Source: a virus | Reading direction: 5' to 3' (one strand) | Length of the DNA stretch: 40,480 bases | IMG/VR virus record: IMGVR_UViG_3300026118_000013 | Coordinates: 1 to 40,480 of that record | Shown: piece after piece, positions 1 to 40,480 of the stretch | Layout of the letters: each line of letters begins with the position of its first letter | Numbering within the stretch: the first letter of the stretch is position 1 | Position numbers and translations under genes: made by a program | Notes under the pieces: model-generated | Told to the model about the DNA's origin: nothing | Database searches by the model: none | The model's input: only the letters and a program-made list of their open reading frames with translations

Positions 1-99
1 TCAAACAATACAGGAACCCGTAAGATCGTGGCCTGAAGAAAAAAAAGAACCTGAACAAGAAATCCAGCCTTTGATTCCCTATGGATGGGAAGATACGAA
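1..99. repeat. Terminal direct repeat, left copy (circular closure)
   Basis: The first 99 bases are identical to bases 40382-40480. An exact 99-base overlap with a gene reading through it is what a closed circular assembly leaves at its ends; real packaged terminal repeats of some podoviruses are usually longer. I read it as circularity of a permuted or concatemeric genome of about 40,381 bp, not as a biological end. Read mapping across the junction would decide. Confidence 0.9.
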
Positions 100-118
100 A
101 GACTGGTCATGGAGATAA
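2..118 (+). CDS. Small acidic protein, 3' part (continues from window end)
   Basis: This is the end of a 43-residue gene that starts at 40368 and crosses the circular junction; the frame is open from base 2 to TAA at 116-118. The protein is rich in Pro and Glu, with a Trp-rich end (GWEDTKDWSWR). It resembles no family I know. The next gene starts at 120, so the two are nearly contiguous and probably translated together. The competing ATG at 81 belongs to the next gene's frame and has no ribosome site. Confidence 0.6.
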   Translation, partial: QTIQEPVRSWPEEKKEPEQEIQPLIPYGWEDTKDWSWR

Positions 119-119
119 A

Positions 120-305
120 ATGGCAGAAGAAAAATGGATAGGAAAAGCAATTAAACACCCGGGAGCTCTACATAAGACCCTTGGAGTTCCAGAAGGAAAA
201 AAGATTCCTGAAAAGAAACTTAAGAAGGCAGAGCATAGTAAGAATCCTACGACTGCAAGAAGAGCACGGCTTGCCGAGACTCTTAAAGGAATGAAGAAGA
301 AGTGA
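120..305 (+). CDS. Small basic phage protein (61 aa)
   Basis: Starts MAEEKWIGKAIKHPGALHK and ends in a Lys/Arg-rich tail. Proteins of this kind (WI.KAIK.PGAL....GV..G.KIP..KL) are widespread in small phage genomes; no function is established to my knowledge. I chose ATG 120 over the longer frame from 81 because GGAG lies directly upstream (111-114). The stop overlaps the GTG start of the next gene (GTGA at 302-305). The charge suggests nucleic-acid binding or packaging into the virion, which is inference only. Confidence 0.8.
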   Translation: MAEEKWIGKAIKHPGALHKTLGVPEGKKIPEKKLKKAEHSKNPTTARRARLAETLKGMKKK

Positions 306-487
306 GAGACATAACAGTTATCCGGCTTTGGCCGTGGAGCTTTATTTCTGGCTGTCTTTCCTATGCGATCAATAAATCGGTACTATGGGGAGTATTTCAC
401 TCGATATGCGGACCCATTTACACATTTTATTGGCTCTTCAAATACACAGCAATAAGGGAATGGATTTTGTCATGGGTAGTGAGATAA
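302..487 (+). CDS. Small integral membrane protein (61 aa)
   Basis: Begins at a GTG that overlaps the previous stop. The protein reads as one or two hydrophobic helices (WPWSFISGCLSYAI, then VLWGVFHSICGPIYTFYWLF) with few charges, so it should sit in the inner membrane. Similar short proteins with the WPW and HSI.GPIY patterns occur in phage accessory regions. Function unknown; it could be a superinfection-exclusion or lysis-associated protein. Its 3' end overlaps the start of the next gene. Confidence 0.75.
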   Translation: MRDITVIRLWPWSFISGCLSYAINKSVLWGVFHSICGPIYTFYWLFKYTAIREWILSWVVR

Positions 488-774
488 AAGAGTATAGTGT
501 TACCGAGCGATTGCCCAATAATGGTCAGCGCGTTCTATGCTTTGGAAACAAGACATTTTGTTGCGAAGAGGACATGGAAAAAGAAAAGGATTGGCACGAA
601 GTTACGTTTAAGTTCAATATCTCATCATATCGCCTTAAAAAAGAGATTCCTGAATCGCCAGAAGAAACTATCTTAGATTGCTATGAAGTTTATGAAGGTT
701 GGATTGTTCAAGAAGAGGAATACGGCGCTGAAGAACACGTAATAGGAGTGACAAAATGGAAAAAACTTCCGTAA
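472..774 (+). CDS. DUF551-like small protein (100 aa)
   Basis: The sequence opens MGSEIKEYSVTERLP, followed by GQRVLCFGN, and closes with GVTKWKKLP. Those are the two hallmarks of the DUF551 family: an N-terminal ..V.ERLP..G..VL strand and a C-terminal W..LP. The family is common in phages and prophages and has no established role. ATG 472 is preferred; 460 is possible but its AAGGGA is too close. Upstream in-frame ATGs overlap the membrane gene heavily. A second, clearer DUF551 protein lies at 1110. Confidence 0.75.
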   Translation: MGSEIKEYSVTERLPNNGQRVLCFGNKTFCCEEDMEKEKDWHEVTFKFNISSYRLKKEIPESPEETILDCYEVYEGWIVQEEEYGAEEHVIGVTKWKKLP

Positions 775-932
775 GGTATTTCATGGAAGAAATGACTCAA
801 AAGGAATGGGATGAGATTAGAGGGGATAGAGAAATCGTTCCTTATAAATTCAACACCATTAATTTTGATTTAGAGTGCACCAATGCCAACTGCCGTTGCA
901 AAGAGAGAATGAAATGCAAGAATATACGCTAG
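756..932 (+). CDS. Cys-rich small protein (58 aa)
   Basis: An ATG at 756 with a strong AGGAG seven bases upstream opens a 58-codon frame ending TAG at 930-932. It overlaps both neighbours by about 20 bases. The N-terminal half is charged (MEEMTQKEWDEIRGDRE); the C-terminal half carries C..NC.C...M.C, four cysteines in some 15 residues, suggesting a small metal-binding knuckle. I do not recognise a family. Confidence 0.65.
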   Translation: MEKTSVRYFMEEMTQKEWDEIRGDREIVPYKFNTINFDLECTNANCRCKERMKCKNIR

Positions 933-1120
933 AGTTCCTTGAAGAACAGTTTAAGGAGCATGACGAACAGTGGGAAAAGTCCATTATTGAGCATAGGGAA
1001 AAGTATAAAAAAGACTACCCTGACGAAGAATATCCAATAGCAGACGATTTTTCTCTTTGTAGAGCCTTGTTTGTTCTCACAAAAGAGTTAAGGAAGATTA
1101 GGGAAAAACATGTCGGGTGA
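914..1120 (+). CDS. Small charged helical protein (68 aa)
   Basis: From ATG 914 the protein reads MQEYTLEFLEEQFKEHDEQWEKSI and continues Glu/Lys-rich to KELRKIREKHVG; it is probably entirely helical. A longer in-frame start at 875 would overlap the Cys-rich gene more and has no ribosome site. The stop overlaps the start of the next gene by 11 bases, the usual packing in this module. No family recognised. Confidence 0.65.
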   Translation: MQEYTLEFLEEQFKEHDEQWEKSIIEHREKYKKDYPDEEYPIADDFSLCRALFVLTKELRKIREKHVG

Positions 1121-1469
1121 ATGTGATAAATGCGGCCTTGAAGACCAAGAATGTCACTGCTATTTACACGAGATTGAAGAAAGGGTAACGGCTATTGAAA
1201 AGTGTTTAGACATGAGAAAAATGGATTGGATAAAAGTCGAAGAACGTCTACCTGCCCAAAACGTATACGTTCTTGTTGCTCACTACGACTGTCACCCAAA
1301 AGTTAGGATGTATTTCGTTCAGATCGCCGAGAGAGTCGGTAGGTTCTGGTACGACAATTATGATGGAAAAGAAATAACACAAAAAGGCGCACGAGGACTT
1401 ATAACGCATTGGATGCCGCTGCCTCTTGCTCCAGAATTTAAGGAAGAAAATGATAAAGCCGATAGGTAA
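1110..1469 (+). CDS. DUF551 protein with N-terminal Cys cluster (119 aa)
   Basis: Residues 1-20 carry C..CGLEDQECHC, a likely zinc knuckle, followed by a short helix (EIEERVTAIEKCL). Residues 38-110 are a classic DUF551 domain: MDWIKVEERLPAQNVYVLVA at the start and ITHWMPLPLAP at the end. DUF551 proteins are frequent in phages and uncharacterised. The fusion to a Cys-rich head is less usual; it may be one gene, or a head gene joined to a DUF551 gene that could restart at the internal ATG of MDWIKV. AGGG lies six bases before ATG 1110. Confidence 0.8.
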   Translation: MSGECDKCGLEDQECHCYLHEIEERVTAIEKCLDMRKMDWIKVEERLPAQNVYVLVAHYDCHPKVRMYFVQIAERVGRFWYDNYDGKEITQKGARGLITHWMPLPLAPEFKEENDKADR

Positions 1470-1716
1470 AAACATATTAGTGAGAAAGCTCAAAGAACCC
1501 GAGAAAAGGGGAGTTTTGATTCTTACTGATAACGGAGATAGGCCCTTTAGGGCACGTGTGCTTGATATGGGGTCAAAGGTAGAGGCTGAGGTTAACCTTC
1601 AGGACGTCCTACTGATGGTTCCTTACTGTGGAGCACGAATCGATGCAGAAGATGAAGAGTTGATGTTGGTTACAGAAAAAGACATTCTAGGAATAGTTTC
1701 GGAGGCATATCCATGA
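1450..1716 (+). CDS. GroES-like co-chaperonin (88 aa)
   Basis: The protein starts MIKPIGKNILVRKLKEPEK and continues RGVLILTD, FRARVLDMGSKVEAEV, LLMVPYCGARIDAEDEELMLVTEKDILGIV. This is the cpn10 pattern: I.P....VLV strand, a G.vl.vG turn, V..GD-type strand, closing E.DIL..V. The mobile loop that docks on GroEL is much shorter than in host GroES (EKRGVLILTD). Phage co-chaperonins such as T4 gp31 replace GroES to fold the coat protein; whether this one does so is inference. AAGGA precedes ATG 1450; the longer in-frame start at 1426 overlaps the DUF551 gene further. Confidence 0.75.
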   Translation: MIKPIGKNILVRKLKEPEKRGVLILTDNGDRPFRARVLDMGSKVEAEVNLQDVLLMVPYCGARIDAEDEELMLVTEKDILGIVSEAYP

Positions 1717-1892
1717 CAGAAGATCAGTTTTACGACATTATGAGGTCTCTTGGAATGATAAATGATTCAATAAGAAACTTTCACAAGCAAGTCTTTAGCA
1801 TGCATAACAATATGGTTAAGGTTAACTTGAATAATCTAAATACTCAGTTAGATTTTGCCAAAGAATATGCGGAAAAGATGGTTGATGATTGA
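1713..1892 (+). CDS. Small helical protein (59 aa)
   Basis: ATG 1713 overlaps the previous stop as ATGA and has GGAGG eight bases upstream, one of the best ribosome sites in this module. The protein (MTEDQFYDIMRSLGMINDSI, Asn-rich middle, EYAEKMVDD end) looks like a short amphipathic helix pair. No family recognised. It is followed by another overlapping frame at 1885. Confidence 0.65.
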   Translation: MTEDQFYDIMRSLGMINDSIRNFHKQVFSMHNNMVKVNLNNLNTQLDFAKEYAEKMVDD

Positions 1893-2037
1893 TGCGAGTC
1901 CCTTCGATCCATGTGATTCATGCAAGCGGTTTATGGAACTCATTCGGAGTAAGGGCCATGAGTTTTATTTTCCTTGCTATCATAAGAAGAAGAAAACTAA
2001 AGGCAAAAAGACACTTGATGACGTCCCTATAGTGTAG
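1885..2037 (+). CDS. Small Cys/Lys protein ending inside tRNA-Glu (50 aa)
   Basis: From ATG 1885 the protein reads MIDASPFDPCDSCKRFMELI, then a Cys and a Lys-rich tail (KKKKTKGKK). The C..C..........C arrangement could bind metal. It overlaps the preceding gene by eight bases. Its last five codons and stop (TAG 2035-2037) lie inside the tRNA-Glu gene, which starts at 2023, so processing of the tRNA would cut off the end of this message. Longer starts (TTG 1855, ATG 1867) are possible. Confidence 0.6.
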   Translation: MIDASPFDPCDSCKRFMELIRSKGHEFYFPCYHKKKKTKGKKTLDDVPIV

Positions 2038-2094
2038 CGGTTAGCACATGAGGTTTTCAATCTCAGAGCTACGGTTCGAATCCGTATAGGGGCA
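2023..2094 (+). tRNA. tRNA-Glu (UUC)
   Basis: A full cloverleaf can be drawn: acceptor GTCCCTA with TAGGGGC, a D-arm with GCGGTTAG, anticodon stem TGAGG/TCTCA around loop TTTTCAA (anticodon TTC), and T-arm TACGG-TTCGAAT-CCGTA. The discriminator base is A and CCA is not encoded. It reads GAA/GAG, codons used heavily by the Glu-rich small genes here. Only two bases separate it from the next tRNA. Confidence 0.93.
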
Positions 2095-2096
2095 AC

Positions 2097-2169
2097 GCAG
2101 TTGTAGCTCAGTAGGTAGAGCGCCTGCCTTCCAAGCAGGATGCCGCGGGTCCGACTCCCGCCGACTGCT
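2097..2169 (+). tRNA. tRNA-Gly (UCC)
   Basis: Acceptor GCAGTTG pairs with CGACTGC; the D-arm is GCTCAGTAGGTAGAGC; anticodon stem CCTGC/GCAGG holds CTTCCAA (anticodon TCC, glycine). The T-stem GCGGG/CCCGC is perfect, but the T-loop is TCCGACT: position 55, almost always U in elongator tRNAs, is C. A run of nine T follows directly (2169-2177) and could act as a partial terminator or processing site. Confidence 0.92.
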
Positions 2170-2176
2170 TTTTTTT

Positions 2177-2245
2177 TGGGTGACAAGCTCTTGGTAGAGT
2201 GCCTGAATGCATCAGGAGGTGAGGTTTGATTCCTCTGTTGTCCAG
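2177..2245 (+). tRNA. tRNA-like element with five-base anticodon loop
   Basis: The order of arms is that of a tRNA: acceptor TGGGTGA facing TTGTCCA (several G-U pairs), a short D-arm GCTC-TTGGTA-GAGT, and a T-arm GAGG-TTTGATT-CCTC. The central hairpin is CCTGA-ATGCA-TCAGG, a perfect five-pair stem (2202-2206 with 2212-2216) closed by only five bases. With a seven-base loop the stem drops to four pairs and U33 is lost, so no anticodon can be assigned confidently (TGC or GCA would be the nearest). It could be a decayed tRNA, a non-decoding decoy, or an error of a few bases. Confidence 0.55.
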
Positions 2246-2248
2246 CTT

Positions 2249-2321
2249 GGGTTCATGTTGCAACCGGCTAACATACCTCCCTGTCACGGAGGAGATCCGA
2301 GTTCGATTCTCGGTGAACCCG
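2249..2321 (+). tRNA. tRNA-Asp (GUC)
   Basis: Acceptor GGGTTCA/TGAACCC is perfect; anticodon stem CCTCC/GGAGG holds CTGTCAC (anticodon GTC, aspartate); T-arm CCGAG-TTCGATT-CTCGG is perfect; the discriminator is G, as expected for Asp. The D-arm is weak (GTT...AAC only). CCA is not encoded. Confidence 0.9.
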
Positions 2322-2390
2322 ATTCCGGCAATGCCTCATTGCTTTTGAGGATGAAGGTCGGAATAAACTGGTAGAGCCATCCGCCAGTTT
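2322..2390 (+). other. Two hairpins between tRNA-Asp and tRNA-Asn
   Basis: This 69-base spacer is not a recognisable tRNA but folds neatly. ATTCCG (2322-2327) pairs with the CGGAAT ending near 2364, enclosing CCTCA/TGAGG. A second hairpin has stem AAACTGG paired with CCAGTTT ending at 2390, directly before tRNA-Asn. They may guide processing of the tRNA precursor or be separate small RNAs. Confidence 0.5.
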
Positions 2391-2464
2391 GGCCTTGTAG
2401 CTCAGTTGGTTAGAGCACGCGCCTGTTAAGTGCGTTGTCGGGGGTTCGAGTCCCTCCAGGGCCT
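2391..2464 (+). tRNA. tRNA-Asn (GUU)
   Basis: Acceptor GGCCTTG/CAGGGCC, D-arm GCTCAGTTGGTTAGAGC, anticodon stem CGCGC/GTGCG around CTGTTAA (anticodon GTT, asparagine), T-loop TTCGAGT. The discriminator base is T, where bacterial tRNA-Asn usually has G, which might affect charging. CCA is not encoded. Confidence 0.92.
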
Positions 2465-2472
2465 TTGTAAAA

Positions 2473-2556
2473 AGAACTGATAGCTCAGTTGGTTAGAGCG
2501 TTGTGATCCATGCTTGTCATGGGGAGAGGTCGAAGGTTCAAGTCCTTCTCGGTTCT
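2473..2556 (+). tRNA. tRNA-like element, abnormal anticodon region
   Basis: Acceptor AGAACTGA pairs with TCGGTTCT over eight bases; the D-arm GCTCAGTTGGTTAGAGC and T-arm GAAGG-TTCAAGT-CCTTC are textbook. Between them are about 31 bases where 17 plus a short variable loop are expected. The only strong fold is CCATG-CTTGT-CATGG (2508-2522), again a five-pair stem with a five-base loop. The sequence TTGTGAT (a normal His anticodon loop) lies just upstream but has no flanking stem. It may be a degenerate or split tRNA, or a tRNA mimic. I cannot assign an amino acid. Confidence 0.55.
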
Positions 2557-2639
2557 ATTGCTCCTAAATTTGGTGTTTCTGTTCAGCCTGTCGGGGATTC
2601 TCGATGGGAAGTACTACTGAACGGGGCAGGTAATCGATA

Positions 2640-2664
2640 GCGAGCCGGAAAATTACCGGTTCGC
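2640..2664 (+). other. Strong RNA hairpin (9-pair stem)
   Basis: GCGAGCCGG pairs with CCGGTTCGC around the loop AAAATTA. No T-run follows, so it is not a standard terminator; a processed structured RNA is more likely. Confidence 0.55.
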
Positions 2665-2761
2665 AGCCTGTTTAACAATTCATTTGCCAAACATATGGGA
2701 AACGTGTTAGAAGATTTGTTTTAATTAGGCTTCGATTTGGGGGCTTAATTTAGAGGAAATT

Positions 2762-2793
2762 GTGAAAAGGAAGCTACTGCACTTCCCTTTCAC
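2762..2793 (+). other. Strong RNA hairpin (12-position stem)
   Basis: GTGAAAAGGAAG and CTTCCCTTTCAC pair at eleven of twelve positions (one A-C mismatch) around CTACTGCA. It lies 93 bases before the replication-protein gene and has no T-run; it could stabilise the leader or block read-through. Confidence 0.55.
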
Positions 2794-2886
2794 GGTGTCC
2801 ATTTGAACATGGAATGCTCCACAATATCATTCTATGTTTCTTTGGCTTTTTTTTGCAAATAAAAACTGAAAAAGGAAAACATAAAG

Positions 2887-3789
2887 ATGATATCATCCTA
2901 CTCATCAGACAGAGACACAATCCAAAGATGCCCACGAGACGCGGAGCATCCATACGCTCAAATCCTAAATGACATCCTAAGACATAAAGAACTATCTTTT
3001 GAAGCTATCTGGCTTCTCTCTTACCTTCTTTCTAATAGTAAAAACTGGAAAATAAAAATATCTCAAGTAATTTTGCACGCTAAAGGAAGAGCTGGAAAAG
3101 ATAAAGTTTATAAGATGGTTAAAGAGCTCATGGATTTTGGTTACATGGAAAGAGTTCCTATAAGAACCGAGGGATCTAGGTTTGCCGGGTACCAGTATTT
3201 CATATCTGAAACACCTAAATTCAAAAAATGTTTACCGTTTCCTGAAAACACGGATACGGAAAATGAGCTTCCGGAAAACCAGGACAATAAAGAAGAACAT
3301 GTTTCTTTAGAGAATACCAAGGTAAAAGAACAACAACAGAAGAAGAAGGTCGCTAACGCTCCCGTTGTTGTTTCTTCTTCTTCCAAAGAACAGCCTCCGG
3401 ATGAGGAGGCTATAAAAAACGCGGAGCTCGCGGCCAAGCAGTACATAGAGGCCCAAACCAAGAAGGGCCTCCCGGTGAATGAGAAGCGAATCCGCAAACA
3501 AGCGCTTAACGAAAGATGGGTTCCGAACAAAACCAAGGAAGACATCAAAGCAGAGAAAGCGCAGAAGGAAGAAAATAGAGCTAAATCCTCCGAGAAAACC
3601 AAAAAAGAAGTTGAAAAAATCGTTGAAGGAGTGCAACATCTCTTTACAGAAAGGTTTTACATTTACGTAAGGCAAAGTGTAGTCGAGATTAAGCTTCCAA
3701 ATGGAGTTTGTCCGATTGGATATGGCGATGAAGAATGCATTCAGATTCTTAAGGACTACATAAGGCCGTTTTTAGACGGCTCAGGGTGA
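2887..3789 (+). CDS. Winged-helix replication-initiator-like protein (300 aa)
   Basis: Residues about 20-105 have the layout of the winged-helix domain at the start of phage replication organisers: YAQILNDILRHKELSFEAIWLLSYLLS, then WKIKISQVILHAK.GRAGKDKVYKMVKELMDFGYMER, then a wing ending AGYQYFISE. The middle (110-245) is low-complexity, rich in Glu, Lys and Gln, and probably disordered. The last 55 residues (VQHLFTERFYIYVRQSVVEIKLPNG) form a compact C-terminal piece I do not recognise. It could bind the origin and load the DnaB-like helicase encoded at 29803. An alternative role is that of a transcription regulator. AAAGGA lies ten bases before ATG. Confidence 0.65.
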   Translation: MISSYSSDRDTIQRCPRDAEHPYAQILNDILRHKELSFEAIWLLSYLLSNSKNWKIKISQVILHAKGRAGKDKVYKMVKELMDFGYMERVPIRTEGSRFAGYQYFISETPKFKKCLPFPENTDTENELPENQDNKEEHVSLENTKVKEQQQKKKVANAPVVVSSSSKEQPPDEEAIKNAELAAKQYIEAQTKKGLPVNEKRIRKQALNERWVPNKTKEDIKAEKAQKEENRAKSSEKTKKEVEKIVEGVQHLFTERFYIYVRQSVVEIKLPNGVCPIGYGDEECIQILKDYIRPFLDGSG

Positions 3790-3941
3790 TTGTGTATGTT
3801 GGAATTCACTTTGGGTCGTCTAACTTTTTTTAAGGGCTTAAAACGCAAGCAAATGAGTTTTCAAATTTCTCAAGAAAAGTGTTTAGAAAAATTCGATGTT
3901 TTCATATGCTCTGGAAAAAATAATTACAGGGGATGAAAAAA

Positions 3942-4508
3942 ATGGAGAACTTACAAGATCATGTAGGCGCAATATTAAAGGAACTTTTAGAGATTCGAGA
4001 AGATATTTCTGAACTTAATTGGGATATCGCTAGACTTTCCAACCCCACAGACCTCTCATACGATCGTAATCGCCGTCATCAATCCCTCGATCCGGACGAA
4101 AATCCGACTCCGTTATCGCAAGGTAACGAAATGCGTCCGCCCCGTGACTCGTATAATCATGGAAGGGCTTATCCCCGTACACCCGAAACTTCTCGTTGTA
4201 GGACTTACGATAGTTTTCAAGACACTTCAGGCCATGTTCGCATCGCTTTTCATCAAACCAGCAGCGCGAGAGAAGCATACGTACAGCTTCTATGCCAGAT
4301 TCTAACATCAACTTTGGCGCAACGCGGAAGCTCAGACCTAACCTCCGAGCTGTTTCAAGTCGTGTCTTCCCTGATGTCAACTCCCGAGCTTGTATGTCAT
4401 GTGGAGCAACATGCAGGTCATATACGCATCCGGTTTCTCGACGAAAGTCATCAAGGACGCGAACATAGTGACTTAGTCCTTCACCAGAATTTTCATAGTA
4501 GTAAATAA
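3942..4508 (+). CDS. Doubtful gene, mostly antisense to the terminase
   Basis: MENLQDHVGAILKELLEIRE is a plausible coiled-coil start with AGGGG nine bases upstream of ATG 3942 (another ATG at 3933). From about 4030 on, the frame runs antisense through the 3' end of the large terminase for 479 bases, and that part is rich in Ser, Arg and His like a shadow frame. Either a short coiled-coil gene has lost its stop, or the whole frame is fortuitous. Only the first 30 codons have any protein-like character. Confidence 0.3.
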   Translation: MENLQDHVGAILKELLEIREDISELNWDIARLSNPTDLSYDRNRRHQSLDPDENPTPLSQGNEMRPPRDSYNHGRAYPRTPETSRCRTYDSFQDTSGHVRIAFHQTSSAREAYVQLLCQILTSTLAQRGSSDLTSELFQVVSSLMSTPELVCHVEQHAGHIRIRFLDESHQGREHSDLVLHQNFHSSK

Positions 4509-5358
4509 GATGGATCTCTTTAGCAACAAATTGAGCAAACCATATCGCTGTGCTATCCCCAATTCCGATGTCCCAGTAAGTTCGGACGGGGACTGCGGGA
4601 TCAAATGGAACTCGAGTTATTTGTCCCTTGTTCCTAAGAGATTCTATTTGCCTTCCATAATACGAACCTTCTTGGCCCCGATTGAAGTTACAATAGAACT
4701 CTTGCTGAATCATGTCCTCTGGCATGCCTTTCCTGCGCTCGGCTTCTATTTGATCTTCCGTAAGGACATTGGTTTCTCTGACGGTGAGATTTTCAAAGAA
4801 CCATTCATCCGGATTCTTTTTGGCAATTTCGGCCAGATCCCATCCATGATTCTTCCCTCGAGGTGTGTAAATAAATGCACACCAGCCACGGTTAGCTGCG
4901 AGTATTGGCTTGATAAACTCATAGGCCATCGGGTCCATGAGAGACCACTCGCTGAAGACGACCCCACGTGGATTCGTACCCATTATGGCATCGTAACTGT
5001 CTGCTCCAATGAGCTGTATCAGACTTTGGCCTCGCGCCCCATTAATCCAGACCTTCATTTCGGTATTGTTTGGATTCCCATCAATGATGGATTTGGGAAT
5101 GTAGTCGAGCATGCGTTTACCGTCATTCGTCATGCCATCCCAGATTACCCGCTTTGCTTGGGCGAAGCTTGGTAGGAAGTAGTAGTAAGTTCCAGGCTCC
5201 AAGAACGCGCGCTTAATCATGTAGTTCCACATCGTGGTGTCCTTGCCTCCTCGGCGATGGACTACCCAACAGGCATTAAGGAACCCGTCATCTAAGGCTT
5301 GAAGGATTTTTTGTTGATAAGGGCGAGGTTCGTATCCGTAGGGGATCGTTATTGACAT
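4030..5358 (-). CDS. Terminase large subunit (442 aa)
   Basis: This is the ATPase-nuclease that drives DNA into the prohead. The Walker A region is VVHRRGGKDTT (about residue 33), the phage-type RR.GK variant. Walker B with catalytic Glu is GVVFSEWSLMD (about 133). A nuclease domain follows with acidic residues in RTYWDIGIGDSTAIW, DLHVAPHDIQA and HDYTSHGADAFRYLA, an RNase-H-like arrangement. Length is typical. The gene is on the opposite strand from the portal, overlaps the small upstream gene by ten bases, and lies about 10 kb (around the circle) from the likely small subunit. P22/T4-style headful packaging is likely but not proven. Confidence 0.95.
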   Translation of the reverse strand: MSITIPYGYEPRPYQQKILQALDDGFLNACWVVHRRGGKDTTMWNYMIKRAFLEPGTYYYFLPSFAQAKRVIWDGMTNDGKRMLDYIPKSIIDGNPNNTEMKVWINGARGQSLIQLIGADSYDAIMGTNPRGVVFSEWSLMDPMAYEFIKPILAANRGWCAFIYTPRGKNHGWDLAEIAKKNPDEWFFENLTVRETNVLTEDQIEAERRKGMPEDMIQQEFYCNFNRGQEGSYYGRQIESLRNKGQITRVPFDPAVPVRTYWDIGIGDSTAIWFAQFVAKEIHLIYYYENSGEGLSHYVRVLDDFRRETGCVYDLHVAPHDIQARELTSGKTRLETARRLGLSFRVAPKLMLESGIEAVRMLLSRCWFDEKRCEHGLKCLENYRKSYNEKFRVYGDKPFHDYTSHGADAFRYLAITESDFRPDRGIDDGDYDRMRGLWGWKV

Positions 5359-5663
5359 TCAGGTTGATTCATCCTTTCTAGTTCTTCTTCTGTGAATTCT
5401 TCTACACTACAAACTTGGATTAGATCGCGAACAACCTCTATGTTTTGCTGGCAAAAGTTTGTAAAATGAGCAATTTGTCTTAGGCCTAGTATTACAGCTT
5501 CTTCTTCAGATGAGACTCCTACTTGGGAGGATGCCGCTATTTGATAGCTAAGAATGTTCATGTTAAGGCAGAAGTCTCCCATTTCACTGGGCTCAGCGAA
5601 GCATTGAAGTAGTTTATTTAGTGTTTCTTTTGATATAACTCTGATTTTTTTTTCTTCTTCCAT
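5349..5663 (-). CDS. Small acidic protein upstream of terminase (104 aa)
   Basis: MEEEKKIRVISKETLNKLLQ leads into a mainly helical protein with four Cys residues and a Glu-rich end (EEFTEEELERM). AGAGGA lies just before ATG 5663. It overlaps the terminase start, so the two are co-transcribed. I recognise no family; position suggests a terminase partner or an unrelated early gene. Confidence 0.7.
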   Translation of the reverse strand: MEEEKKIRVISKETLNKLLQCFAEPSEMGDFCLNMNILSYQIAASSQVGVSSEEEAVILGLRQIAHFTNFCQQNIEVVRDLIQVCSVEEFTEEELERMNQPECQ

Positions 5664-5693
5664 AATCCTCTAATAGCATGAAAAATTTAAGTT

Positions 5694-5711
5694 TGTCAAA
5701 AACATTCTTGA
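5694..5711 (+). promoter_or_regulatory. Palindromic motif copy 1
   Basis: TGTCAAAAACATTCTTGA followed by AA, in the divergent gap between the terminase operon and the portal gene. Its TTGAAA end points to the portal start 84 bp away. On the minus strand the motif creates a TTGACA whose possible partner (TATTAG, 18 bp on) would serve the terminase operon. A second, weaker copy lies 53 bp downstream. Confidence 0.65.
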
Positions 5712-5746
5712 AATTTTAATCGGAATTATGTTTATTGAGGTTAAAG

Positions 5747-5764
5747 TGTCAAGAATTTTTTTTA
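5747..5764 (+). promoter_or_regulatory. Degenerate motif copy near the portal start
   Basis: TGTCAAGAATTTTTTTTA keeps the left half and most of the right half of the recurrent palindrome and lies 31 bp before the portal ATG. Two copies in one divergent control region would fit cooperative binding. Confidence 0.4.
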
Positions 5765-5794
5765 CTCTTACGCGAAATTACAACATGGGACTGA

Positions 5795-7759
5795 ATGGCA
5801 ACTGACTTCGATATTGTCTCGGACTTTACTCAAGATTATAACCGCGCTTACATGCTTCTTAATACTTATTACGCTGAAGCATATAGGGATGTAGGTTTCT
5901 ACTTAGGTAATCAGTGGTCGCTTGACCAAATGAAATACCTCAACGATGAGCGAAGAAATTCTTTCACATTCAATAAGAGCCGCAAAACTATCAACATGGT
6001 CTCAGGATACCTCAGCGCTAATCAGCAGCAGGGGATTGTAACGGCCAGAGAAAACTCCAATCCAGAGACGGCTGACCAGCTTACTGAATTACTACACACT
6101 CAGATGATGCCTAAAGGGTATCGTGCGATAAACCGCGCCAAACACAATTCATTAGTATCAGGAGTTTCATGGTTATCCCCTTGGATAGACTATAGAAGCG
6201 ATTACGTAAACGGGCGCATTGAGTTTCACCTTGATAACTGGAACGACGTCATCTGGGACCCTTTTAGCACACGCATGGACCTTGAGGATAGTACTTTTGT
6301 TGCTCGACGCAAGTATCTTAGCAAGGATGTTATAAAGTCGCTTGTACCTGGTTGTGAGCGAGAAATTGACGCAATGGGATACGGAAATAGGGACGAGAAG
6401 TTCACCTACGAACCTTATGCGCGACAATGGGGCCTGCAAGAGCTTCTGGCGTATAATGAGTACTGGAAACAACGATACAAAAAAGGATGGATTCTTGTCG
6501 ACAAAAATACAGGTGCACAAAAGCCCTGGAAAGGAGATAGGAACCGTCTGGCCATGCTTCAGCAAATGTTCCCCAACCTTGCCGTTATCGAAGGTTACTT
6601 TAAGACAGTGGAGTATAATGTTATTGTCGAGAACCGTTTACTCTACAGCGGTGAAGACCCTTGGGGAATTGGAGAGTACCCTTTTGTCCCGTACTACTGC
6701 GTATTCGACCCATCCTACGACCTATTTCAATGGAAGATACAAGGTTTACAAAGACTTCTTAGGGATTCCAATGAAGAATATAACATGCGAAAATCTAAGT
6801 TGCTGGACATCATGGATTCGCAGATTGGGTCGGGTTGGAAAGCAAAATCCGGAGCCGTGTCTAACCCAAAATCTCTTTTTCAGACTGGTCAAGGAAAGGT
6901 TATCTTCTTCAACCCTGGATTTGAAGTCTCTGACGCCGAACGCATAGATCCTCCTTCACTCCCTGAAAGCCTCTTCGCACTACAAGAATCCTTCGACGCT
7001 GATATCAAAGACTTTATCGATTTAGGTGCGCTCGCCAACGATCAAACCGACAGAATGAGTGCGATGCTTTTCAAAATGAAGACCTCAATGGCCATTATGC
7101 AGCTTGGTCCGATCATGGACAATTTCAAGGAAGCTGATTCTCTTGTAATGAAAAAAGTTCTCAAAATGATCCAGAAATTCACTCCAGAGAAGGTTGAGCG
7201 ATTAATCAAACAGGAACCGACAAACGAATTCTACAACGGAACCTTCCTGGAGTACGACATCGACTTCGCAGAGATGCCGATGACAGATTACCAGAAACAG
7301 TCAGCATTTATGCAAGCATGGACAATGAAGCAAGGTGGCGTCGATGTTCCAGACGAGATGCTTTGGGAGCTTTCACCTTACCCGATCAGCAAGAGAGGAG
7401 CTCAACTTGTTCAAGAGCAGCATGAAGCAGCCAAGGCAGCACAGCAGCAAGAGATGGAAGATAAGCAGCAGGTCAATCAGTTGCTACAGGCGAAGGCATT
7501 TACGGATATATCACTGGGAGAAGAGAGACTCAGCAGAATCAAATACGACGCAGCACTCAGTGAAGAAAGACTTGCAGCAGCTCAAGAAGAACGTTCTCGA
7601 AGTGTTCTTAATGATATTCGAGCAGTTAAAGAAATGGATGAAATTGACATGAACAACGCTGTAAAGCTGCTTGACATTGTGCGAGGTGTTGAAGAAGAAA
7701 ACAGGTTAGCCTCTATGGATACAGTGGTTCCTCAACCAGCAGTGAGTGAGAAAAAATGA
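5795..7759 (+). CDS. Portal protein, P22 type (654 aa)
   Basis: The portal forms the ring at the unique vertex through which DNA passes. The sequence begins MATDFDIVSDFTQDYNRAY and has the P22-portal pattern near residues 30-70: EAYRDVGFYLGNQWS, RNSFTFNKSRKTINMVSGYL. Later come the wing and crown regions and a Gln/Glu-rich helical barrel-like end (about 540-640; EAAKAAQQQEMEDKQQV). Length is slightly less than P22 gp1 (725 aa). It heads the long rightward virion operon, and its stop overlaps the next start (ATGA at 7756). Confidence 0.85.
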   Translation: MATDFDIVSDFTQDYNRAYMLLNTYYAEAYRDVGFYLGNQWSLDQMKYLNDERRNSFTFNKSRKTINMVSGYLSANQQQGIVTARENSNPETADQLTELLHTQMMPKGYRAINRAKHNSLVSGVSWLSPWIDYRSDYVNGRIEFHLDNWNDVIWDPFSTRMDLEDSTFVARRKYLSKDVIKSLVPGCEREIDAMGYGNRDEKFTYEPYARQWGLQELLAYNEYWKQRYKKGWILVDKNTGAQKPWKGDRNRLAMLQQMFPNLAVIEGYFKTVEYNVIVENRLLYSGEDPWGIGEYPFVPYYCVFDPSYDLFQWKIQGLQRLLRDSNEEYNMRKSKLLDIMDSQIGSGWKAKSGAVSNPKSLFQTGQGKVIFFNPGFEVSDAERIDPPSLPESLFALQESFDADIKDFIDLGALANDQTDRMSAMLFKMKTSMAIMQLGPIMDNFKEADSLVMKKVLKMIQKFTPEKVERLIKQEPTNEFYNGTFLEYDIDFAEMPMTDYQKQSAFMQAWTMKQGGVDVPDEMLWELSPYPISKRGAQLVQEQHEAAKAAQQQEMEDKQQVNQLLQAKAFTDISLGEERLSRIKYDAALSEERLAAAQEERSRSVLNDIRAVKEMDEIDMNNAVKLLDIVRGVEEENRLASMDTVVPQPAVSEKK

Positions 7760-8001
7760 ATAACGACGGATGGGGATTCATGGGAGCTGGAGCTTCCGAT
7801 AAGAGATTAGCCGGTGAAGATTTACAACACAATATTCAGCATGTAAAGCCGCTTTACAATTCAGGTGGTCCCGTTAAGGAAATGCTAAACAATGAAGCGA
7901 CGAGACACCAACAGGCCGGAACACATAGAAGTGCTCACATTAAGAGACACCAGGACAGAAATTATAACAGCCAGTATGGGCATGACACGCACAAATACTA
8001 G
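7756..8001 (+). CDS. Small His/Asn/Gly-rich protein (81 aa)
   Basis: Starts MNNDGWGFMGAGASDKRLAG and is rich in His, Asn and Gln, with few hydrophobics; probably extended or disordered. Translationally coupled to the portal by an ATGA overlap. First of a run of small genes between portal and scaffold; its place suggests a minor virion or assembly protein. No family recognised. Confidence 0.7.
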   Translation: MNNDGWGFMGAGASDKRLAGEDLQHNIQHVKPLYNSGGPVKEMLNNEATRHQQAGTHRSAHIKRHQDRNYNSQYGHDTHKY

Positions 8002-8009
8002 GAGAAATT

Positions 8010-8210
8010 ATGTTTGGATTTGATTTGTATCAGAGAGAAGAACTAGAGGCAAGTGCATGCAGTCAGCTGGATGTGGCAGGAATGCAGCCTCACGCAAGAG
8101 AATACCTTGAGTATGAGATGAATTGCGCAAGAAGTGAAAGAAAGTTTGAAATGATTGCCGATCAATTGATTGATTATCCAAGTGGCATTCAGTTTTCAGG
8201 AAAACCATGA
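8010..8210 (+). CDS. Small protein (66 aa)
   Basis: AGGAG lies just upstream of ATG 8010. The protein (MFGFDLYQREELEASACSQL, later MNCARSERKFEMIADQLI) is charged and helical. Unknown function; part of the portal-to-scaffold block of small genes. Confidence 0.65.
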   Translation: MFGFDLYQREELEASACSQLDVAGMQPHAREYLEYEMNCARSERKFEMIADQLIDYPSGIQFSGKP

Positions 8211-8222
8211 GAAAAGTGATAG

Positions 8223-8438
8223 ATGATAGCAGAAGGAAAGAAGGGTGTTTGCGAGTTTTGCAAAAGAGCCTACGAGAAAAAGAATAAACGACAGATGTTT
8301 TGCACACCCAATTGTCAAAGAGGGAAGCTGATCGAGTTAAGCAATATGAAGTGGTTTAAGAAAGTGAATTCACAGCTTCCAAGTAGAAAAGGCGCCAATA
8401 GTCCTCCAAAGCTAAATAAGGCAAGAGATGACAGCTAG
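8223..8438 (+). CDS. Small zinc-finger-like protein (71 aa)
   Basis: The N-terminal half has CEFCKRAYEKKNKRQMFC followed by TPNC: a C..C...15...C....C arrangement resembling FCS/MYM-type zinc fingers. The rest is basic (FKKVNSQLPSRKGAN). It may bind nucleic acid or act as an assembly cofactor. It overlaps the next gene by 11 bases. Confidence 0.7.
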   Translation: MIAEGKKGVCEFCKRAYEKKNKRQMFCTPNCQRGKLIELSNMKWFKKVNSQLPSRKGANSPPKLNKARDDS

Positions 8439-8646
8439 TATGTTTCAAGGCGAAGGTGGTTACACAAGCGTTGTGGGCGAGAAGCCTAAACGTGTTGCCG
8501 CATTGAAACAAGGATCAGTTGGACCGACAATGAGCGACTTGCAGTTTGAGATGGAGAATGAGCGAAAGCAGCATCAACAGGCTTATGAATATGAGCATGG
8601 AAGTCACAGCGATGACAACTTACCATTAGGAAAGGCTTCGTTTTGA
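8428..8646 (+). CDS. Small Gln/His-rich protein (72 aa)
   Basis: MTASMFQGEGGYTSVVGEKP opens a polar protein with a helical middle (MSDLQFEMENERKQHQQAYEY). It overlaps both neighbours; its TGA overlaps the TTG start of the next gene. No family recognised. Confidence 0.65.
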   Translation: MTASMFQGEGGYTSVVGEKPKRVAALKQGSVGPTMSDLQFEMENERKQHQQAYEYEHGSHSDDNLPLGKASF

Positions 8647-9146
8647 TTTTGCAGCTTAATCCTCCATTGCCAATGATGACTCCGAAAGGAAGCGGTTATG
8701 CAAACTTCCTGATAGAAAGAGGCATGGAGTTTGACCTTGAATGGGTTGTTTTTCTGGATAACAAAGAAGTTTGGTCATTCCAGAATAGAGATGTGAGACT
8801 TGATAGTAACATAACTTTTGGAAGAGTAGATGGGAAAAGGAAACGAACCGATGAATACGCTGAAGCCGCAGCCAGGGCAGAGCAATACTTACAATCCGAA
8901 ATTCCATCCACTACCAGGAGTTTGGGCCGAGGAGCAACTCAATTTGTCTACCGGCCTCCCGCGACAGCACACTTCTACAACGATGACTGGGTCGTCAACC
9001 TCGTCCCTACAAAAAGCCCTAGCAGCGGAGAGACAGCAACACGAGTATTGGGAAAAGTGGCAGGGAGTGACACCGGGAAAAGCAGTATACGAAAACCCAA
9101 GAGAGCTGCAAAACACATTGCTTCCAAGTGCAAAATACGGGACTGA
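8643..9146 (+). CDS. Conserved small phage protein with odd C-terminal extension
   Basis: The first 60 residues (MILQLNPPLPMMTPKGSGYA; FDLEWVVFLDNKEVWSFQNRDVR; NITFGR) match a common 60-70 residue phage protein that sits between portal and coat genes. The start is TTG 8643, with AGGAAAGG seven bases upstream. After NITFGR the frame stays open for another 100 codons, overlapping the next gene by 317 bases in another frame. The extension is rich in Arg, Thr, Ser and Pro like a shadow. A TAG lies at 8827-8829 in the neighbour's frame, immediately before its ATG, so a single-base change upstream would restore a normal short gene. I trust only 8643 to about 8829. Confidence 0.7.
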   Translation: MILQLNPPLPMMTPKGSGYANFLIERGMEFDLEWVVFLDNKEVWSFQNRDVRLDSNITFGRVDGKRKRTDEYAEAAARAEQYLQSEIPSTTRSLGRGATQFVYRPPATAHFYNDDWVVNLVPTKSPSSGETATRVLGKVAGSDTGKSSIRKPKRAAKHIASKCKIRD

Positions 9147-9165
9147 AGGCAGAGGGTATGGATAA
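8830..9165 (+). CDS. Small protein, likely virion assembly (111 aa)
   Basis: MGKGNEPMNTLKPQPGQSNT leads to NPKFHPLPGVWAEEQLNLST and QKALAAERQQHEYWEKW. The composition is more protein-like than the overlapping frame. GGAAG lies five to six bases before ATG 8830. No family recognised; the position between portal and scaffold fits a minor head protein. Its end overlaps the next gene by eight bases. Confidence 0.7.
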   Translation: MGKGNEPMNTLKPQPGQSNTYNPKFHPLPGVWAEEQLNLSTGLPRQHTSTTMTGSSTSSLQKALAAERQQHEYWEKWQGVTPGKAVYENPRELQNTLLPSAKYGTEGRGYG

Positions 9166-9406
9166 GGTTGATCTAAAAGAAAAGTTTGATGGCGTCCTAA
9201 CCGTCGTTAAAAGACGTATTTCCTTCATGAAAGAAAGTGAAGTTAAAGAAGAAATAGAGAGAAAAGGAAAGATGGAGTTCATTCAATTATGGGCTCCTCC
9301 GAAAGTGAAAGTGACTATAGAGGTTTTAGATGAAGAAGAAGATCAGTGCATTAAAGAAAGCGCGGAGTGCCTTGAAGAAAGCAGAGCATGTGAACACTCC
9401 TGTTAG
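9158..9406 (+). CDS. Small charged protein (82 aa)
   Basis: From ATG 9158 (GAAGG eight bases upstream) the protein reads MDKVDLKEKFDGVLTVVKRR, then IQLWAPPKVKVTIEVLDEEE, and ends with a Cys-rich tail. A GTG at 9128 is an alternative start. The last 77 bases overlap a Lys-rich frame at 9330, so one of the two may be incomplete. Unknown function. Confidence 0.55.
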   Translation: MDKVDLKEKFDGVLTVVKRRISFMKESEVKEEIERKGKMEFIQLWAPPKVKVTIEVLDEEEDQCIKESAECLEESRACEHSC

Positions 9407-9449
9407 CATTAAGAACAAATTGAACACAAAAAAGGAGAAGAAGGCATGA
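9330..9449 (+). CDS. Very small Lys-rich protein (39 aa)
   Basis: MKKKISALKKARSALKKAEH continues to a Lys-rich end. AGAGG sits six bases before ATG 9330, and the TGA overlaps the next ATG (9446). The heptad-like SALKKA repeats suggest an amphipathic basic helix, possibly DNA-binding. It overlaps the end of the previous gene by 77 bases. Confidence 0.5.
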   Translation: MKKKISALKKARSALKKAEHVNTPVSIKNKLNTKKEKKA

Positions 9450-9676
9450 AAGACCAAGCTGGATTCGAAAGCATGGAGCGAAACAACGAGCGTCAGCCGA
9501 TGGTGAGCCACCAGAGTGAGACGACTCCTCAGTCTGTTGCTAATAACTGGCAAGCAGGCGTGTACGAGATGAAGAGTGAAGCAATGGATGAAGCTTATGG
9601 CATGGCAGGAAAGGGCGATGTTCAGAAAGACTTCGGAAAGGCTCATTCGCAATTTAGAGATTATAACTGGGCTTAA
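9446..9676 (+). CDS. Small polar protein (76 aa)
   Basis: An excellent ribosome site (AAGGAGAAGAAGG) precedes ATG 9446. The protein (MKDQAGFESMERNNERQPMV; NNWQAGVYEMKSEAMDEAYG; FGKAHSQFRDYNWA) is polar and probably helical in the middle. No family recognised. Confidence 0.65.
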   Translation: MKDQAGFESMERNNERQPMVSHQSETTPQSVANNWQAGVYEMKSEAMDEAYGMAGKGDVQKDFGKAHSQFRDYNWA

Positions 9677-9885
9677 CAACGATAGAACCACTTCCACCAA
9701 GAGTTGAAAAATGGCTGGTGAAGAAGTGGAGAGAATATTTAGGAATTGATGGAAACGACACTAATAGGACAAAAACGCAACTCCAATATGCAGGAGATGG
9801 GCGAGACAAGAGAACCGATGGCAGCAGATTGCTGGTCCGACGCAAACCGCTTAGCGGAGATGTATTCCAAGAAGTTGCATCATGA
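9667..9885 (+). other. Protein-like open frame lacking a normal start
   Basis: Between TAA 9664-9666 and TGA 9883-9885 one frame is open for 72 codons with no ATG, GTG or TTG near its beginning. It reads IEPLPPRVEKWLVKKWREYL from ATA 9682, more protein-like than the competing frame over the same bases. It could be a gene with a CTG or ATA start, a frameshifted extension, or a remnant. It overlaps the first part of the gene at 9749. Confidence 0.35.
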
Positions 9886-10159
9886 CTTCTGGGTTTTGTT
9901 TGCAGCTAAGCCTCATGTCACTCAGAAAAATGCAATTGTCAACGGTTGGGAAGTAATCGCAAAACGACCTCCTCAGCCAATGGTTGGAGTTCTTGTTTTT
10001 AAATGGATTCACAAGGAAAAGCGACTTACGGTTGAAACCGACTTGAGCTTGCCTTATGACATTCCTATTAGTGAAGCAGAAATGTCCTCGAGCATGAAAG
10101 ACTTTAACCCAATTCTTGCAGACACTGCAAAGAAATCAGGGTCGATACTTTTAGCATAA
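9749..10159 (+). CDS. Protein of unknown function before the scaffold (136 aa)
   Basis: The convincing part is the C-terminal 110 residues: CWSDANRLAEMYSKKLHHDF, WEVIAKRPPQPMVGVLVFKW, TVETDLSLPYDIPISEAEM. The first 20 or so residues overlap a protein-like frame and may not be coding; starts at 9788, 9797 or 9818 are alternatives. The gene ends before a terminator, closing the portal operon. A head-related role is inferred from position only. Confidence 0.65.
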   Translation: METTLIGQKRNSNMQEMGETREPMAADCWSDANRLAEMYSKKLHHDFWVLFAAKPHVTQKNAIVNGWEVIAKRPPQPMVGVLVFKWIHKEKRLTVETDLSLPYDIPISEAEMSSSMKDFNPILADTAKKSGSILLA

Positions 10160-10201
10160 TTTTAGGTCGCGTTAACTTCGCCAACCTACTTTAAAGGCTT
10201 A

Positions 10202-10237
10202 CCGTTGAGCCAGCCTGGCAAATCAACGGACTTTTTT
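10202..10237 (+). terminator. Rho-independent terminator
   Basis: CCGTTGA (10202-10208) pairs with TCAACGG (10223-10229); GCCAG/CTGGC lies inside the loop; six T follow (10232-10237). It separates the portal and small-gene block from the scaffold-coat block. Confidence 0.75.
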
Positions 10238-10246
10238 GGCTTATGA

Positions 10247-10264
10247 TGTCAAAAAAATTCTTGA
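10247..10264 (+). promoter_or_regulatory. Palindromic motif copy 2
   Basis: TGTCAAAAAAATTCTTGA followed by AAA, ten bases past the terminator and 43 bp before the scaffold gene. A TATGAT lies directly upstream. This placement at the head of the coat-protein unit supports a role in starting transcription there. Confidence 0.7.
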
Positions 10265-10306
10265 AAACGGGCGTGAACCGATCCGTCGCCGGGATCATAA
10301 GGAAAT

Positions 10307-11065
10307 ATGGATATTGATATGTCAAGACCTGGGACTGAGCTATTCCCTGAGTCTAACAATTACAGCTCAAACGACGTAACTCAGGATCAATTCGTCGGTG
10401 ATCCACTAAACACGGGCGTAACACAGCAAGACGTCGCCGGTCAGCAATTGTCCGATAAGGAGATGAACTTTCGGGCACTACGTGATGAAACAGCCAAGTT
10501 GAAAGAAGAGGCGAGTTATTGGAGGGGCCAAGCAGAAGCGTATGCAAAAGTTCCAACTCGTCAACCAGAATCAGTGCAAGCAACTAAACAAGATGCATTA
10601 AATGCGTTGGATTTGGATGACTCGCGCGACGTTAGGAAGGCTTTCGACGCTATTAGGCAGGAGAACATTCAACTCCGGGAAGAGATAAAAGATGCTCTCA
10701 CTGCCATAGAAACAAAGTCTCAGCGTCAGGACTGGAACAACATGGTCACACAGCACGTACCGCAATTAACTAGTAAGAACCCGATATTTGCCGAGATGAT
10801 TCGCAATGCATCCAATCCCTATGAGGCAGCTTATTTGTTAGCGGAATTGAATTCAAGAGCAAGCACTCCCGTCCAGAACCAAAACCAGAATATGGCTTTG
10901 GGAAGTCAACAGACTAATGGACAAAGAGCGCTAGCAAATGCATCCAAGCCGCAAACATTAGCTACCGTTGGTGGTCAAGGACAGCTTAGTGCTGCTGATT
11001 ACTACGCTAGCATGTCTGATGAGGACTTCCATAAGATCGCATCGAGGAATCTGGCCGGTATCTAA
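10307..11065 (+). CDS. Probable scaffolding protein (252 aa)
   Basis: The gene sits directly before the coat gene. The protein has a polar N-terminus, a coiled-coil stretch (FRALRDETAKLKEEASYWRG; IRQENIQLREEIKDALTAIE), a Gln/Asn-rich linker and a short ordered end (SAADYYASMSDEDFHKIASR). Acidic, helical, Gln-rich proteins just before the coat gene are usually scaffolds that guide prohead assembly and are removed later. Scaffolds are poorly conserved, so the call rests on position and composition. Confidence 0.65.
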   Translation: MDIDMSRPGTELFPESNNYSSNDVTQDQFVGDPLNTGVTQQDVAGQQLSDKEMNFRALRDETAKLKEEASYWRGQAEAYAKVPTRQPESVQATKQDALNALDLDDSRDVRKAFDAIRQENIQLREEIKDALTAIETKSQRQDWNNMVTQHVPQLTSKNPIFAEMIRNASNPYEAAYLLAELNSRASTPVQNQNQNMALGSQQTNGQRALANASKPQTLATVGGQGQLSAADYYASMSDEDFHKIASRNLAGI

Positions 11066-11080
11066 CCGATAGGTTGATAT

Positions 11081-12025
11081 ATGCCAATTACAACAACCGC
11101 TCAAGTGCCACCAGAAGTCAGAACCTATTTTGATAGACTTTTGCTCACATTAGCGCGTCCATACTACATCTACGACCTGTTTGCCCAGAAAAGGACTATT
11201 CCCCTTAATTCTGGCGATCAGATGATTTTTAGACGTTACTCAACGCTTTCTGCGGCTACAGTGCCAATTACAGATGGTACTACGCCTCCAGGAGATGCTT
11301 TGAGCGTGACTGACTTTTCTACCCAGATTAAGTGGTACGGAAACTTCGTCACAATTACAGACCAAGTGCAGTTTACAGTACAAGATAGAGTTCTTAATGA
11401 GGCAACAAGAGTGCTCTCATTGCAGCTAGGATTAACTTTGGACACACTAATCAGAAATATGATGGTCGCAACGGCTTCTAGCATACTTTGCAGCAATGGT
11501 ATTAACGGCGGAACCCCTACAGAGATAACTACAGCGGACATTAAGACTGCCGTACGTGCTCTTCGTCTCGGTAACGCAAGATTAATGACCAAGCCTATCC
11601 CTGGAGAAAACCGTTTTGCGACTTCACCCGTAAGGTCAAGTTACTGGGGCTTCATGGATGTTACGCTCCAAAATGACCTTGAAGCATGCGCAGACTTCCT
11701 CTCCGCTGCAAACTACCCTAACCCTATGGATGCGCTTGAAGCAGAATGGGGCTCCACAAACAACGTAAGATGGCTTTTGAGCACAAACGGATATGCTTCC
11801 AGTGCTGCAACACCTGTCTGGAACAACATCATCCTCGGTCAAGAAGCCTATGGTGTTGTGAAGCTTGGTTCTAAAGAAGCTGAGTTTATCGTGAAGCCTC
11901 TTGGTTCTTCTGGTACCTCTGATCCGCTTAACCAGCGTGGTTCTGTGGGCTACAAGTACCCATTTGCGACACGTCTCCTTAATGACAACTGGATCACCCG
12001 GTTGCTCGCAACTCAAAGACTTTAA
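11081..12025 (+). CDS. Major capsid protein, N4-gp56 type (314 aa)
   Basis: MPITTTAQVPPEVRTYFDRL, then ARPYYIYDLFAQKRTIPLNS, MIFRRYSTL, IKWYGNFVTITDQVQF and LGLTLDTLIRNMMV are the ordered signatures of the N4-gp56 family of HK97-fold coat proteins. Shorter than N4 gp56 itself. Preceded by the likely scaffold; a strong AAGGAGG for the next gene follows within 12 bases. It will be the most abundant protein of the virion. Confidence 0.85.
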   Translation: MPITTTAQVPPEVRTYFDRLLLTLARPYYIYDLFAQKRTIPLNSGDQMIFRRYSTLSAATVPITDGTTPPGDALSVTDFSTQIKWYGNFVTITDQVQFTVQDRVLNEATRVLSLQLGLTLDTLIRNMMVATASSILCSNGINGGTPTEITTADIKTAVRALRLGNARLMTKPIPGENRFATSPVRSSYWGFMDVTLQNDLEACADFLSAANYPNPMDALEAEWGSTNNVRWLLSTNGYASSAATPVWNNIILGQEAYGVVKLGSKEAEFIVKPLGSSGTSDPLNQRGSVGYKYPFATRLLNDNWITRLLATQRL

Positions 12026-12036
12026 GGAGGAATGAA

Positions 12037-12744
12037 ATGAGTCAATATAGAAACGGAATTATCACAAGTACAGGTGCCGCAGTTAACCTTAATCTAGGAT
12101 TCGTTCCAGATAGATTTACTGTCACCAACTACACGAAAACAGCAGCTCAGACTGGTGTTGGATTCTCTGAATGGATTAAAAACGTTGTGGCAAGTGCGAA
12201 AGCATTAATCTCAACATATACAGCAGGGGTTCCCACCGTCTCTCTTCTAGCTTCTAACGGGTTCACTCCTGTTAATGCTGGTGGAGTTTGGTACAACACT
12301 CAGTACACGATCACGGGCGTATCTAATGCTAATCCCGGCGTCGTTACTTTGTCTAGCTTAACTCCTACAGGTGCTCAGACTTTGGTTAATGGCGATACGG
12401 TCACCATTTCTGGAGTCGTTGGAATGACACAGCTTAATACCAACAGATATGTGGTCTCTGGTATCTCGGGCTCTACATTCACATTATACGACACCTTCGG
12501 CAATCCAGTAGATACTTCGGCTTTTGGAACTTACGTCTCAGGAGGTATTGCGAACCTTATCTCCACTCCGGCTACAGCTCCAACGATCGATGCTACTACA
12601 GGTCAGATCAGCGTTCAGGGAAATCCAGCAGGAAATCAATACGACACAGGCTACCAAGGGATCACTCTTGGAACTGGCGTGGTTGGTTCTGCCGCTGACG
12701 TCCTTTACTGGGAAGCTTGGGCTGAAACTCCCACAGGCTGGTAA
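12037..12744 (+). CDS. Capsid-adjacent beta-rich protein with FCCH-like domain (235 aa)
   Basis: Residues about 88-180 read YTITGVSNANPGVVTLSSL, VNGDTVTISGVVGMTQLNTN, FTLYDTFGNPVDTSAFGTYV. That is the small beta domain annotated in many phage proteins as E1-FCCH-like. The flanks are beta-rich and without signal peptide. The next gene is essentially the same domain alone. It is probably a capsid decoration or head-surface protein; AAGGAGG lies seven bases before ATG. Confidence 0.7.
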   Translation: MSQYRNGIITSTGAAVNLNLGFVPDRFTVTNYTKTAAQTGVGFSEWIKNVVASAKALISTYTAGVPTVSLLASNGFTPVNAGGVWYNTQYTITGVSNANPGVVTLSSLTPTGAQTLVNGDTVTISGVVGMTQLNTNRYVVSGISGSTFTLYDTFGNPVDTSAFGTYVSGGIANLISTPATAPTIDATTGQISVQGNPAGNQYDTGYQGITLGTGVVGSAADVLYWEAWAETPTGW

Positions 12745-12750
12745 TCAAAC

Positions 12751-12777
12751 GGGGGAAGGACTTTACATCCTTCCCTC
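12751..12777 (+). terminator. Hairpin between capsid-operon genes (partial terminator or processing site)
   Basis: GGGAAGGA (12753-12760) pairs perfectly with TCCTTCCC (12768-12775), extendable by two pairs, loop CTTTACA. Only four T follow, seven bases later. It could attenuate transcription between the abundant coat proteins and the later genes or protect the upstream message. Confidence 0.55.
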
Positions 12778-12792
12778 ACTTTTAGGAGACAA

Positions 12793-13146
12793 ATGACCGC
12801 ATTAGTTGGCTTCCCGTTAGGGACAATCTACAACATCACTGATATCACGCAATCCGTTCCAGGAGTAGTGACTCTTGAAAGCGTTGCTGATGCCAATTCT
12901 TTTGCGGTTGCTGACGGTCAAACAGTGACCATTTCCAAGGTTTCCGGAATGCGACAGTTGAATGATAACCGATACATCATTGGCAACTTTGATTCAAACG
13001 CGAAGACGTTTCAGCTCTTTACCATTCAAGGCTTTCCGGTAGACACAACAGAATTTCAGCCCTACGTGGCCGGCGGACAAATCAACATCGTTTCTTATGT
13101 CGCGCAAGCTGGGCAACCACCAGGGCTTATGTACAACAATCAATGA
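12793..13146 (+). CDS. FCCH-like domain protein, paralogue of the previous gene (117 aa)
   Basis: YNITDITQSVPGVVTLESV, DGQTVTISKVSGMRQLNDNR and FQLFTIQGFPVDTTEFQPYV line up one-to-one with the central domain of the upstream 235-residue protein. The two genes look like a duplication in which this copy is the bare domain. Likely a head decoration or minor virion protein. AGGAG lies eight bases before ATG. Confidence 0.7.
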   Translation: MTALVGFPLGTIYNITDITQSVPGVVTLESVADANSFAVADGQTVTISKVSGMRQLNDNRYIIGNFDSNAKTFQLFTIQGFPVDTTEFQPYVAGGQINIVSYVAQAGQPPGLMYNNQ

Positions 13147-13152
13147 GGAAAA

Positions 13153-13554
13153 ATGGCAACAGTAATCAATAGAAGCAGAGAAAAGAAAATCCCAGTAGAG
13201 GAATTGCAAGAGAACCATCTAGCTGGACCGGCAGATGAGCCAATGGAAAAAATCGCTGCCGAGCTTAAAGAGAATCAAGTCGTTGTAATGACACAGGTTC
13301 CTAATTTCGAGAAGATCACCTTTAGAAATCAAAGAGATCCTGGTCACGTCCTAGAGTTCCATTATGCTAGCAAAACACATCCGTTTAAAATGTACAAGCT
13401 CACTGATGGAGCCCAATATGACTTGCCAACCGAAGTCATTAAGAACCTAGAAAGCTGCCGCGAGAACATCGAGAAATACCGTAAGGGACCCGATGGATTG
13501 CCGCAGATTTACGTTGCAGGCTACAAGACCCATTTCGTCTGTGAGAGGGTGTAA
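13153..13554 (+). CDS. Head-region protein of unknown function (133 aa)
   Basis: MATVINRSREKKIPVEELQE starts a charged arm, followed by a compact part: KITFRNQRDPGHVLEFHYAS, FKMYKLTDGAQYDLPTEVIK, IYVAGYKTHFVCERV. Small proteins of this kind commonly lie between coat and adaptor genes. Its stop overlaps the next start (TAATG). Possibly a head-closure or cement protein; not provable from sequence. Confidence 0.65.
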   Translation: MATVINRSREKKIPVEELQENHLAGPADEPMEKIAAELKENQVVVMTQVPNFEKITFRNQRDPGHVLEFHYASKTHPFKMYKLTDGAQYDLPTEVIKNLESCRENIEKYRKGPDGLPQIYVAGYKTHFVCERV

Positions 13555-14519
13555 TGGTTTTTACCGCCCCAGTCTGGAACTTAGAAAACATTATTTCAGA
13601 GTTCAGGGATATCGCTGGTATTCCTGATGAGTCGATGCTTTCCAATCAACAGTGCGCGGATTTAATTAACTATTACTACCAATTGGTATTGCCCAAGGAG
13701 CTTAAAATCTTTTGGGGCTATACTAATTTTCAATTCTTTACACAAGCCAACGTTGACCAATACTTAACTCCCGAGGGTTTTCAGACCGTGAATCCCAGTG
13801 CCTATGCTGACGGATTCCCAATTGAATGGTATCTCGACCCGGACACTTTTTATCAAGACTATCCGCAGCAAGAAAACAAGCAAGAAGTTGCTACCGCTTC
13901 AGGTGGCAATAGCTTTTCATTCAATATATCTGCCTACCCAGTTTTACCAAGGAGTGTGTATGTCACAGATGGCACGCAAGTCGTACAGGACGTTCCCAGC
14001 GACCCATTTAACGGGACCGGAACTTTCACCCAAGTTAGTCCTCTTAGTTCTGTTGGGGCTGTGTCTGGTTCAATTAATTACTCAACAGGGACCGTTGCCG
14101 GGCTTTCGTTTCTAGTAGCGCCCACGACCAATGCGAGCATCATAGCGACATCTCAAACATACATGCCAAATAGGCCTCAAGGAATCCTTTTCTTTAGGCA
14201 GAACTTGCTTGCCGATTCAACGCAGGCGACCTTAGATGCAGTTCCGATGTTTGTTTTGCGCCCTGTTCCCGATCAAGTTTACCTAATCAAGATGCAGGGA
14301 ATTCAGACTCCGGCTCCATTGGTCAATCTTACCGATGTCCCATTTCGTCCTGATTTGGGACCTTTAATTGCTCTTGGGGCAGCACTCCAGCGATTCAAAC
14401 GATTTAACCAAATGGATCAGTACAACGATGCAATGGTGGAATACACCAGATTTAAAGACGTATGCATGCAGGACACATACGAAGAGATGCTTTATGAGCG
14501 CTCAATACCCAAGTTTTAG
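13554..14519 (+). CDS. Head-tail adaptor-like protein with inserted beta domain (321 aa)
   Basis: The ends are helical: LENIISEFRDIAGIPDESML at the start, and the closing ALGAALQRFKRFNQMDQYND with TRFKDVCMQDTYEEMLYER. This fits a ring-forming adaptor that docks on the portal, like P22 gp4, though longer. The middle (about 110-200) is beta-rich with SGSINYSTGTV, a repeat also seen twice in the large tail protein at 15115. Position directly after the head genes supports the call. Confidence 0.65.
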   Translation: MVFTAPVWNLENIISEFRDIAGIPDESMLSNQQCADLINYYYQLVLPKELKIFWGYTNFQFFTQANVDQYLTPEGFQTVNPSAYADGFPIEWYLDPDTFYQDYPQQENKQEVATASGGNSFSFNISAYPVLPRSVYVTDGTQVVQDVPSDPFNGTGTFTQVSPLSSVGAVSGSINYSTGTVAGLSFLVAPTTNASIIATSQTYMPNRPQGILFFRQNLLADSTQATLDAVPMFVLRPVPDQVYLIKMQGIQTPAPLVNLTDVPFRPDLGPLIALGAALQRFKRFNQMDQYNDAMVEYTRFKDVCMQDTYEEMLYERSIPKF

Positions 14520-14527
14520 GAGACTTC

Positions 14528-15115
14528 ATGGCCTATACAAATAATGTCCCACAGGGCAACCAAACAATTTCATCTACACAACCTCTCATTCAGGCTAATT
14601 TTGCCTTCTTAGATACGGGACTTAGCCAAGAACATAACTTTATTGATGCCGGTAGTGGTTCGGACATGTACCACTTGCAAGCTTCGATGCCTAATAAAGC
14701 GCTTAGTCCTGCATTGCCAGCAGGTACGAATGGCCAATACTTTGTTTCTTCTGCTTCACCTTATTTCTACGACGGAACAAACAATTGGCTTTTGAATCCT
14801 TTTCAGAATGTTATAACAGGGTCTTTTGCAACTAATAGTTCAAGTACTTTTGTAACTATAGCTACCATTCCTGCTAATACTATGGGGATAATCCTTTTAT
14901 ATAACGTTAATTTAGGTGTTCAAACAGGTCAATACGTATCTAATGGAACCCAATGCTTTGGTTATAGCAATAGAATAAAGATTAATGGACTTTCAGATGA
15001 CTATCCAGTCGAGTTAAAGAATGATAATACTCTTTCACTTGACTTGCAAGGACGGGCTTTTTCTTCAGATTTCTTTGGAACCTATAATTATAAGATTTTT
15101 TACAGGCCGACTTAA
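14528..15115 (+). CDS. Tail protein (195 aa)
   Basis: MAYTNNVPQGNQTISSTQPL and NFAFLDTGLSQEHNFIDAGS are typical of small podovirus tail proteins next to the hub gene; the C-terminal 90 residues look like a beta-sandwich (VTIATIPANTMGIILLYNVN). It is coupled to the next gene by a TAATG overlap. Probably part of the tail tube or fibre attachment. Confidence 0.7.
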   Translation: MAYTNNVPQGNQTISSTQPLIQANFAFLDTGLSQEHNFIDAGSGSDMYHLQASMPNKALSPALPAGTNGQYFVSSASPYFYDGTNNWLLNPFQNVITGSFATNSSSTFVTIATIPANTMGIILLYNVNLGVQTGQYVSNGTQCFGYSNRIKINGLSDDYPVELKNDNTLSLDLQGRAFSSDFFGTYNYKIFYRPT

Positions 15116-17424
15116 TGACCACGAAAGACTACCTTCCATTTCCTATAAGTAATGCTCGGACAGGTTTTGACGAAAGCGTTGAACCTTGGCTGCTTCCTCG
15201 TGACGGTTATCAGGTTATGATTAACTGCCACCTTTACCGAGGAGTTCTTGAGAAGATTGAAGGCTATACTCTTTTTGCTCCTTTTACTAATCGAAAGATT
15301 GTAAGTCTTGGAGTCCCAGATGGAGTTGTGACGACTTTTACTGGGACACTTACTGAATTACCTATAACATCTAACTTCTTTGCTTATGGAACTATTGTTG
15401 CCGGAACGTCAGCAGAAACATTTTCTTACGACGGAGACGCCTCAGCTACCGTAATCAATCTTGTAGGAACTGCCGGAGGAACTGGAACCGTCGACATAAC
15501 TACAGGTGACTATTCCATCACTTTCAATACACCTCCTCCATTGAGCACTTATAGCTGTGCCTTTCTTGTGTGGGATTATGAGTCTACGAATGGGTCTGCT
15601 CCTTTTGCTATTATGGGAATCAAGCCATATATTTCAGCAAATGGATCACAAGAAGTTTTAGTATTTGACCAAGTTCGAATGGGTAAAATTGTTCTAAATG
15701 AAGGAATTTTGGCAGCACAATCTGGGACTAGCCAAGATGTTCAAGAAATCCCTCATGATTATTACGCATCGGCAATAATCACAGGAAATGGTGCGACAGC
15801 TATTTATTCTGGAACTTTATCCGGAGCTCCTTTAATCCCAGGAACATTAGTTTTCACAGAGCATTTATCTTCAGGAGCCTTAGGAACCATCGTCGTTACA
15901 GATAATGGAGTGGGAGCTCTTATAGGTACAGGTGTCACTTCCGGGAGCATTAACTATGTTTCTGGTGCTTATACAATTACGTTCTCGTCAAACGTTCCTA
16001 ATGGCAATTACTACGATGCAACCACAGGTGTCTTCGGAGACTTATTCACAGGAAGCATCTCTAATTTCTTTTCATTAACAAACTTTCAAGCAAAGGCTTT
16101 TTTCTGTAACAATGTTGATCCTATTTTCTATTATGATGGCGTTTCAGTACACTACCTTAACACAAATCTCACAGTCAAAACAGTTAGCGCCTCCGCAGGT
16201 GTCCCAACCTTTGACATTTCAAAGTGCCTTCACGTTTTTGTAAACCAACAACGATTGCTTCTAATTTCTCCGACAGTAACACAAGTTCCTGCGGTTAATA
16301 CAATCTTCTGGTCAACTGCCGGGAACCCGCTGGATTTTACCAATGACGAGTTTCTTCCAGCATCAACAAGTGAGCCAATTCGCGCAATCGGTTTCATTAA
16401 TACTGATTTAGTTGTGCGGTTCAGTAATTCAGAGCGCATTTTCCGGTATACACAAGATGCATTTAGCCCATTTCGCTGGGATAGCACCAACAATATATGG
16501 GCATGCGACGCCTCTTATTCTTCCATCAACTATGACTCATGGTTCAGCACCGTGGGTCGTCCTGCTATTGTAGGTTCTGATGCTGTTAATGTCAAGCGCG
16601 TGGATGAAATAATTCCTGACTTCACTGACCCCACAAGGCTTGCTCAGCAGACCCCAGTACCTTTCATGAATCAGACATCGATTCAGCAATGCTACGGAGA
16701 GCGATTCGATGACCTGAAAGAAGGATGGCTTTGCTATAATAGCTTACCTATCAGCCAGTCACAAGTAACTGCCTCTGATAATGTTCTAGCATTCAACTAT
16801 ATGGATGCAACCTACGCGGTTTACCAGTTTCCTTTTAGCTGTCTTGGATTTGGACGCATCATCAATGTCCCTACATGGAGCTCTATCTACACTCTTTGGG
16901 ATGACATGGCGGATACATGGGATAGCTTCCAGATTACCAATAATGCCTTGATTGACCTTGCAGGCGATCAGTTTGACAAAGTTTATAAGCTTGGCTCTGG
17001 TAACACCCTGGGCGATGGAACTACTCCTGTGACAATGAGCGTCATTACGAAAAACTTCAACCCATTTATTGAGCAGGGAGAACTTGCAAGATTTGGCTAT
17101 GTAGACCTGTTTGTCTCAGCGAACGTCGAAACAATTCTTCGAGTGCAATTCTTCCTCAATGACGAGCTTTACATCGATAGTAATAATGAACCCGCAGGAA
17201 GCTACAAAGAGGTTGTCCTTACATTCAATCCAAAAGACGCTATGAGCCCTGTTAATGATCAGGTCAAAGTTTGGAAACGCATCTATGTGGGTGCAGTAGC
17301 CAAGTCTCACACAATACGATTTTATCAGGATGCAAGCGACTTTACCGACCAGACACTCGATCAGCCTGTTTATATTCATTCGATGGTTCTTTATATGAAA
17401 CCCGCAGGGAGGATTTTCAACTAA
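15115..17424 (+). CDS. Large tail-hub / packaged-DNA stabilisation protein, P22 gp10-like (769 aa)
   Basis: It opens PFPISNARTGFDESVEPWLL, YQVMINCHLYRGVLEKIEGY and continues in repeated beta-strands such as FVNQQRLLLISPTV, NTIFWSTAGNPLDF, AIGFINTDLVVRFSNSERIF. This propeller-like layout is that of P22 gp10-type plugs that close the head after packaging. It is far longer than gp10 (472 aa). The excess includes two copies of a small beta domain (about 65-145 with GTVDITTGDYSITF, and 220-300 with SGSINYVSGAYTITF). It overlaps both neighbours by TAATG. Confidence 0.7.
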   Translation: MTTKDYLPFPISNARTGFDESVEPWLLPRDGYQVMINCHLYRGVLEKIEGYTLFAPFTNRKIVSLGVPDGVVTTFTGTLTELPITSNFFAYGTIVAGTSAETFSYDGDASATVINLVGTAGGTGTVDITTGDYSITFNTPPPLSTYSCAFLVWDYESTNGSAPFAIMGIKPYISANGSQEVLVFDQVRMGKIVLNEGILAAQSGTSQDVQEIPHDYYASAIITGNGATAIYSGTLSGAPLIPGTLVFTEHLSSGALGTIVVTDNGVGALIGTGVTSGSINYVSGAYTITFSSNVPNGNYYDATTGVFGDLFTGSISNFFSLTNFQAKAFFCNNVDPIFYYDGVSVHYLNTNLTVKTVSASAGVPTFDISKCLHVFVNQQRLLLISPTVTQVPAVNTIFWSTAGNPLDFTNDEFLPASTSEPIRAIGFINTDLVVRFSNSERIFRYTQDAFSPFRWDSTNNIWACDASYSSINYDSWFSTVGRPAIVGSDAVNVKRVDEIIPDFTDPTRLAQQTPVPFMNQTSIQQCYGERFDDLKEGWLCYNSLPISQSQVTASDNVLAFNYMDATYAVYQFPFSCLGFGRIINVPTWSSIYTLWDDMADTWDSFQITNNALIDLAGDQFDKVYKLGSGNTLGDGTTPVTMSVITKNFNPFIEQGELARFGYVDLFVSANVETILRVQFFLNDELYIDSNNEPAGSYKEVVLTFNPKDAMSPVNDQVKVWKRIYVGAVAKSHTIRFYQDASDFTDQTLDQPVYIHSMVLYMKPAGRIFN

Positions 17425-17897
17425 TGAAAGTTCAACCTAACTTTAGCTGGCAGAAATATGAAGGCACTGATGAGGATCAGAAGAATCAATTCCAATATCA
17501 GCTTCAGCAAGAACACATCGTGGTAGCCAATTCCATAAACTCAACCATCGATGATTGCAGCTTTTTCCTGAGAGAAAGACAGACAAGCTTTCCTTGGGTG
17601 AATAACAAGCCTATTTGGACAAAAACTATTCCGACATCTTCTTGGACGGCAGTAGGCACAATCAACACTATCCCTCTTGGAATCACAGGAAACTTCACGA
17701 TCATAAACATGGTTTGCTGCATTAGCAACGGCACCCTGTCATCTAGCGACACATTGCTTATGCCACACGTAGATGTTGCGGTTGCAGCCAATGAAATTTC
17801 GATAGTGAGAAACGGAACAAACATCATTTTGACAAGCGGTGGAACCGATAGATCAGCTTATTCAGGATACGTAACGGTTTATTTTATTAAGAATTGA
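17424..17897 (+). CDS. Tail protein (157 aa)
   Basis: MKVQPNFSWQKYEGTDEDQK begins a protein with a helical head (FQYQLQQEHIVVANSINSTI) and a beta-rich second half (FTIINMVCCISNGTL; YSGYVTVYFIKN). The ATG overlaps the hub stop (TAATG); a longer frame from 17271 runs inside the hub gene and has no ribosome site. Such proteins follow the hub gene in many podoviruses; the exact role is unknown. Confidence 0.7.
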   Translation: MKVQPNFSWQKYEGTDEDQKNQFQYQLQQEHIVVANSINSTIDDCSFFLRERQTSFPWVNNKPIWTKTIPTSSWTAVGTINTIPLGITGNFTIINMVCCISNGTLSSSDTLLMPHVDVAVAANEISIVRNGTNIILTSGGTDRSAYSGYVTVYFIKN

Positions 17898-17905
17898 GGT
17901 AACAA

Positions 17906-18406
17906 ATGCCCAAATTTAGCGAATTCCTCTTCGGAGGAAAAGACAAAATCAAGAAAGCAAGCACCATAACCCCAATGCAAGAGGAACTTAAGAAACTTAT
18001 CTCAGATGCATTGAAGGGTGGTGAAGGACCTTTAAGTGACATCTTTGGTGCTTTTGACACAGATAAATTCAATGAAGGTGTAGCAAAACCTGCCATTAAG
18101 ATGTTCCAAGAAGACATTCTTCCACAGATACAAGAGAAGTTTATAGCAGGTAATCAGGTTGCAGGTTCCGGAATGCGTCGTGGGCAACTTAAGGCTGCAA
18201 ATGACTTCCAGGCGCAGCTTGCTCAGCTTATGTATGAAGCTCAACAGAAGCATAAAGAAAACCAAATGGGTGGAATCAACACCATCACAGGAACAAAAGA
18301 CGTCGAGAACATCTACAAACAAGGCAGCGAAGGGATCGTTCCAGGATTTGTTAAAGGTGTAGGTCAAGGGGTCGGTCAGGCAACAGGGGCAGCAATAGCG
18401 GGGTAA
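17906..18406 (+). CDS. Probable internal virion / ejection protein (166 aa)
   Basis: MPKFSEFLFGGKDKIKKAST, then MQEELKKLISDALKGGEGPL, and ends VKGVGQGVGQATGAAIAG, a Gly/Ala-rich helix that could insert into membrane. Proteins like this commonly sit before the large internal proteins of podoviruses and are ejected with the DNA. GAGGTAAC lies before ATG. Confidence 0.6.
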   Translation: MPKFSEFLFGGKDKIKKASTITPMQEELKKLISDALKGGEGPLSDIFGAFDTDKFNEGVAKPAIKMFQEDILPQIQEKFIAGNQVAGSGMRRGQLKAANDFQAQLAQLMYEAQQKHKENQMGGINTITGTKDVENIYKQGSEGIVPGFVKGVGQGVGQATGAAIAG

Positions 18407-18408
18407 CA

Positions 18409-19338
18409 ATGGTACAATTCATTCCAGCAAGAAATACGTGGTCGGAAGCCTTCCAAAATATCGGAGGCGGTTTAGTTAAAGGCTATCAGGATCGTTCCGA
18501 TGAAAACGCGATTCAAAATGCTGTCACGTCTTTAGGGGATAATCCTACTGCTCGTCAAATTCTAAATGCAGTCACAGGAGCAAAAACTCATAGCCCAGCG
18601 GCCAAGCAAAACTTCTTGAAGAACTATATGGGAGTTGAGGAATTTGAGGAAGTAAAGCGTAAGCATCTAGCAGAAGAGGAAACAAATGATCTTAAAGCAG
18701 ATTTAGAAAAGCTTAAGACTGAAAAGAAACAAAAACAAGAAATGAATGATGCTTTGGCTTTAATTGATGCTTCCAAACTTGAGCAAGATGAAAAAGAAAC
18801 ATTAAGAAAGAAAGTCGTAGACCAAAACGTTTCCTACGATGCGATTAAAGAAATTCTAAAGCCAGACAAAGAAGAAATTAAAGCTAAACAGTTAGAAGAA
18901 GATAAAAACCGTGCTCAAACTGTTTTTAATGGTCTTGTTGATCTCATTCCAGCTGTAGGTCGTTCCGGAATAATTACAAGCAACTTTGGCGGAGACACCG
19001 CTAAAGCCTTTGCTAACTTCACTTCTCTCTCTGGAGGTTTGGAGTCTGCTCTGGTTGAAATGGTTAACCGCGGTACTTTGTCCAACACTCGATTCAACTA
19101 CATCACTAAAACGCTTCTTCCAAAGCCCTCAGATACCCAAGCTGAGATTCGTGGAAAGCTAGAAGGTCTTGCAGTAATGCTCGACTTGGATGCTTCTGCG
19201 TTAACAGGCGAAAAAAAACAAGAAAAGAAAGAGAACAAAGCTCCTGAAGGAAAGATCAAAGTAAGAAACAAAGCTACAGGAAAAACCGGGACCGTAACTC
19301 CTTATGAGGGAATGGATGCCAAATACGAACGAATCTGA
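18409..19338 (+). CDS. Probable internal virion protein, coiled coil (309 aa)
   Basis: It starts MVQFIPARNTWSEAFQNIGG and contains a long charged coiled coil (about 80-165; EEETNDLKADLEKLKTEKKQ), a hydrophobic helical middle, and a Lys-rich tail. The layout resembles ejection proteins packed inside podovirus heads. It overlaps the next gene by about 23 bases. No enzymatic motif seen. Confidence 0.6.
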   Translation: MVQFIPARNTWSEAFQNIGGGLVKGYQDRSDENAIQNAVTSLGDNPTARQILNAVTGAKTHSPAAKQNFLKNYMGVEEFEEVKRKHLAEEETNDLKADLEKLKTEKKQKQEMNDALALIDASKLEQDEKETLRKKVVDQNVSYDAIKEILKPDKEEIKAKQLEEDKNRAQTVFNGLVDLIPAVGRSGIITSNFGGDTAKAFANFTSLSGGLESALVEMVNRGTLSNTRFNYITKTLLPKPSDTQAEIRGKLEGLAVMLDLDASALTGEKKQEKKENKAPEGKIKVRNKATGKTGTVTPYEGMDAKYERI

Positions 19339-21958
19339 TGATTTTGTCGAAGACGACTTCCTAGAAGATGAAGCAGCCACAGATGACTTTGTGGAGGATG
19401 ACTTTGAAGAAGAAAAGCCTGAAATCGATCCTAAGTTGTTAAGGAAGTTCACTGAGACTCCAGCAGCTACATTCCCAACAGGAAGAGCTCGTGAGGCACT
19501 TGAGAAGAGCGCTATTTCTGAGCTGACGTTTGGGCATTCTGAGAAACTTCCTGGATTGAAACCTGATGAAGATGAGCCTGGAGCTATCGTCATGGGGAAA
19601 ATTGTAGGTTCACTTCCTCTCTTTGAGGCTTTAACTAAAGTTTTCGCTGGACCTGCTTTGAAGCTTGCATCCAAAAGCCCTATTTTTCAGAAGCAATTAG
19701 CTTCACTCGCCACAATGTTTGGAGTTGGAGCAGCAGAGAAAGGTATTCACAAAGTAGTAGGTGAGGGAGAAATGCCATCACTTGACGACATGCTTGAACA
19801 TGGAACTGAATGGGCAATATTAGATGGCTTACTTCAGGCTGGAGGTGCGGCTGGTAAATTTGCGCTTCAACTAAGTAAGTCACTACTTGGGAGAGCCTTT
19901 GGAAGAACCGAAGCCGTGAATAGGGTTTACGACAAGCTGCTTAAGTCTGGCGTAGACATGAATAACGCTGAAAAAGTTAGTGAAAAAGCTCTTGAAATTC
20001 TTAAAGAACCCTTGACTGATGCAGAAATTCAAGCTGCCGAGAAGATAAAACTACCTGAACAGGAAGTAGCTAAAGAGACTGAAATTGCTAAGGAAGCTAT
20101 TGAGAAGCAAGAAGTCACTCCAAGAGACCTAAAGACACGTAAGATTAAAGAAGAGCCTGTTAGTCGCTTGAACAAAGAAACTATCTCTCTTGCTGAGCCA
20201 TATCAGCCTAAGGGCGACTTCATTCAAGAAGCTGAAACGCTTGCAAATGATTCTATAGCAACCAAGATTGAAGAGGTAGCTCCTCGTGCCGCTTCTGAAG
20301 AAGAACTTGGTCATGCAGTTAAAGAAGATGTTAAGAAGCAGCTTGAAAGGCTTAAATCAGAGTATCGGCCCCTTTATACATATGCTGAAGAGGCCGCAGA
20401 GAATATAACGCATTATCCTGAAGGCGCTCCAAGAGTGGCTGAAAGGAAAATTCGAAAGCTTTCAAGAGGACAAACCAAGCCAGAGGGATACCCTTCAGTC
20501 ATTAAAAAACTAGAAGATACTCTAAACGACCTTGGTTATATCGTTCAGAGAGATGAAAAGGGAGCAATTAATGAAATAATTCGAGAGGGCAATGTTTATC
20601 TTAGTGATTCAATTGAGCTCGCTCGTCGCCTTAATGAGATTGTGGATTTTGAAGCTATTGAGCCACAAGTAAAAGATGCTCTAAAAGGTGTCGTAAAAGA
20701 ATTAAAACAAGACATTCGAAAAGGATTTAAGGGTGATGAACAAGCGTTGGCTGCATTTGAAATGGCGGAGAAAGAACATGCTAGGGTTGCCTCACTCTAT
20801 GGAAAAGACTCAATCCGAAAGATTCGTGAGCTTCAAGCAGGTGAGAAAATATCAAAGCTTGCTGAGTCACCTTCAACTCTTGGGGACCTACGTAAAACGC
20901 TTTCTCCTGAGCAAATGTTGCAAGTCGAAAGAGAGATGCTTGAGAAGCTGAATGAGCAAAACTACGCGAAGTCAAAGAAGACTTTACGGGAGATTGAACA
21001 ACACTTTTCTGAAAAGAACAAGAAGCTTGCCCGTGAAATAGTTGAGGCTAAGAACCCTCACAACCCCGAAGCACGCAAGCGTTTTGAGAAAGAAGGCATT
21101 CTTGATGAGATGAGTAAGTCAATTACGACCGGCTCACGACCTGAGAAAACTCTAAAGCTTTGGAAGAGTCGAAAAGGACAAAAGCTTGTTAAAGAGACGT
21201 TCCATAACAGCCCTAATTGGCCTCAAGTCAAGGGTTACTTAGAGAAACAGTCATTTAACGATATGGTTTCTTCCGTAATGAAAGATGGAAAGATTGATCT
21301 TAAGAAGTTTGAAACTTTCATGGAAGACCCGGCTGTAATGTTCAATATCAAAGAAGCCGGAGGACAAGAAGCCCTAGACTTTTTTCAAAACCTAAATGGA
21401 AGAGTTAATCAGCTCCAGAAAAACCTTAAGCTTCTCGATCATATTCCGTCTAAAGAACAAATAGAAAAGGGACGCAAGTTCATCAAAGAATCTCCTGGTC
21501 AAAAGCGTTTAGAGAGAGGCATTTCTGAAAACAAGAAAGTTGAGCGTGAAACTAGCAAATTAGGCCAAGAAGCAATCGAAAAAGAAGCTAGAGCTAGAAA
21601 AGAAACCACCTCTGTCAAAGGCGGTCAACTCTTAGAAAACATGGCTCGTAAAGACTACCCGCTTCAAAAGAAAATCGACGACTGGAAGAAGTGGGCCAAA
21701 GATGCAATGGGGTTAAACGCTCAGGCTGCCATGACAGTTTTTGGTGTGGCTAAATTGGCTGGGACTAGCATGGGAGTTTTCACTTTTGGAGTTCCAAATA
21801 CTTTTGCAGCCTTAGTCGGTTATAAAATGATGAACCACATGCTAACAAGTCCAAAGTTTAGAAAAGCGTTTATTGAAGCCACTAAACATCAAGTGAATTC
21901 ATTTAAGTTTATTTTAGCTCTAAACGAATTAAGTGAAGCAATGGATGAAGAGGACTAA
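19316..21958 (+). CDS. Large internal virion / ejection protein (880 aa)
   Basis: The first 30 residues are strikingly acidic with a doubled unit (DDFVEDDFLEDE, DDFVEDDFEEE). Then come hydrophobic helices (about 75-160; MGKIVGSLPLFEALTKVFAG, ILDGLLQAGGAAGKFALQLS), a very long Glu/Lys coiled-coil body, and a hydrophobic C-terminus (AAMTVFGVAKLAGTSMGVFT). It is the largest protein in the genome and sits at the end of the tail block, as T7 gp15/gp16 and P22 gp16/gp20 do. I see no lytic transglycosylase motif. ATG 19316 has GAGGG five bases upstream; 19304 also possible. Confidence 0.65.
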   Translation: MPNTNESDDFVEDDFLEDEAATDDFVEDDFEEEKPEIDPKLLRKFTETPAATFPTGRAREALEKSAISELTFGHSEKLPGLKPDEDEPGAIVMGKIVGSLPLFEALTKVFAGPALKLASKSPIFQKQLASLATMFGVGAAEKGIHKVVGEGEMPSLDDMLEHGTEWAILDGLLQAGGAAGKFALQLSKSLLGRAFGRTEAVNRVYDKLLKSGVDMNNAEKVSEKALEILKEPLTDAEIQAAEKIKLPEQEVAKETEIAKEAIEKQEVTPRDLKTRKIKEEPVSRLNKETISLAEPYQPKGDFIQEAETLANDSIATKIEEVAPRAASEEELGHAVKEDVKKQLERLKSEYRPLYTYAEEAAENITHYPEGAPRVAERKIRKLSRGQTKPEGYPSVIKKLEDTLNDLGYIVQRDEKGAINEIIREGNVYLSDSIELARRLNEIVDFEAIEPQVKDALKGVVKELKQDIRKGFKGDEQALAAFEMAEKEHARVASLYGKDSIRKIRELQAGEKISKLAESPSTLGDLRKTLSPEQMLQVEREMLEKLNEQNYAKSKKTLREIEQHFSEKNKKLAREIVEAKNPHNPEARKRFEKEGILDEMSKSITTGSRPEKTLKLWKSRKGQKLVKETFHNSPNWPQVKGYLEKQSFNDMVSSVMKDGKIDLKKFETFMEDPAVMFNIKEAGGQEALDFFQNLNGRVNQLQKNLKLLDHIPSKEQIEKGRKFIKESPGQKRLERGISENKKVERETSKLGQEAIEKEARARKETTSVKGGQLLENMARKDYPLQKKIDDWKKWAKDAMGLNAQAAMTVFGVAKLAGTSMGVFTFGVPNTFAALVGYKMMNHMLTSPKFRKAFIEATKHQVNSFKFILALNELSEAMDEED

Positions 21959-21974
21959 AAAATTTTATCAACAG

Positions 21975-21992
21975 TGTCAAGAAAATTATTGA
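21975..21992 (+). promoter_or_regulatory. Palindromic motif copy 3
   Basis: TGTCAAGAAAATTATTGA followed by AAA, in the 48-base gap before the tail-fibre cassette; its end is only 15 bases from the ATG at 22007 and directly abuts the ribosome site AAGGAG. A bound protein here could block translation-coupled transcription or mark a new unit. Confidence 0.65.
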
Positions 21993-22006
21993 AAAAGGAG
22001 TAAACC

Positions 22007-23107
22007 ATGGGATTATTTGCTAACCCATTATCATATGCCGGCTACCCACCAGGGGTTACGGGAACACCAACAACACAGAATGCCTCTATTCGCGCAGCGA
22101 CAGCAGCCGAAGCAGCATCAGGAGTACTAACGAATTGTTACATCTCCCCTGCAACAGCAGACACTGCAACAGCTCTGGACTTTGCTTCGCCACCAGCTCT
22201 TGGCTTCGGTTCAACGACACCTCGTCCGGTTCATGCAACCACGCTAGATGCTGTTTGTGCCGTTACATTGAACACAAGCGGAGCTGCTACTACCACAATC
22301 GGAACTGGTGGAACTGGATCAGTATTACTCGGTAATGCTACAGGAAACACTGCTGTTACAGGTTCTTTGGGAACTACTACTACTATCACAGCAGGGACAG
22401 GGTTAACTGTTACCACAGGGAATTTAGCCGTCAGTGCAGGAGATGCTAACGTTACAGGGAATGTCGTAGCTTCTAAATCAAGTGCTGGCGCAAATGTTAC
22501 CGCGCAAGTAACCAATTCGGATAATACAAATGCTGCTTCTAATGCAGGTGTCGAGATTGCTGTTGGTGGTGCTTCTGGTGGTGATCCTTACCTGTCCTTT
22601 CAGATTTCAGGTGTAGCAGCTTCAACAATGACAATGGGGCTTGATAATTCTGCTTCGGATACTTTTGTCATCTCAAATAGTTCTGCAATAGGAACAAGTA
22701 ATGCGCTTACATTGACTCAAGCAGGGGCATTAACAGCTACAACAACCTTAACAGCAACACTTGGAAACATCACTGCCACAAACGGAAACATCGTTCGTGG
22801 GACTGCTGGTAACAAGGATGTTTACAGCAGTGTTGCCACTGATGGCACAGCAGGAGCCAACTCCGCAGGGACAGCAACACTTGCAGGTGGAACGATCACA
22901 ATCAACACAACAGCAGTTACCGCAAGTTCAATCATACGCCTATACAGGCAAGGCGTTGGTGCTACTGGAGCCGCTGCATTAGGGTTTTTAACTACCGCAA
23001 ATATTGTGGCTGCCACTTCTTTTGACATCAGATCAGTTCAAGCAGCGGATGCGACTGCATTACAAGCTACAGACGTTTCTGTTGTGGCTTGGGAAATTGT
23101 GAATTAA
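22007..23107 (+). CDS. Tail-fibre-like protein (366 aa)
   Basis: MGLFANPLSYAGYPPGVTGT leads into a low-complexity Ala/Thr/Gly-rich body of short repeats (TTTITAGTGLTVTTGNLAVS; NVTGNV; TTLTATLGNITATNGNI) ending in a compact domain (SIIRLYRQGVGATGAAALGF; VVAWEIVN). Repeating hydrophobic-Thr-Gly strands are typical of trimeric fibre shafts. Lack of charged residues and Cys fits an extracellular fibre. First gene of the receptor-binding cassette. Confidence 0.7.
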   Translation: MGLFANPLSYAGYPPGVTGTPTTQNASIRAATAAEAASGVLTNCYISPATADTATALDFASPPALGFGSTTPRPVHATTLDAVCAVTLNTSGAATTTIGTGGTGSVLLGNATGNTAVTGSLGTTTTITAGTGLTVTTGNLAVSAGDANVTGNVVASKSSAGANVTAQVTNSDNTNAASNAGVEIAVGGASGGDPYLSFQISGVAASTMTMGLDNSASDTFVISNSSAIGTSNALTLTQAGALTATTTLTATLGNITATNGNIVRGTAGNKDVYSSVATDGTAGANSAGTATLAGGTITINTTAVTASSIIRLYRQGVGATGAAALGFLTTANIVAATSFDIRSVQAADATALQATDVSVVAWEIVN

Positions 23108-23117
23108 GGAGGAATAG

Positions 23118-23414
23118 ATGGTAGTCACAGTAAAAAACAATCCTTACATCAAGTTAGACGCCAACGGAAGAGCCATTACGGACTCTTCCGATGACATGGC
23201 CTTTCGTGGTGAATATAGCGGAACAAACCTGATTTATAGCGGGTTTGCTCGACCTGGAGCTGATGAAGGAGATGAGGTTTGGCAGATATCGAAGCACACT
23301 TACGACGTTAATGACAACCTCGTTTCATCTATATGGCCCCAAGATGCGAATGCTCATGCTTCAAGTGAATATATGTTCTCTTGGACGGATAGAGCAACCT
23401 ACACCTACTCATAG
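23118..23414 (+). CDS. Small fibre-cassette protein (98 aa)
   Basis: MVVTVKNNPYIKLDANGRAI; FRGEYSGTNLIYSGFARPGA; MFSWTDRATYTYS. Proteins of about this size with DEVWQI.K..YD are common beside phage fibre genes. Function unknown; possibly an adaptor or chaperone of the fibre. GGAGGAA lies before ATG. Confidence 0.7.
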   Translation: MVVTVKNNPYIKLDANGRAITDSSDDMAFRGEYSGTNLIYSGFARPGADEGDEVWQISKHTYDVNDNLVSSIWPQDANAHASSEYMFSWTDRATYTYS

Positions 23415-23422
23415 GAGGATCG

Positions 23423-23956
23423 ATGCCTTTTAAATTCAATCCATTTACTAGAAAGCTCGATCTTACTGAAACAGGAGGAGGAGGAACTGGCATCCTTACC
23501 ATCACAGGAGACACGGGTGGAGCTGTCGGAGCGGATGGCTCAAATAACATCAACGTTATAGGTGGCGGAGCTATTAGTGTAGCAGGAAGTGCAGGCACTA
23601 ATACTTTAACAATTAGTTCAGCATTCCCATTTTTTTCCTGGTCCGTAATTTCTGGAAATCAGATGGCGGTAAATCAGTCAGGATACTTCGTAGACAATGG
23701 AAGTACTGTAGAAATAACTTTGCCAAACGCCTCATCTGTAGGAGACACATTTTCTGTAGCTGATTTGGGGGGTAATAAATGGCGAATAACACAAGGCGCC
23801 GGCCAACAAATCATTGCAGGAACTTCCTCTACTACAGCGGGAGTTACAGGCTATCTCCAATCTATTTTTCAAGGCGATGTCGTTTGGTTGGTTTGTTGTG
23901 AAGACAACCTCACTTGGATGGTTGTTTCGGGAACAGGAAATTACACAATAGTATGA
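23423..23956 (+). CDS. Tail-fibre tip protein (177 aa)
   Basis: MPFKFNPFTRKLDLTETGGG is a common start of phage fibre components; a Gly-rich hinge and ITGDTGGAVGADGSNNINVI follow. The C-terminal 95 residues (VEITLPNASSVGDTFSVADL; GQQIIAGTSSTTAGVTGYLQ; TWMVVSGTGNYTIV) are a beta domain shared with the end of the next gene. Confidence 0.7.
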   Translation: MPFKFNPFTRKLDLTETGGGGTGILTITGDTGGAVGADGSNNINVIGGGAISVAGSAGTNTLTISSAFPFFSWSVISGNQMAVNQSGYFVDNGSTVEITLPNASSVGDTFSVADLGGNKWRITQGAGQQIIAGTSSTTAGVTGYLQSIFQGDVVWLVCCEDNLTWMVVSGTGNYTIV

Positions 23957-23963
23957 GGTATAA

Positions 23964-25220
23964 GTGGCAACAAATAATGTCATTAATTTAAAGAATTCAG
24001 GCCTAGCTTCATATGATGGCGCGGGCACATTTACGGGAAGAACATTAACTCCTCCTGTGGCGGGAATTACAGTCTCAGATGGTGATGGTATATCAGGAAA
24101 TCCAACATTAGCTCTTGCAGATGATCTTCTTGCTGTTGAAAACCTAGCAACAACTGGTTTAGCTACAAGAACGGCAGCTAGCACTTGGACTACAAGGACA
24201 ATTACGGCAGGAAGCGGAGTTAGCGTCTCAAACGGAGATGGCATATCTGGCAATCCGACGATATCAGCTGGAGCAACAGTTCCAACAACATTTACAGCTG
24301 ACTCGGGAAGTGCAACACCATCAGCCAACAATCTTAACGTGCTTGGATCAGGAAGCATCACAACCACTGGGTCAGGTGCAACGGTTACCACAGCCTTAAC
24401 AGGCCTGACGAATCACGCAGTCCTTGTCGGTGCTGGCACTTCCACAATAACCAAGATTGCAGCAACAGCAAATACCGGGGCCGTCCTTCAAAATAATTCC
24501 GGGGCAGATCCTTCCTATTCTACTGCAACTTATCCTTCAACTACCACAATCAATCAATTGCTATATTCATCTTCGGCAAATGTAATTGGTGGTCTTGCTA
24601 CAGCAAACAGTGGCGTATTGACGACTGGTGCTACTGGGATACCAGTTATTACCGCATTAGCTACGGACGGCCAAGTTATTATTGGCTCAACAGCCGGAGT
24701 TCCAGCAGCAGCCACTTTGACGGCTGGAACAGGTATAACAATTACTAATGGAAGTAATAGCATAAGTATTGCAGCAAATGGCAGCGTTTTAGGTCAAACT
24801 ATTACAGGGGATTCTGGAGGCGCTTTAAGCCCAACAGCAGGAAATTGGAACATTCTCGGCGGCCCTGGATGCACTACTTCGGGAAGTGGAAGCACATTAA
24901 CAATTAATTGTCCTTCTTTCACAGATACCACAGCCACAACAATGTCTTCAGATAATGGATATTTTGCTACAGCTGCCGGAACCTACACTTTGCCAGCTTC
25001 TCCGTCTCAAGGAGAGCTAGTGATGATAGCTGCGGATACTACGGGAGCCGTTGCGGTTACTGCGAATACAGGCCAAGTTATCCGACTAGGAAGCTCTGTC
25101 ACTGCTACAGCAGGAAATTTGACAAGTACAGCAAGGGGAGATGCCCTTATTTTGAGGTATCGCAGCACTGGAGCTGTTTGGATGGCATTTAGTTCAATTG
25201 GAAACTGGACGGTGAACTAA
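23964..25220 (+). CDS. Tail-fibre protein (418 aa)
   Basis: Starts at GTG 23964 with GAGG seven bases upstream. The shaft repeats ITV.DGDGISGNPT (twice) and ends in a domain (YTLPASPSQGELVMIAADTT; GQVIRLGSSVTATAGNLTST; WMAFSSIGNWTVN) that parallels the end of the previous protein. So the two genes share a tip domain on different shafts. Probable receptor-binding fibre. Stop overlaps the next ATG. Confidence 0.75.
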   Translation: MATNNVINLKNSGLASYDGAGTFTGRTLTPPVAGITVSDGDGISGNPTLALADDLLAVENLATTGLATRTAASTWTTRTITAGSGVSVSNGDGISGNPTISAGATVPTTFTADSGSATPSANNLNVLGSGSITTTGSGATVTTALTGLTNHAVLVGAGTSTITKIAATANTGAVLQNNSGADPSYSTATYPSTTTINQLLYSSSANVIGGLATANSGVLTTGATGIPVITALATDGQVIIGSTAGVPAAATLTAGTGITITNGSNSISIAANGSVLGQTITGDSGGALSPTAGNWNILGGPGCTTSGSGSTLTINCPSFTDTTATTMSSDNGYFATAAGTYTLPASPSQGELVMIAADTTGAVAVTANTGQVIRLGSSVTATAGNLTSTARGDALILRYRSTGAVWMAFSSIGNWTVN

Positions 25221-25873
25221 TGGCCACAAATAATAGTAAAAATCAGACTACGGGAGCTTCCGGAAAAGTGATGCAGGGACAAGGTGTTGGAACAGCTTCT
25301 AGCTTTTCTACAGCCACATATCCAAGCACAGCCACAGGTACAGGAAAGATTCTTAGAGCCGACGGCACCAATTGGTCGGCAACTACAGCAACTTATCCTA
25401 ACACAGCAGGAAGTAGTACAAACGTTTTGACGTCTGACGGAACCAATTGGGTTTCAAGTGCTGCTTCCGGAGGATCAGTAGTTAAAGGATTTTTAGCCAC
25501 TAACGGAACAAATACTTTAGCTGACCTTACAAGTTATTATTTCGCTCAAAATGGAATAGCAACAGGAATTACAAATAGTGTTGTTTGGTATAATGCAACA
25601 ACTAGTTTCACTTTAAATAAAATTTACGCCTCTTTTATTACAGCAGGAACATTAGCAAGCGCTCAAAACATAACATTCTTTGTAAATGTAAACGGCAGCT
25701 CTTCAACTAACATAACAACAACATTACAATTAACATCTGCAACAGTAAACGTTAGTACATCTTCTTTTGGATTATCTATAAACGCAGGGGATTATTATAT
25801 TTTTGGAATATCTGTTCCAATTCTTACAACGAATCCCACTAACGTAGGTGTCGCTATCGGTTGGTCAAGCTAA
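25220..25873 (+). CDS. Tail-fibre paralogue 1 of 3 (217 aa)
   Basis: MATNNSKNQTTGASGKVMQG, then QGVGTASSFSTATYPSTATG and ILRADGTNWSATTATYPNTA: a repeated ...STATYP.TA / ADGTNW unit. The C-terminal 115 residues form a beta-sandwich-like domain (ITFFVNVNGSSSTNITTTLQ; INAGDYYIFGISVPI). The next two genes are full-length copies. The first 80 residues are nearly constant among the three while the C-terminal domains differ, suggesting a common attachment part and variable tips. Confidence 0.75.
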   Translation: MATNNSKNQTTGASGKVMQGQGVGTASSFSTATYPSTATGTGKILRADGTNWSATTATYPNTAGSSTNVLTSDGTNWVSSAASGGSVVKGFLATNGTNTLADLTSYYFAQNGIATGITNSVVWYNATTSFTLNKIYASFITAGTLASAQNITFFVNVNGSSSTNITTTLQLTSATVNVSTSSFGLSINAGDYYIFGISVPILTTNPTNVGVAIGWSS

Positions 25874-25882
25874 GGAAATTAT

Positions 25883-26539
25883 ATGGTAACAAATAATAAT
25901 TGCGATGAAGCTACGGCAGCATCAGGGAAATTCGTCCAAGGACAAGGTGTTGGAACTGCATCAAGTTATAGTACCGCAACTTATCCTTCAACGGCTACAG
26001 GAACCGGGAAAATACTTAGGGCAGATGGCACTAATTGGACAGCCTCAACTGCTACTTACCCTGACACTGCGGGAACAAATGGAAACGTTCTTACAAGCGA
26101 TGGGACAAACTGGGTTTCTTCTGCACCATCAGGAGGCGCATCATACCAAGGATGGGTTTCTACAACTACTGGCAATCCAGCGGATTCAACTACCTATTAT
26201 TGTAATATGTCAGGAGCTTTCACAGCAAATACAACCGCTGTGATAGAAACAAGATTTTATGCTCCAACAGCTATAACTATAACTAAAGTTTATGGGGCAA
26301 TACGAGTCAATACTGTTCTTGGGTCTGCTCAAAACTGCACGGTATTTATCAGGAAAAACGACACTACAAACACAAATATAACTACAACACTGCAATTAAC
26401 CGCAACTGAAAATACATTTAATAACACTGGGCTAAGCATTTCATTAGCTGCCGGAGACTTTATTTCTATCGGTTTTACAGGTCCTGGGTGGACGACAAAT
26501 CCTACAGGAGTAGCATTGTCTTTGGTTTGGTCAACATAA
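25883..26539 (+). CDS. Tail-fibre paralogue 2 of 3 (218 aa)
   Basis: MVTNNNCDEATAASGKFVQG and the STATYPSTATGTGKILRADG unit are shared with paralogue 1; the middle has GNPADSTTYYCNMSG, shared with paralogue 3. The tip domain ends LSISLAAGDFISIGFTGPGW. Own ribosome site (AAGGAAATTAT). Read against paralogue 3 it looks like the more recent duplication. Confidence 0.75.
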   Translation: MVTNNNCDEATAASGKFVQGQGVGTASSYSTATYPSTATGTGKILRADGTNWTASTATYPDTAGTNGNVLTSDGTNWVSSAPSGGASYQGWVSTTTGNPADSTTYYCNMSGAFTANTTAVIETRFYAPTAITITKVYGAIRVNTVLGSAQNCTVFIRKNDTTNTNITTTLQLTATENTFNNTGLSISLAAGDFISIGFTGPGWTTNPTGVALSLVWST

Positions 26540-26548
26540 GAGGATAAC

Positions 26549-27205
26549 ATGGTAACAAATAATTCGTGCGACGAACCAACAGCAGCAAGCGGGAAAGTCC
26601 TACAAGGACAAGGCGTTGGAACAGCAAATAATTTTAGCACAGCTACTTATCCTAGTACAGCAACAAGTACAGGAACTATAATGCGCGCAGATGGAACCAA
26701 TTGGGTAGCATCAACAGCCACCTATCCAGACACGGCCGGAACTTCAGGAAACGTGCTAACAAGTGATGGAACTAATTGGAGTTCCAGCACACCGGCGACT
26801 GGTAATTCCATAAATGGATTTGTTAATACTTTTGCCGGGAACCCAGCGGATTCAACTACTTATTATTTAGCTCAATCCGTATCGCTAATAACTAATACTG
26901 CTGCCACAGCAAAAAATGTGCAGTTTTATATTCCTTTTAGTTGTACTTTAACGAAAGTATATGGGACATTTGGTTTATCTTCCGCAGGCTCCAACGAAAA
27001 CATAACTATTTTTGTAAGAGTTAATAACACTTCAAACACAAACGTGACTACAACATTTAAATTAAATGCCTCTTCAAATAGTTTTAGTAATAGTGGACTA
27101 AGCATATCATTGTCCGCTGGAGATTATATTTCAATTGGAATGACAACTCCCGCATGGGCAACTAATCCGTTGAGTGTCGTTGGCTCTGTAGGTTGGTCAT
27201 CATAA
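26549..27205 (+). CDS. Tail-fibre paralogue 3 of 3 (218 aa)
   Basis: MVTNNSCDEPTAASGKVLQG and NVLTSDGTNWSSSTPATGNS follow the same plan; the tip ends LSISLSAGDYISIGMTTPAW. It is closest to paralogue 2. Last gene of the rightward virion operon, followed 22 bases later by a terminator. Confidence 0.75.
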   Translation: MVTNNSCDEPTAASGKVLQGQGVGTANNFSTATYPSTATSTGTIMRADGTNWVASTATYPDTAGTSGNVLTSDGTNWSSSTPATGNSINGFVNTFAGNPADSTTYYLAQSVSLITNTAATAKNVQFYIPFSCTLTKVYGTFGLSSAGSNENITIFVRVNNTSNTNVTTTFKLNASSNSFSNSGLSISLSAGDYISIGMTTPAWATNPLSVVGSVGWSS

Positions 27206-27226
27206 AAACGAATCCAGTCTAAAAGT

Positions 27227-27297
27227 GCCTACGGAACAAAGGAGGTTGGGGGATGAAATTTGCCCATTAACCCGGCTCCGTAGGCTGATTTTTTTTT
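27227..27297. terminator. Terminator at the convergent end of the virion operon
   Basis: GCCTACGGA (27227-27235) pairs perfectly with TCCGTAGGC (27277-27285) around a long loop that can itself pair (GGTT...AACC), and nine T follow (27289-27297). It ends the fibre cassette. The last codons of the minus-strand gene at 27267 lie inside it. Confidence 0.75.
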
Positions 27298-27473
27298 AAC
27301 ATTTCTTTTGTAAGTTCTTTAGATTCAATTAATTCATATTGACCATCAACTATTCGGTATCTGGTTATGATCGATCTTCCGCCAACATGGCTTGTAAAAC
27401 TTCTAATTTCTTCTTCGGAATAACAGTTTGAAAATGTTAGAAGGAAAAGTGAAAACAGGATAAGTCTTTTCAT
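27267..27473 (-). CDS. Small exported protein (68 aa)
   Basis: MKRLILFSLFLLTFSNCYSE is a textbook signal peptide: two basic residues, a Leu/Phe core, then Cys. FSNC is not a strict lipobox, so processing could be by either signal peptidase. The mature part is about 50 residues, charged (TRYRIVDGQYELIESKELTK). AAGGAG lies before ATG 27473; a longer start adds seven residues. It could be a periplasmic spanin-like or exclusion protein. Confidence 0.65.
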   Translation of the reverse strand: MKRLILFSLFLLTFSNCYSEEEIRSFTSHVGGRSIITRYRIVDGQYELIESKELTKEMLKKNQPTEPG

Positions 27474-27522
27474 AAGAACTCCTTTTCCATGCATTCTTCC
27501 AGATTTTTAAAAAAAACAAAAG

Positions 27523-27552
27523 AAAAAAAAGAGGCACCATTCAAGATGCCTC
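27523..27552 (-). terminator. Rho-independent terminator, minus strand
   Basis: On the minus strand GAGGCA and TGCCTC (27547-27552 with 27531-27536) form a stem whose arms are followed by eight T (27530-27523). It lies ten bases after the lipoprotein gene stop and ends that leftward operon. Confidence 0.8.
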
Positions 27553-27561
27553 AAAATAAGA

Positions 27562-27744
27562 TTACTTAAGAAGATTAGGGACGTTTGGAATAGGCAAATT
27601 TAGATCTGTATCGACATTCGGAGTATTGGAAGTTGTGTCATCAACCACATCCGTAGCCTCTCCCTCTGTATGCACCTGTGAGATATTCTGAACGCATCCT
27701 ACTGCTACCATTGCAGCAAAGATCATCAAAAATAATTTACTCAT
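27562..27744 (-). CDS. Small lipoprotein (60 aa)
   Basis: MSKLFLMIFAAMVAVGCVQN has a basic start, hydrophobic core and a good lipobox (AVGC), so the mature protein should be lipid-anchored at Cys17. The mature 44 residues are acidic and Thr/Asn/Pro-rich (HTEGEATDVVDDTTSNTPNV), with no hydrophobic core. ATG overlaps the stop of the ERF gene (TAATG). An envelope-located, phage-encoded lipoprotein may block superinfection or help lysis as an outer spanin. Confidence 0.75.
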   Translation of the reverse strand: MSKLFLMIFAAMVAVGCVQNISQVHTEGEATDVVDDTTSNTPNVDTDLNLPIPNVPNLLK

Positions 27745-28430
27745 TAATTTTCCTTTTGTTTGTTGTTAGGAGCCCATTGTGAAAATCGTTTTAAGAAGTC
27801 CTCGGGCCTTTTAAGAGCTTCTCTCTTTACGTCTTCAACGTGCTTTTGCAGCACCGTCGAGCTATATTCCAGGAACTTCTTCAGTTTGGCTCTATCTTTT
27901 TCTGTCATATCTCCTGGAAGCATTCCTTCGAATTCCTCGCATTTTGGAGGCTCATAAGCCGCGTCTGCATTGAAATCCGGATCTTCCCCTGTCTCAAGGT
28001 TAAATTGCTTTAAAAGCGCGTATTTATAGGCATAAGAGATTGCTTTTCCCGGGCCCTTGTCACCCACCGGTATTGGCTTGCCGTCTCGATTCGTTCCCCC
28101 TCCGTCAATTCCATAGCCTGGAAACTGAGTCGTAAACATTTCCTTAGGGTTATCGGCATTAACGAATGTCACATTCAGCTTCACTCTAGTGCAGTTGCCA
28201 TCCTGAATTGTTTCTACGGTGTTTGGAACTGTAGTCACCCGAAACTTCACTAGCATCTTCTGAACCTTTGCTACCACGTCATCATGGCTCACGAATCGAT
28301 ATTGGCCATTAACCGTTTTGTCCCCTTTGCGGATGTAGTGAAGCTCGGACATGATTCCAATGATCTTCTGATAAATGTTCCAAGTCCAAATAGGCTTTGT
28401 TTCAGGATTTTCTTGTATTTCTGCGGACAT
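27744..28430 (-). CDS. erf: ERF-family single-strand annealing protein (228 aa)
   Basis: WNIYQKIIGIMSELHYIRKG, YRFVSHDDVVAKVQKMLVKF, a DGGGTNRD loop, and GPGKAISYAYKYALLKQFNL with TGEDPD are the ordered motifs of the ERF superfamily (P22 Erf). These ring-forming proteins anneal single strands in phage recombination. The C-terminal helix (LKKFLEYSSTVLQKHVEDVK) differs from P22. The partner nuclease is encoded directly upstream with a 29-base overlap, a usual pairing. ATG 28430 (MSAEIQ) is preferred; the longer frame from 28466 lies inside the nuclease gene. Confidence 0.88.
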   Translation of the reverse strand: MSAEIQENPETKPIWTWNIYQKIIGIMSELHYIRKGDKTVNGQYRFVSHDDVVAKVQKMLVKFRVTTVPNTVETIQDGNCTRVKLNVTFVNADNPKEMFTTQFPGYGIDGGGTNRDGKPIPVGDKGPGKAISYAYKYALLKQFNLETGEDPDFNADAAYEPPKCEEFEGMLPGDMTEKDRAKLKKFLEYSSTVLQKHVEDVKREALKRPEDFLKRFSQWAPNNKQKEN

Positions 28431-28974
28431 TCCTTTTTCCTTTGTTAAAAAAGTGCCAACAGTCAAGGGCGCACAAAAAGATTCTTGTCTCTTCAGACAT
28501 GTCTTCTAACCTATGCACTTTGGGAGTGTCGCCCTCTCTGTCGAGATACACTAATTGGGCGCCCTTGACGTAAACACCATGATTCTTTAGTAAGTACTGA
28601 TAGGCTGCCATTTGAACCGGATAAGTCTTTTGCGGGGCAGCGCTAGTCTTCAAGTCAACAAGCCAATCTTGGCCAGCCTTACTCTTTACAACAAAGTCGA
28701 GTTGTCCGGAAAAATTCCTCTCTTCGTCTTGATATCTTTTCTCGATAATCATAAACTCAGCAACTTCTTCATCGGCCCACTTTCTAAAAGAATCAACGTA
28801 TCCTTTTAGTTCTTGAGGCACCATTCCATCCGGAACCCATGCTCCTTTTGCGATTCCGGCACAAATTGCATGGACAGAACTGCCCCTGGCTGCGGCTTTT
28901 TCCAAAATATTCTTAGGTACATATTGGAATCCTGAAAAGTATCTAAGTATCTCTGTAACTCTAGGTGCTTTCAT
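28402..28974 (-). CDS. PD-(D/E)XK exonuclease, Cas4/RecB-like (190 aa)
   Basis: From MKAPRVTEILRYF the order is RGSSVHAICAGI (motif His), FSGQLDFVVK (Asp), WLVDLKTS (DxK) and VQMAAYQYLL (Gln/Tyr helix). These are the catalytic marks of RecB/Cas4-type nucleases. It probably resects DNA to make the single strands that ERF anneals. I chose ATG 28974 instead of the frame from 29034, because the longer start would put the promoter and the palindromic motif inside the gene. Confidence 0.85.
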   Translation of the reverse strand: MKAPRVTEILRYFSGFQYVPKNILEKAAARGSSVHAICAGIAKGAWVPDGMVPQELKGYVDSFRKWADEEVAEFMIIEKRYQDEERNFSGQLDFVVKSKAGQDWLVDLKTSAAPQKTYPVQMAAYQYLLKNHGVYVKGAQLVYLDREGDTPKVHRLEDMSEETRIFLCALDCWHFFNKGKRNVRRNTRKS

Positions 28975-28979
28975 AAGCT

Positions 28980-28997
28980 TGTCAAAATCTTTCTTGA
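28980..28997 (+). promoter_or_regulatory. Palindromic motif copy 4
   Basis: TGTCAAAATCTTTCTTGA followed by AAA. On the minus strand it lies just after the -10 box of the nuclease-ERF promoter, covering the expected transcription start, an ideal place for a repressor. In its own orientation its TTGAAA end points to the ribbon-helix-helix gene at 29079, 82 bp away. Confidence 0.7.
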
Positions 28998-29005
28998 AAA
29001 TCTGG

Positions 29006-29034
29006 TTCATAACTTTTAAATTGGTTCTTGTCAA
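29006..29034 (-). promoter_or_regulatory. Sigma70-type promoter of the nuclease-ERF operon
   Basis: On the minus strand TTGACA (29034-29029), 17 bases, then TATGAA (29011-29006). The start would fall about seven bases on, inside the palindromic motif, and 30 bases before ATG 28974. Confidence 0.65.
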
Positions 29035-29078
29035 GATAATGCGTAAAGTTTAATTTTCATTTTCTATTTGGAGGAATA

Positions 29079-29318
29079 ATGGCTAGGAGGAATTTCCTTA
29101 ACGACGCCTTAGTTGTCTCTTGCAAAATTGAAAGAGACATGCTTAATACACTGCATGACCTAGCAGCTTTAGAGTCCCTGCACTCCGGAAGAACTGTTAG
29201 CGTTCAGGAGCTGATCAGAAACGCCTTAGAGTACGTTTACACTGACAATGAGAGATTGCGTGAAGCTTTCAGAAGAAGTCGTTCACACGTTTCAAAGCGT
29301 CTTAAAATAAAATATTGA
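29079..29318 (+). CDS. Ribbon-helix-helix regulator (79 aa)
   Basis: ALVVSCKIERDMLNTLHDLA, then SVQELIRNALEYVYTDNERL: a beta strand followed by two helices, the Arc/CopG/MetJ plan. A long basic helix ends the protein (AFRRSRSHVSKRLKIK). GGAGG precedes ATG. It is divergent from the nuclease-ERF operon and could regulate that gap or the replication genes downstream. A near-perfect palindrome lies at its stop codon. Confidence 0.75.
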   Translation: MARRNFLNDALVVSCKIERDMLNTLHDLAALESLHSGRTVSVQELIRNALEYVYTDNERLREAFRRSRSHVSKRLKIKY

Positions 29319-29332
29319 TTGGAATTAATCAA
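29315..29332. promoter_or_regulatory. Palindrome at the end of the ribbon-helix-helix gene
   Basis: TTGATT and AATCAA flank GGAATT. The site overlaps the stop codon and precedes the replication genes by about 150 bp. A dimeric ribbon-helix-helix protein could bind it; this is inference. Confidence 0.4.
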
Positions 29333-29353
29333 AAGTTTACGGTATGAAGGCAA

Positions 29354-29380
29354 AAGGGAACCTTTTTTAGAGGTTCCCTT
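29354..29380. other. Perfect 10-pair hairpin before the replication genes
   Basis: AAGGGAACCT and AGGTTCCCTT pair perfectly around TTTTTAG. On the minus strand four T follow, on the plus strand none, so it is at most a weak minus-strand terminator. A second hairpin, AAAGAAG/CTTCTTT (29402-29421), follows. Together they may form an RNA control element or origin structure in this 164-base gap. Confidence 0.55.
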
Positions 29381-29482
29381 AGGGATATACGAACTTTCGG
29401 TAAAGAAGCGTCAACTTCTTTGTGTGGTATCTTACAATTCTACACTACCAGAAGTGCGTAATTTTCCCTAGAAAAAACATAA

Positions 29483-29851
29483 GTGACTAAAACTGTGACA
29501 CGTAGCAGGGGCATGTCTATATACTTTGACCGCGAAAAACATTGTTTTGTGGGACTTACACCAGAAAAAATGAAGCACCTCAAAGATGCTTATAGGGGCG
29601 TTAACGTAGAGACAGAACTCAAGCGTATGGCTTTGTGGCTTTCTTCTCCTAGGGGAAAGATGCGAACTGGAAGTATAAACTTCATTATGAATTGGCTAGG
29701 GCGACTCTATACACCTACAACCAATTCGCTTGAAGATATCGATCCAGAAGTCGAGCTTGATACCCCTCTACGTCCTCACCTCAACGAGTACTTGAAAGGA
29801 CTATGGAAGAATCGGGAGCACCTTCTAACATTCAACCAGAAGACGAATTAG
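29483..29851 (+). CDS. Replication-associated protein, helicase-loader-like (122 aa)
   Basis: FVGLTPEKMKHLKDAYRGVN, VETELKRMALWLSSPRGKMR and SINFIMNWLGRLYTPT match the C-terminal piece of phage replication organisers, where a ...W...P.GK.R....F..NWL motif contacts helicase or DNA. It lacks a winged helix; the gene at 2887 could supply it. The start is uncertain: GTG 29483, GTG 29495 or ATG 29513 (MSIYFDREKH), the last with AGGGG too close. It overlaps the helicase gene by 49 bases. Confidence 0.6.
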   Translation: MTKTVTRSRGMSIYFDREKHCFVGLTPEKMKHLKDAYRGVNVETELKRMALWLSSPRGKMRTGSINFIMNWLGRLYTPTTNSLEDIDPEVELDTPLRPHLNEYLKGLWKNREHLLTFNQKTN

Positions 29852-30702
29852 AGGCGTTTTTACAATTTGGTGTGCCTACTGCACCACATCCAGATTGTCT
29901 TACGCCTCTGATTCAGTTACCCAAAGAGTTCCGTAATGAAATCGAGAAAGGCTACTCCACAGGCTGGAAATGCATCGATTATTACCTTCAAGGTTTGCGT
30001 AAAGGCGAGCTTACCATCATTACTGCCGATACAGGATGCGGGAAAACAACCTTTGCTACTCACTTAATGGTTAACTGTGCCATGCAAGGCATTCCTGTCT
30101 GGATCAACTCTTGGGAGATGAAGCCAGAAGTCACTATGAGAAAGCTTGCTTCAATCATCTTGCGCCGTCCAATGAAAGTTTGTAATTTCAACGCCCATGA
30201 AAATGAGCAGTTCGACGAATGGGCCTCCCGATACCGAGTCTATATTAATCCAAAGACAATCGGAACAGACATCAATTCACTTGCAGCTCAACTCATTAAG
30301 GCTAAAGAGCTTGGAGTAGAAATCGTCATGCTCGATCACCTTGATTATCTTGTTAAAGGAAAGAGCGACAAAATGTATGAGCTTATCGACGAAACCGTTA
30401 AGCGCCTTCATGAAATGGCTTTTGCTCTTGGCATGCATTTCTTGCTTATCTGCCACCCGCGGCAATCCTCTACAGGCAGTGAAGAAATAGGAATGCATTC
30501 CCTTAAAGGGTCATCTTCTATAAAGCAATATGCCGACAATATCATTATCTTGCATCGCTGCGCACGCACGGATAATCAAGCAGACCCAAACAAAGTTAAA
30601 GTAAGAATCGCCAAAAACCGCATGTTCGGCACTGAAGGGAACACGTATCTCTTCTATGCTCCTTTGTGGGATGGCTACGAAGAACTAAGGAGCGTTAGAT
30701 GA
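29803..30702 (+). CDS. DnaB-like replicative helicase, ATPase domain (299 aa)
   Basis: The RecA fold shows Walker A TADTGCGKTTFATHL (about residue 75), PVWINSWEMKPE (motif 1a), Walker B VEIVMLDHLDYLV (about 168), HFLLICHPRQ (motif 3) and IKQYADNIIILHR (motif 4). The N-terminal primase-interacting domain of DnaB is missing; only about 60 residues precede the ATPase. It is therefore the compact phage type. With the loader-like gene upstream it likely opens the phage fork; no phage polymerase or primase is present, so host enzymes must join. Confidence 0.88.
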   Translation: MEESGAPSNIQPEDELEAFLQFGVPTAPHPDCLTPLIQLPKEFRNEIEKGYSTGWKCIDYYLQGLRKGELTIITADTGCGKTTFATHLMVNCAMQGIPVWINSWEMKPEVTMRKLASIILRRPMKVCNFNAHENEQFDEWASRYRVYINPKTIGTDINSLAAQLIKAKELGVEIVMLDHLDYLVKGKSDKMYELIDETVKRLHEMAFALGMHFLLICHPRQSSTGSEEIGMHSLKGSSSIKQYADNIIILHRCARTDNQADPNKVKVRIAKNRMFGTEGNTYLFYAPLWDGYEELRSVR

Positions 30703-31016
30703 GAAATAAGATTTATAGCGACGGGTCACCTTCTCGCGAATGGGAAGATGACGACGAAGACTGGGAAACTTCTGGCGAAGAAGAAGTTGCCAAGGTTACT
30801 CACAAACTTCGCATAGACATGAAAAAAAACGCTGAAATCACGCGACTAAGAGATAGGTTAATTAACCTTGCTTCTTTAGTTAGTGTTTGTGTTTGTGCTT
30901 TAACCAAAGATGATGAATATGTCACGTCAAAAAATATAGATGACATTGGAGTCGTCCTTCTCAATAACGTTAACCAAGAAATTAAATCAATTGAACAGGA
31001 GCTTAAAACATTATGA
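30699..31016 (+). CDS. Acidic protein of unknown function (105 aa)
   Basis: The N-terminus is very acidic (REWEDDDEDWETSGEEEVAK), followed by a helical body (AEITRLRDRLINLASLVSVC; VNQEIKSIEQELKTL). ATGA overlaps join it to the helicase before and the next gene after. Possibly an accessory of the replisome; no family recognised. Confidence 0.65.
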   Translation: MRNKIYSDGSPSREWEDDDEDWETSGEEEVAKVTHKLRIDMKKNAEITRLRDRLINLASLVSVCVCALTKDDEYVTSKNIDDIGVVLLNNVNQEIKSIEQELKTL

Positions 31017-31393
31017 AAGAAAAAGTTGGAGCCGGCCCCCAAGAGGTTGAAGTCGGCAATTTTAGAGTAATCAACAAAAACTCTTTGAAGGCTACTTTTA
31101 GCCTTTGTATCTATCCCGAAGGGCAAAAAATCCTTGAATGCCGTTATTTCGTTAAGGACAATCAGAGATGGTTTAACTTCCCTCAAAAAGAAATTAAAGA
31201 CAGGGAAGGTAATCAAGATTACATTCCTTTAGTAAGCTATATGAATAAAGATTACCAAGAACAATTAAAAGAATCTGTAATTAAATTATTAAAACAATCG
31301 GAAGAAGATTATGAAAAAAACCCTCCCTCCTATGCGAAAAAGAACAGTTTTCAAGGTGAAGCACCCACTAATCGGGAAGGACTGCCGTTTTAA
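31013..31393 (+). CDS. SpoVG-like single-strand nucleic-acid-binding protein (126 aa)
   Basis: FRVINKNSLKATFSLCIYPE, KILECRYFVKDNQRWFNFPQ and KEIKDREGNQDYIPLVSYMN follow the short phage proteins related to SpoVG, which bind single-stranded nucleic acid and often replace SSB in recombination cassettes. A polar tail ends the protein. Its position between the helicase and the RusA-like genes agrees. The last 83 bases overlap the next gene. Confidence 0.55.
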   Translation: MKEKVGAGPQEVEVGNFRVINKNSLKATFSLCIYPEGQKILECRYFVKDNQRWFNFPQKEIKDREGNQDYIPLVSYMNKDYQEQLKESVIKLLKQSEEDYEKNPPSYAKKNSFQGEAPTNREGLPF

Positions 31394-31538
31394 AACCTGG
31401 CTTGAGCTTGTTCAACATGTTGTTGAAGTTTCAGAAAATGAAGCAAAGAACCAGCTCTACGATCAGTTTATGAAGGTTGCATTAACTATATCCGATGAAA
31501 TCCTTGAAACCATTGAAGAAATAGACGATGAGCCTTAA
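31311..31538 (+). CDS. Small protein (75 aa)
   Basis: MKKTLPPMRKRTVFKVKHPL begins basic; the end is acidic (ISDEILETIEEIDDEP). GGAAGAAG lies close before ATG; a start at 31332 is possible. It overlaps genes on both sides. Unknown function. Confidence 0.6.
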   Translation: MKKTLPPMRKRTVFKVKHPLIGKDCRFKTWLELVQHVVEVSENEAKNQLYDQFMKVALTISDEILETIEEIDDEP

Positions 31539-32115
31539 GCAGATTATTCAGCGCAGCCAAACTTTCAACCGGGAAGGCATAGAAGCCGAACTTGTCTTGC
31601 CCGGTGAACCTAATATTTATAGCATTAAGGTTAATTTGGCGCGCCGTTCTTACACATTACAATATTTTCGGAACATGAAATTTAAATCGATCCTTAAATG
31701 TTTTTTTCTGTCCTACATGAAAACCACTACTCCGGTCGTGATAGTTGTAAAGTTCTTTGTAACGCCTCCGTCTAATGTGAAAATCAGTAAACGCGAATTG
31801 AATAAAGAGTCTGTGCCGGCAGCTCAATCCCATGAACTTTGCGACTATCTCCTTTCGTTTCAAGAAATGCTTCATTTAGTCCTTTTTAACTCATATCGGC
31901 AGGTAGTTAAGCTGGATGCAGAGAAGTACTATAGTAGCAATCCAAGAACTGTTTTTAAATTTATGTCATGGGCTAATTATGTCGTATTGCAAAATATTGA
32001 TTCCGTTCACTCCTCAAACAAAGGCAAAGATAAGCCTACAGACCAAGGGCTTTTACCAGCCAATGACACGGGGCTTGAAGCACACCAAGACGCTTGTAAA
32101 GAAGCAATTCGGTGA
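31528..32115 (+). CDS. RusA-like protein, possibly inactive (195 aa)
   Basis: VVIVVKFFVTPPSNVKISKR, then HELCDYLLSFQEMLHLVLFN and SYRQVVKLDAEKYYSSNPRT, with FKFMSWANYVVLQ. The order (strand, D.l..f...l..vlf, .q.v.l...K.y) is that of RusA-type resolvases, but the usual cluster of catalytic Asp residues is mostly absent. It may be a structural partner of the RusA gene that follows. The last 45 codons overlap that gene and are less protein-like. Confidence 0.5.
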   Translation: MSLKQIIQRSQTFNREGIEAELVLPGEPNIYSIKVNLARRSYTLQYFRNMKFKSILKCFFLSYMKTTTPVVIVVKFFVTPPSNVKISKRELNKESVPAAQSHELCDYLLSFQEMLHLVLFNSYRQVVKLDAEKYYSSNPRTVFKFMSWANYVVLQNIDSVHSSNKGKDKPTDQGLLPANDTGLEAHQDACKEAIR

Positions 32116-32464
32116 TGCGCCCCTTTATGATGGCCCTCTTTTTATGTGTGTGCATTACGTTATACCTGCTCCGCTCTCTTTGCCAGAAATAAAACGTAAG
32201 CCGATGCATGGTCATGCGCATATGAGGAAGCCTGAACCACAATATTTTGACGACTATCTCAACGCTGTACTCACTGATATTGTTTATACGCCAGAGTCAA
32301 GAGTAGTTTGCTTTTTACGAACCAAAACTTTGACAAAAGAAAAAGTTGGCAAGACAATTATTTTTATCCGCCAACTTGGTGAAGGAAATTTCAATTATCA
32401 ATATCCTTTTATTTTGGACGATATTGAAAAAAATCTAATTATTGAACCTTTTGAAAATAATTAA
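31979..32464 (+). CDS. RusA-family Holliday-junction resolvase-like protein (161 aa)
   Basis: MSYCKILIPFTPQTKAKISL, LFMCVHYVIPAPLSLPEIKR, KPEPQYFDDYLNAVLTDIVY, SRVVCFLRTKT. RusA enzymes have K.D.DN...A..D.l.. and a nearby D; here PEPQYFDDYLNAVLTDIVY supplies two Asp plus a further one, in the same spacing. It should cut branched recombination or packaging intermediates as a dimer. ATG 31979 is chosen because upstream codons only repeat the previous gene's other frame. Confidence 0.6.
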   Translation: MSYCKILIPFTPQTKAKISLQTKGFYQPMTRGLKHTKTLVKKQFGDAPLYDGPLFMCVHYVIPAPLSLPEIKRKPMHGHAHMRKPEPQYFDDYLNAVLTDIVYTPESRVVCFLRTKTLTKEKVGKTIIFIRQLGEGNFNYQYPFILDDIEKNLIIEPFENN

Positions 32465-32536
32465 TAATCTATTATATACTGTATAATTAACATTAGAAAT
32501 GCCACAACCATATATTTAAGTATTGTTTGTGCCATA

Positions 32537-32782
32537 TTATAATGCCTTCTTTTCATTATGGCATTGATTAAACAAACAATGGCCACTTGTTGCAAGGCTT
32601 CCTTCAATTTTGCATAAACGTTTGTCTATTTCATCTACTTTTTGCGTTAATTCCTTTAATTCAATTTTAACTTCTTTGATTTTCTCCTCAAGCCTGTTAT
32701 AGAAAAACCATATCATAACTCCGATGGCAAACAATTGTATAATATTTACTTCTTTAAATAATTCTATAATCAATTCAGTCAT
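32537..32782 (-). CDS. Single-span membrane protein with coiled coil, holin-like (81 aa)
   Basis: MTELIIELFKEVNIIQLFAI then GVMIWFFYNRLEEKIKEVKI: one membrane segment followed by a heptad-rich coiled coil (LKELTQKVDEIDKRLCKIE) and a His/Cys tail. This plan is like XhlA/holin-accessory proteins. It overlaps the integrase end as ATGA (32779-32782). A lysis role is possible but no lysin is next to it. Confidence 0.65.
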   Translation of the reverse strand: MTELIIELFKEVNIIQLFAIGVMIWFFYNRLEEKIKEVKIELKELTQKVDEIDKRLCKIEGSLATSGHCLFNQCHNEKKAL

Positions 32783-33696
32783 ACTAATACCTCTTCTTCT
32801 TTGTGTCCCTTTCTAGGGTGAAAGTTATGAAACATTTCTTGCATCTTGTTACTGCTTAAATGTGTATACCTCTGTGTGCTTGCAATAGAGCTATGCCCTA
32901 ATACCTCTTGAATCAGTCTTAAATCTGCTCCCGAATCAAGCAAATGTGTAGCGCAAGCATGTCTTAGCGTGTGCGTTGTAACGTCATCCAACTTCGCCTT
33001 TTGCGCATATCCTGTTACCATCTTAAACAAAAACTGTCTTCTAACGGGCGAGTTATTGATTGTAGTAAATAGAGGCCCTTTGCTTTTGCCCCTATAATCC
33101 TGAATGTATTTGTTTATCCAAAAATACGCTTCTTCCGTGATAGGTACAGTCCTTGTTTTCCCTCGCTTACCGCAAGAAACAAGGATACTATCTTCCGTGA
33201 AATGATTTATTTGCAAGTCGCATAGCTCCGTTGCTCTTAATCCGCTGGAATAAAGCAACTCAAGGATTGCTCTATCTCTCATTCCTGATTCTGTTGTAAT
33301 ATCTGGTTGCTCAAGCAGTAAATTAATCTCTTCAAGCGTTGGAATTCGTGGCGCCGGCATCCTTCTTGTTGGTGAGTGAATATCTTGGGAAATGTCTTGG
33401 TCCATAAACTTATTTCTCCTTAAAAACCGGCAAAATGATCGTATCGACATGAAATACCGGTTGATTGTTGAATCGCTCTTGCCATTTTGGTTACATTTAC
33501 CTAAATATTCTACTATATGCAAGGGTTTTAGGGTAGAAAGTCTTTTAATATTTCTTTCACACAGGAAGTCAAAGAACATTTCTAAATCTTTCCTGTAGTA
33601 CTCAACGGTTAAATGACTTTTGCTTAAAGCTATCTCTGCACAATAGCTATTGAGTGTCTCTTTCATCCAAGTTAAAATCATTAATTGTTTTTTCAT
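32779..33696 (-). CDS. int: Tyrosine recombinase / integrase, XerC/D-like (305 aa)
   Basis: An N-terminal SAM-like core-binding domain (LTVEYYRKDLEMFFDFLCER) is followed by the catalytic domain: Arg in SSGLRATEL (about 172), Lys in the beta-hairpin CGKRGKTRTVP, HTLRHACATHLL (His-x-x-Arg), LGHSSIASTQRYTHL (His and the nucleophile Tyr). All six catalytic positions are present. The even, short architecture is closer to XerC/XerD than to lambda Int. ATG 33696 has AAAGGA nine bases upstream. It overlaps the ribbon-helix-helix gene by 50 bases; no attP was found. Confidence 0.92.
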   Translation of the reverse strand: MKKQLMILTWMKETLNSYCAEIALSKSHLTVEYYRKDLEMFFDFLCERNIKRLSTLKPLHIVEYLGKCNQNGKSDSTINRYFMSIRSFCRFLRRNKFMDQDISQDIHSPTRRMPAPRIPTLEEINLLLEQPDITTESGMRDRAILELLYSSGLRATELCDLQINHFTEDSILVSCGKRGKTRTVPITEEAYFWINKYIQDYRGKSKGPLFTTINNSPVRRQFLFKMVTGYAQKAKLDDVTTHTLRHACATHLLDSGADLRLIQEVLGHSSIASTQRYTHLSSNKMQEMFHNFHPRKGHKEEEVLV

Positions 33697-33865
33697 TAAA
33701 AAGATTCCTTTGTTTTTGATGGTGTGCATTTAAATATTCTAAGTATTTTACTATAGCGTAAGTTTTGGTAACCCCATGATCTATACAAAGTTTCGAAAAC
33801 ATTGCGTATAAGTCCGCCGGTATTTTCAAATTCATTGACTGTGTGCCTATTTTTCGGTTTCTCAT
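33647..33865 (-). CDS. Ribbon-helix-helix protein next to integrase (72 aa)
   Basis: QSMNLKIPADLYAMFSKLCI, then VTKTYAIVKYLEYLNAHHQK: a strand and two helices of the Arc/CopG fold. AGAGAG lies before ATG 33865. It overlaps the integrase at one end and, by 170 bases, the upstream frame at the other. It could act as an excisionase-like or lysogeny regulator. Confidence 0.65.
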   Translation of the reverse strand: MRNRKIGTQSMNLKIPADLYAMFSKLCIDHGVTKTYAIVKYLEYLNAHHQKQRNLFNEKTINDFNLDERDTQ

Positions 33866-34007
33866 AAATTTCTCTCTGTAATTTGTTTATCTCTCTTTGC
33901 ATTCTATCAAGTAGCATTTCTGCCATAACGCCTTTGCGGTTTTCTTCCTTGAATCTTGCTAAAAGAGCCATTTCATTTTCAAGTTGCATTTGTTTTTGGT
34001 TTTCCAT
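33696..34007 (-). CDS. Small helical protein with overlapping tail (103 aa)
   Basis: Residues 1-48 (MENQKQMQLENEMALLARFK; VMAEMLLDRMQREINKLQRE) are a convincing coiled coil. From about residue 49 the frame lies over the ribbon-helix-helix gene for 170 bases and loses protein character. A one-base shift would end it with an ATGA overlap, the normal arrangement here, so the tail may be a mutation, an error or overprinting. Confidence 0.55.
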   Translation of the reverse strand: MENQKQMQLENEMALLARFKEENRKGVMAEMLLDRMQREINKLQREIYEKPKNRHTVNEFENTGGLIRNVFETLYRSWGYQNLRYSKILRIFKCTPSKTKESF

Positions 34008-34032
34008 ATAATCAAACTACCTTGGTTTTATA

Positions 34033-34049
34033 GGGCGCCGTTAACGCCC
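34033..34049. other. Small GC-rich hairpin between leftward genes
   Basis: GGGCG and CGCCC flank CCGTTAA. A TATAAA follows on the minus strand, so this could be part of an internal control region upstream of the gene at 34007. No T-run. Confidence 0.4.
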
Positions 34050-34056
34050 ATTTCGT

Positions 34057-34269
34057 TTAGGTCGAAGAAGGAGCACTTGTTCCTTCTTCAATTAAATAAT
34101 GAATGCCTTGCTTGCCGTAACAAGATTGCATGTCTTCACACGAAGTGTTTTTGCTTATAACCTCCGCGCATCTGTTGCAAAGTCCATAGCCTTTGTCTCT
34201 ATTGTGCCATTGCCTGCCTTTTGCAAGTTGGCCACAGCAACAACACTTAAGTAATCTAATAGGCTTCAT
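34057..34269 (-). CDS. Zinc-binding small protein (70 aa)
   Basis: LLKCCCCGQLAKGRQWHNRD then GYGLCNRCAEVI gives C..C...(17)...C..C, a treble-clef or zinc-ribbon arrangement. Coupled to the gene before by an ATGA overlap. Function unknown; similar proteins are common in phage accessory operons. Confidence 0.7.
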   Translation of the reverse strand: MKPIRLLKCCCCGQLAKGRQWHNRDKGYGLCNRCAEVISKNTSCEDMQSCYGKQGIHYLIEEGTSAPSST

Positions 34270-34574
34270 TCTTCCACCTCACACTTATTGCATGTTTCGC
34301 CTCTTATCCTGCAATCAGGCTCAAAACCTTCATGGCCACAGTTGCCACAATAGTACCACTGCTCAAGCATATCACCGTTCATCATTGCGCATTGAAAGTC
34401 CTCATTTATTAAGAACACGTGCCCGCTTATATGGTTCATCATCGGACTAACGTTTTCAGGTATAAAACCACTTGGCAAGCCTTGTTCCTGCCATGCTTTC
34501 AATAATTCTATCAATTTGTTTCTACCTTTGTAGCCAAATTCTGTTAAGTCTTGTGTCGTTGACTCTTTATTCAT
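34266..34574 (-). CDS. Zinc-ribbon protein (102 aa)
   Basis: The C-terminus has YYCGNCGHEGFEPDC and CNKCEVEE, two CxxC pairs. The N-terminal helix (RNKLIELLKAWQEQGLP) may dimerise. ATGA overlaps link it to both neighbours. No family recognised. Confidence 0.7.
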   Translation of the reverse strand: MNKESTTQDLTEFGYKGRNKLIELLKAWQEQGLPSGFIPENVSPMMNHISGHVFLINEDFQCAMMNGDMLEQWYYCGNCGHEGFEPDCRIRGETCNKCEVEE

Positions 34575-34798
34575 TGTTTCTCCTTTTCTGTTATAATTTG
34601 TGATCCTTCCGCGAAGGTGTATTGCTCCATCAAAGATCGCTTAAATCTTCTCTGTGTTTTAAATTGGCATGAGCTGCATATGTAAACAAAGTCGTCATCC
34701 TTTAGTTTCAGGTAGGCGTTTAACTTAGGATACAGCTTACCAGTGAAATAAGTGTCACTGTGCATGCCTGTTTGGGTATTGTAATGGTTACTAATCAT
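34571..34798 (-). CDS. Small CxxC protein (75 aa)
   Basis: MISNHYNTQTGMHSDTYFTG; the single CSSC at about residue 41 (DDFVYICSSCQFKTQRRFKR) is followed by a basic stretch. Part of the tight leftward string of zinc-binding genes. Confidence 0.65.
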   Translation of the reverse strand: MISNHYNTQTGMHSDTYFTGKLYPKLNAYLKLKDDDFVYICSSCQFKTQRRFKRSLMEQYTFAEGSQIITEKEKQ

Positions 34799-35091
34799 TT
34801 TTGCGCCTCATATTTCAAGTTTTCTAGGACTTGCGCTGCCATATGCATACTCAAAAACATTTCGGCAGAGGTTCTTCTTACTGCACCAAATGGATGGCTA
34901 ACAGATCCCATTTCGCCTATTTCTTCAATGACATATCCGCCATATATTGAGCTGTAATCTAACACCCAACCACCTGGTAAATGGTCAACACCGTCTGCAT
35001 TATCATTTACAAGTATTGGATGCGCTTGCTTGTCATAAGCCTTGAGTAATCGCTTAAACATTCCTTGCACTTCTTTCTTTGTGTATCTCAT
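34795..35091 (-). CDS. Conserved phage protein of unknown function (98 aa)
   Basis: MRYTKKEVQGMFKRLLKAYD; GGWVLDYSSIYGGYVIEEIG; SVSHPFGAVRRTSAEMFLSM. The core G.W.LDY...YGGY.I.EI......HP.G..R....M pattern is frequent among phages, always uncharacterised. First gene of the leftward small-gene operon. The 250-base gap before it (35092-35343) shows no clear gene or strong promoter. Confidence 0.75.
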   Translation of the reverse strand: MRYTKKEVQGMFKRLLKAYDKQAHPILVNDNADGVDHLPGGWVLDYSSIYGGYVIEEIGEMGSVSHPFGAVRRTSAEMFLSMHMAAQVLENLKYEAQK

Positions 35092-35343
35092 GTGTTTTCG
35101 CCTATTCTTATTGTTTGCTTACATTCAAACGCTACAACCTGGCCAGTGTTACTTGGCTATCAGGGAGACAGATTGAATTTGCTCTTGTTACACACTTACG
35201 ACTTTGTATCGTTCGTGCTTGTGATTAACAATAACATGCTAGCTAGATTTCTGTCTACTGTTTTTGTGTGTATTGCATTAAATGGGTGTTTTGGCTAGTG
35301 TAAGGGAAAGTGTATCAACAACTTACAACAAAGGCTATGTAAC

Positions 35344-35772
35344 ATGAAAGGAAAGAAGCTATCAGTTAAAGAACGGATGGAAAAATTAGAGAAAGACTCA
35401 AATTATAGAAAACAGATCTTCAAAGAATTGTGCCAACATATTTCGAAAGGTTTCTCTCTTGATTGCTTTAGTGCGTTGAGTGAAAATTCAATTAGGACTT
35501 ACATAAAACTATATCCCAATGAGTTCGTTCAGGAAGAATTAGAGCAAGCTATGCGGGATGGTAAAGAAGCATGGGAGCAAATTGGTTACAGACAAAGTAA
35601 TGGGTCTTGCTTAGGTAACTCAAGAAGCTGGTTTTATAACATGGCTCATAGGTACAAATGGTCTGATAGAGTGCAAGTTGAAGCTGAACATAAAGGACAA
35701 GTTGCGGTCAATGTTGTAAGCTATGCAAGCACAAAGGCTCCTAGTGATAGTGTAGAGGCACAATCAACATAA
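35344..35772 (+). CDS. Terminase small subunit-like protein (142 aa)
   Basis: IFKELCQHISKGFSLDCFSA, then SIRTYIKLYPNEFVQEELEQ, AMRDGKEAWEQIGYRQSNGS, SRSWFYNMAHRYKWSDRVQV. A helix-turn-helix followed by the WY...R....W.D....E pattern is typical of small terminases, which bind pac and recruit the large subunit. It is far from the large subunit and on the other strand. Repeats and a hairpin follow the gene at once and could be its pac site. I am confident of the family type, less so of the function. Confidence 0.7.
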   Translation: MKGKKLSVKERMEKLEKDSNYRKQIFKELCQHISKGFSLDCFSALSENSIRTYIKLYPNEFVQEELEQAMRDGKEAWEQIGYRQSNGSCLGNSRSWFYNMAHRYKWSDRVQVEAEHKGQVAVNVVSYASTKAPSDSVEAQST

Positions 35773-35860
35773 TATCAATTATGAATACCATGTTTGAACG
35801 TCTTGCGATGCATCATCTACTACACTTGTAATCACAATTAATAACTTGAAATTGTTTAGG

Positions 35861-35896
35861 ATCATTACCCCCATGGCCCCCATGCAGGGTAGTGAT
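35861..35896. repeat. Inverted repeat with CATG-rich loop
   Basis: ATCATTACCC (35861-35870) pairs with GGGTAGTGAT (35887-35896), ten pairs with one G-T, around a loop containing CCATGG and a second CCCCCATG. No T-run, so protein recognition is more likely than termination. Confidence 0.6.
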
Positions 35897-35920
35897 ACCT
35901 ATGTTCCGACCATGCTGAAA

Positions 35921-35964
35921 ATTTTTCCAAAACCAGGACTTAATTTTTCCTAACCAGAGCTTAA
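35921..35964. repeat. Two tandem 22-23-base repeats
   Basis: ATTTTTCC..AACCAG..CTTAA occurs twice head to tail (35921-35943 and 35943-35964) with a few differences. Iteron-like doubles of this size often bind initiator or terminase proteins. Confidence 0.6.
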
Positions 35965-36051
35965 CTCCTTAGACAAATCCGCACAGCACAGATACGTAAG
36001 TACCTAATACACAAAGGTTTGTGAAGCACCATGAGTGGAACACTAATCCCT

Positions 36052-36070
36052 ATGTAAAGCGGGTTTACAT
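36052..36070. other. Perfect 7-pair hairpin
   Basis: ATGTAAA and TTTACAT flank GCGGG, 60 bases before the sigma70 promoter. Could be an operator or cruciform. Confidence 0.5.
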
Positions 36071-36129
36071 TGCACGGAACCCATCGAGAAAATTATTTTC
36101 ATGCAATATTAAGGAATTAAAGAATTTTC

Positions 36130-36158
36130 TTGACATAACACCCCTACAACAGTATAAT
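36130..36158 (+). promoter_or_regulatory. Perfect-consensus sigma70 promoter
   Basis: TTGACA (36130-36135), exactly 17 bases, TATAAT (36153-36158). No other site in the window matches consensus so fully. Transcription would start near 36165, where no convincing gene begins, which points to an RNA product. Confidence 0.8.
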
Positions 36159-36164
36159 TTAGCG

Positions 36165-36280
36165 AAGAGAGATGTAAAGCAAGATGCATCAGACGCGACC
36201 GTTCGCGCAGCTCACTTGTCGCTAGGCAGATATCTCTCTGAGTGTTTTCTTCAGAAAAGCTTCAAGTTTTTTCTGAAGAC
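36165..36280 (+). ncRNA. Candidate structured small RNA
   Basis: The transcript from the perfect promoter would fold with its start and middle paired: AGAGAGAT (36166-36173) with ATCTCTCT (36232-36239), extendable by two pairs. Inside is CGCGA-CCGT-TCGCG (36194-36207); an alternative is GCGAC with GTCGC (36195-36199, 36218-36222). A perfect 10-pair hairpin CTTCAGAAAA/TTTTCTGAAG (36249-36278) closes the unit but lacks a T-run. No known RNA family is recognised. The RNA overlaps the 3' end of the convergent membrane gene, so it could also act as antisense to it. Confidence 0.5.
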
Positions 36281-36546
36281 GTAAGGAGAACTGTGCCTTC
36301 TTCTTGATTCGTAATCTCACGGTACTTTTCCAACATAGCTACGATGGAATTTCTTGATTTGAGGGCACTCTTAGACAGTTCGTTTAGTTCTTTTGCGAAT
36401 GCTTGTTGATCGAGAAGCATTCGCATCACCGTTTGGTTGATCTGTGCCTGTGCGTTTAGCTCATTTTGCACGTCATTGATTCGAACCGCAAGATATGCTA
36501 CCCACATACAGAGTAGAGGGATTACTGTGATAAGTATTTTTTCCAT
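36262..36546 (-). CDS. Membrane-anchored helical protein (94 aa)
   Basis: MEKILITVIPLLCMWVAYLA is a membrane anchor or uncleaved signal; the remainder is a long polar helix (NDVQNELNAQAQINQTVMRM; FAKELNELSKSALKSRNSIV). This N-in plan resembles i-spanins and other envelope proteins. AAGGAG lies before ATG 36546. Its own promoter carries the palindromic motif. Convergent with the candidate RNA. Confidence 0.65.
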   Translation of the reverse strand: MEKILITVIPLLCMWVAYLAVRINDVQNELNAQAQINQTVMRMLLDQQAFAKELNELSKSALKSRNSIVAMLEKYREITNQEEGTVLLTSSEKT

Positions 36547-36566
36547 TTTTTCTCCTTTTCTGGTGC

Positions 36567-36596
36567 ACTATAGCAGTTTCAAGAAAGTTTTTGCAA
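36567..36596 (-). promoter_or_regulatory. Sigma70-like promoter of the membrane gene
   Basis: On the minus strand TTGCAA (36596-36591), 18 bases, TATAGT (36572-36567), followed by AAGGAG and the ATG at 36546. The palindromic motif covers the -35 box and spacer, so a bound regulator would compete with or recruit polymerase. Confidence 0.6.
36579..36596 (-). promoter_or_regulatory. Palindromic motif copy 5 (minus orientation)
   Basis: TTGCAAAAACTTTCTTGA followed by AA on the minus strand; matches 13 of 15 fixed positions of the consensus. It is the only copy in minus orientation and the only one serving a minus-strand gene alone, with the TTGAAA end toward it, 33 bp from its ATG. Confidence 0.6.
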
Positions 36597-36652
36597 GTTT
36601 TCGTTTATTTTATTGAGCTTCTTGCGTATTCTAGCTCTCAAAGGAGCATATT

Positions 36653-37054
36653 ATGCCAGAAACACTCACAATACATTCCGCTGCAAAAAAGCTGAATTTG
36701 ACCAGACAAGCCGTTCATGCGGCAATTATTTCCGAGAAGCTCAAAGCAAACTATGAAAGCGGGCACTGGGAGATACATCCGGAGGACTTGGACAAATACA
36801 TTCAGAGCAAGTATGACAGAAAGTACTCCAAACATAATGGTGACAAGGTTTTTGATATGAAAAAGGGAACCATTTCAATCGCAAGGGCAGCAAGACTTCT
36901 TGAATATAGCTACAACGCATTATATTACTTAGTGGTTTCTGGACAGATACCTTCAAAACGCAAAAATAAGGCATATGTTGTGAAAATCGACGATATTAAT
37001 GCCGTTTCAGACAAGTTTTTCGATGGAAAACGCATTTTCTTACCCCTGGCTTGA
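36653..37054 (+). CDS. Two-domain excisionase/MerR-like DNA-binding regulator (133 aa)
   Basis: Two related helix-turn-helix units follow each other: LTIHSAAKKLNLTRQAVHAA...LKANYESGHWEIHPEDLDKYI (residues 4-55) and ISIARAARLLEYSYNALYYL...IPSKRKNKAYVVKIDDINAV (74-122). Each has the S.A.A..L......V...I..g.l.....g....i...D. pattern of excisionase/MerR-type winged helices. Two such domains in one chain would read a near-palindrome, such as the recurrent motif that flanks this gene on both sides (36579, 37069). AAAGGAG precedes ATG. Confidence 0.75.
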   Translation: MPETLTIHSAAKKLNLTRQAVHAAIISEKLKANYESGHWEIHPEDLDKYIQSKYDRKYSKHNGDKVFDMKKGTISIARAARLLEYSYNALYYLVVSGQIPSKRKNKAYVVKIDDINAVSDKFFDGKRIFLPLA

Positions 37055-37068
37055 GTTTTTTTCACATT

Positions 37069-37086
37069 TGTCAAATAATTTCTTGA
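37069..37086 (+). promoter_or_regulatory. Palindromic motif copy 6
   Basis: TGTCAAATAATTTCTTGA followed by AAA, 15 bases after the regulator stop and 78 bp before the next operon (37164). A half copy (TTGTCAAAAAG) lies at 37129-37139. Confidence 0.65.
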
Positions 37087-37163
37087 AAATTTTCCCAAGT
37101 TTTTGCAAAGTCTGGCTTTAACGGTAGTTTGTCAAAAAGAATCATTAACCATGTGGAGATTGT

Positions 37164-37457
37164 ATGAAGATAGAAATTGATGTGAGAGATGCGGATATTC
37201 AAGACAAGAAAATTCTTGAAGATTTGAAGGCTAGTTTTGAAGCCCAGATTAGTCAACTTAGTGATTTTGCTAAGCAGAGGATAGCGCATGAGATTGAACA
37301 AGCCAGAGTTAGATTGTGCGTGCTGTCGGATAAGTGGGGTAACGTTCTTTGCGAAAGAGCACAAGAAGAGCTCAACAAAGTATTGAAGATTGAGAAGAAA
37401 GGTATTGTAGCGGGAGTTTATACAAGCGGGATTTTTGTTAGTGGTGGTGGCTGCTAA
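37164..37457 (+). CDS. Coiled-coil protein upstream of SPFH gene (97 aa)
   Basis: MKIEIDVRDADIQDKKILED, LKASFEAQISQLSDFAKQRI, then a Gly-rich hydrophobic end (GIVAGVYTSGIFVSGGG). GGAG lies before ATG; the stop overlaps the SPFH start (TAATG). It is probably a partner of the SPFH protein. No family recognised. Confidence 0.65.
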   Translation: MKIEIDVRDADIQDKKILEDLKASFEAQISQLSDFAKQRIAHEIEQARVRLCVLSDKWGNVLCERAQEELNKVLKIEKKGIVAGVYTSGIFVSGGGC

Positions 37458-38704
37458 TGGATGACATCGAATTCGACTTTGTTAAACATAGAAACAAAAT
37501 ACTTTTAACATGCGGTTTGATTTTTAGCTTTATTGTTTCTTTAATGTTCATTGGTAACAATACAGATCAAAGTTGGCTAGTTATTCAATATCCTTGGGGA
37601 AACGTGAAGGTTATTGACACGGCAGGATGGTACTTCAAGGTCGGAACTTCTTACTGGACATATCCAAGGAACTGGCAGGTTGAATACGACAGGGATTACG
37701 CTTTCAAAGTCGTTTTCAATGACGGCGGTTCGGCAACCATGAATGCTATGGTGCGGTTCGCTTCACCTCCAACAATTGATGGAAAGCGCAAGTTTCACCA
37801 GCTTTTCGGCGGAAACGAAGAAGCGGTAGAGGCGGCAGTTTGGGCACACCTTTCAGATGCAATGAAAAGCAGCGGTCCGGTCATGAGCGCTTCGGAACAC
37901 CAATCGGCAAGAAGAGGGGAGTTCACTTCGCTAGTTCAAGACCAACTCCAGCGAGGGCTTTTCGAGATGCGTCGAGTTAGTCGCACGCTACAAGATCAGT
38001 TCGATGACAAAGGCAAGCCAATAACAGTTTATGCGACCGAGGTGGTTTACGAAGATGACTCTAGCACACAGAAGATATGCCGTCCCAGCCCGCTCACGGA
38101 TTTTGGGCTAATTATAACTCAGTTTTCAATCACGGATGTTGTTTATGACGACCAAACACAGAGACAGTTTGCACAGAAGAAAGAGGCTTTCCTTGCGGCT
38201 GAAGGGTCCAAGGCTCAACGGGAAAAGGAAGTCCAAGAACGTCTCATGGTTGAAGAGAGAGGAAGGAGAGAGAAGGCAGAAACTGAATCTCTTGCACTTC
38301 GAGAAAAAGCTAAAGAGGTTATCAACGCTCAGAAGGAAAAAGAGGTGGCAGAGACTAACGCAGCAAGAAAAGTCTGCGTGGCACAGATGGCTAAACAAGA
38401 AGCTGAGACTTTGGCCAGCCAGCAGCTTGAAGTGGCTAGACTCGCTAAGCTTCGGGCAACAGAAGAAGCCGAAGCTCAAATGATTCTTGCCTCGGCAAAA
38501 GAGAAGTCATTGAAACTCGCGGGTGCGCTATCTGAGAGAGATAGAGTTCTTGCAGAGATTGAGCGGGATAAAGCCATTGGTGTTGCCGAGCGGCTTGCCA
38601 AGATTAACGTGCCTCAATTTATCATTAGCGGACAACAGGGAGGAAGTGAAAACCTTATTAACTTGTTCATGCTTAGGCAGTTAGGAGTATTAAACAATGA
38701 GTGA
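37457..38704 (+). CDS. SPFH/band-7 domain membrane protein (415 aa)
   Basis: An N-terminal membrane helix (ILLTCGLIFSFIVSLMFIGN) is followed by an SPFH-like domain (WLVIQYPWGNVKVIDTAGWY; SATMNAMVRF; FGLIITQFSITDVVYDD) and a long Ala/Glu coiled coil (about 255-375). This is the layout of HflK/C, QmcA and prohibitins, which form large ring cages around membrane proteases. The N-terminus is cytoplasmic by charge. A phage copy may interfere with host HflKC/FtsH control of lysis-lysogeny, or form an exclusion complex; both are inference. Confidence 0.8.
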   Translation: MDDIEFDFVKHRNKILLTCGLIFSFIVSLMFIGNNTDQSWLVIQYPWGNVKVIDTAGWYFKVGTSYWTYPRNWQVEYDRDYAFKVVFNDGGSATMNAMVRFASPPTIDGKRKFHQLFGGNEEAVEAAVWAHLSDAMKSSGPVMSASEHQSARRGEFTSLVQDQLQRGLFEMRRVSRTLQDQFDDKGKPITVYATEVVYEDDSSTQKICRPSPLTDFGLIITQFSITDVVYDDQTQRQFAQKKEAFLAAEGSKAQREKEVQERLMVEERGRREKAETESLALREKAKEVINAQKEKEVAETNAARKVCVAQMAKQEAETLASQQLEVARLAKLRATEEAEAQMILASAKEKSLKLAGALSERDRVLAEIERDKAIGVAERLAKINVPQFIISGQQGGSENLINLFMLRQLGVLNNE

Positions 38705-39662
38705 AGGATTGGTGTATGTCGGAAAAATCGTTGAACTTGGCGATATTCTTAATGCTGACTTCATCTCTTCTGCTACTGTTGTTTGCGGTAGGGGTGGACG
38801 ATGGAGAGGAGTGGTTCAAAAAAATCAGTTCCGCTTGGGCGATATTTGTATTGTTTATTTACCAGATGCTCAGATACCTCCGAACGATGAAATGAAGTTC
38901 ATGGAAAGGAGTAAATGGCGCGTCCGGATGTGCAAATTCCGTGGCGCTCCTAGTGAAGTTCTCATAACAAAGGCTCCTGTTCACTACTTTCCAGAAGTCG
39001 GGACAGACTTGACTGAGCATTTCAATGTTACGAAATACTGCAAGCCGGTTCCTGCGAACATGCAAGGAAAAGCTAAAGGTCCATTTCCAGGATTTGTTCC
39101 TAAAACGGATGAACCAAATTACCAGAGCAATCCGGACTTGGTTGATTCACTTCATGGATTGCCATACTACGTTACGGAAAAGGCGGATGGTTCCTCGACG
39201 ACAGCCTTTCGATACAAAGGCAACTTCGGTGTGTGCAGCAGAAACTGGGAACTGGAAGAGAATTCCGATAATGGATTCTGGAAGGTGGCAGAAAAGTACG
39301 CACTTAAGGAAAAGCTTCCAGATGGATACGCTATTCAATGGGAAACCGTTGGTCCTAACATTCAGAAGAATCCAATGGGCTTTTCTGAGGTTGATGGAAG
39401 AGCATTTAGCGTATTCTCCATCCCAGAGCATCGGTATCTGAATATGAAGGAATTTGTTTCGTTTTGCGATCATATCAAATTCCCAATGGTGAATATCATA
39501 GAGCTAGGCGACAGCTTCGACAAGGAAAAAGTTTCCACAATGGGAGAGGGTCAATACGAAAACGGACATGAGATGGAAGGTGTTGTGGTTCGAGCGCAGC
39601 ATCATGACCGTGCAGACAGAATAATTAGCTTTAAAGTGATTAATTTAAATTACGAGACATAA
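38697..39662 (+). CDS. RNA ligase, DRB0094/Rnl5-like (321 aa)
   Basis: The N-terminal 110 residues form an OB-like domain (LVYVGKIVELGDILNADFIS; WRGVVQKNQFRLGDICIVYL). The ligase core follows: nucleotidyl-lysine motif I VTEKADGSS (about 160), motif III YAIQWETVG, IIIa RAFSVFSIPEHRYL, IV EMEGVVVRA, V ISFKVIN. The OB domain in front matches the Deinococcus Rnl5 type, not T4 Rnl1. It seals RNA nicks with ATP; together with the phage tRNA genes it may repair tRNAs cut by host anticodon nucleases. It overlaps the SPFH gene by eight bases. Confidence 0.85.
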   Translation: MSEGLVYVGKIVELGDILNADFISSATVVCGRGGRWRGVVQKNQFRLGDICIVYLPDAQIPPNDEMKFMERSKWRVRMCKFRGAPSEVLITKAPVHYFPEVGTDLTEHFNVTKYCKPVPANMQGKAKGPFPGFVPKTDEPNYQSNPDLVDSLHGLPYYVTEKADGSSTTAFRYKGNFGVCSRNWELEENSDNGFWKVAEKYALKEKLPDGYAIQWETVGPNIQKNPMGFSEVDGRAFSVFSIPEHRYLNMKEFVSFCDHIKFPMVNIIELGDSFDKEKVSTMGEGQYENGHEMEGVVVRAQHHDRADRIISFKVINLNYET

Positions 39663-39760
39663 TGTTGGATATTATGACAGGTGAAGATATTAGATATTGC
39701 GTCATGGCAATTTGTGGTACAGCCGTTTTAATAACCATTTTTTTAAGGATGCCAGAATGA
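39662..39760 (+). CDS. Single-span membrane peptide (32 aa)
   Basis: The ATG overlaps the ligase stop (TAATG) and the TGA overlaps the next ATG. The peptide is MLDIMTGEDIRYCVMAICGT plus a hydrophobic AVLITIFL and a short polar end, one membrane span. The double overlap argues that it is translated. Function unknown. Confidence 0.55.
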   Translation: MLDIMTGEDIRYCVMAICGTAVLITIFLRMPE

Positions 39761-40017
39761 CCTATCACAATAGAGTTTTAACAACGCCTTTTTATATTAA
39801 CAACTTCGACTCAACTTTTTGGAATCTTGTCGCGGCGGACGCTGCAAAAAAAGTAAAAGAGGCTTGCCCTCATACAAGTAAGTACATGAATATGTCCGTA
39901 TGTTGTTATCCTAAAAATGGTAGAATTAATTGCTCTATCACATGTAAAAAATGCGACCAAGTTTTTCAAGGAACGGAAAGGGTAGTTCGAGACATGATAG
40001 GAGATTTTGGATTTTAA
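39757..40017 (+). CDS. Small Cys-containing protein (86 aa)
   Basis: MTYHNRVLTTPFYINNFDST; CPHTSKYMNMSVCCYPKNGR; CSITCKKCDQVFQGTE. The five to six cysteines could bind one zinc. AAGGA lies eight bases before ATG 39757; a longer frame from 39697 would overlap the membrane peptide. Unknown. Confidence 0.65.
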   Translation: MTYHNRVLTTPFYINNFDSTFWNLVAADAAKKVKEACPHTSKYMNMSVCCYPKNGRINCSITCKKCDQVFQGTERVVRDMIGDFGF

Positions 40018-40332
40018 ATGGTAAAAACAATAGTTTTAATACCTCCGAAGATCAAACTATACTTCAGTAAGTATTTACTTCTATGGGGAACTCTTGAGTG
40101 CTACAAGCTGAAGTTAGATCATATACTTGAGCGAGCGAAAAAGAAGATACGCGAAATTGATGTAGGCAAGAGAAGAAGATTCAATGAATTATTAAAGGAG
40201 TTCTTCGAGGTATATGAATCCAAGCAGAATGAACAAGCTGACTACGAAGCAGCGCTTAAGCAAAAAGGCAAAGAAAGACCCCGTTTTTCAACTTCGGGCA
40301 CTACTATGCAGTTTAAAAGAGTGGAGCCCTGA
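40018..40332 (+). CDS. Basic helical protein (104 aa)
   Basis: MVKTIVLIPPKIKLYFSKYL, then LERAKKKIREIDVGKRRRFN, a Glu/Lys helix and a basic tail. The ATG follows the preceding TAA at once. It may bind nucleic acid; no family recognised. Confidence 0.65.
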   Translation: MVKTIVLIPPKIKLYFSKYLLLWGTLECYKLKLDHILERAKKKIREIDVGKRRRFNELLKEFFEVYESKQNEQADYEAALKQKGKERPRFSTSGTTMQFKRVEP

Positions 40333-40367
40333 GCAATGGTGGCACAAGCATTTTTTATAAGGAACAT

Positions 40368-40480
40368 ATGAATCCAATTCCTCAAACAATACAGGAACCC
40401 GTAAGATCGTGGCCTGAAGAAAAAAAAGAACCTGAACAAGAAATCCAGCCTTTGATTCCCTATGGATGGGAAGATACGAA
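40368..40480 (+). CDS. Small acidic protein, 5' part (continues at window start)
   Basis: ATG 40368 with AAGGA upstream opens the 43-residue gene (MNPIPQTIQEPVRSWPEEKK) that runs over the circular junction and ends at 118. That an intact gene spans the overlap supports true circularity. Confidence 0.6.
   Translation, partial: MNPIPQTIQEPVRSWPEEKKEPEQEIQPLIPYGWEDT
40382..40480. repeat. Terminal direct repeat, right copy
   Basis: Identical to bases 1-99; see the left copy. Removing one copy gives the circular unit. Confidence 0.9.

Follow-up and report, generated by a model that had tools for sequence, protein, structure and literature searches.

The stretch of DNA analysed here (the window) is a virus record of 40,480 bp (IMG/VR IMGVR_UViG_3300026118_000013) with a G+C content of 42%, and a 99-bp direct repeat at both ends indicates that it is probably a complete phage genome. 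By profile matching, the portal protein resembles phrog_156, the coat protein phrog_1357 and the large terminase phrog_2472/phrog_2. A tyrosine recombinase, apparently an ordinary member of the integrase family and found in most relatives, suggests a temperate phage. Searches with the portal and coat proteins returned 33 and 80 loci, respectively, of the same phage family, and no relative was obtained from a coat-protein host search in two scans of bacterial genomes. A close cultured relative of the phage was looked for and none was found. Two overlapping ORFs in different frames (31528-32115 and 31916-32464) are both kept in most relatives, and are possibly two genes or one frameshifted gene.

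Distributed through the window are ~8 copies of a ~20-bp imperfect palindrome (consensus TGTCAAAANNNTTCTTGA), in which six to seven of the ten pairs match and which is referred to here as E. The window's own, more symmetric spelling is TGTCAAnAAnnTTCTTGAAA. The copies and the genes considered with them are as follows, with mismatches counted against the consensus.

5694..5713, plus strand: E copy 1, portal promoter region, TGTCAAAAACATTCTTGAAA; 0 mismatches
5747..5766, plus strand: E copy 2, portal, TGTCAAGAATTTTTTTTACT; score 19.0 with a relatives-only matrix, at the position of the relatives' second E
10247..10266, plus strand: E before the scaffold-coat operon; 0 mismatches; relatives with a gap have TGACAAGtnnTTTTTTGAAA there
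21975..21994, plus strand: E ahead of the fibre gene, extending to the Shine-Dalgarno sequence; 2 mismatches and a matrix match
28980..28999, plus strand: E in the gap from which the nuclease/ERF operon (minus) and the ribbon-helix-helix (RHH) gene (plus) diverge; 0 mismatches
29028..29056, plus strand: putative RHH gene promoter, -35 TTGTCA, 17 bp, -10 TAATTT; by eye, TTGTCA-17-TATTTT in many relatives
29079..29318, plus strand: RHH protein of 79 aa, a candidate reader of E; 19 of 20 related records have a homolog
32779..33729, minus strand: tyrosine recombinase; Pfam Phage_integrase, 4e-39
36116..36135, minus strand: E between a terminase-small-like gene and the gene 36262-36546; 2 mismatches, matrix score 15.2
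36577..36596, minus strand: intergenic E that overlies a promoter-like TTGCAA-18-TATAGT, with gene 36262-36546 on one side and the HTH_17 gene on the other; 2 mismatches
36653..37054, plus strand: 133-aa tandem HTH_17 protein with an E at either end of its gene, rival candidate binder; Pfam HTH_17 in two stretches
37069..37088, plus strand: E directly 3' of the HTH_17 gene, before the 37164 / SPFH unit; 1 mismatch; kept in the partial relative L042
37130..37149, plus strand: weak E-like site; 3 mismatches

The copies listed by a first-pass annotation of the window were all located, with no mismatch at 5694, 10247 and 28980, one at 37069 and two at 21975 and at 36579 on the minus strand, together with its weaker copy at 5747 and its half site (at 37130), each with three mismatches. 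The list had omitted a minus-strand copy at 36118 (TGTCAAGAAAATTCTTTA), and a further copy lies within a gene at 37202 (AGACAAGAAAATTCTTGA). The TCAA-N8-TTGA core ascribed to every full copy is not kept in the minus-strand copy at 36579, TTGCAAAAACTTTCTTGA, which has GCAA for TCAA. At up to three mismatches TGTCAAAANNNTTCTTGA matched the window 18 times where 3.28 matches were expected, and none of 100 dinucleotide shuffles gave more than 10; TCAA-N8-TTGA matched seven times against 1.77 expected (shuffle maximum 6). Five of the latter seven are intergenic, in a window with 8.9% intergenic DNA (P = 1e-4), and two, at 6909 and 17057, lie inside genes. The proposed preference for gaps over genes is thus borne out, with no excess within genes.

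The copy at 5694..5713 overlaps a possible -35 hexamer, TTGTCA, 17 bp before TTAATC, when aligned by eye with the TTGCCA-17-TTTACT of relatives. Comparison with relatives places the true ATG of the minus-strand nuclease/ERF operon at 28974, the likely start, which puts the copy at 28980 5 bp upstream of it and ~80 bp from the RHH gene. A second palindrome-like sequence has two copies, at 7841-7858 (ATGTAAAGCCGCTTTACA) and 36053-36070 (TGTAAAGCGGGTTTACAT), and a similar stretch, ggccgctttacat, comes after an E in the relative G005.

Conservation of the palindrome across the phage family

Absence of the motif from matching places in related phages had been named as one of two observations that would count against E, and the exact window spelling is indeed almost absent from the relatives' loci. 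This objection was overturned once homologous leaders were compared, the relatives having a version of E at those places. The pattern TG[TA][AC]AAGnnWWTTWTTT[GT]AA recurs at homologous places before the scaffold, fibre, portal and other operons. Each close relative with an intergenic gap before the scaffold gene has TGACAAGtnnTTTTTTGAAA, in that form or a variant, where the window has its 10247 copy, and those without such a copy have no gap there. The relatives' fibre leader carries TGTAAAGtAATTATTTGAA, ending at the Shine-Dalgarno sequence, and an E stands at the place matching the window fibre copy in G001, G006, G007, G008, G010, G011, G012, G014 and others. In the portal leader of relatives one reversed E lies over the TTGCCA-17-TTTACT promoter and a second, forward E precedes the start codon; a reversed E is also found before terminase-small. 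An E-kind palindrome is situated 70-82 bp before the RHH start, adjoining the divergent nuclease/ERF start, in the window and seven relatives; judged by palindromy alone, some of these exceed shuffles and others do not.

From this comparison, what is conserved in E is its position and the pattern TG[TA][AC]AAG-N7-TT[TG]AA, and the window spelling is its own. The consensus first put forward has a positional counterpart across the family, its exact spelling being confined to the window phage and, less perfectly, L042, in which the counterpart of the weak site 37130..37149 is more palindromic (TGTCAAGTACATTCATGAC). The further claim that the TTGAAA end always faces a gene fails in relatives, given the reversed copies described above. 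Because E is nearly palindromic, any orientation rule is weak. Among sites scoring at least 14 with the matrix described below, about half (33 of 69) face a same-strand start within 100 nt, which counts against the operator reading given below.

The 20-bp matrix was built solely from the scaffold and fibre sites of relatives, and the window was never used for training. At a score of at least 12 it matched 60 sites in gaps and 19 in coding sequence across 21 genomes, a 28-fold difference per base with the training sites included, and since the relatives' genes were called mechanically as longest ORFs, some of the 'coding' matches may be misfiled gaps. Intergenic matches numbered 52, where shuffled gaps gave 0.45 on average, and the window alone gave nine against 0.28 in shuffles. 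Matrices made from scaffold sites only or fibre sites only recovered each other's sites, with 48 and 52 further intergenic matches, respectively, against 17 and 24 coding ones. The relatives (768 kb) contained 60 matches scoring at least 14 and 35 scoring at least 20, against eight and none in unrelated viral contigs (526 kb); a first version of this control was biased, its contigs having been picked by the motif, and these counts are from a rerun with the seed sites removed. No clear E was seen in G009 or G018 in the matrix scan. Five E-like copies at ~70-110 bp spacing lie in and around a short ORF at ~4457-4827 of contig L164 (G017).

When all viral contigs were searched with the exact window motif, 62 single matches were obtained in phages of other families, in which only two window proteins had any match. 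At these matches, read as a -35, -10 hexamers were no commoner than at ordinary TTGACA sites. Two contigs of an unrelated phage (L190 and L191) carry four TGTCAAGAACTTTCTTGAaaat-like palindromes. One of the four overlaps a TTGACA-18-TATAAT promoter, and the set may be a dispersed operator in its own right.

Taken on these sequence comparisons, E is almost certainly a shared gene-control switch of the phage family. Its most probable form, to which a rough probability of 0.58 is assigned, is a dispersed operator of a phage-encoded regulator, partly embedded in late promoters.

Promoter context and the scaffold leader

In 16 of the 25 strong sites with a downstream Shine-Dalgarno sequence and start codon (class A), TTG stands exactly 10 bp before E, and any other offset of TTG accounts for at most one site. 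In these structural-type sites a distance of 17 bp separates the -35-like TTG from the end of E, TTTGAA or TTTTAA. The window fibre copy has TTATCA at the -35-like place, and the scaffold copy has TTGGCT with an 18-bp spacer. Many other E sites lack TTG (class B), and regulatory-gene sites mostly do so. By eye, a -35 of the same type is seen in relatives in the promoter of the RHH gene, TTGTCA-17-TATTTT, and in that of the portal, TTGCCA-17-TTTACT.

Such an arrangement could mean that E is a core promoter element and no operator, defining a class of late promoters for the host RNA polymerase, possibly with an alternative sigma factor or an activator. The exact 17-bp distance between TTG and TTTGAA at most structural-gene sites would fit this, as would the retention of E across genomes with different regulators and its end at or near the Shine-Dalgarno sequence or the scaffold pseudoknot, from which transcription could start just after E. 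We nevertheless consider it unlikely, because TTTGAA is a poor -10, far from TATAAT, because so many copies belong to class B and because E is reversed over the portal promoter and before terminase-small; in addition, no phage RNA polymerase or sigma factor was recognised among the window genes inspected. Given that TTG is mostly missing at regulatory-gene sites, E appears to be more than a promoter core, yet built into late promoters. Sigma-54, TyrR, CtsR and HspR consensus sites do not fit E in their spacing.

Directly after E, the scaffold leader of the window (10270-10296) and of relatives contains a conserved RNA pseudoknot, formed between GGCG and a CGCC that lies in a hairpin loop (5-bp stem). 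Pairing holds in 97.5% of cells and double changes occur at six of the nine pairs; cells with double changes number 23 against 5.3 in shuffles, and a slide of one to three columns destroys the signal. A scan of the window with Rfam at gathering thresholds returned tRNAs only. Because the pseudoknot precedes the start of scaffold-coat and persists where E is missing, it may plausibly act in translational control of the capsid operon.

Candidate binding proteins

Two window proteins, both named in the first-pass annotation, were considered as readers of E. The RHH protein has homologs in every related record apart from G019, which is incomplete (30.6 kb), and in this sample it is present where E is. 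Profile matches to the fold are weak, with Pfam RHH_4 in five of 19 members (best 0.0013) and CopG-like profiles also appearing, and phrog_876, a transcriptional repressor family, matches 12 members. Foldseek gave weak, low-similarity matches with Reg576 and ParD among the top. The DNA-contacting strand follows a V-S-[RK] pattern in most members; G010 has a canonical E with a different strand.

The tandem HTH_17 protein, modelled with two helix-helix-hairpin domains, has homologs in seven of 20 relatives and in L028 and L042, and is missing from G007, G008, G010, G012, G014 and others that have E. An E lies at the 3' end of its gene or adjoins it in the window, G001, G003, G006, G015 and G016, but not in G009 or G011. 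The window and L042 proteins form a subtype of their own, paralleling the spelling of E in these two phages. An HTH_38-like protein adjoining a ParB-like protein occurs in G002, G005, G007, G008, G009, G012, G013 and G014, mostly genomes without the HTH_17 gene, G009 having both. A universal link of E to either module was ruled out, as E occurs with either.

No candidate follows E perfectly, G010 speaking against the RHH protein and the HTH_17 gene being missing in many genomes. Presence and position favour a phage regulator with a dispersed operator, the RHH core protein being its likeliest, still tentative, reader; the tandem HTH_17 protein is a doubtful one, and the remaining weight falls on another protein or a host factor. 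A bolder version, in which the RHH protein is the master repressor of the whole family, acting at dispersed ~20-bp palindromes in late-promoter spacers and at its own divergent promoter, is rather unlikely. If true, early and late operons would be held by one operator whose spelling drifts between lineages. Arc and Mnt of phage P22 are small RHH repressors that bind ~20-bp near-palindromes and regulate their own region. The present candidate is likewise small and has a ~20-bp near-palindrome in its own region, whereas Arc and Mnt act at a single immunity region and the E sites are dispersed, RHH binding here being putative.

The promoter-element and host-factor readings are kept beside the dispersed operator. 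E might be bound by a host protein, whether a transcription factor or a nucleoid protein such as one of the IHF type, the common spelling of E in phages with unrelated regulator modules being expected where a host is shared. The IHF consensus, WATCAAnnnnTTR, resembles the left half of E, but E is roughly symmetric where IHF sites are not; this reading is regarded as improbable.

A probable dispersed operator and its closest known counterparts

As a dispersed operator, E would be read by a candidate DNA-binding regulator of the phage that controls several operons of this podovirus-like family, namely the portal, scaffold-coat and fibre operons, the nuclease/ERF operon together with the gene of the regulator, and the region around HTH_17. 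At the late, structural operons E would fill the spacer and the -10-like end of the promoter (TTG, 17 bp, TTTGAA), and a protein bound there would decide the use of the promoter by RNA polymerase. At other operons it would overlap the -35 or else follow the promoter, ahead of the start codon. We infer both that a protein binds E and that binding represses. The window's own symmetric spelling would be as seen where phage operators drift together with their repressors. The initial proposal of one phage regulon, with E an operator or promoter part, survives in that one regulatory element marks several transcription-unit starts, without the strict orientation and exact consensus attached to it.

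A search of open-licence papers found none describing the E consensus. The operators and stoperators of cluster A mycobacteriophages (L5, L1) present a site, GGTGGMTGTCAAG, in many copies in the gaps and promoters of one phage genome, and from one related phage to another the sites stay similar while diverging along with the repressor (PMC6550527). E likewise is one site repeated across operons with a spelling that drifts between relatives, and the L5-type repressor, a two-domain monomer (PMC9283540), recalls the tandem HTH_17 protein. The letters TGTCAAG occur in both E and the cluster A site (PMC1934351), probably by coincidence. The L5 site, however, is 13 bp, asymmetric, present in more than 20 copies and subject to an orientation rule, from which E differs in length, symmetry, consensus and copy number, in its reversal at some operons (in relatives before terminase-small and over the portal promoter) and in its place inside late promoters; the cluster A repressors are also unlike the candidates found here. 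That E is a roadblock of this kind, halting elongation between operons in lysogeny, is very unlikely: its multiple copies in short gaps, mostly aligned with transcription at structural operons, and the recombinase of most relatives would agree with it, but E coincides with promoter-like elements at late operons and is near-palindromic and in places reversed. Chance similarity among leaders that are A+T-rich is refuted by the far lower counts in dinucleotide-preserving shuffles, coding DNA and unrelated contigs.

The SPBRE of SPbeta, a repeated intergenic element first found in silico and later identified as the site of the master repressor MrpR (PMC10516654), resembles the dispersed operator proposed here in the manner of its discovery. 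Its motif is 15 bp and MrpR has a tyrosine-recombinase fold, whereas the recombinase here looks like an ordinary integrase. In our analysis E would thus work like the cluster A stoperators or SPBRE and is a member of neither system, since length, symmetry, orientation and copy number differ.

With E, gene control in this widespread family of uncultured phages, of which ~100 related contigs were found, becomes accessible for the first time. The operator matrix yields predictions of the responding operons and of the phages that should differ in specificity, so the regulon, the late promoters and possible immunity groups become testable.
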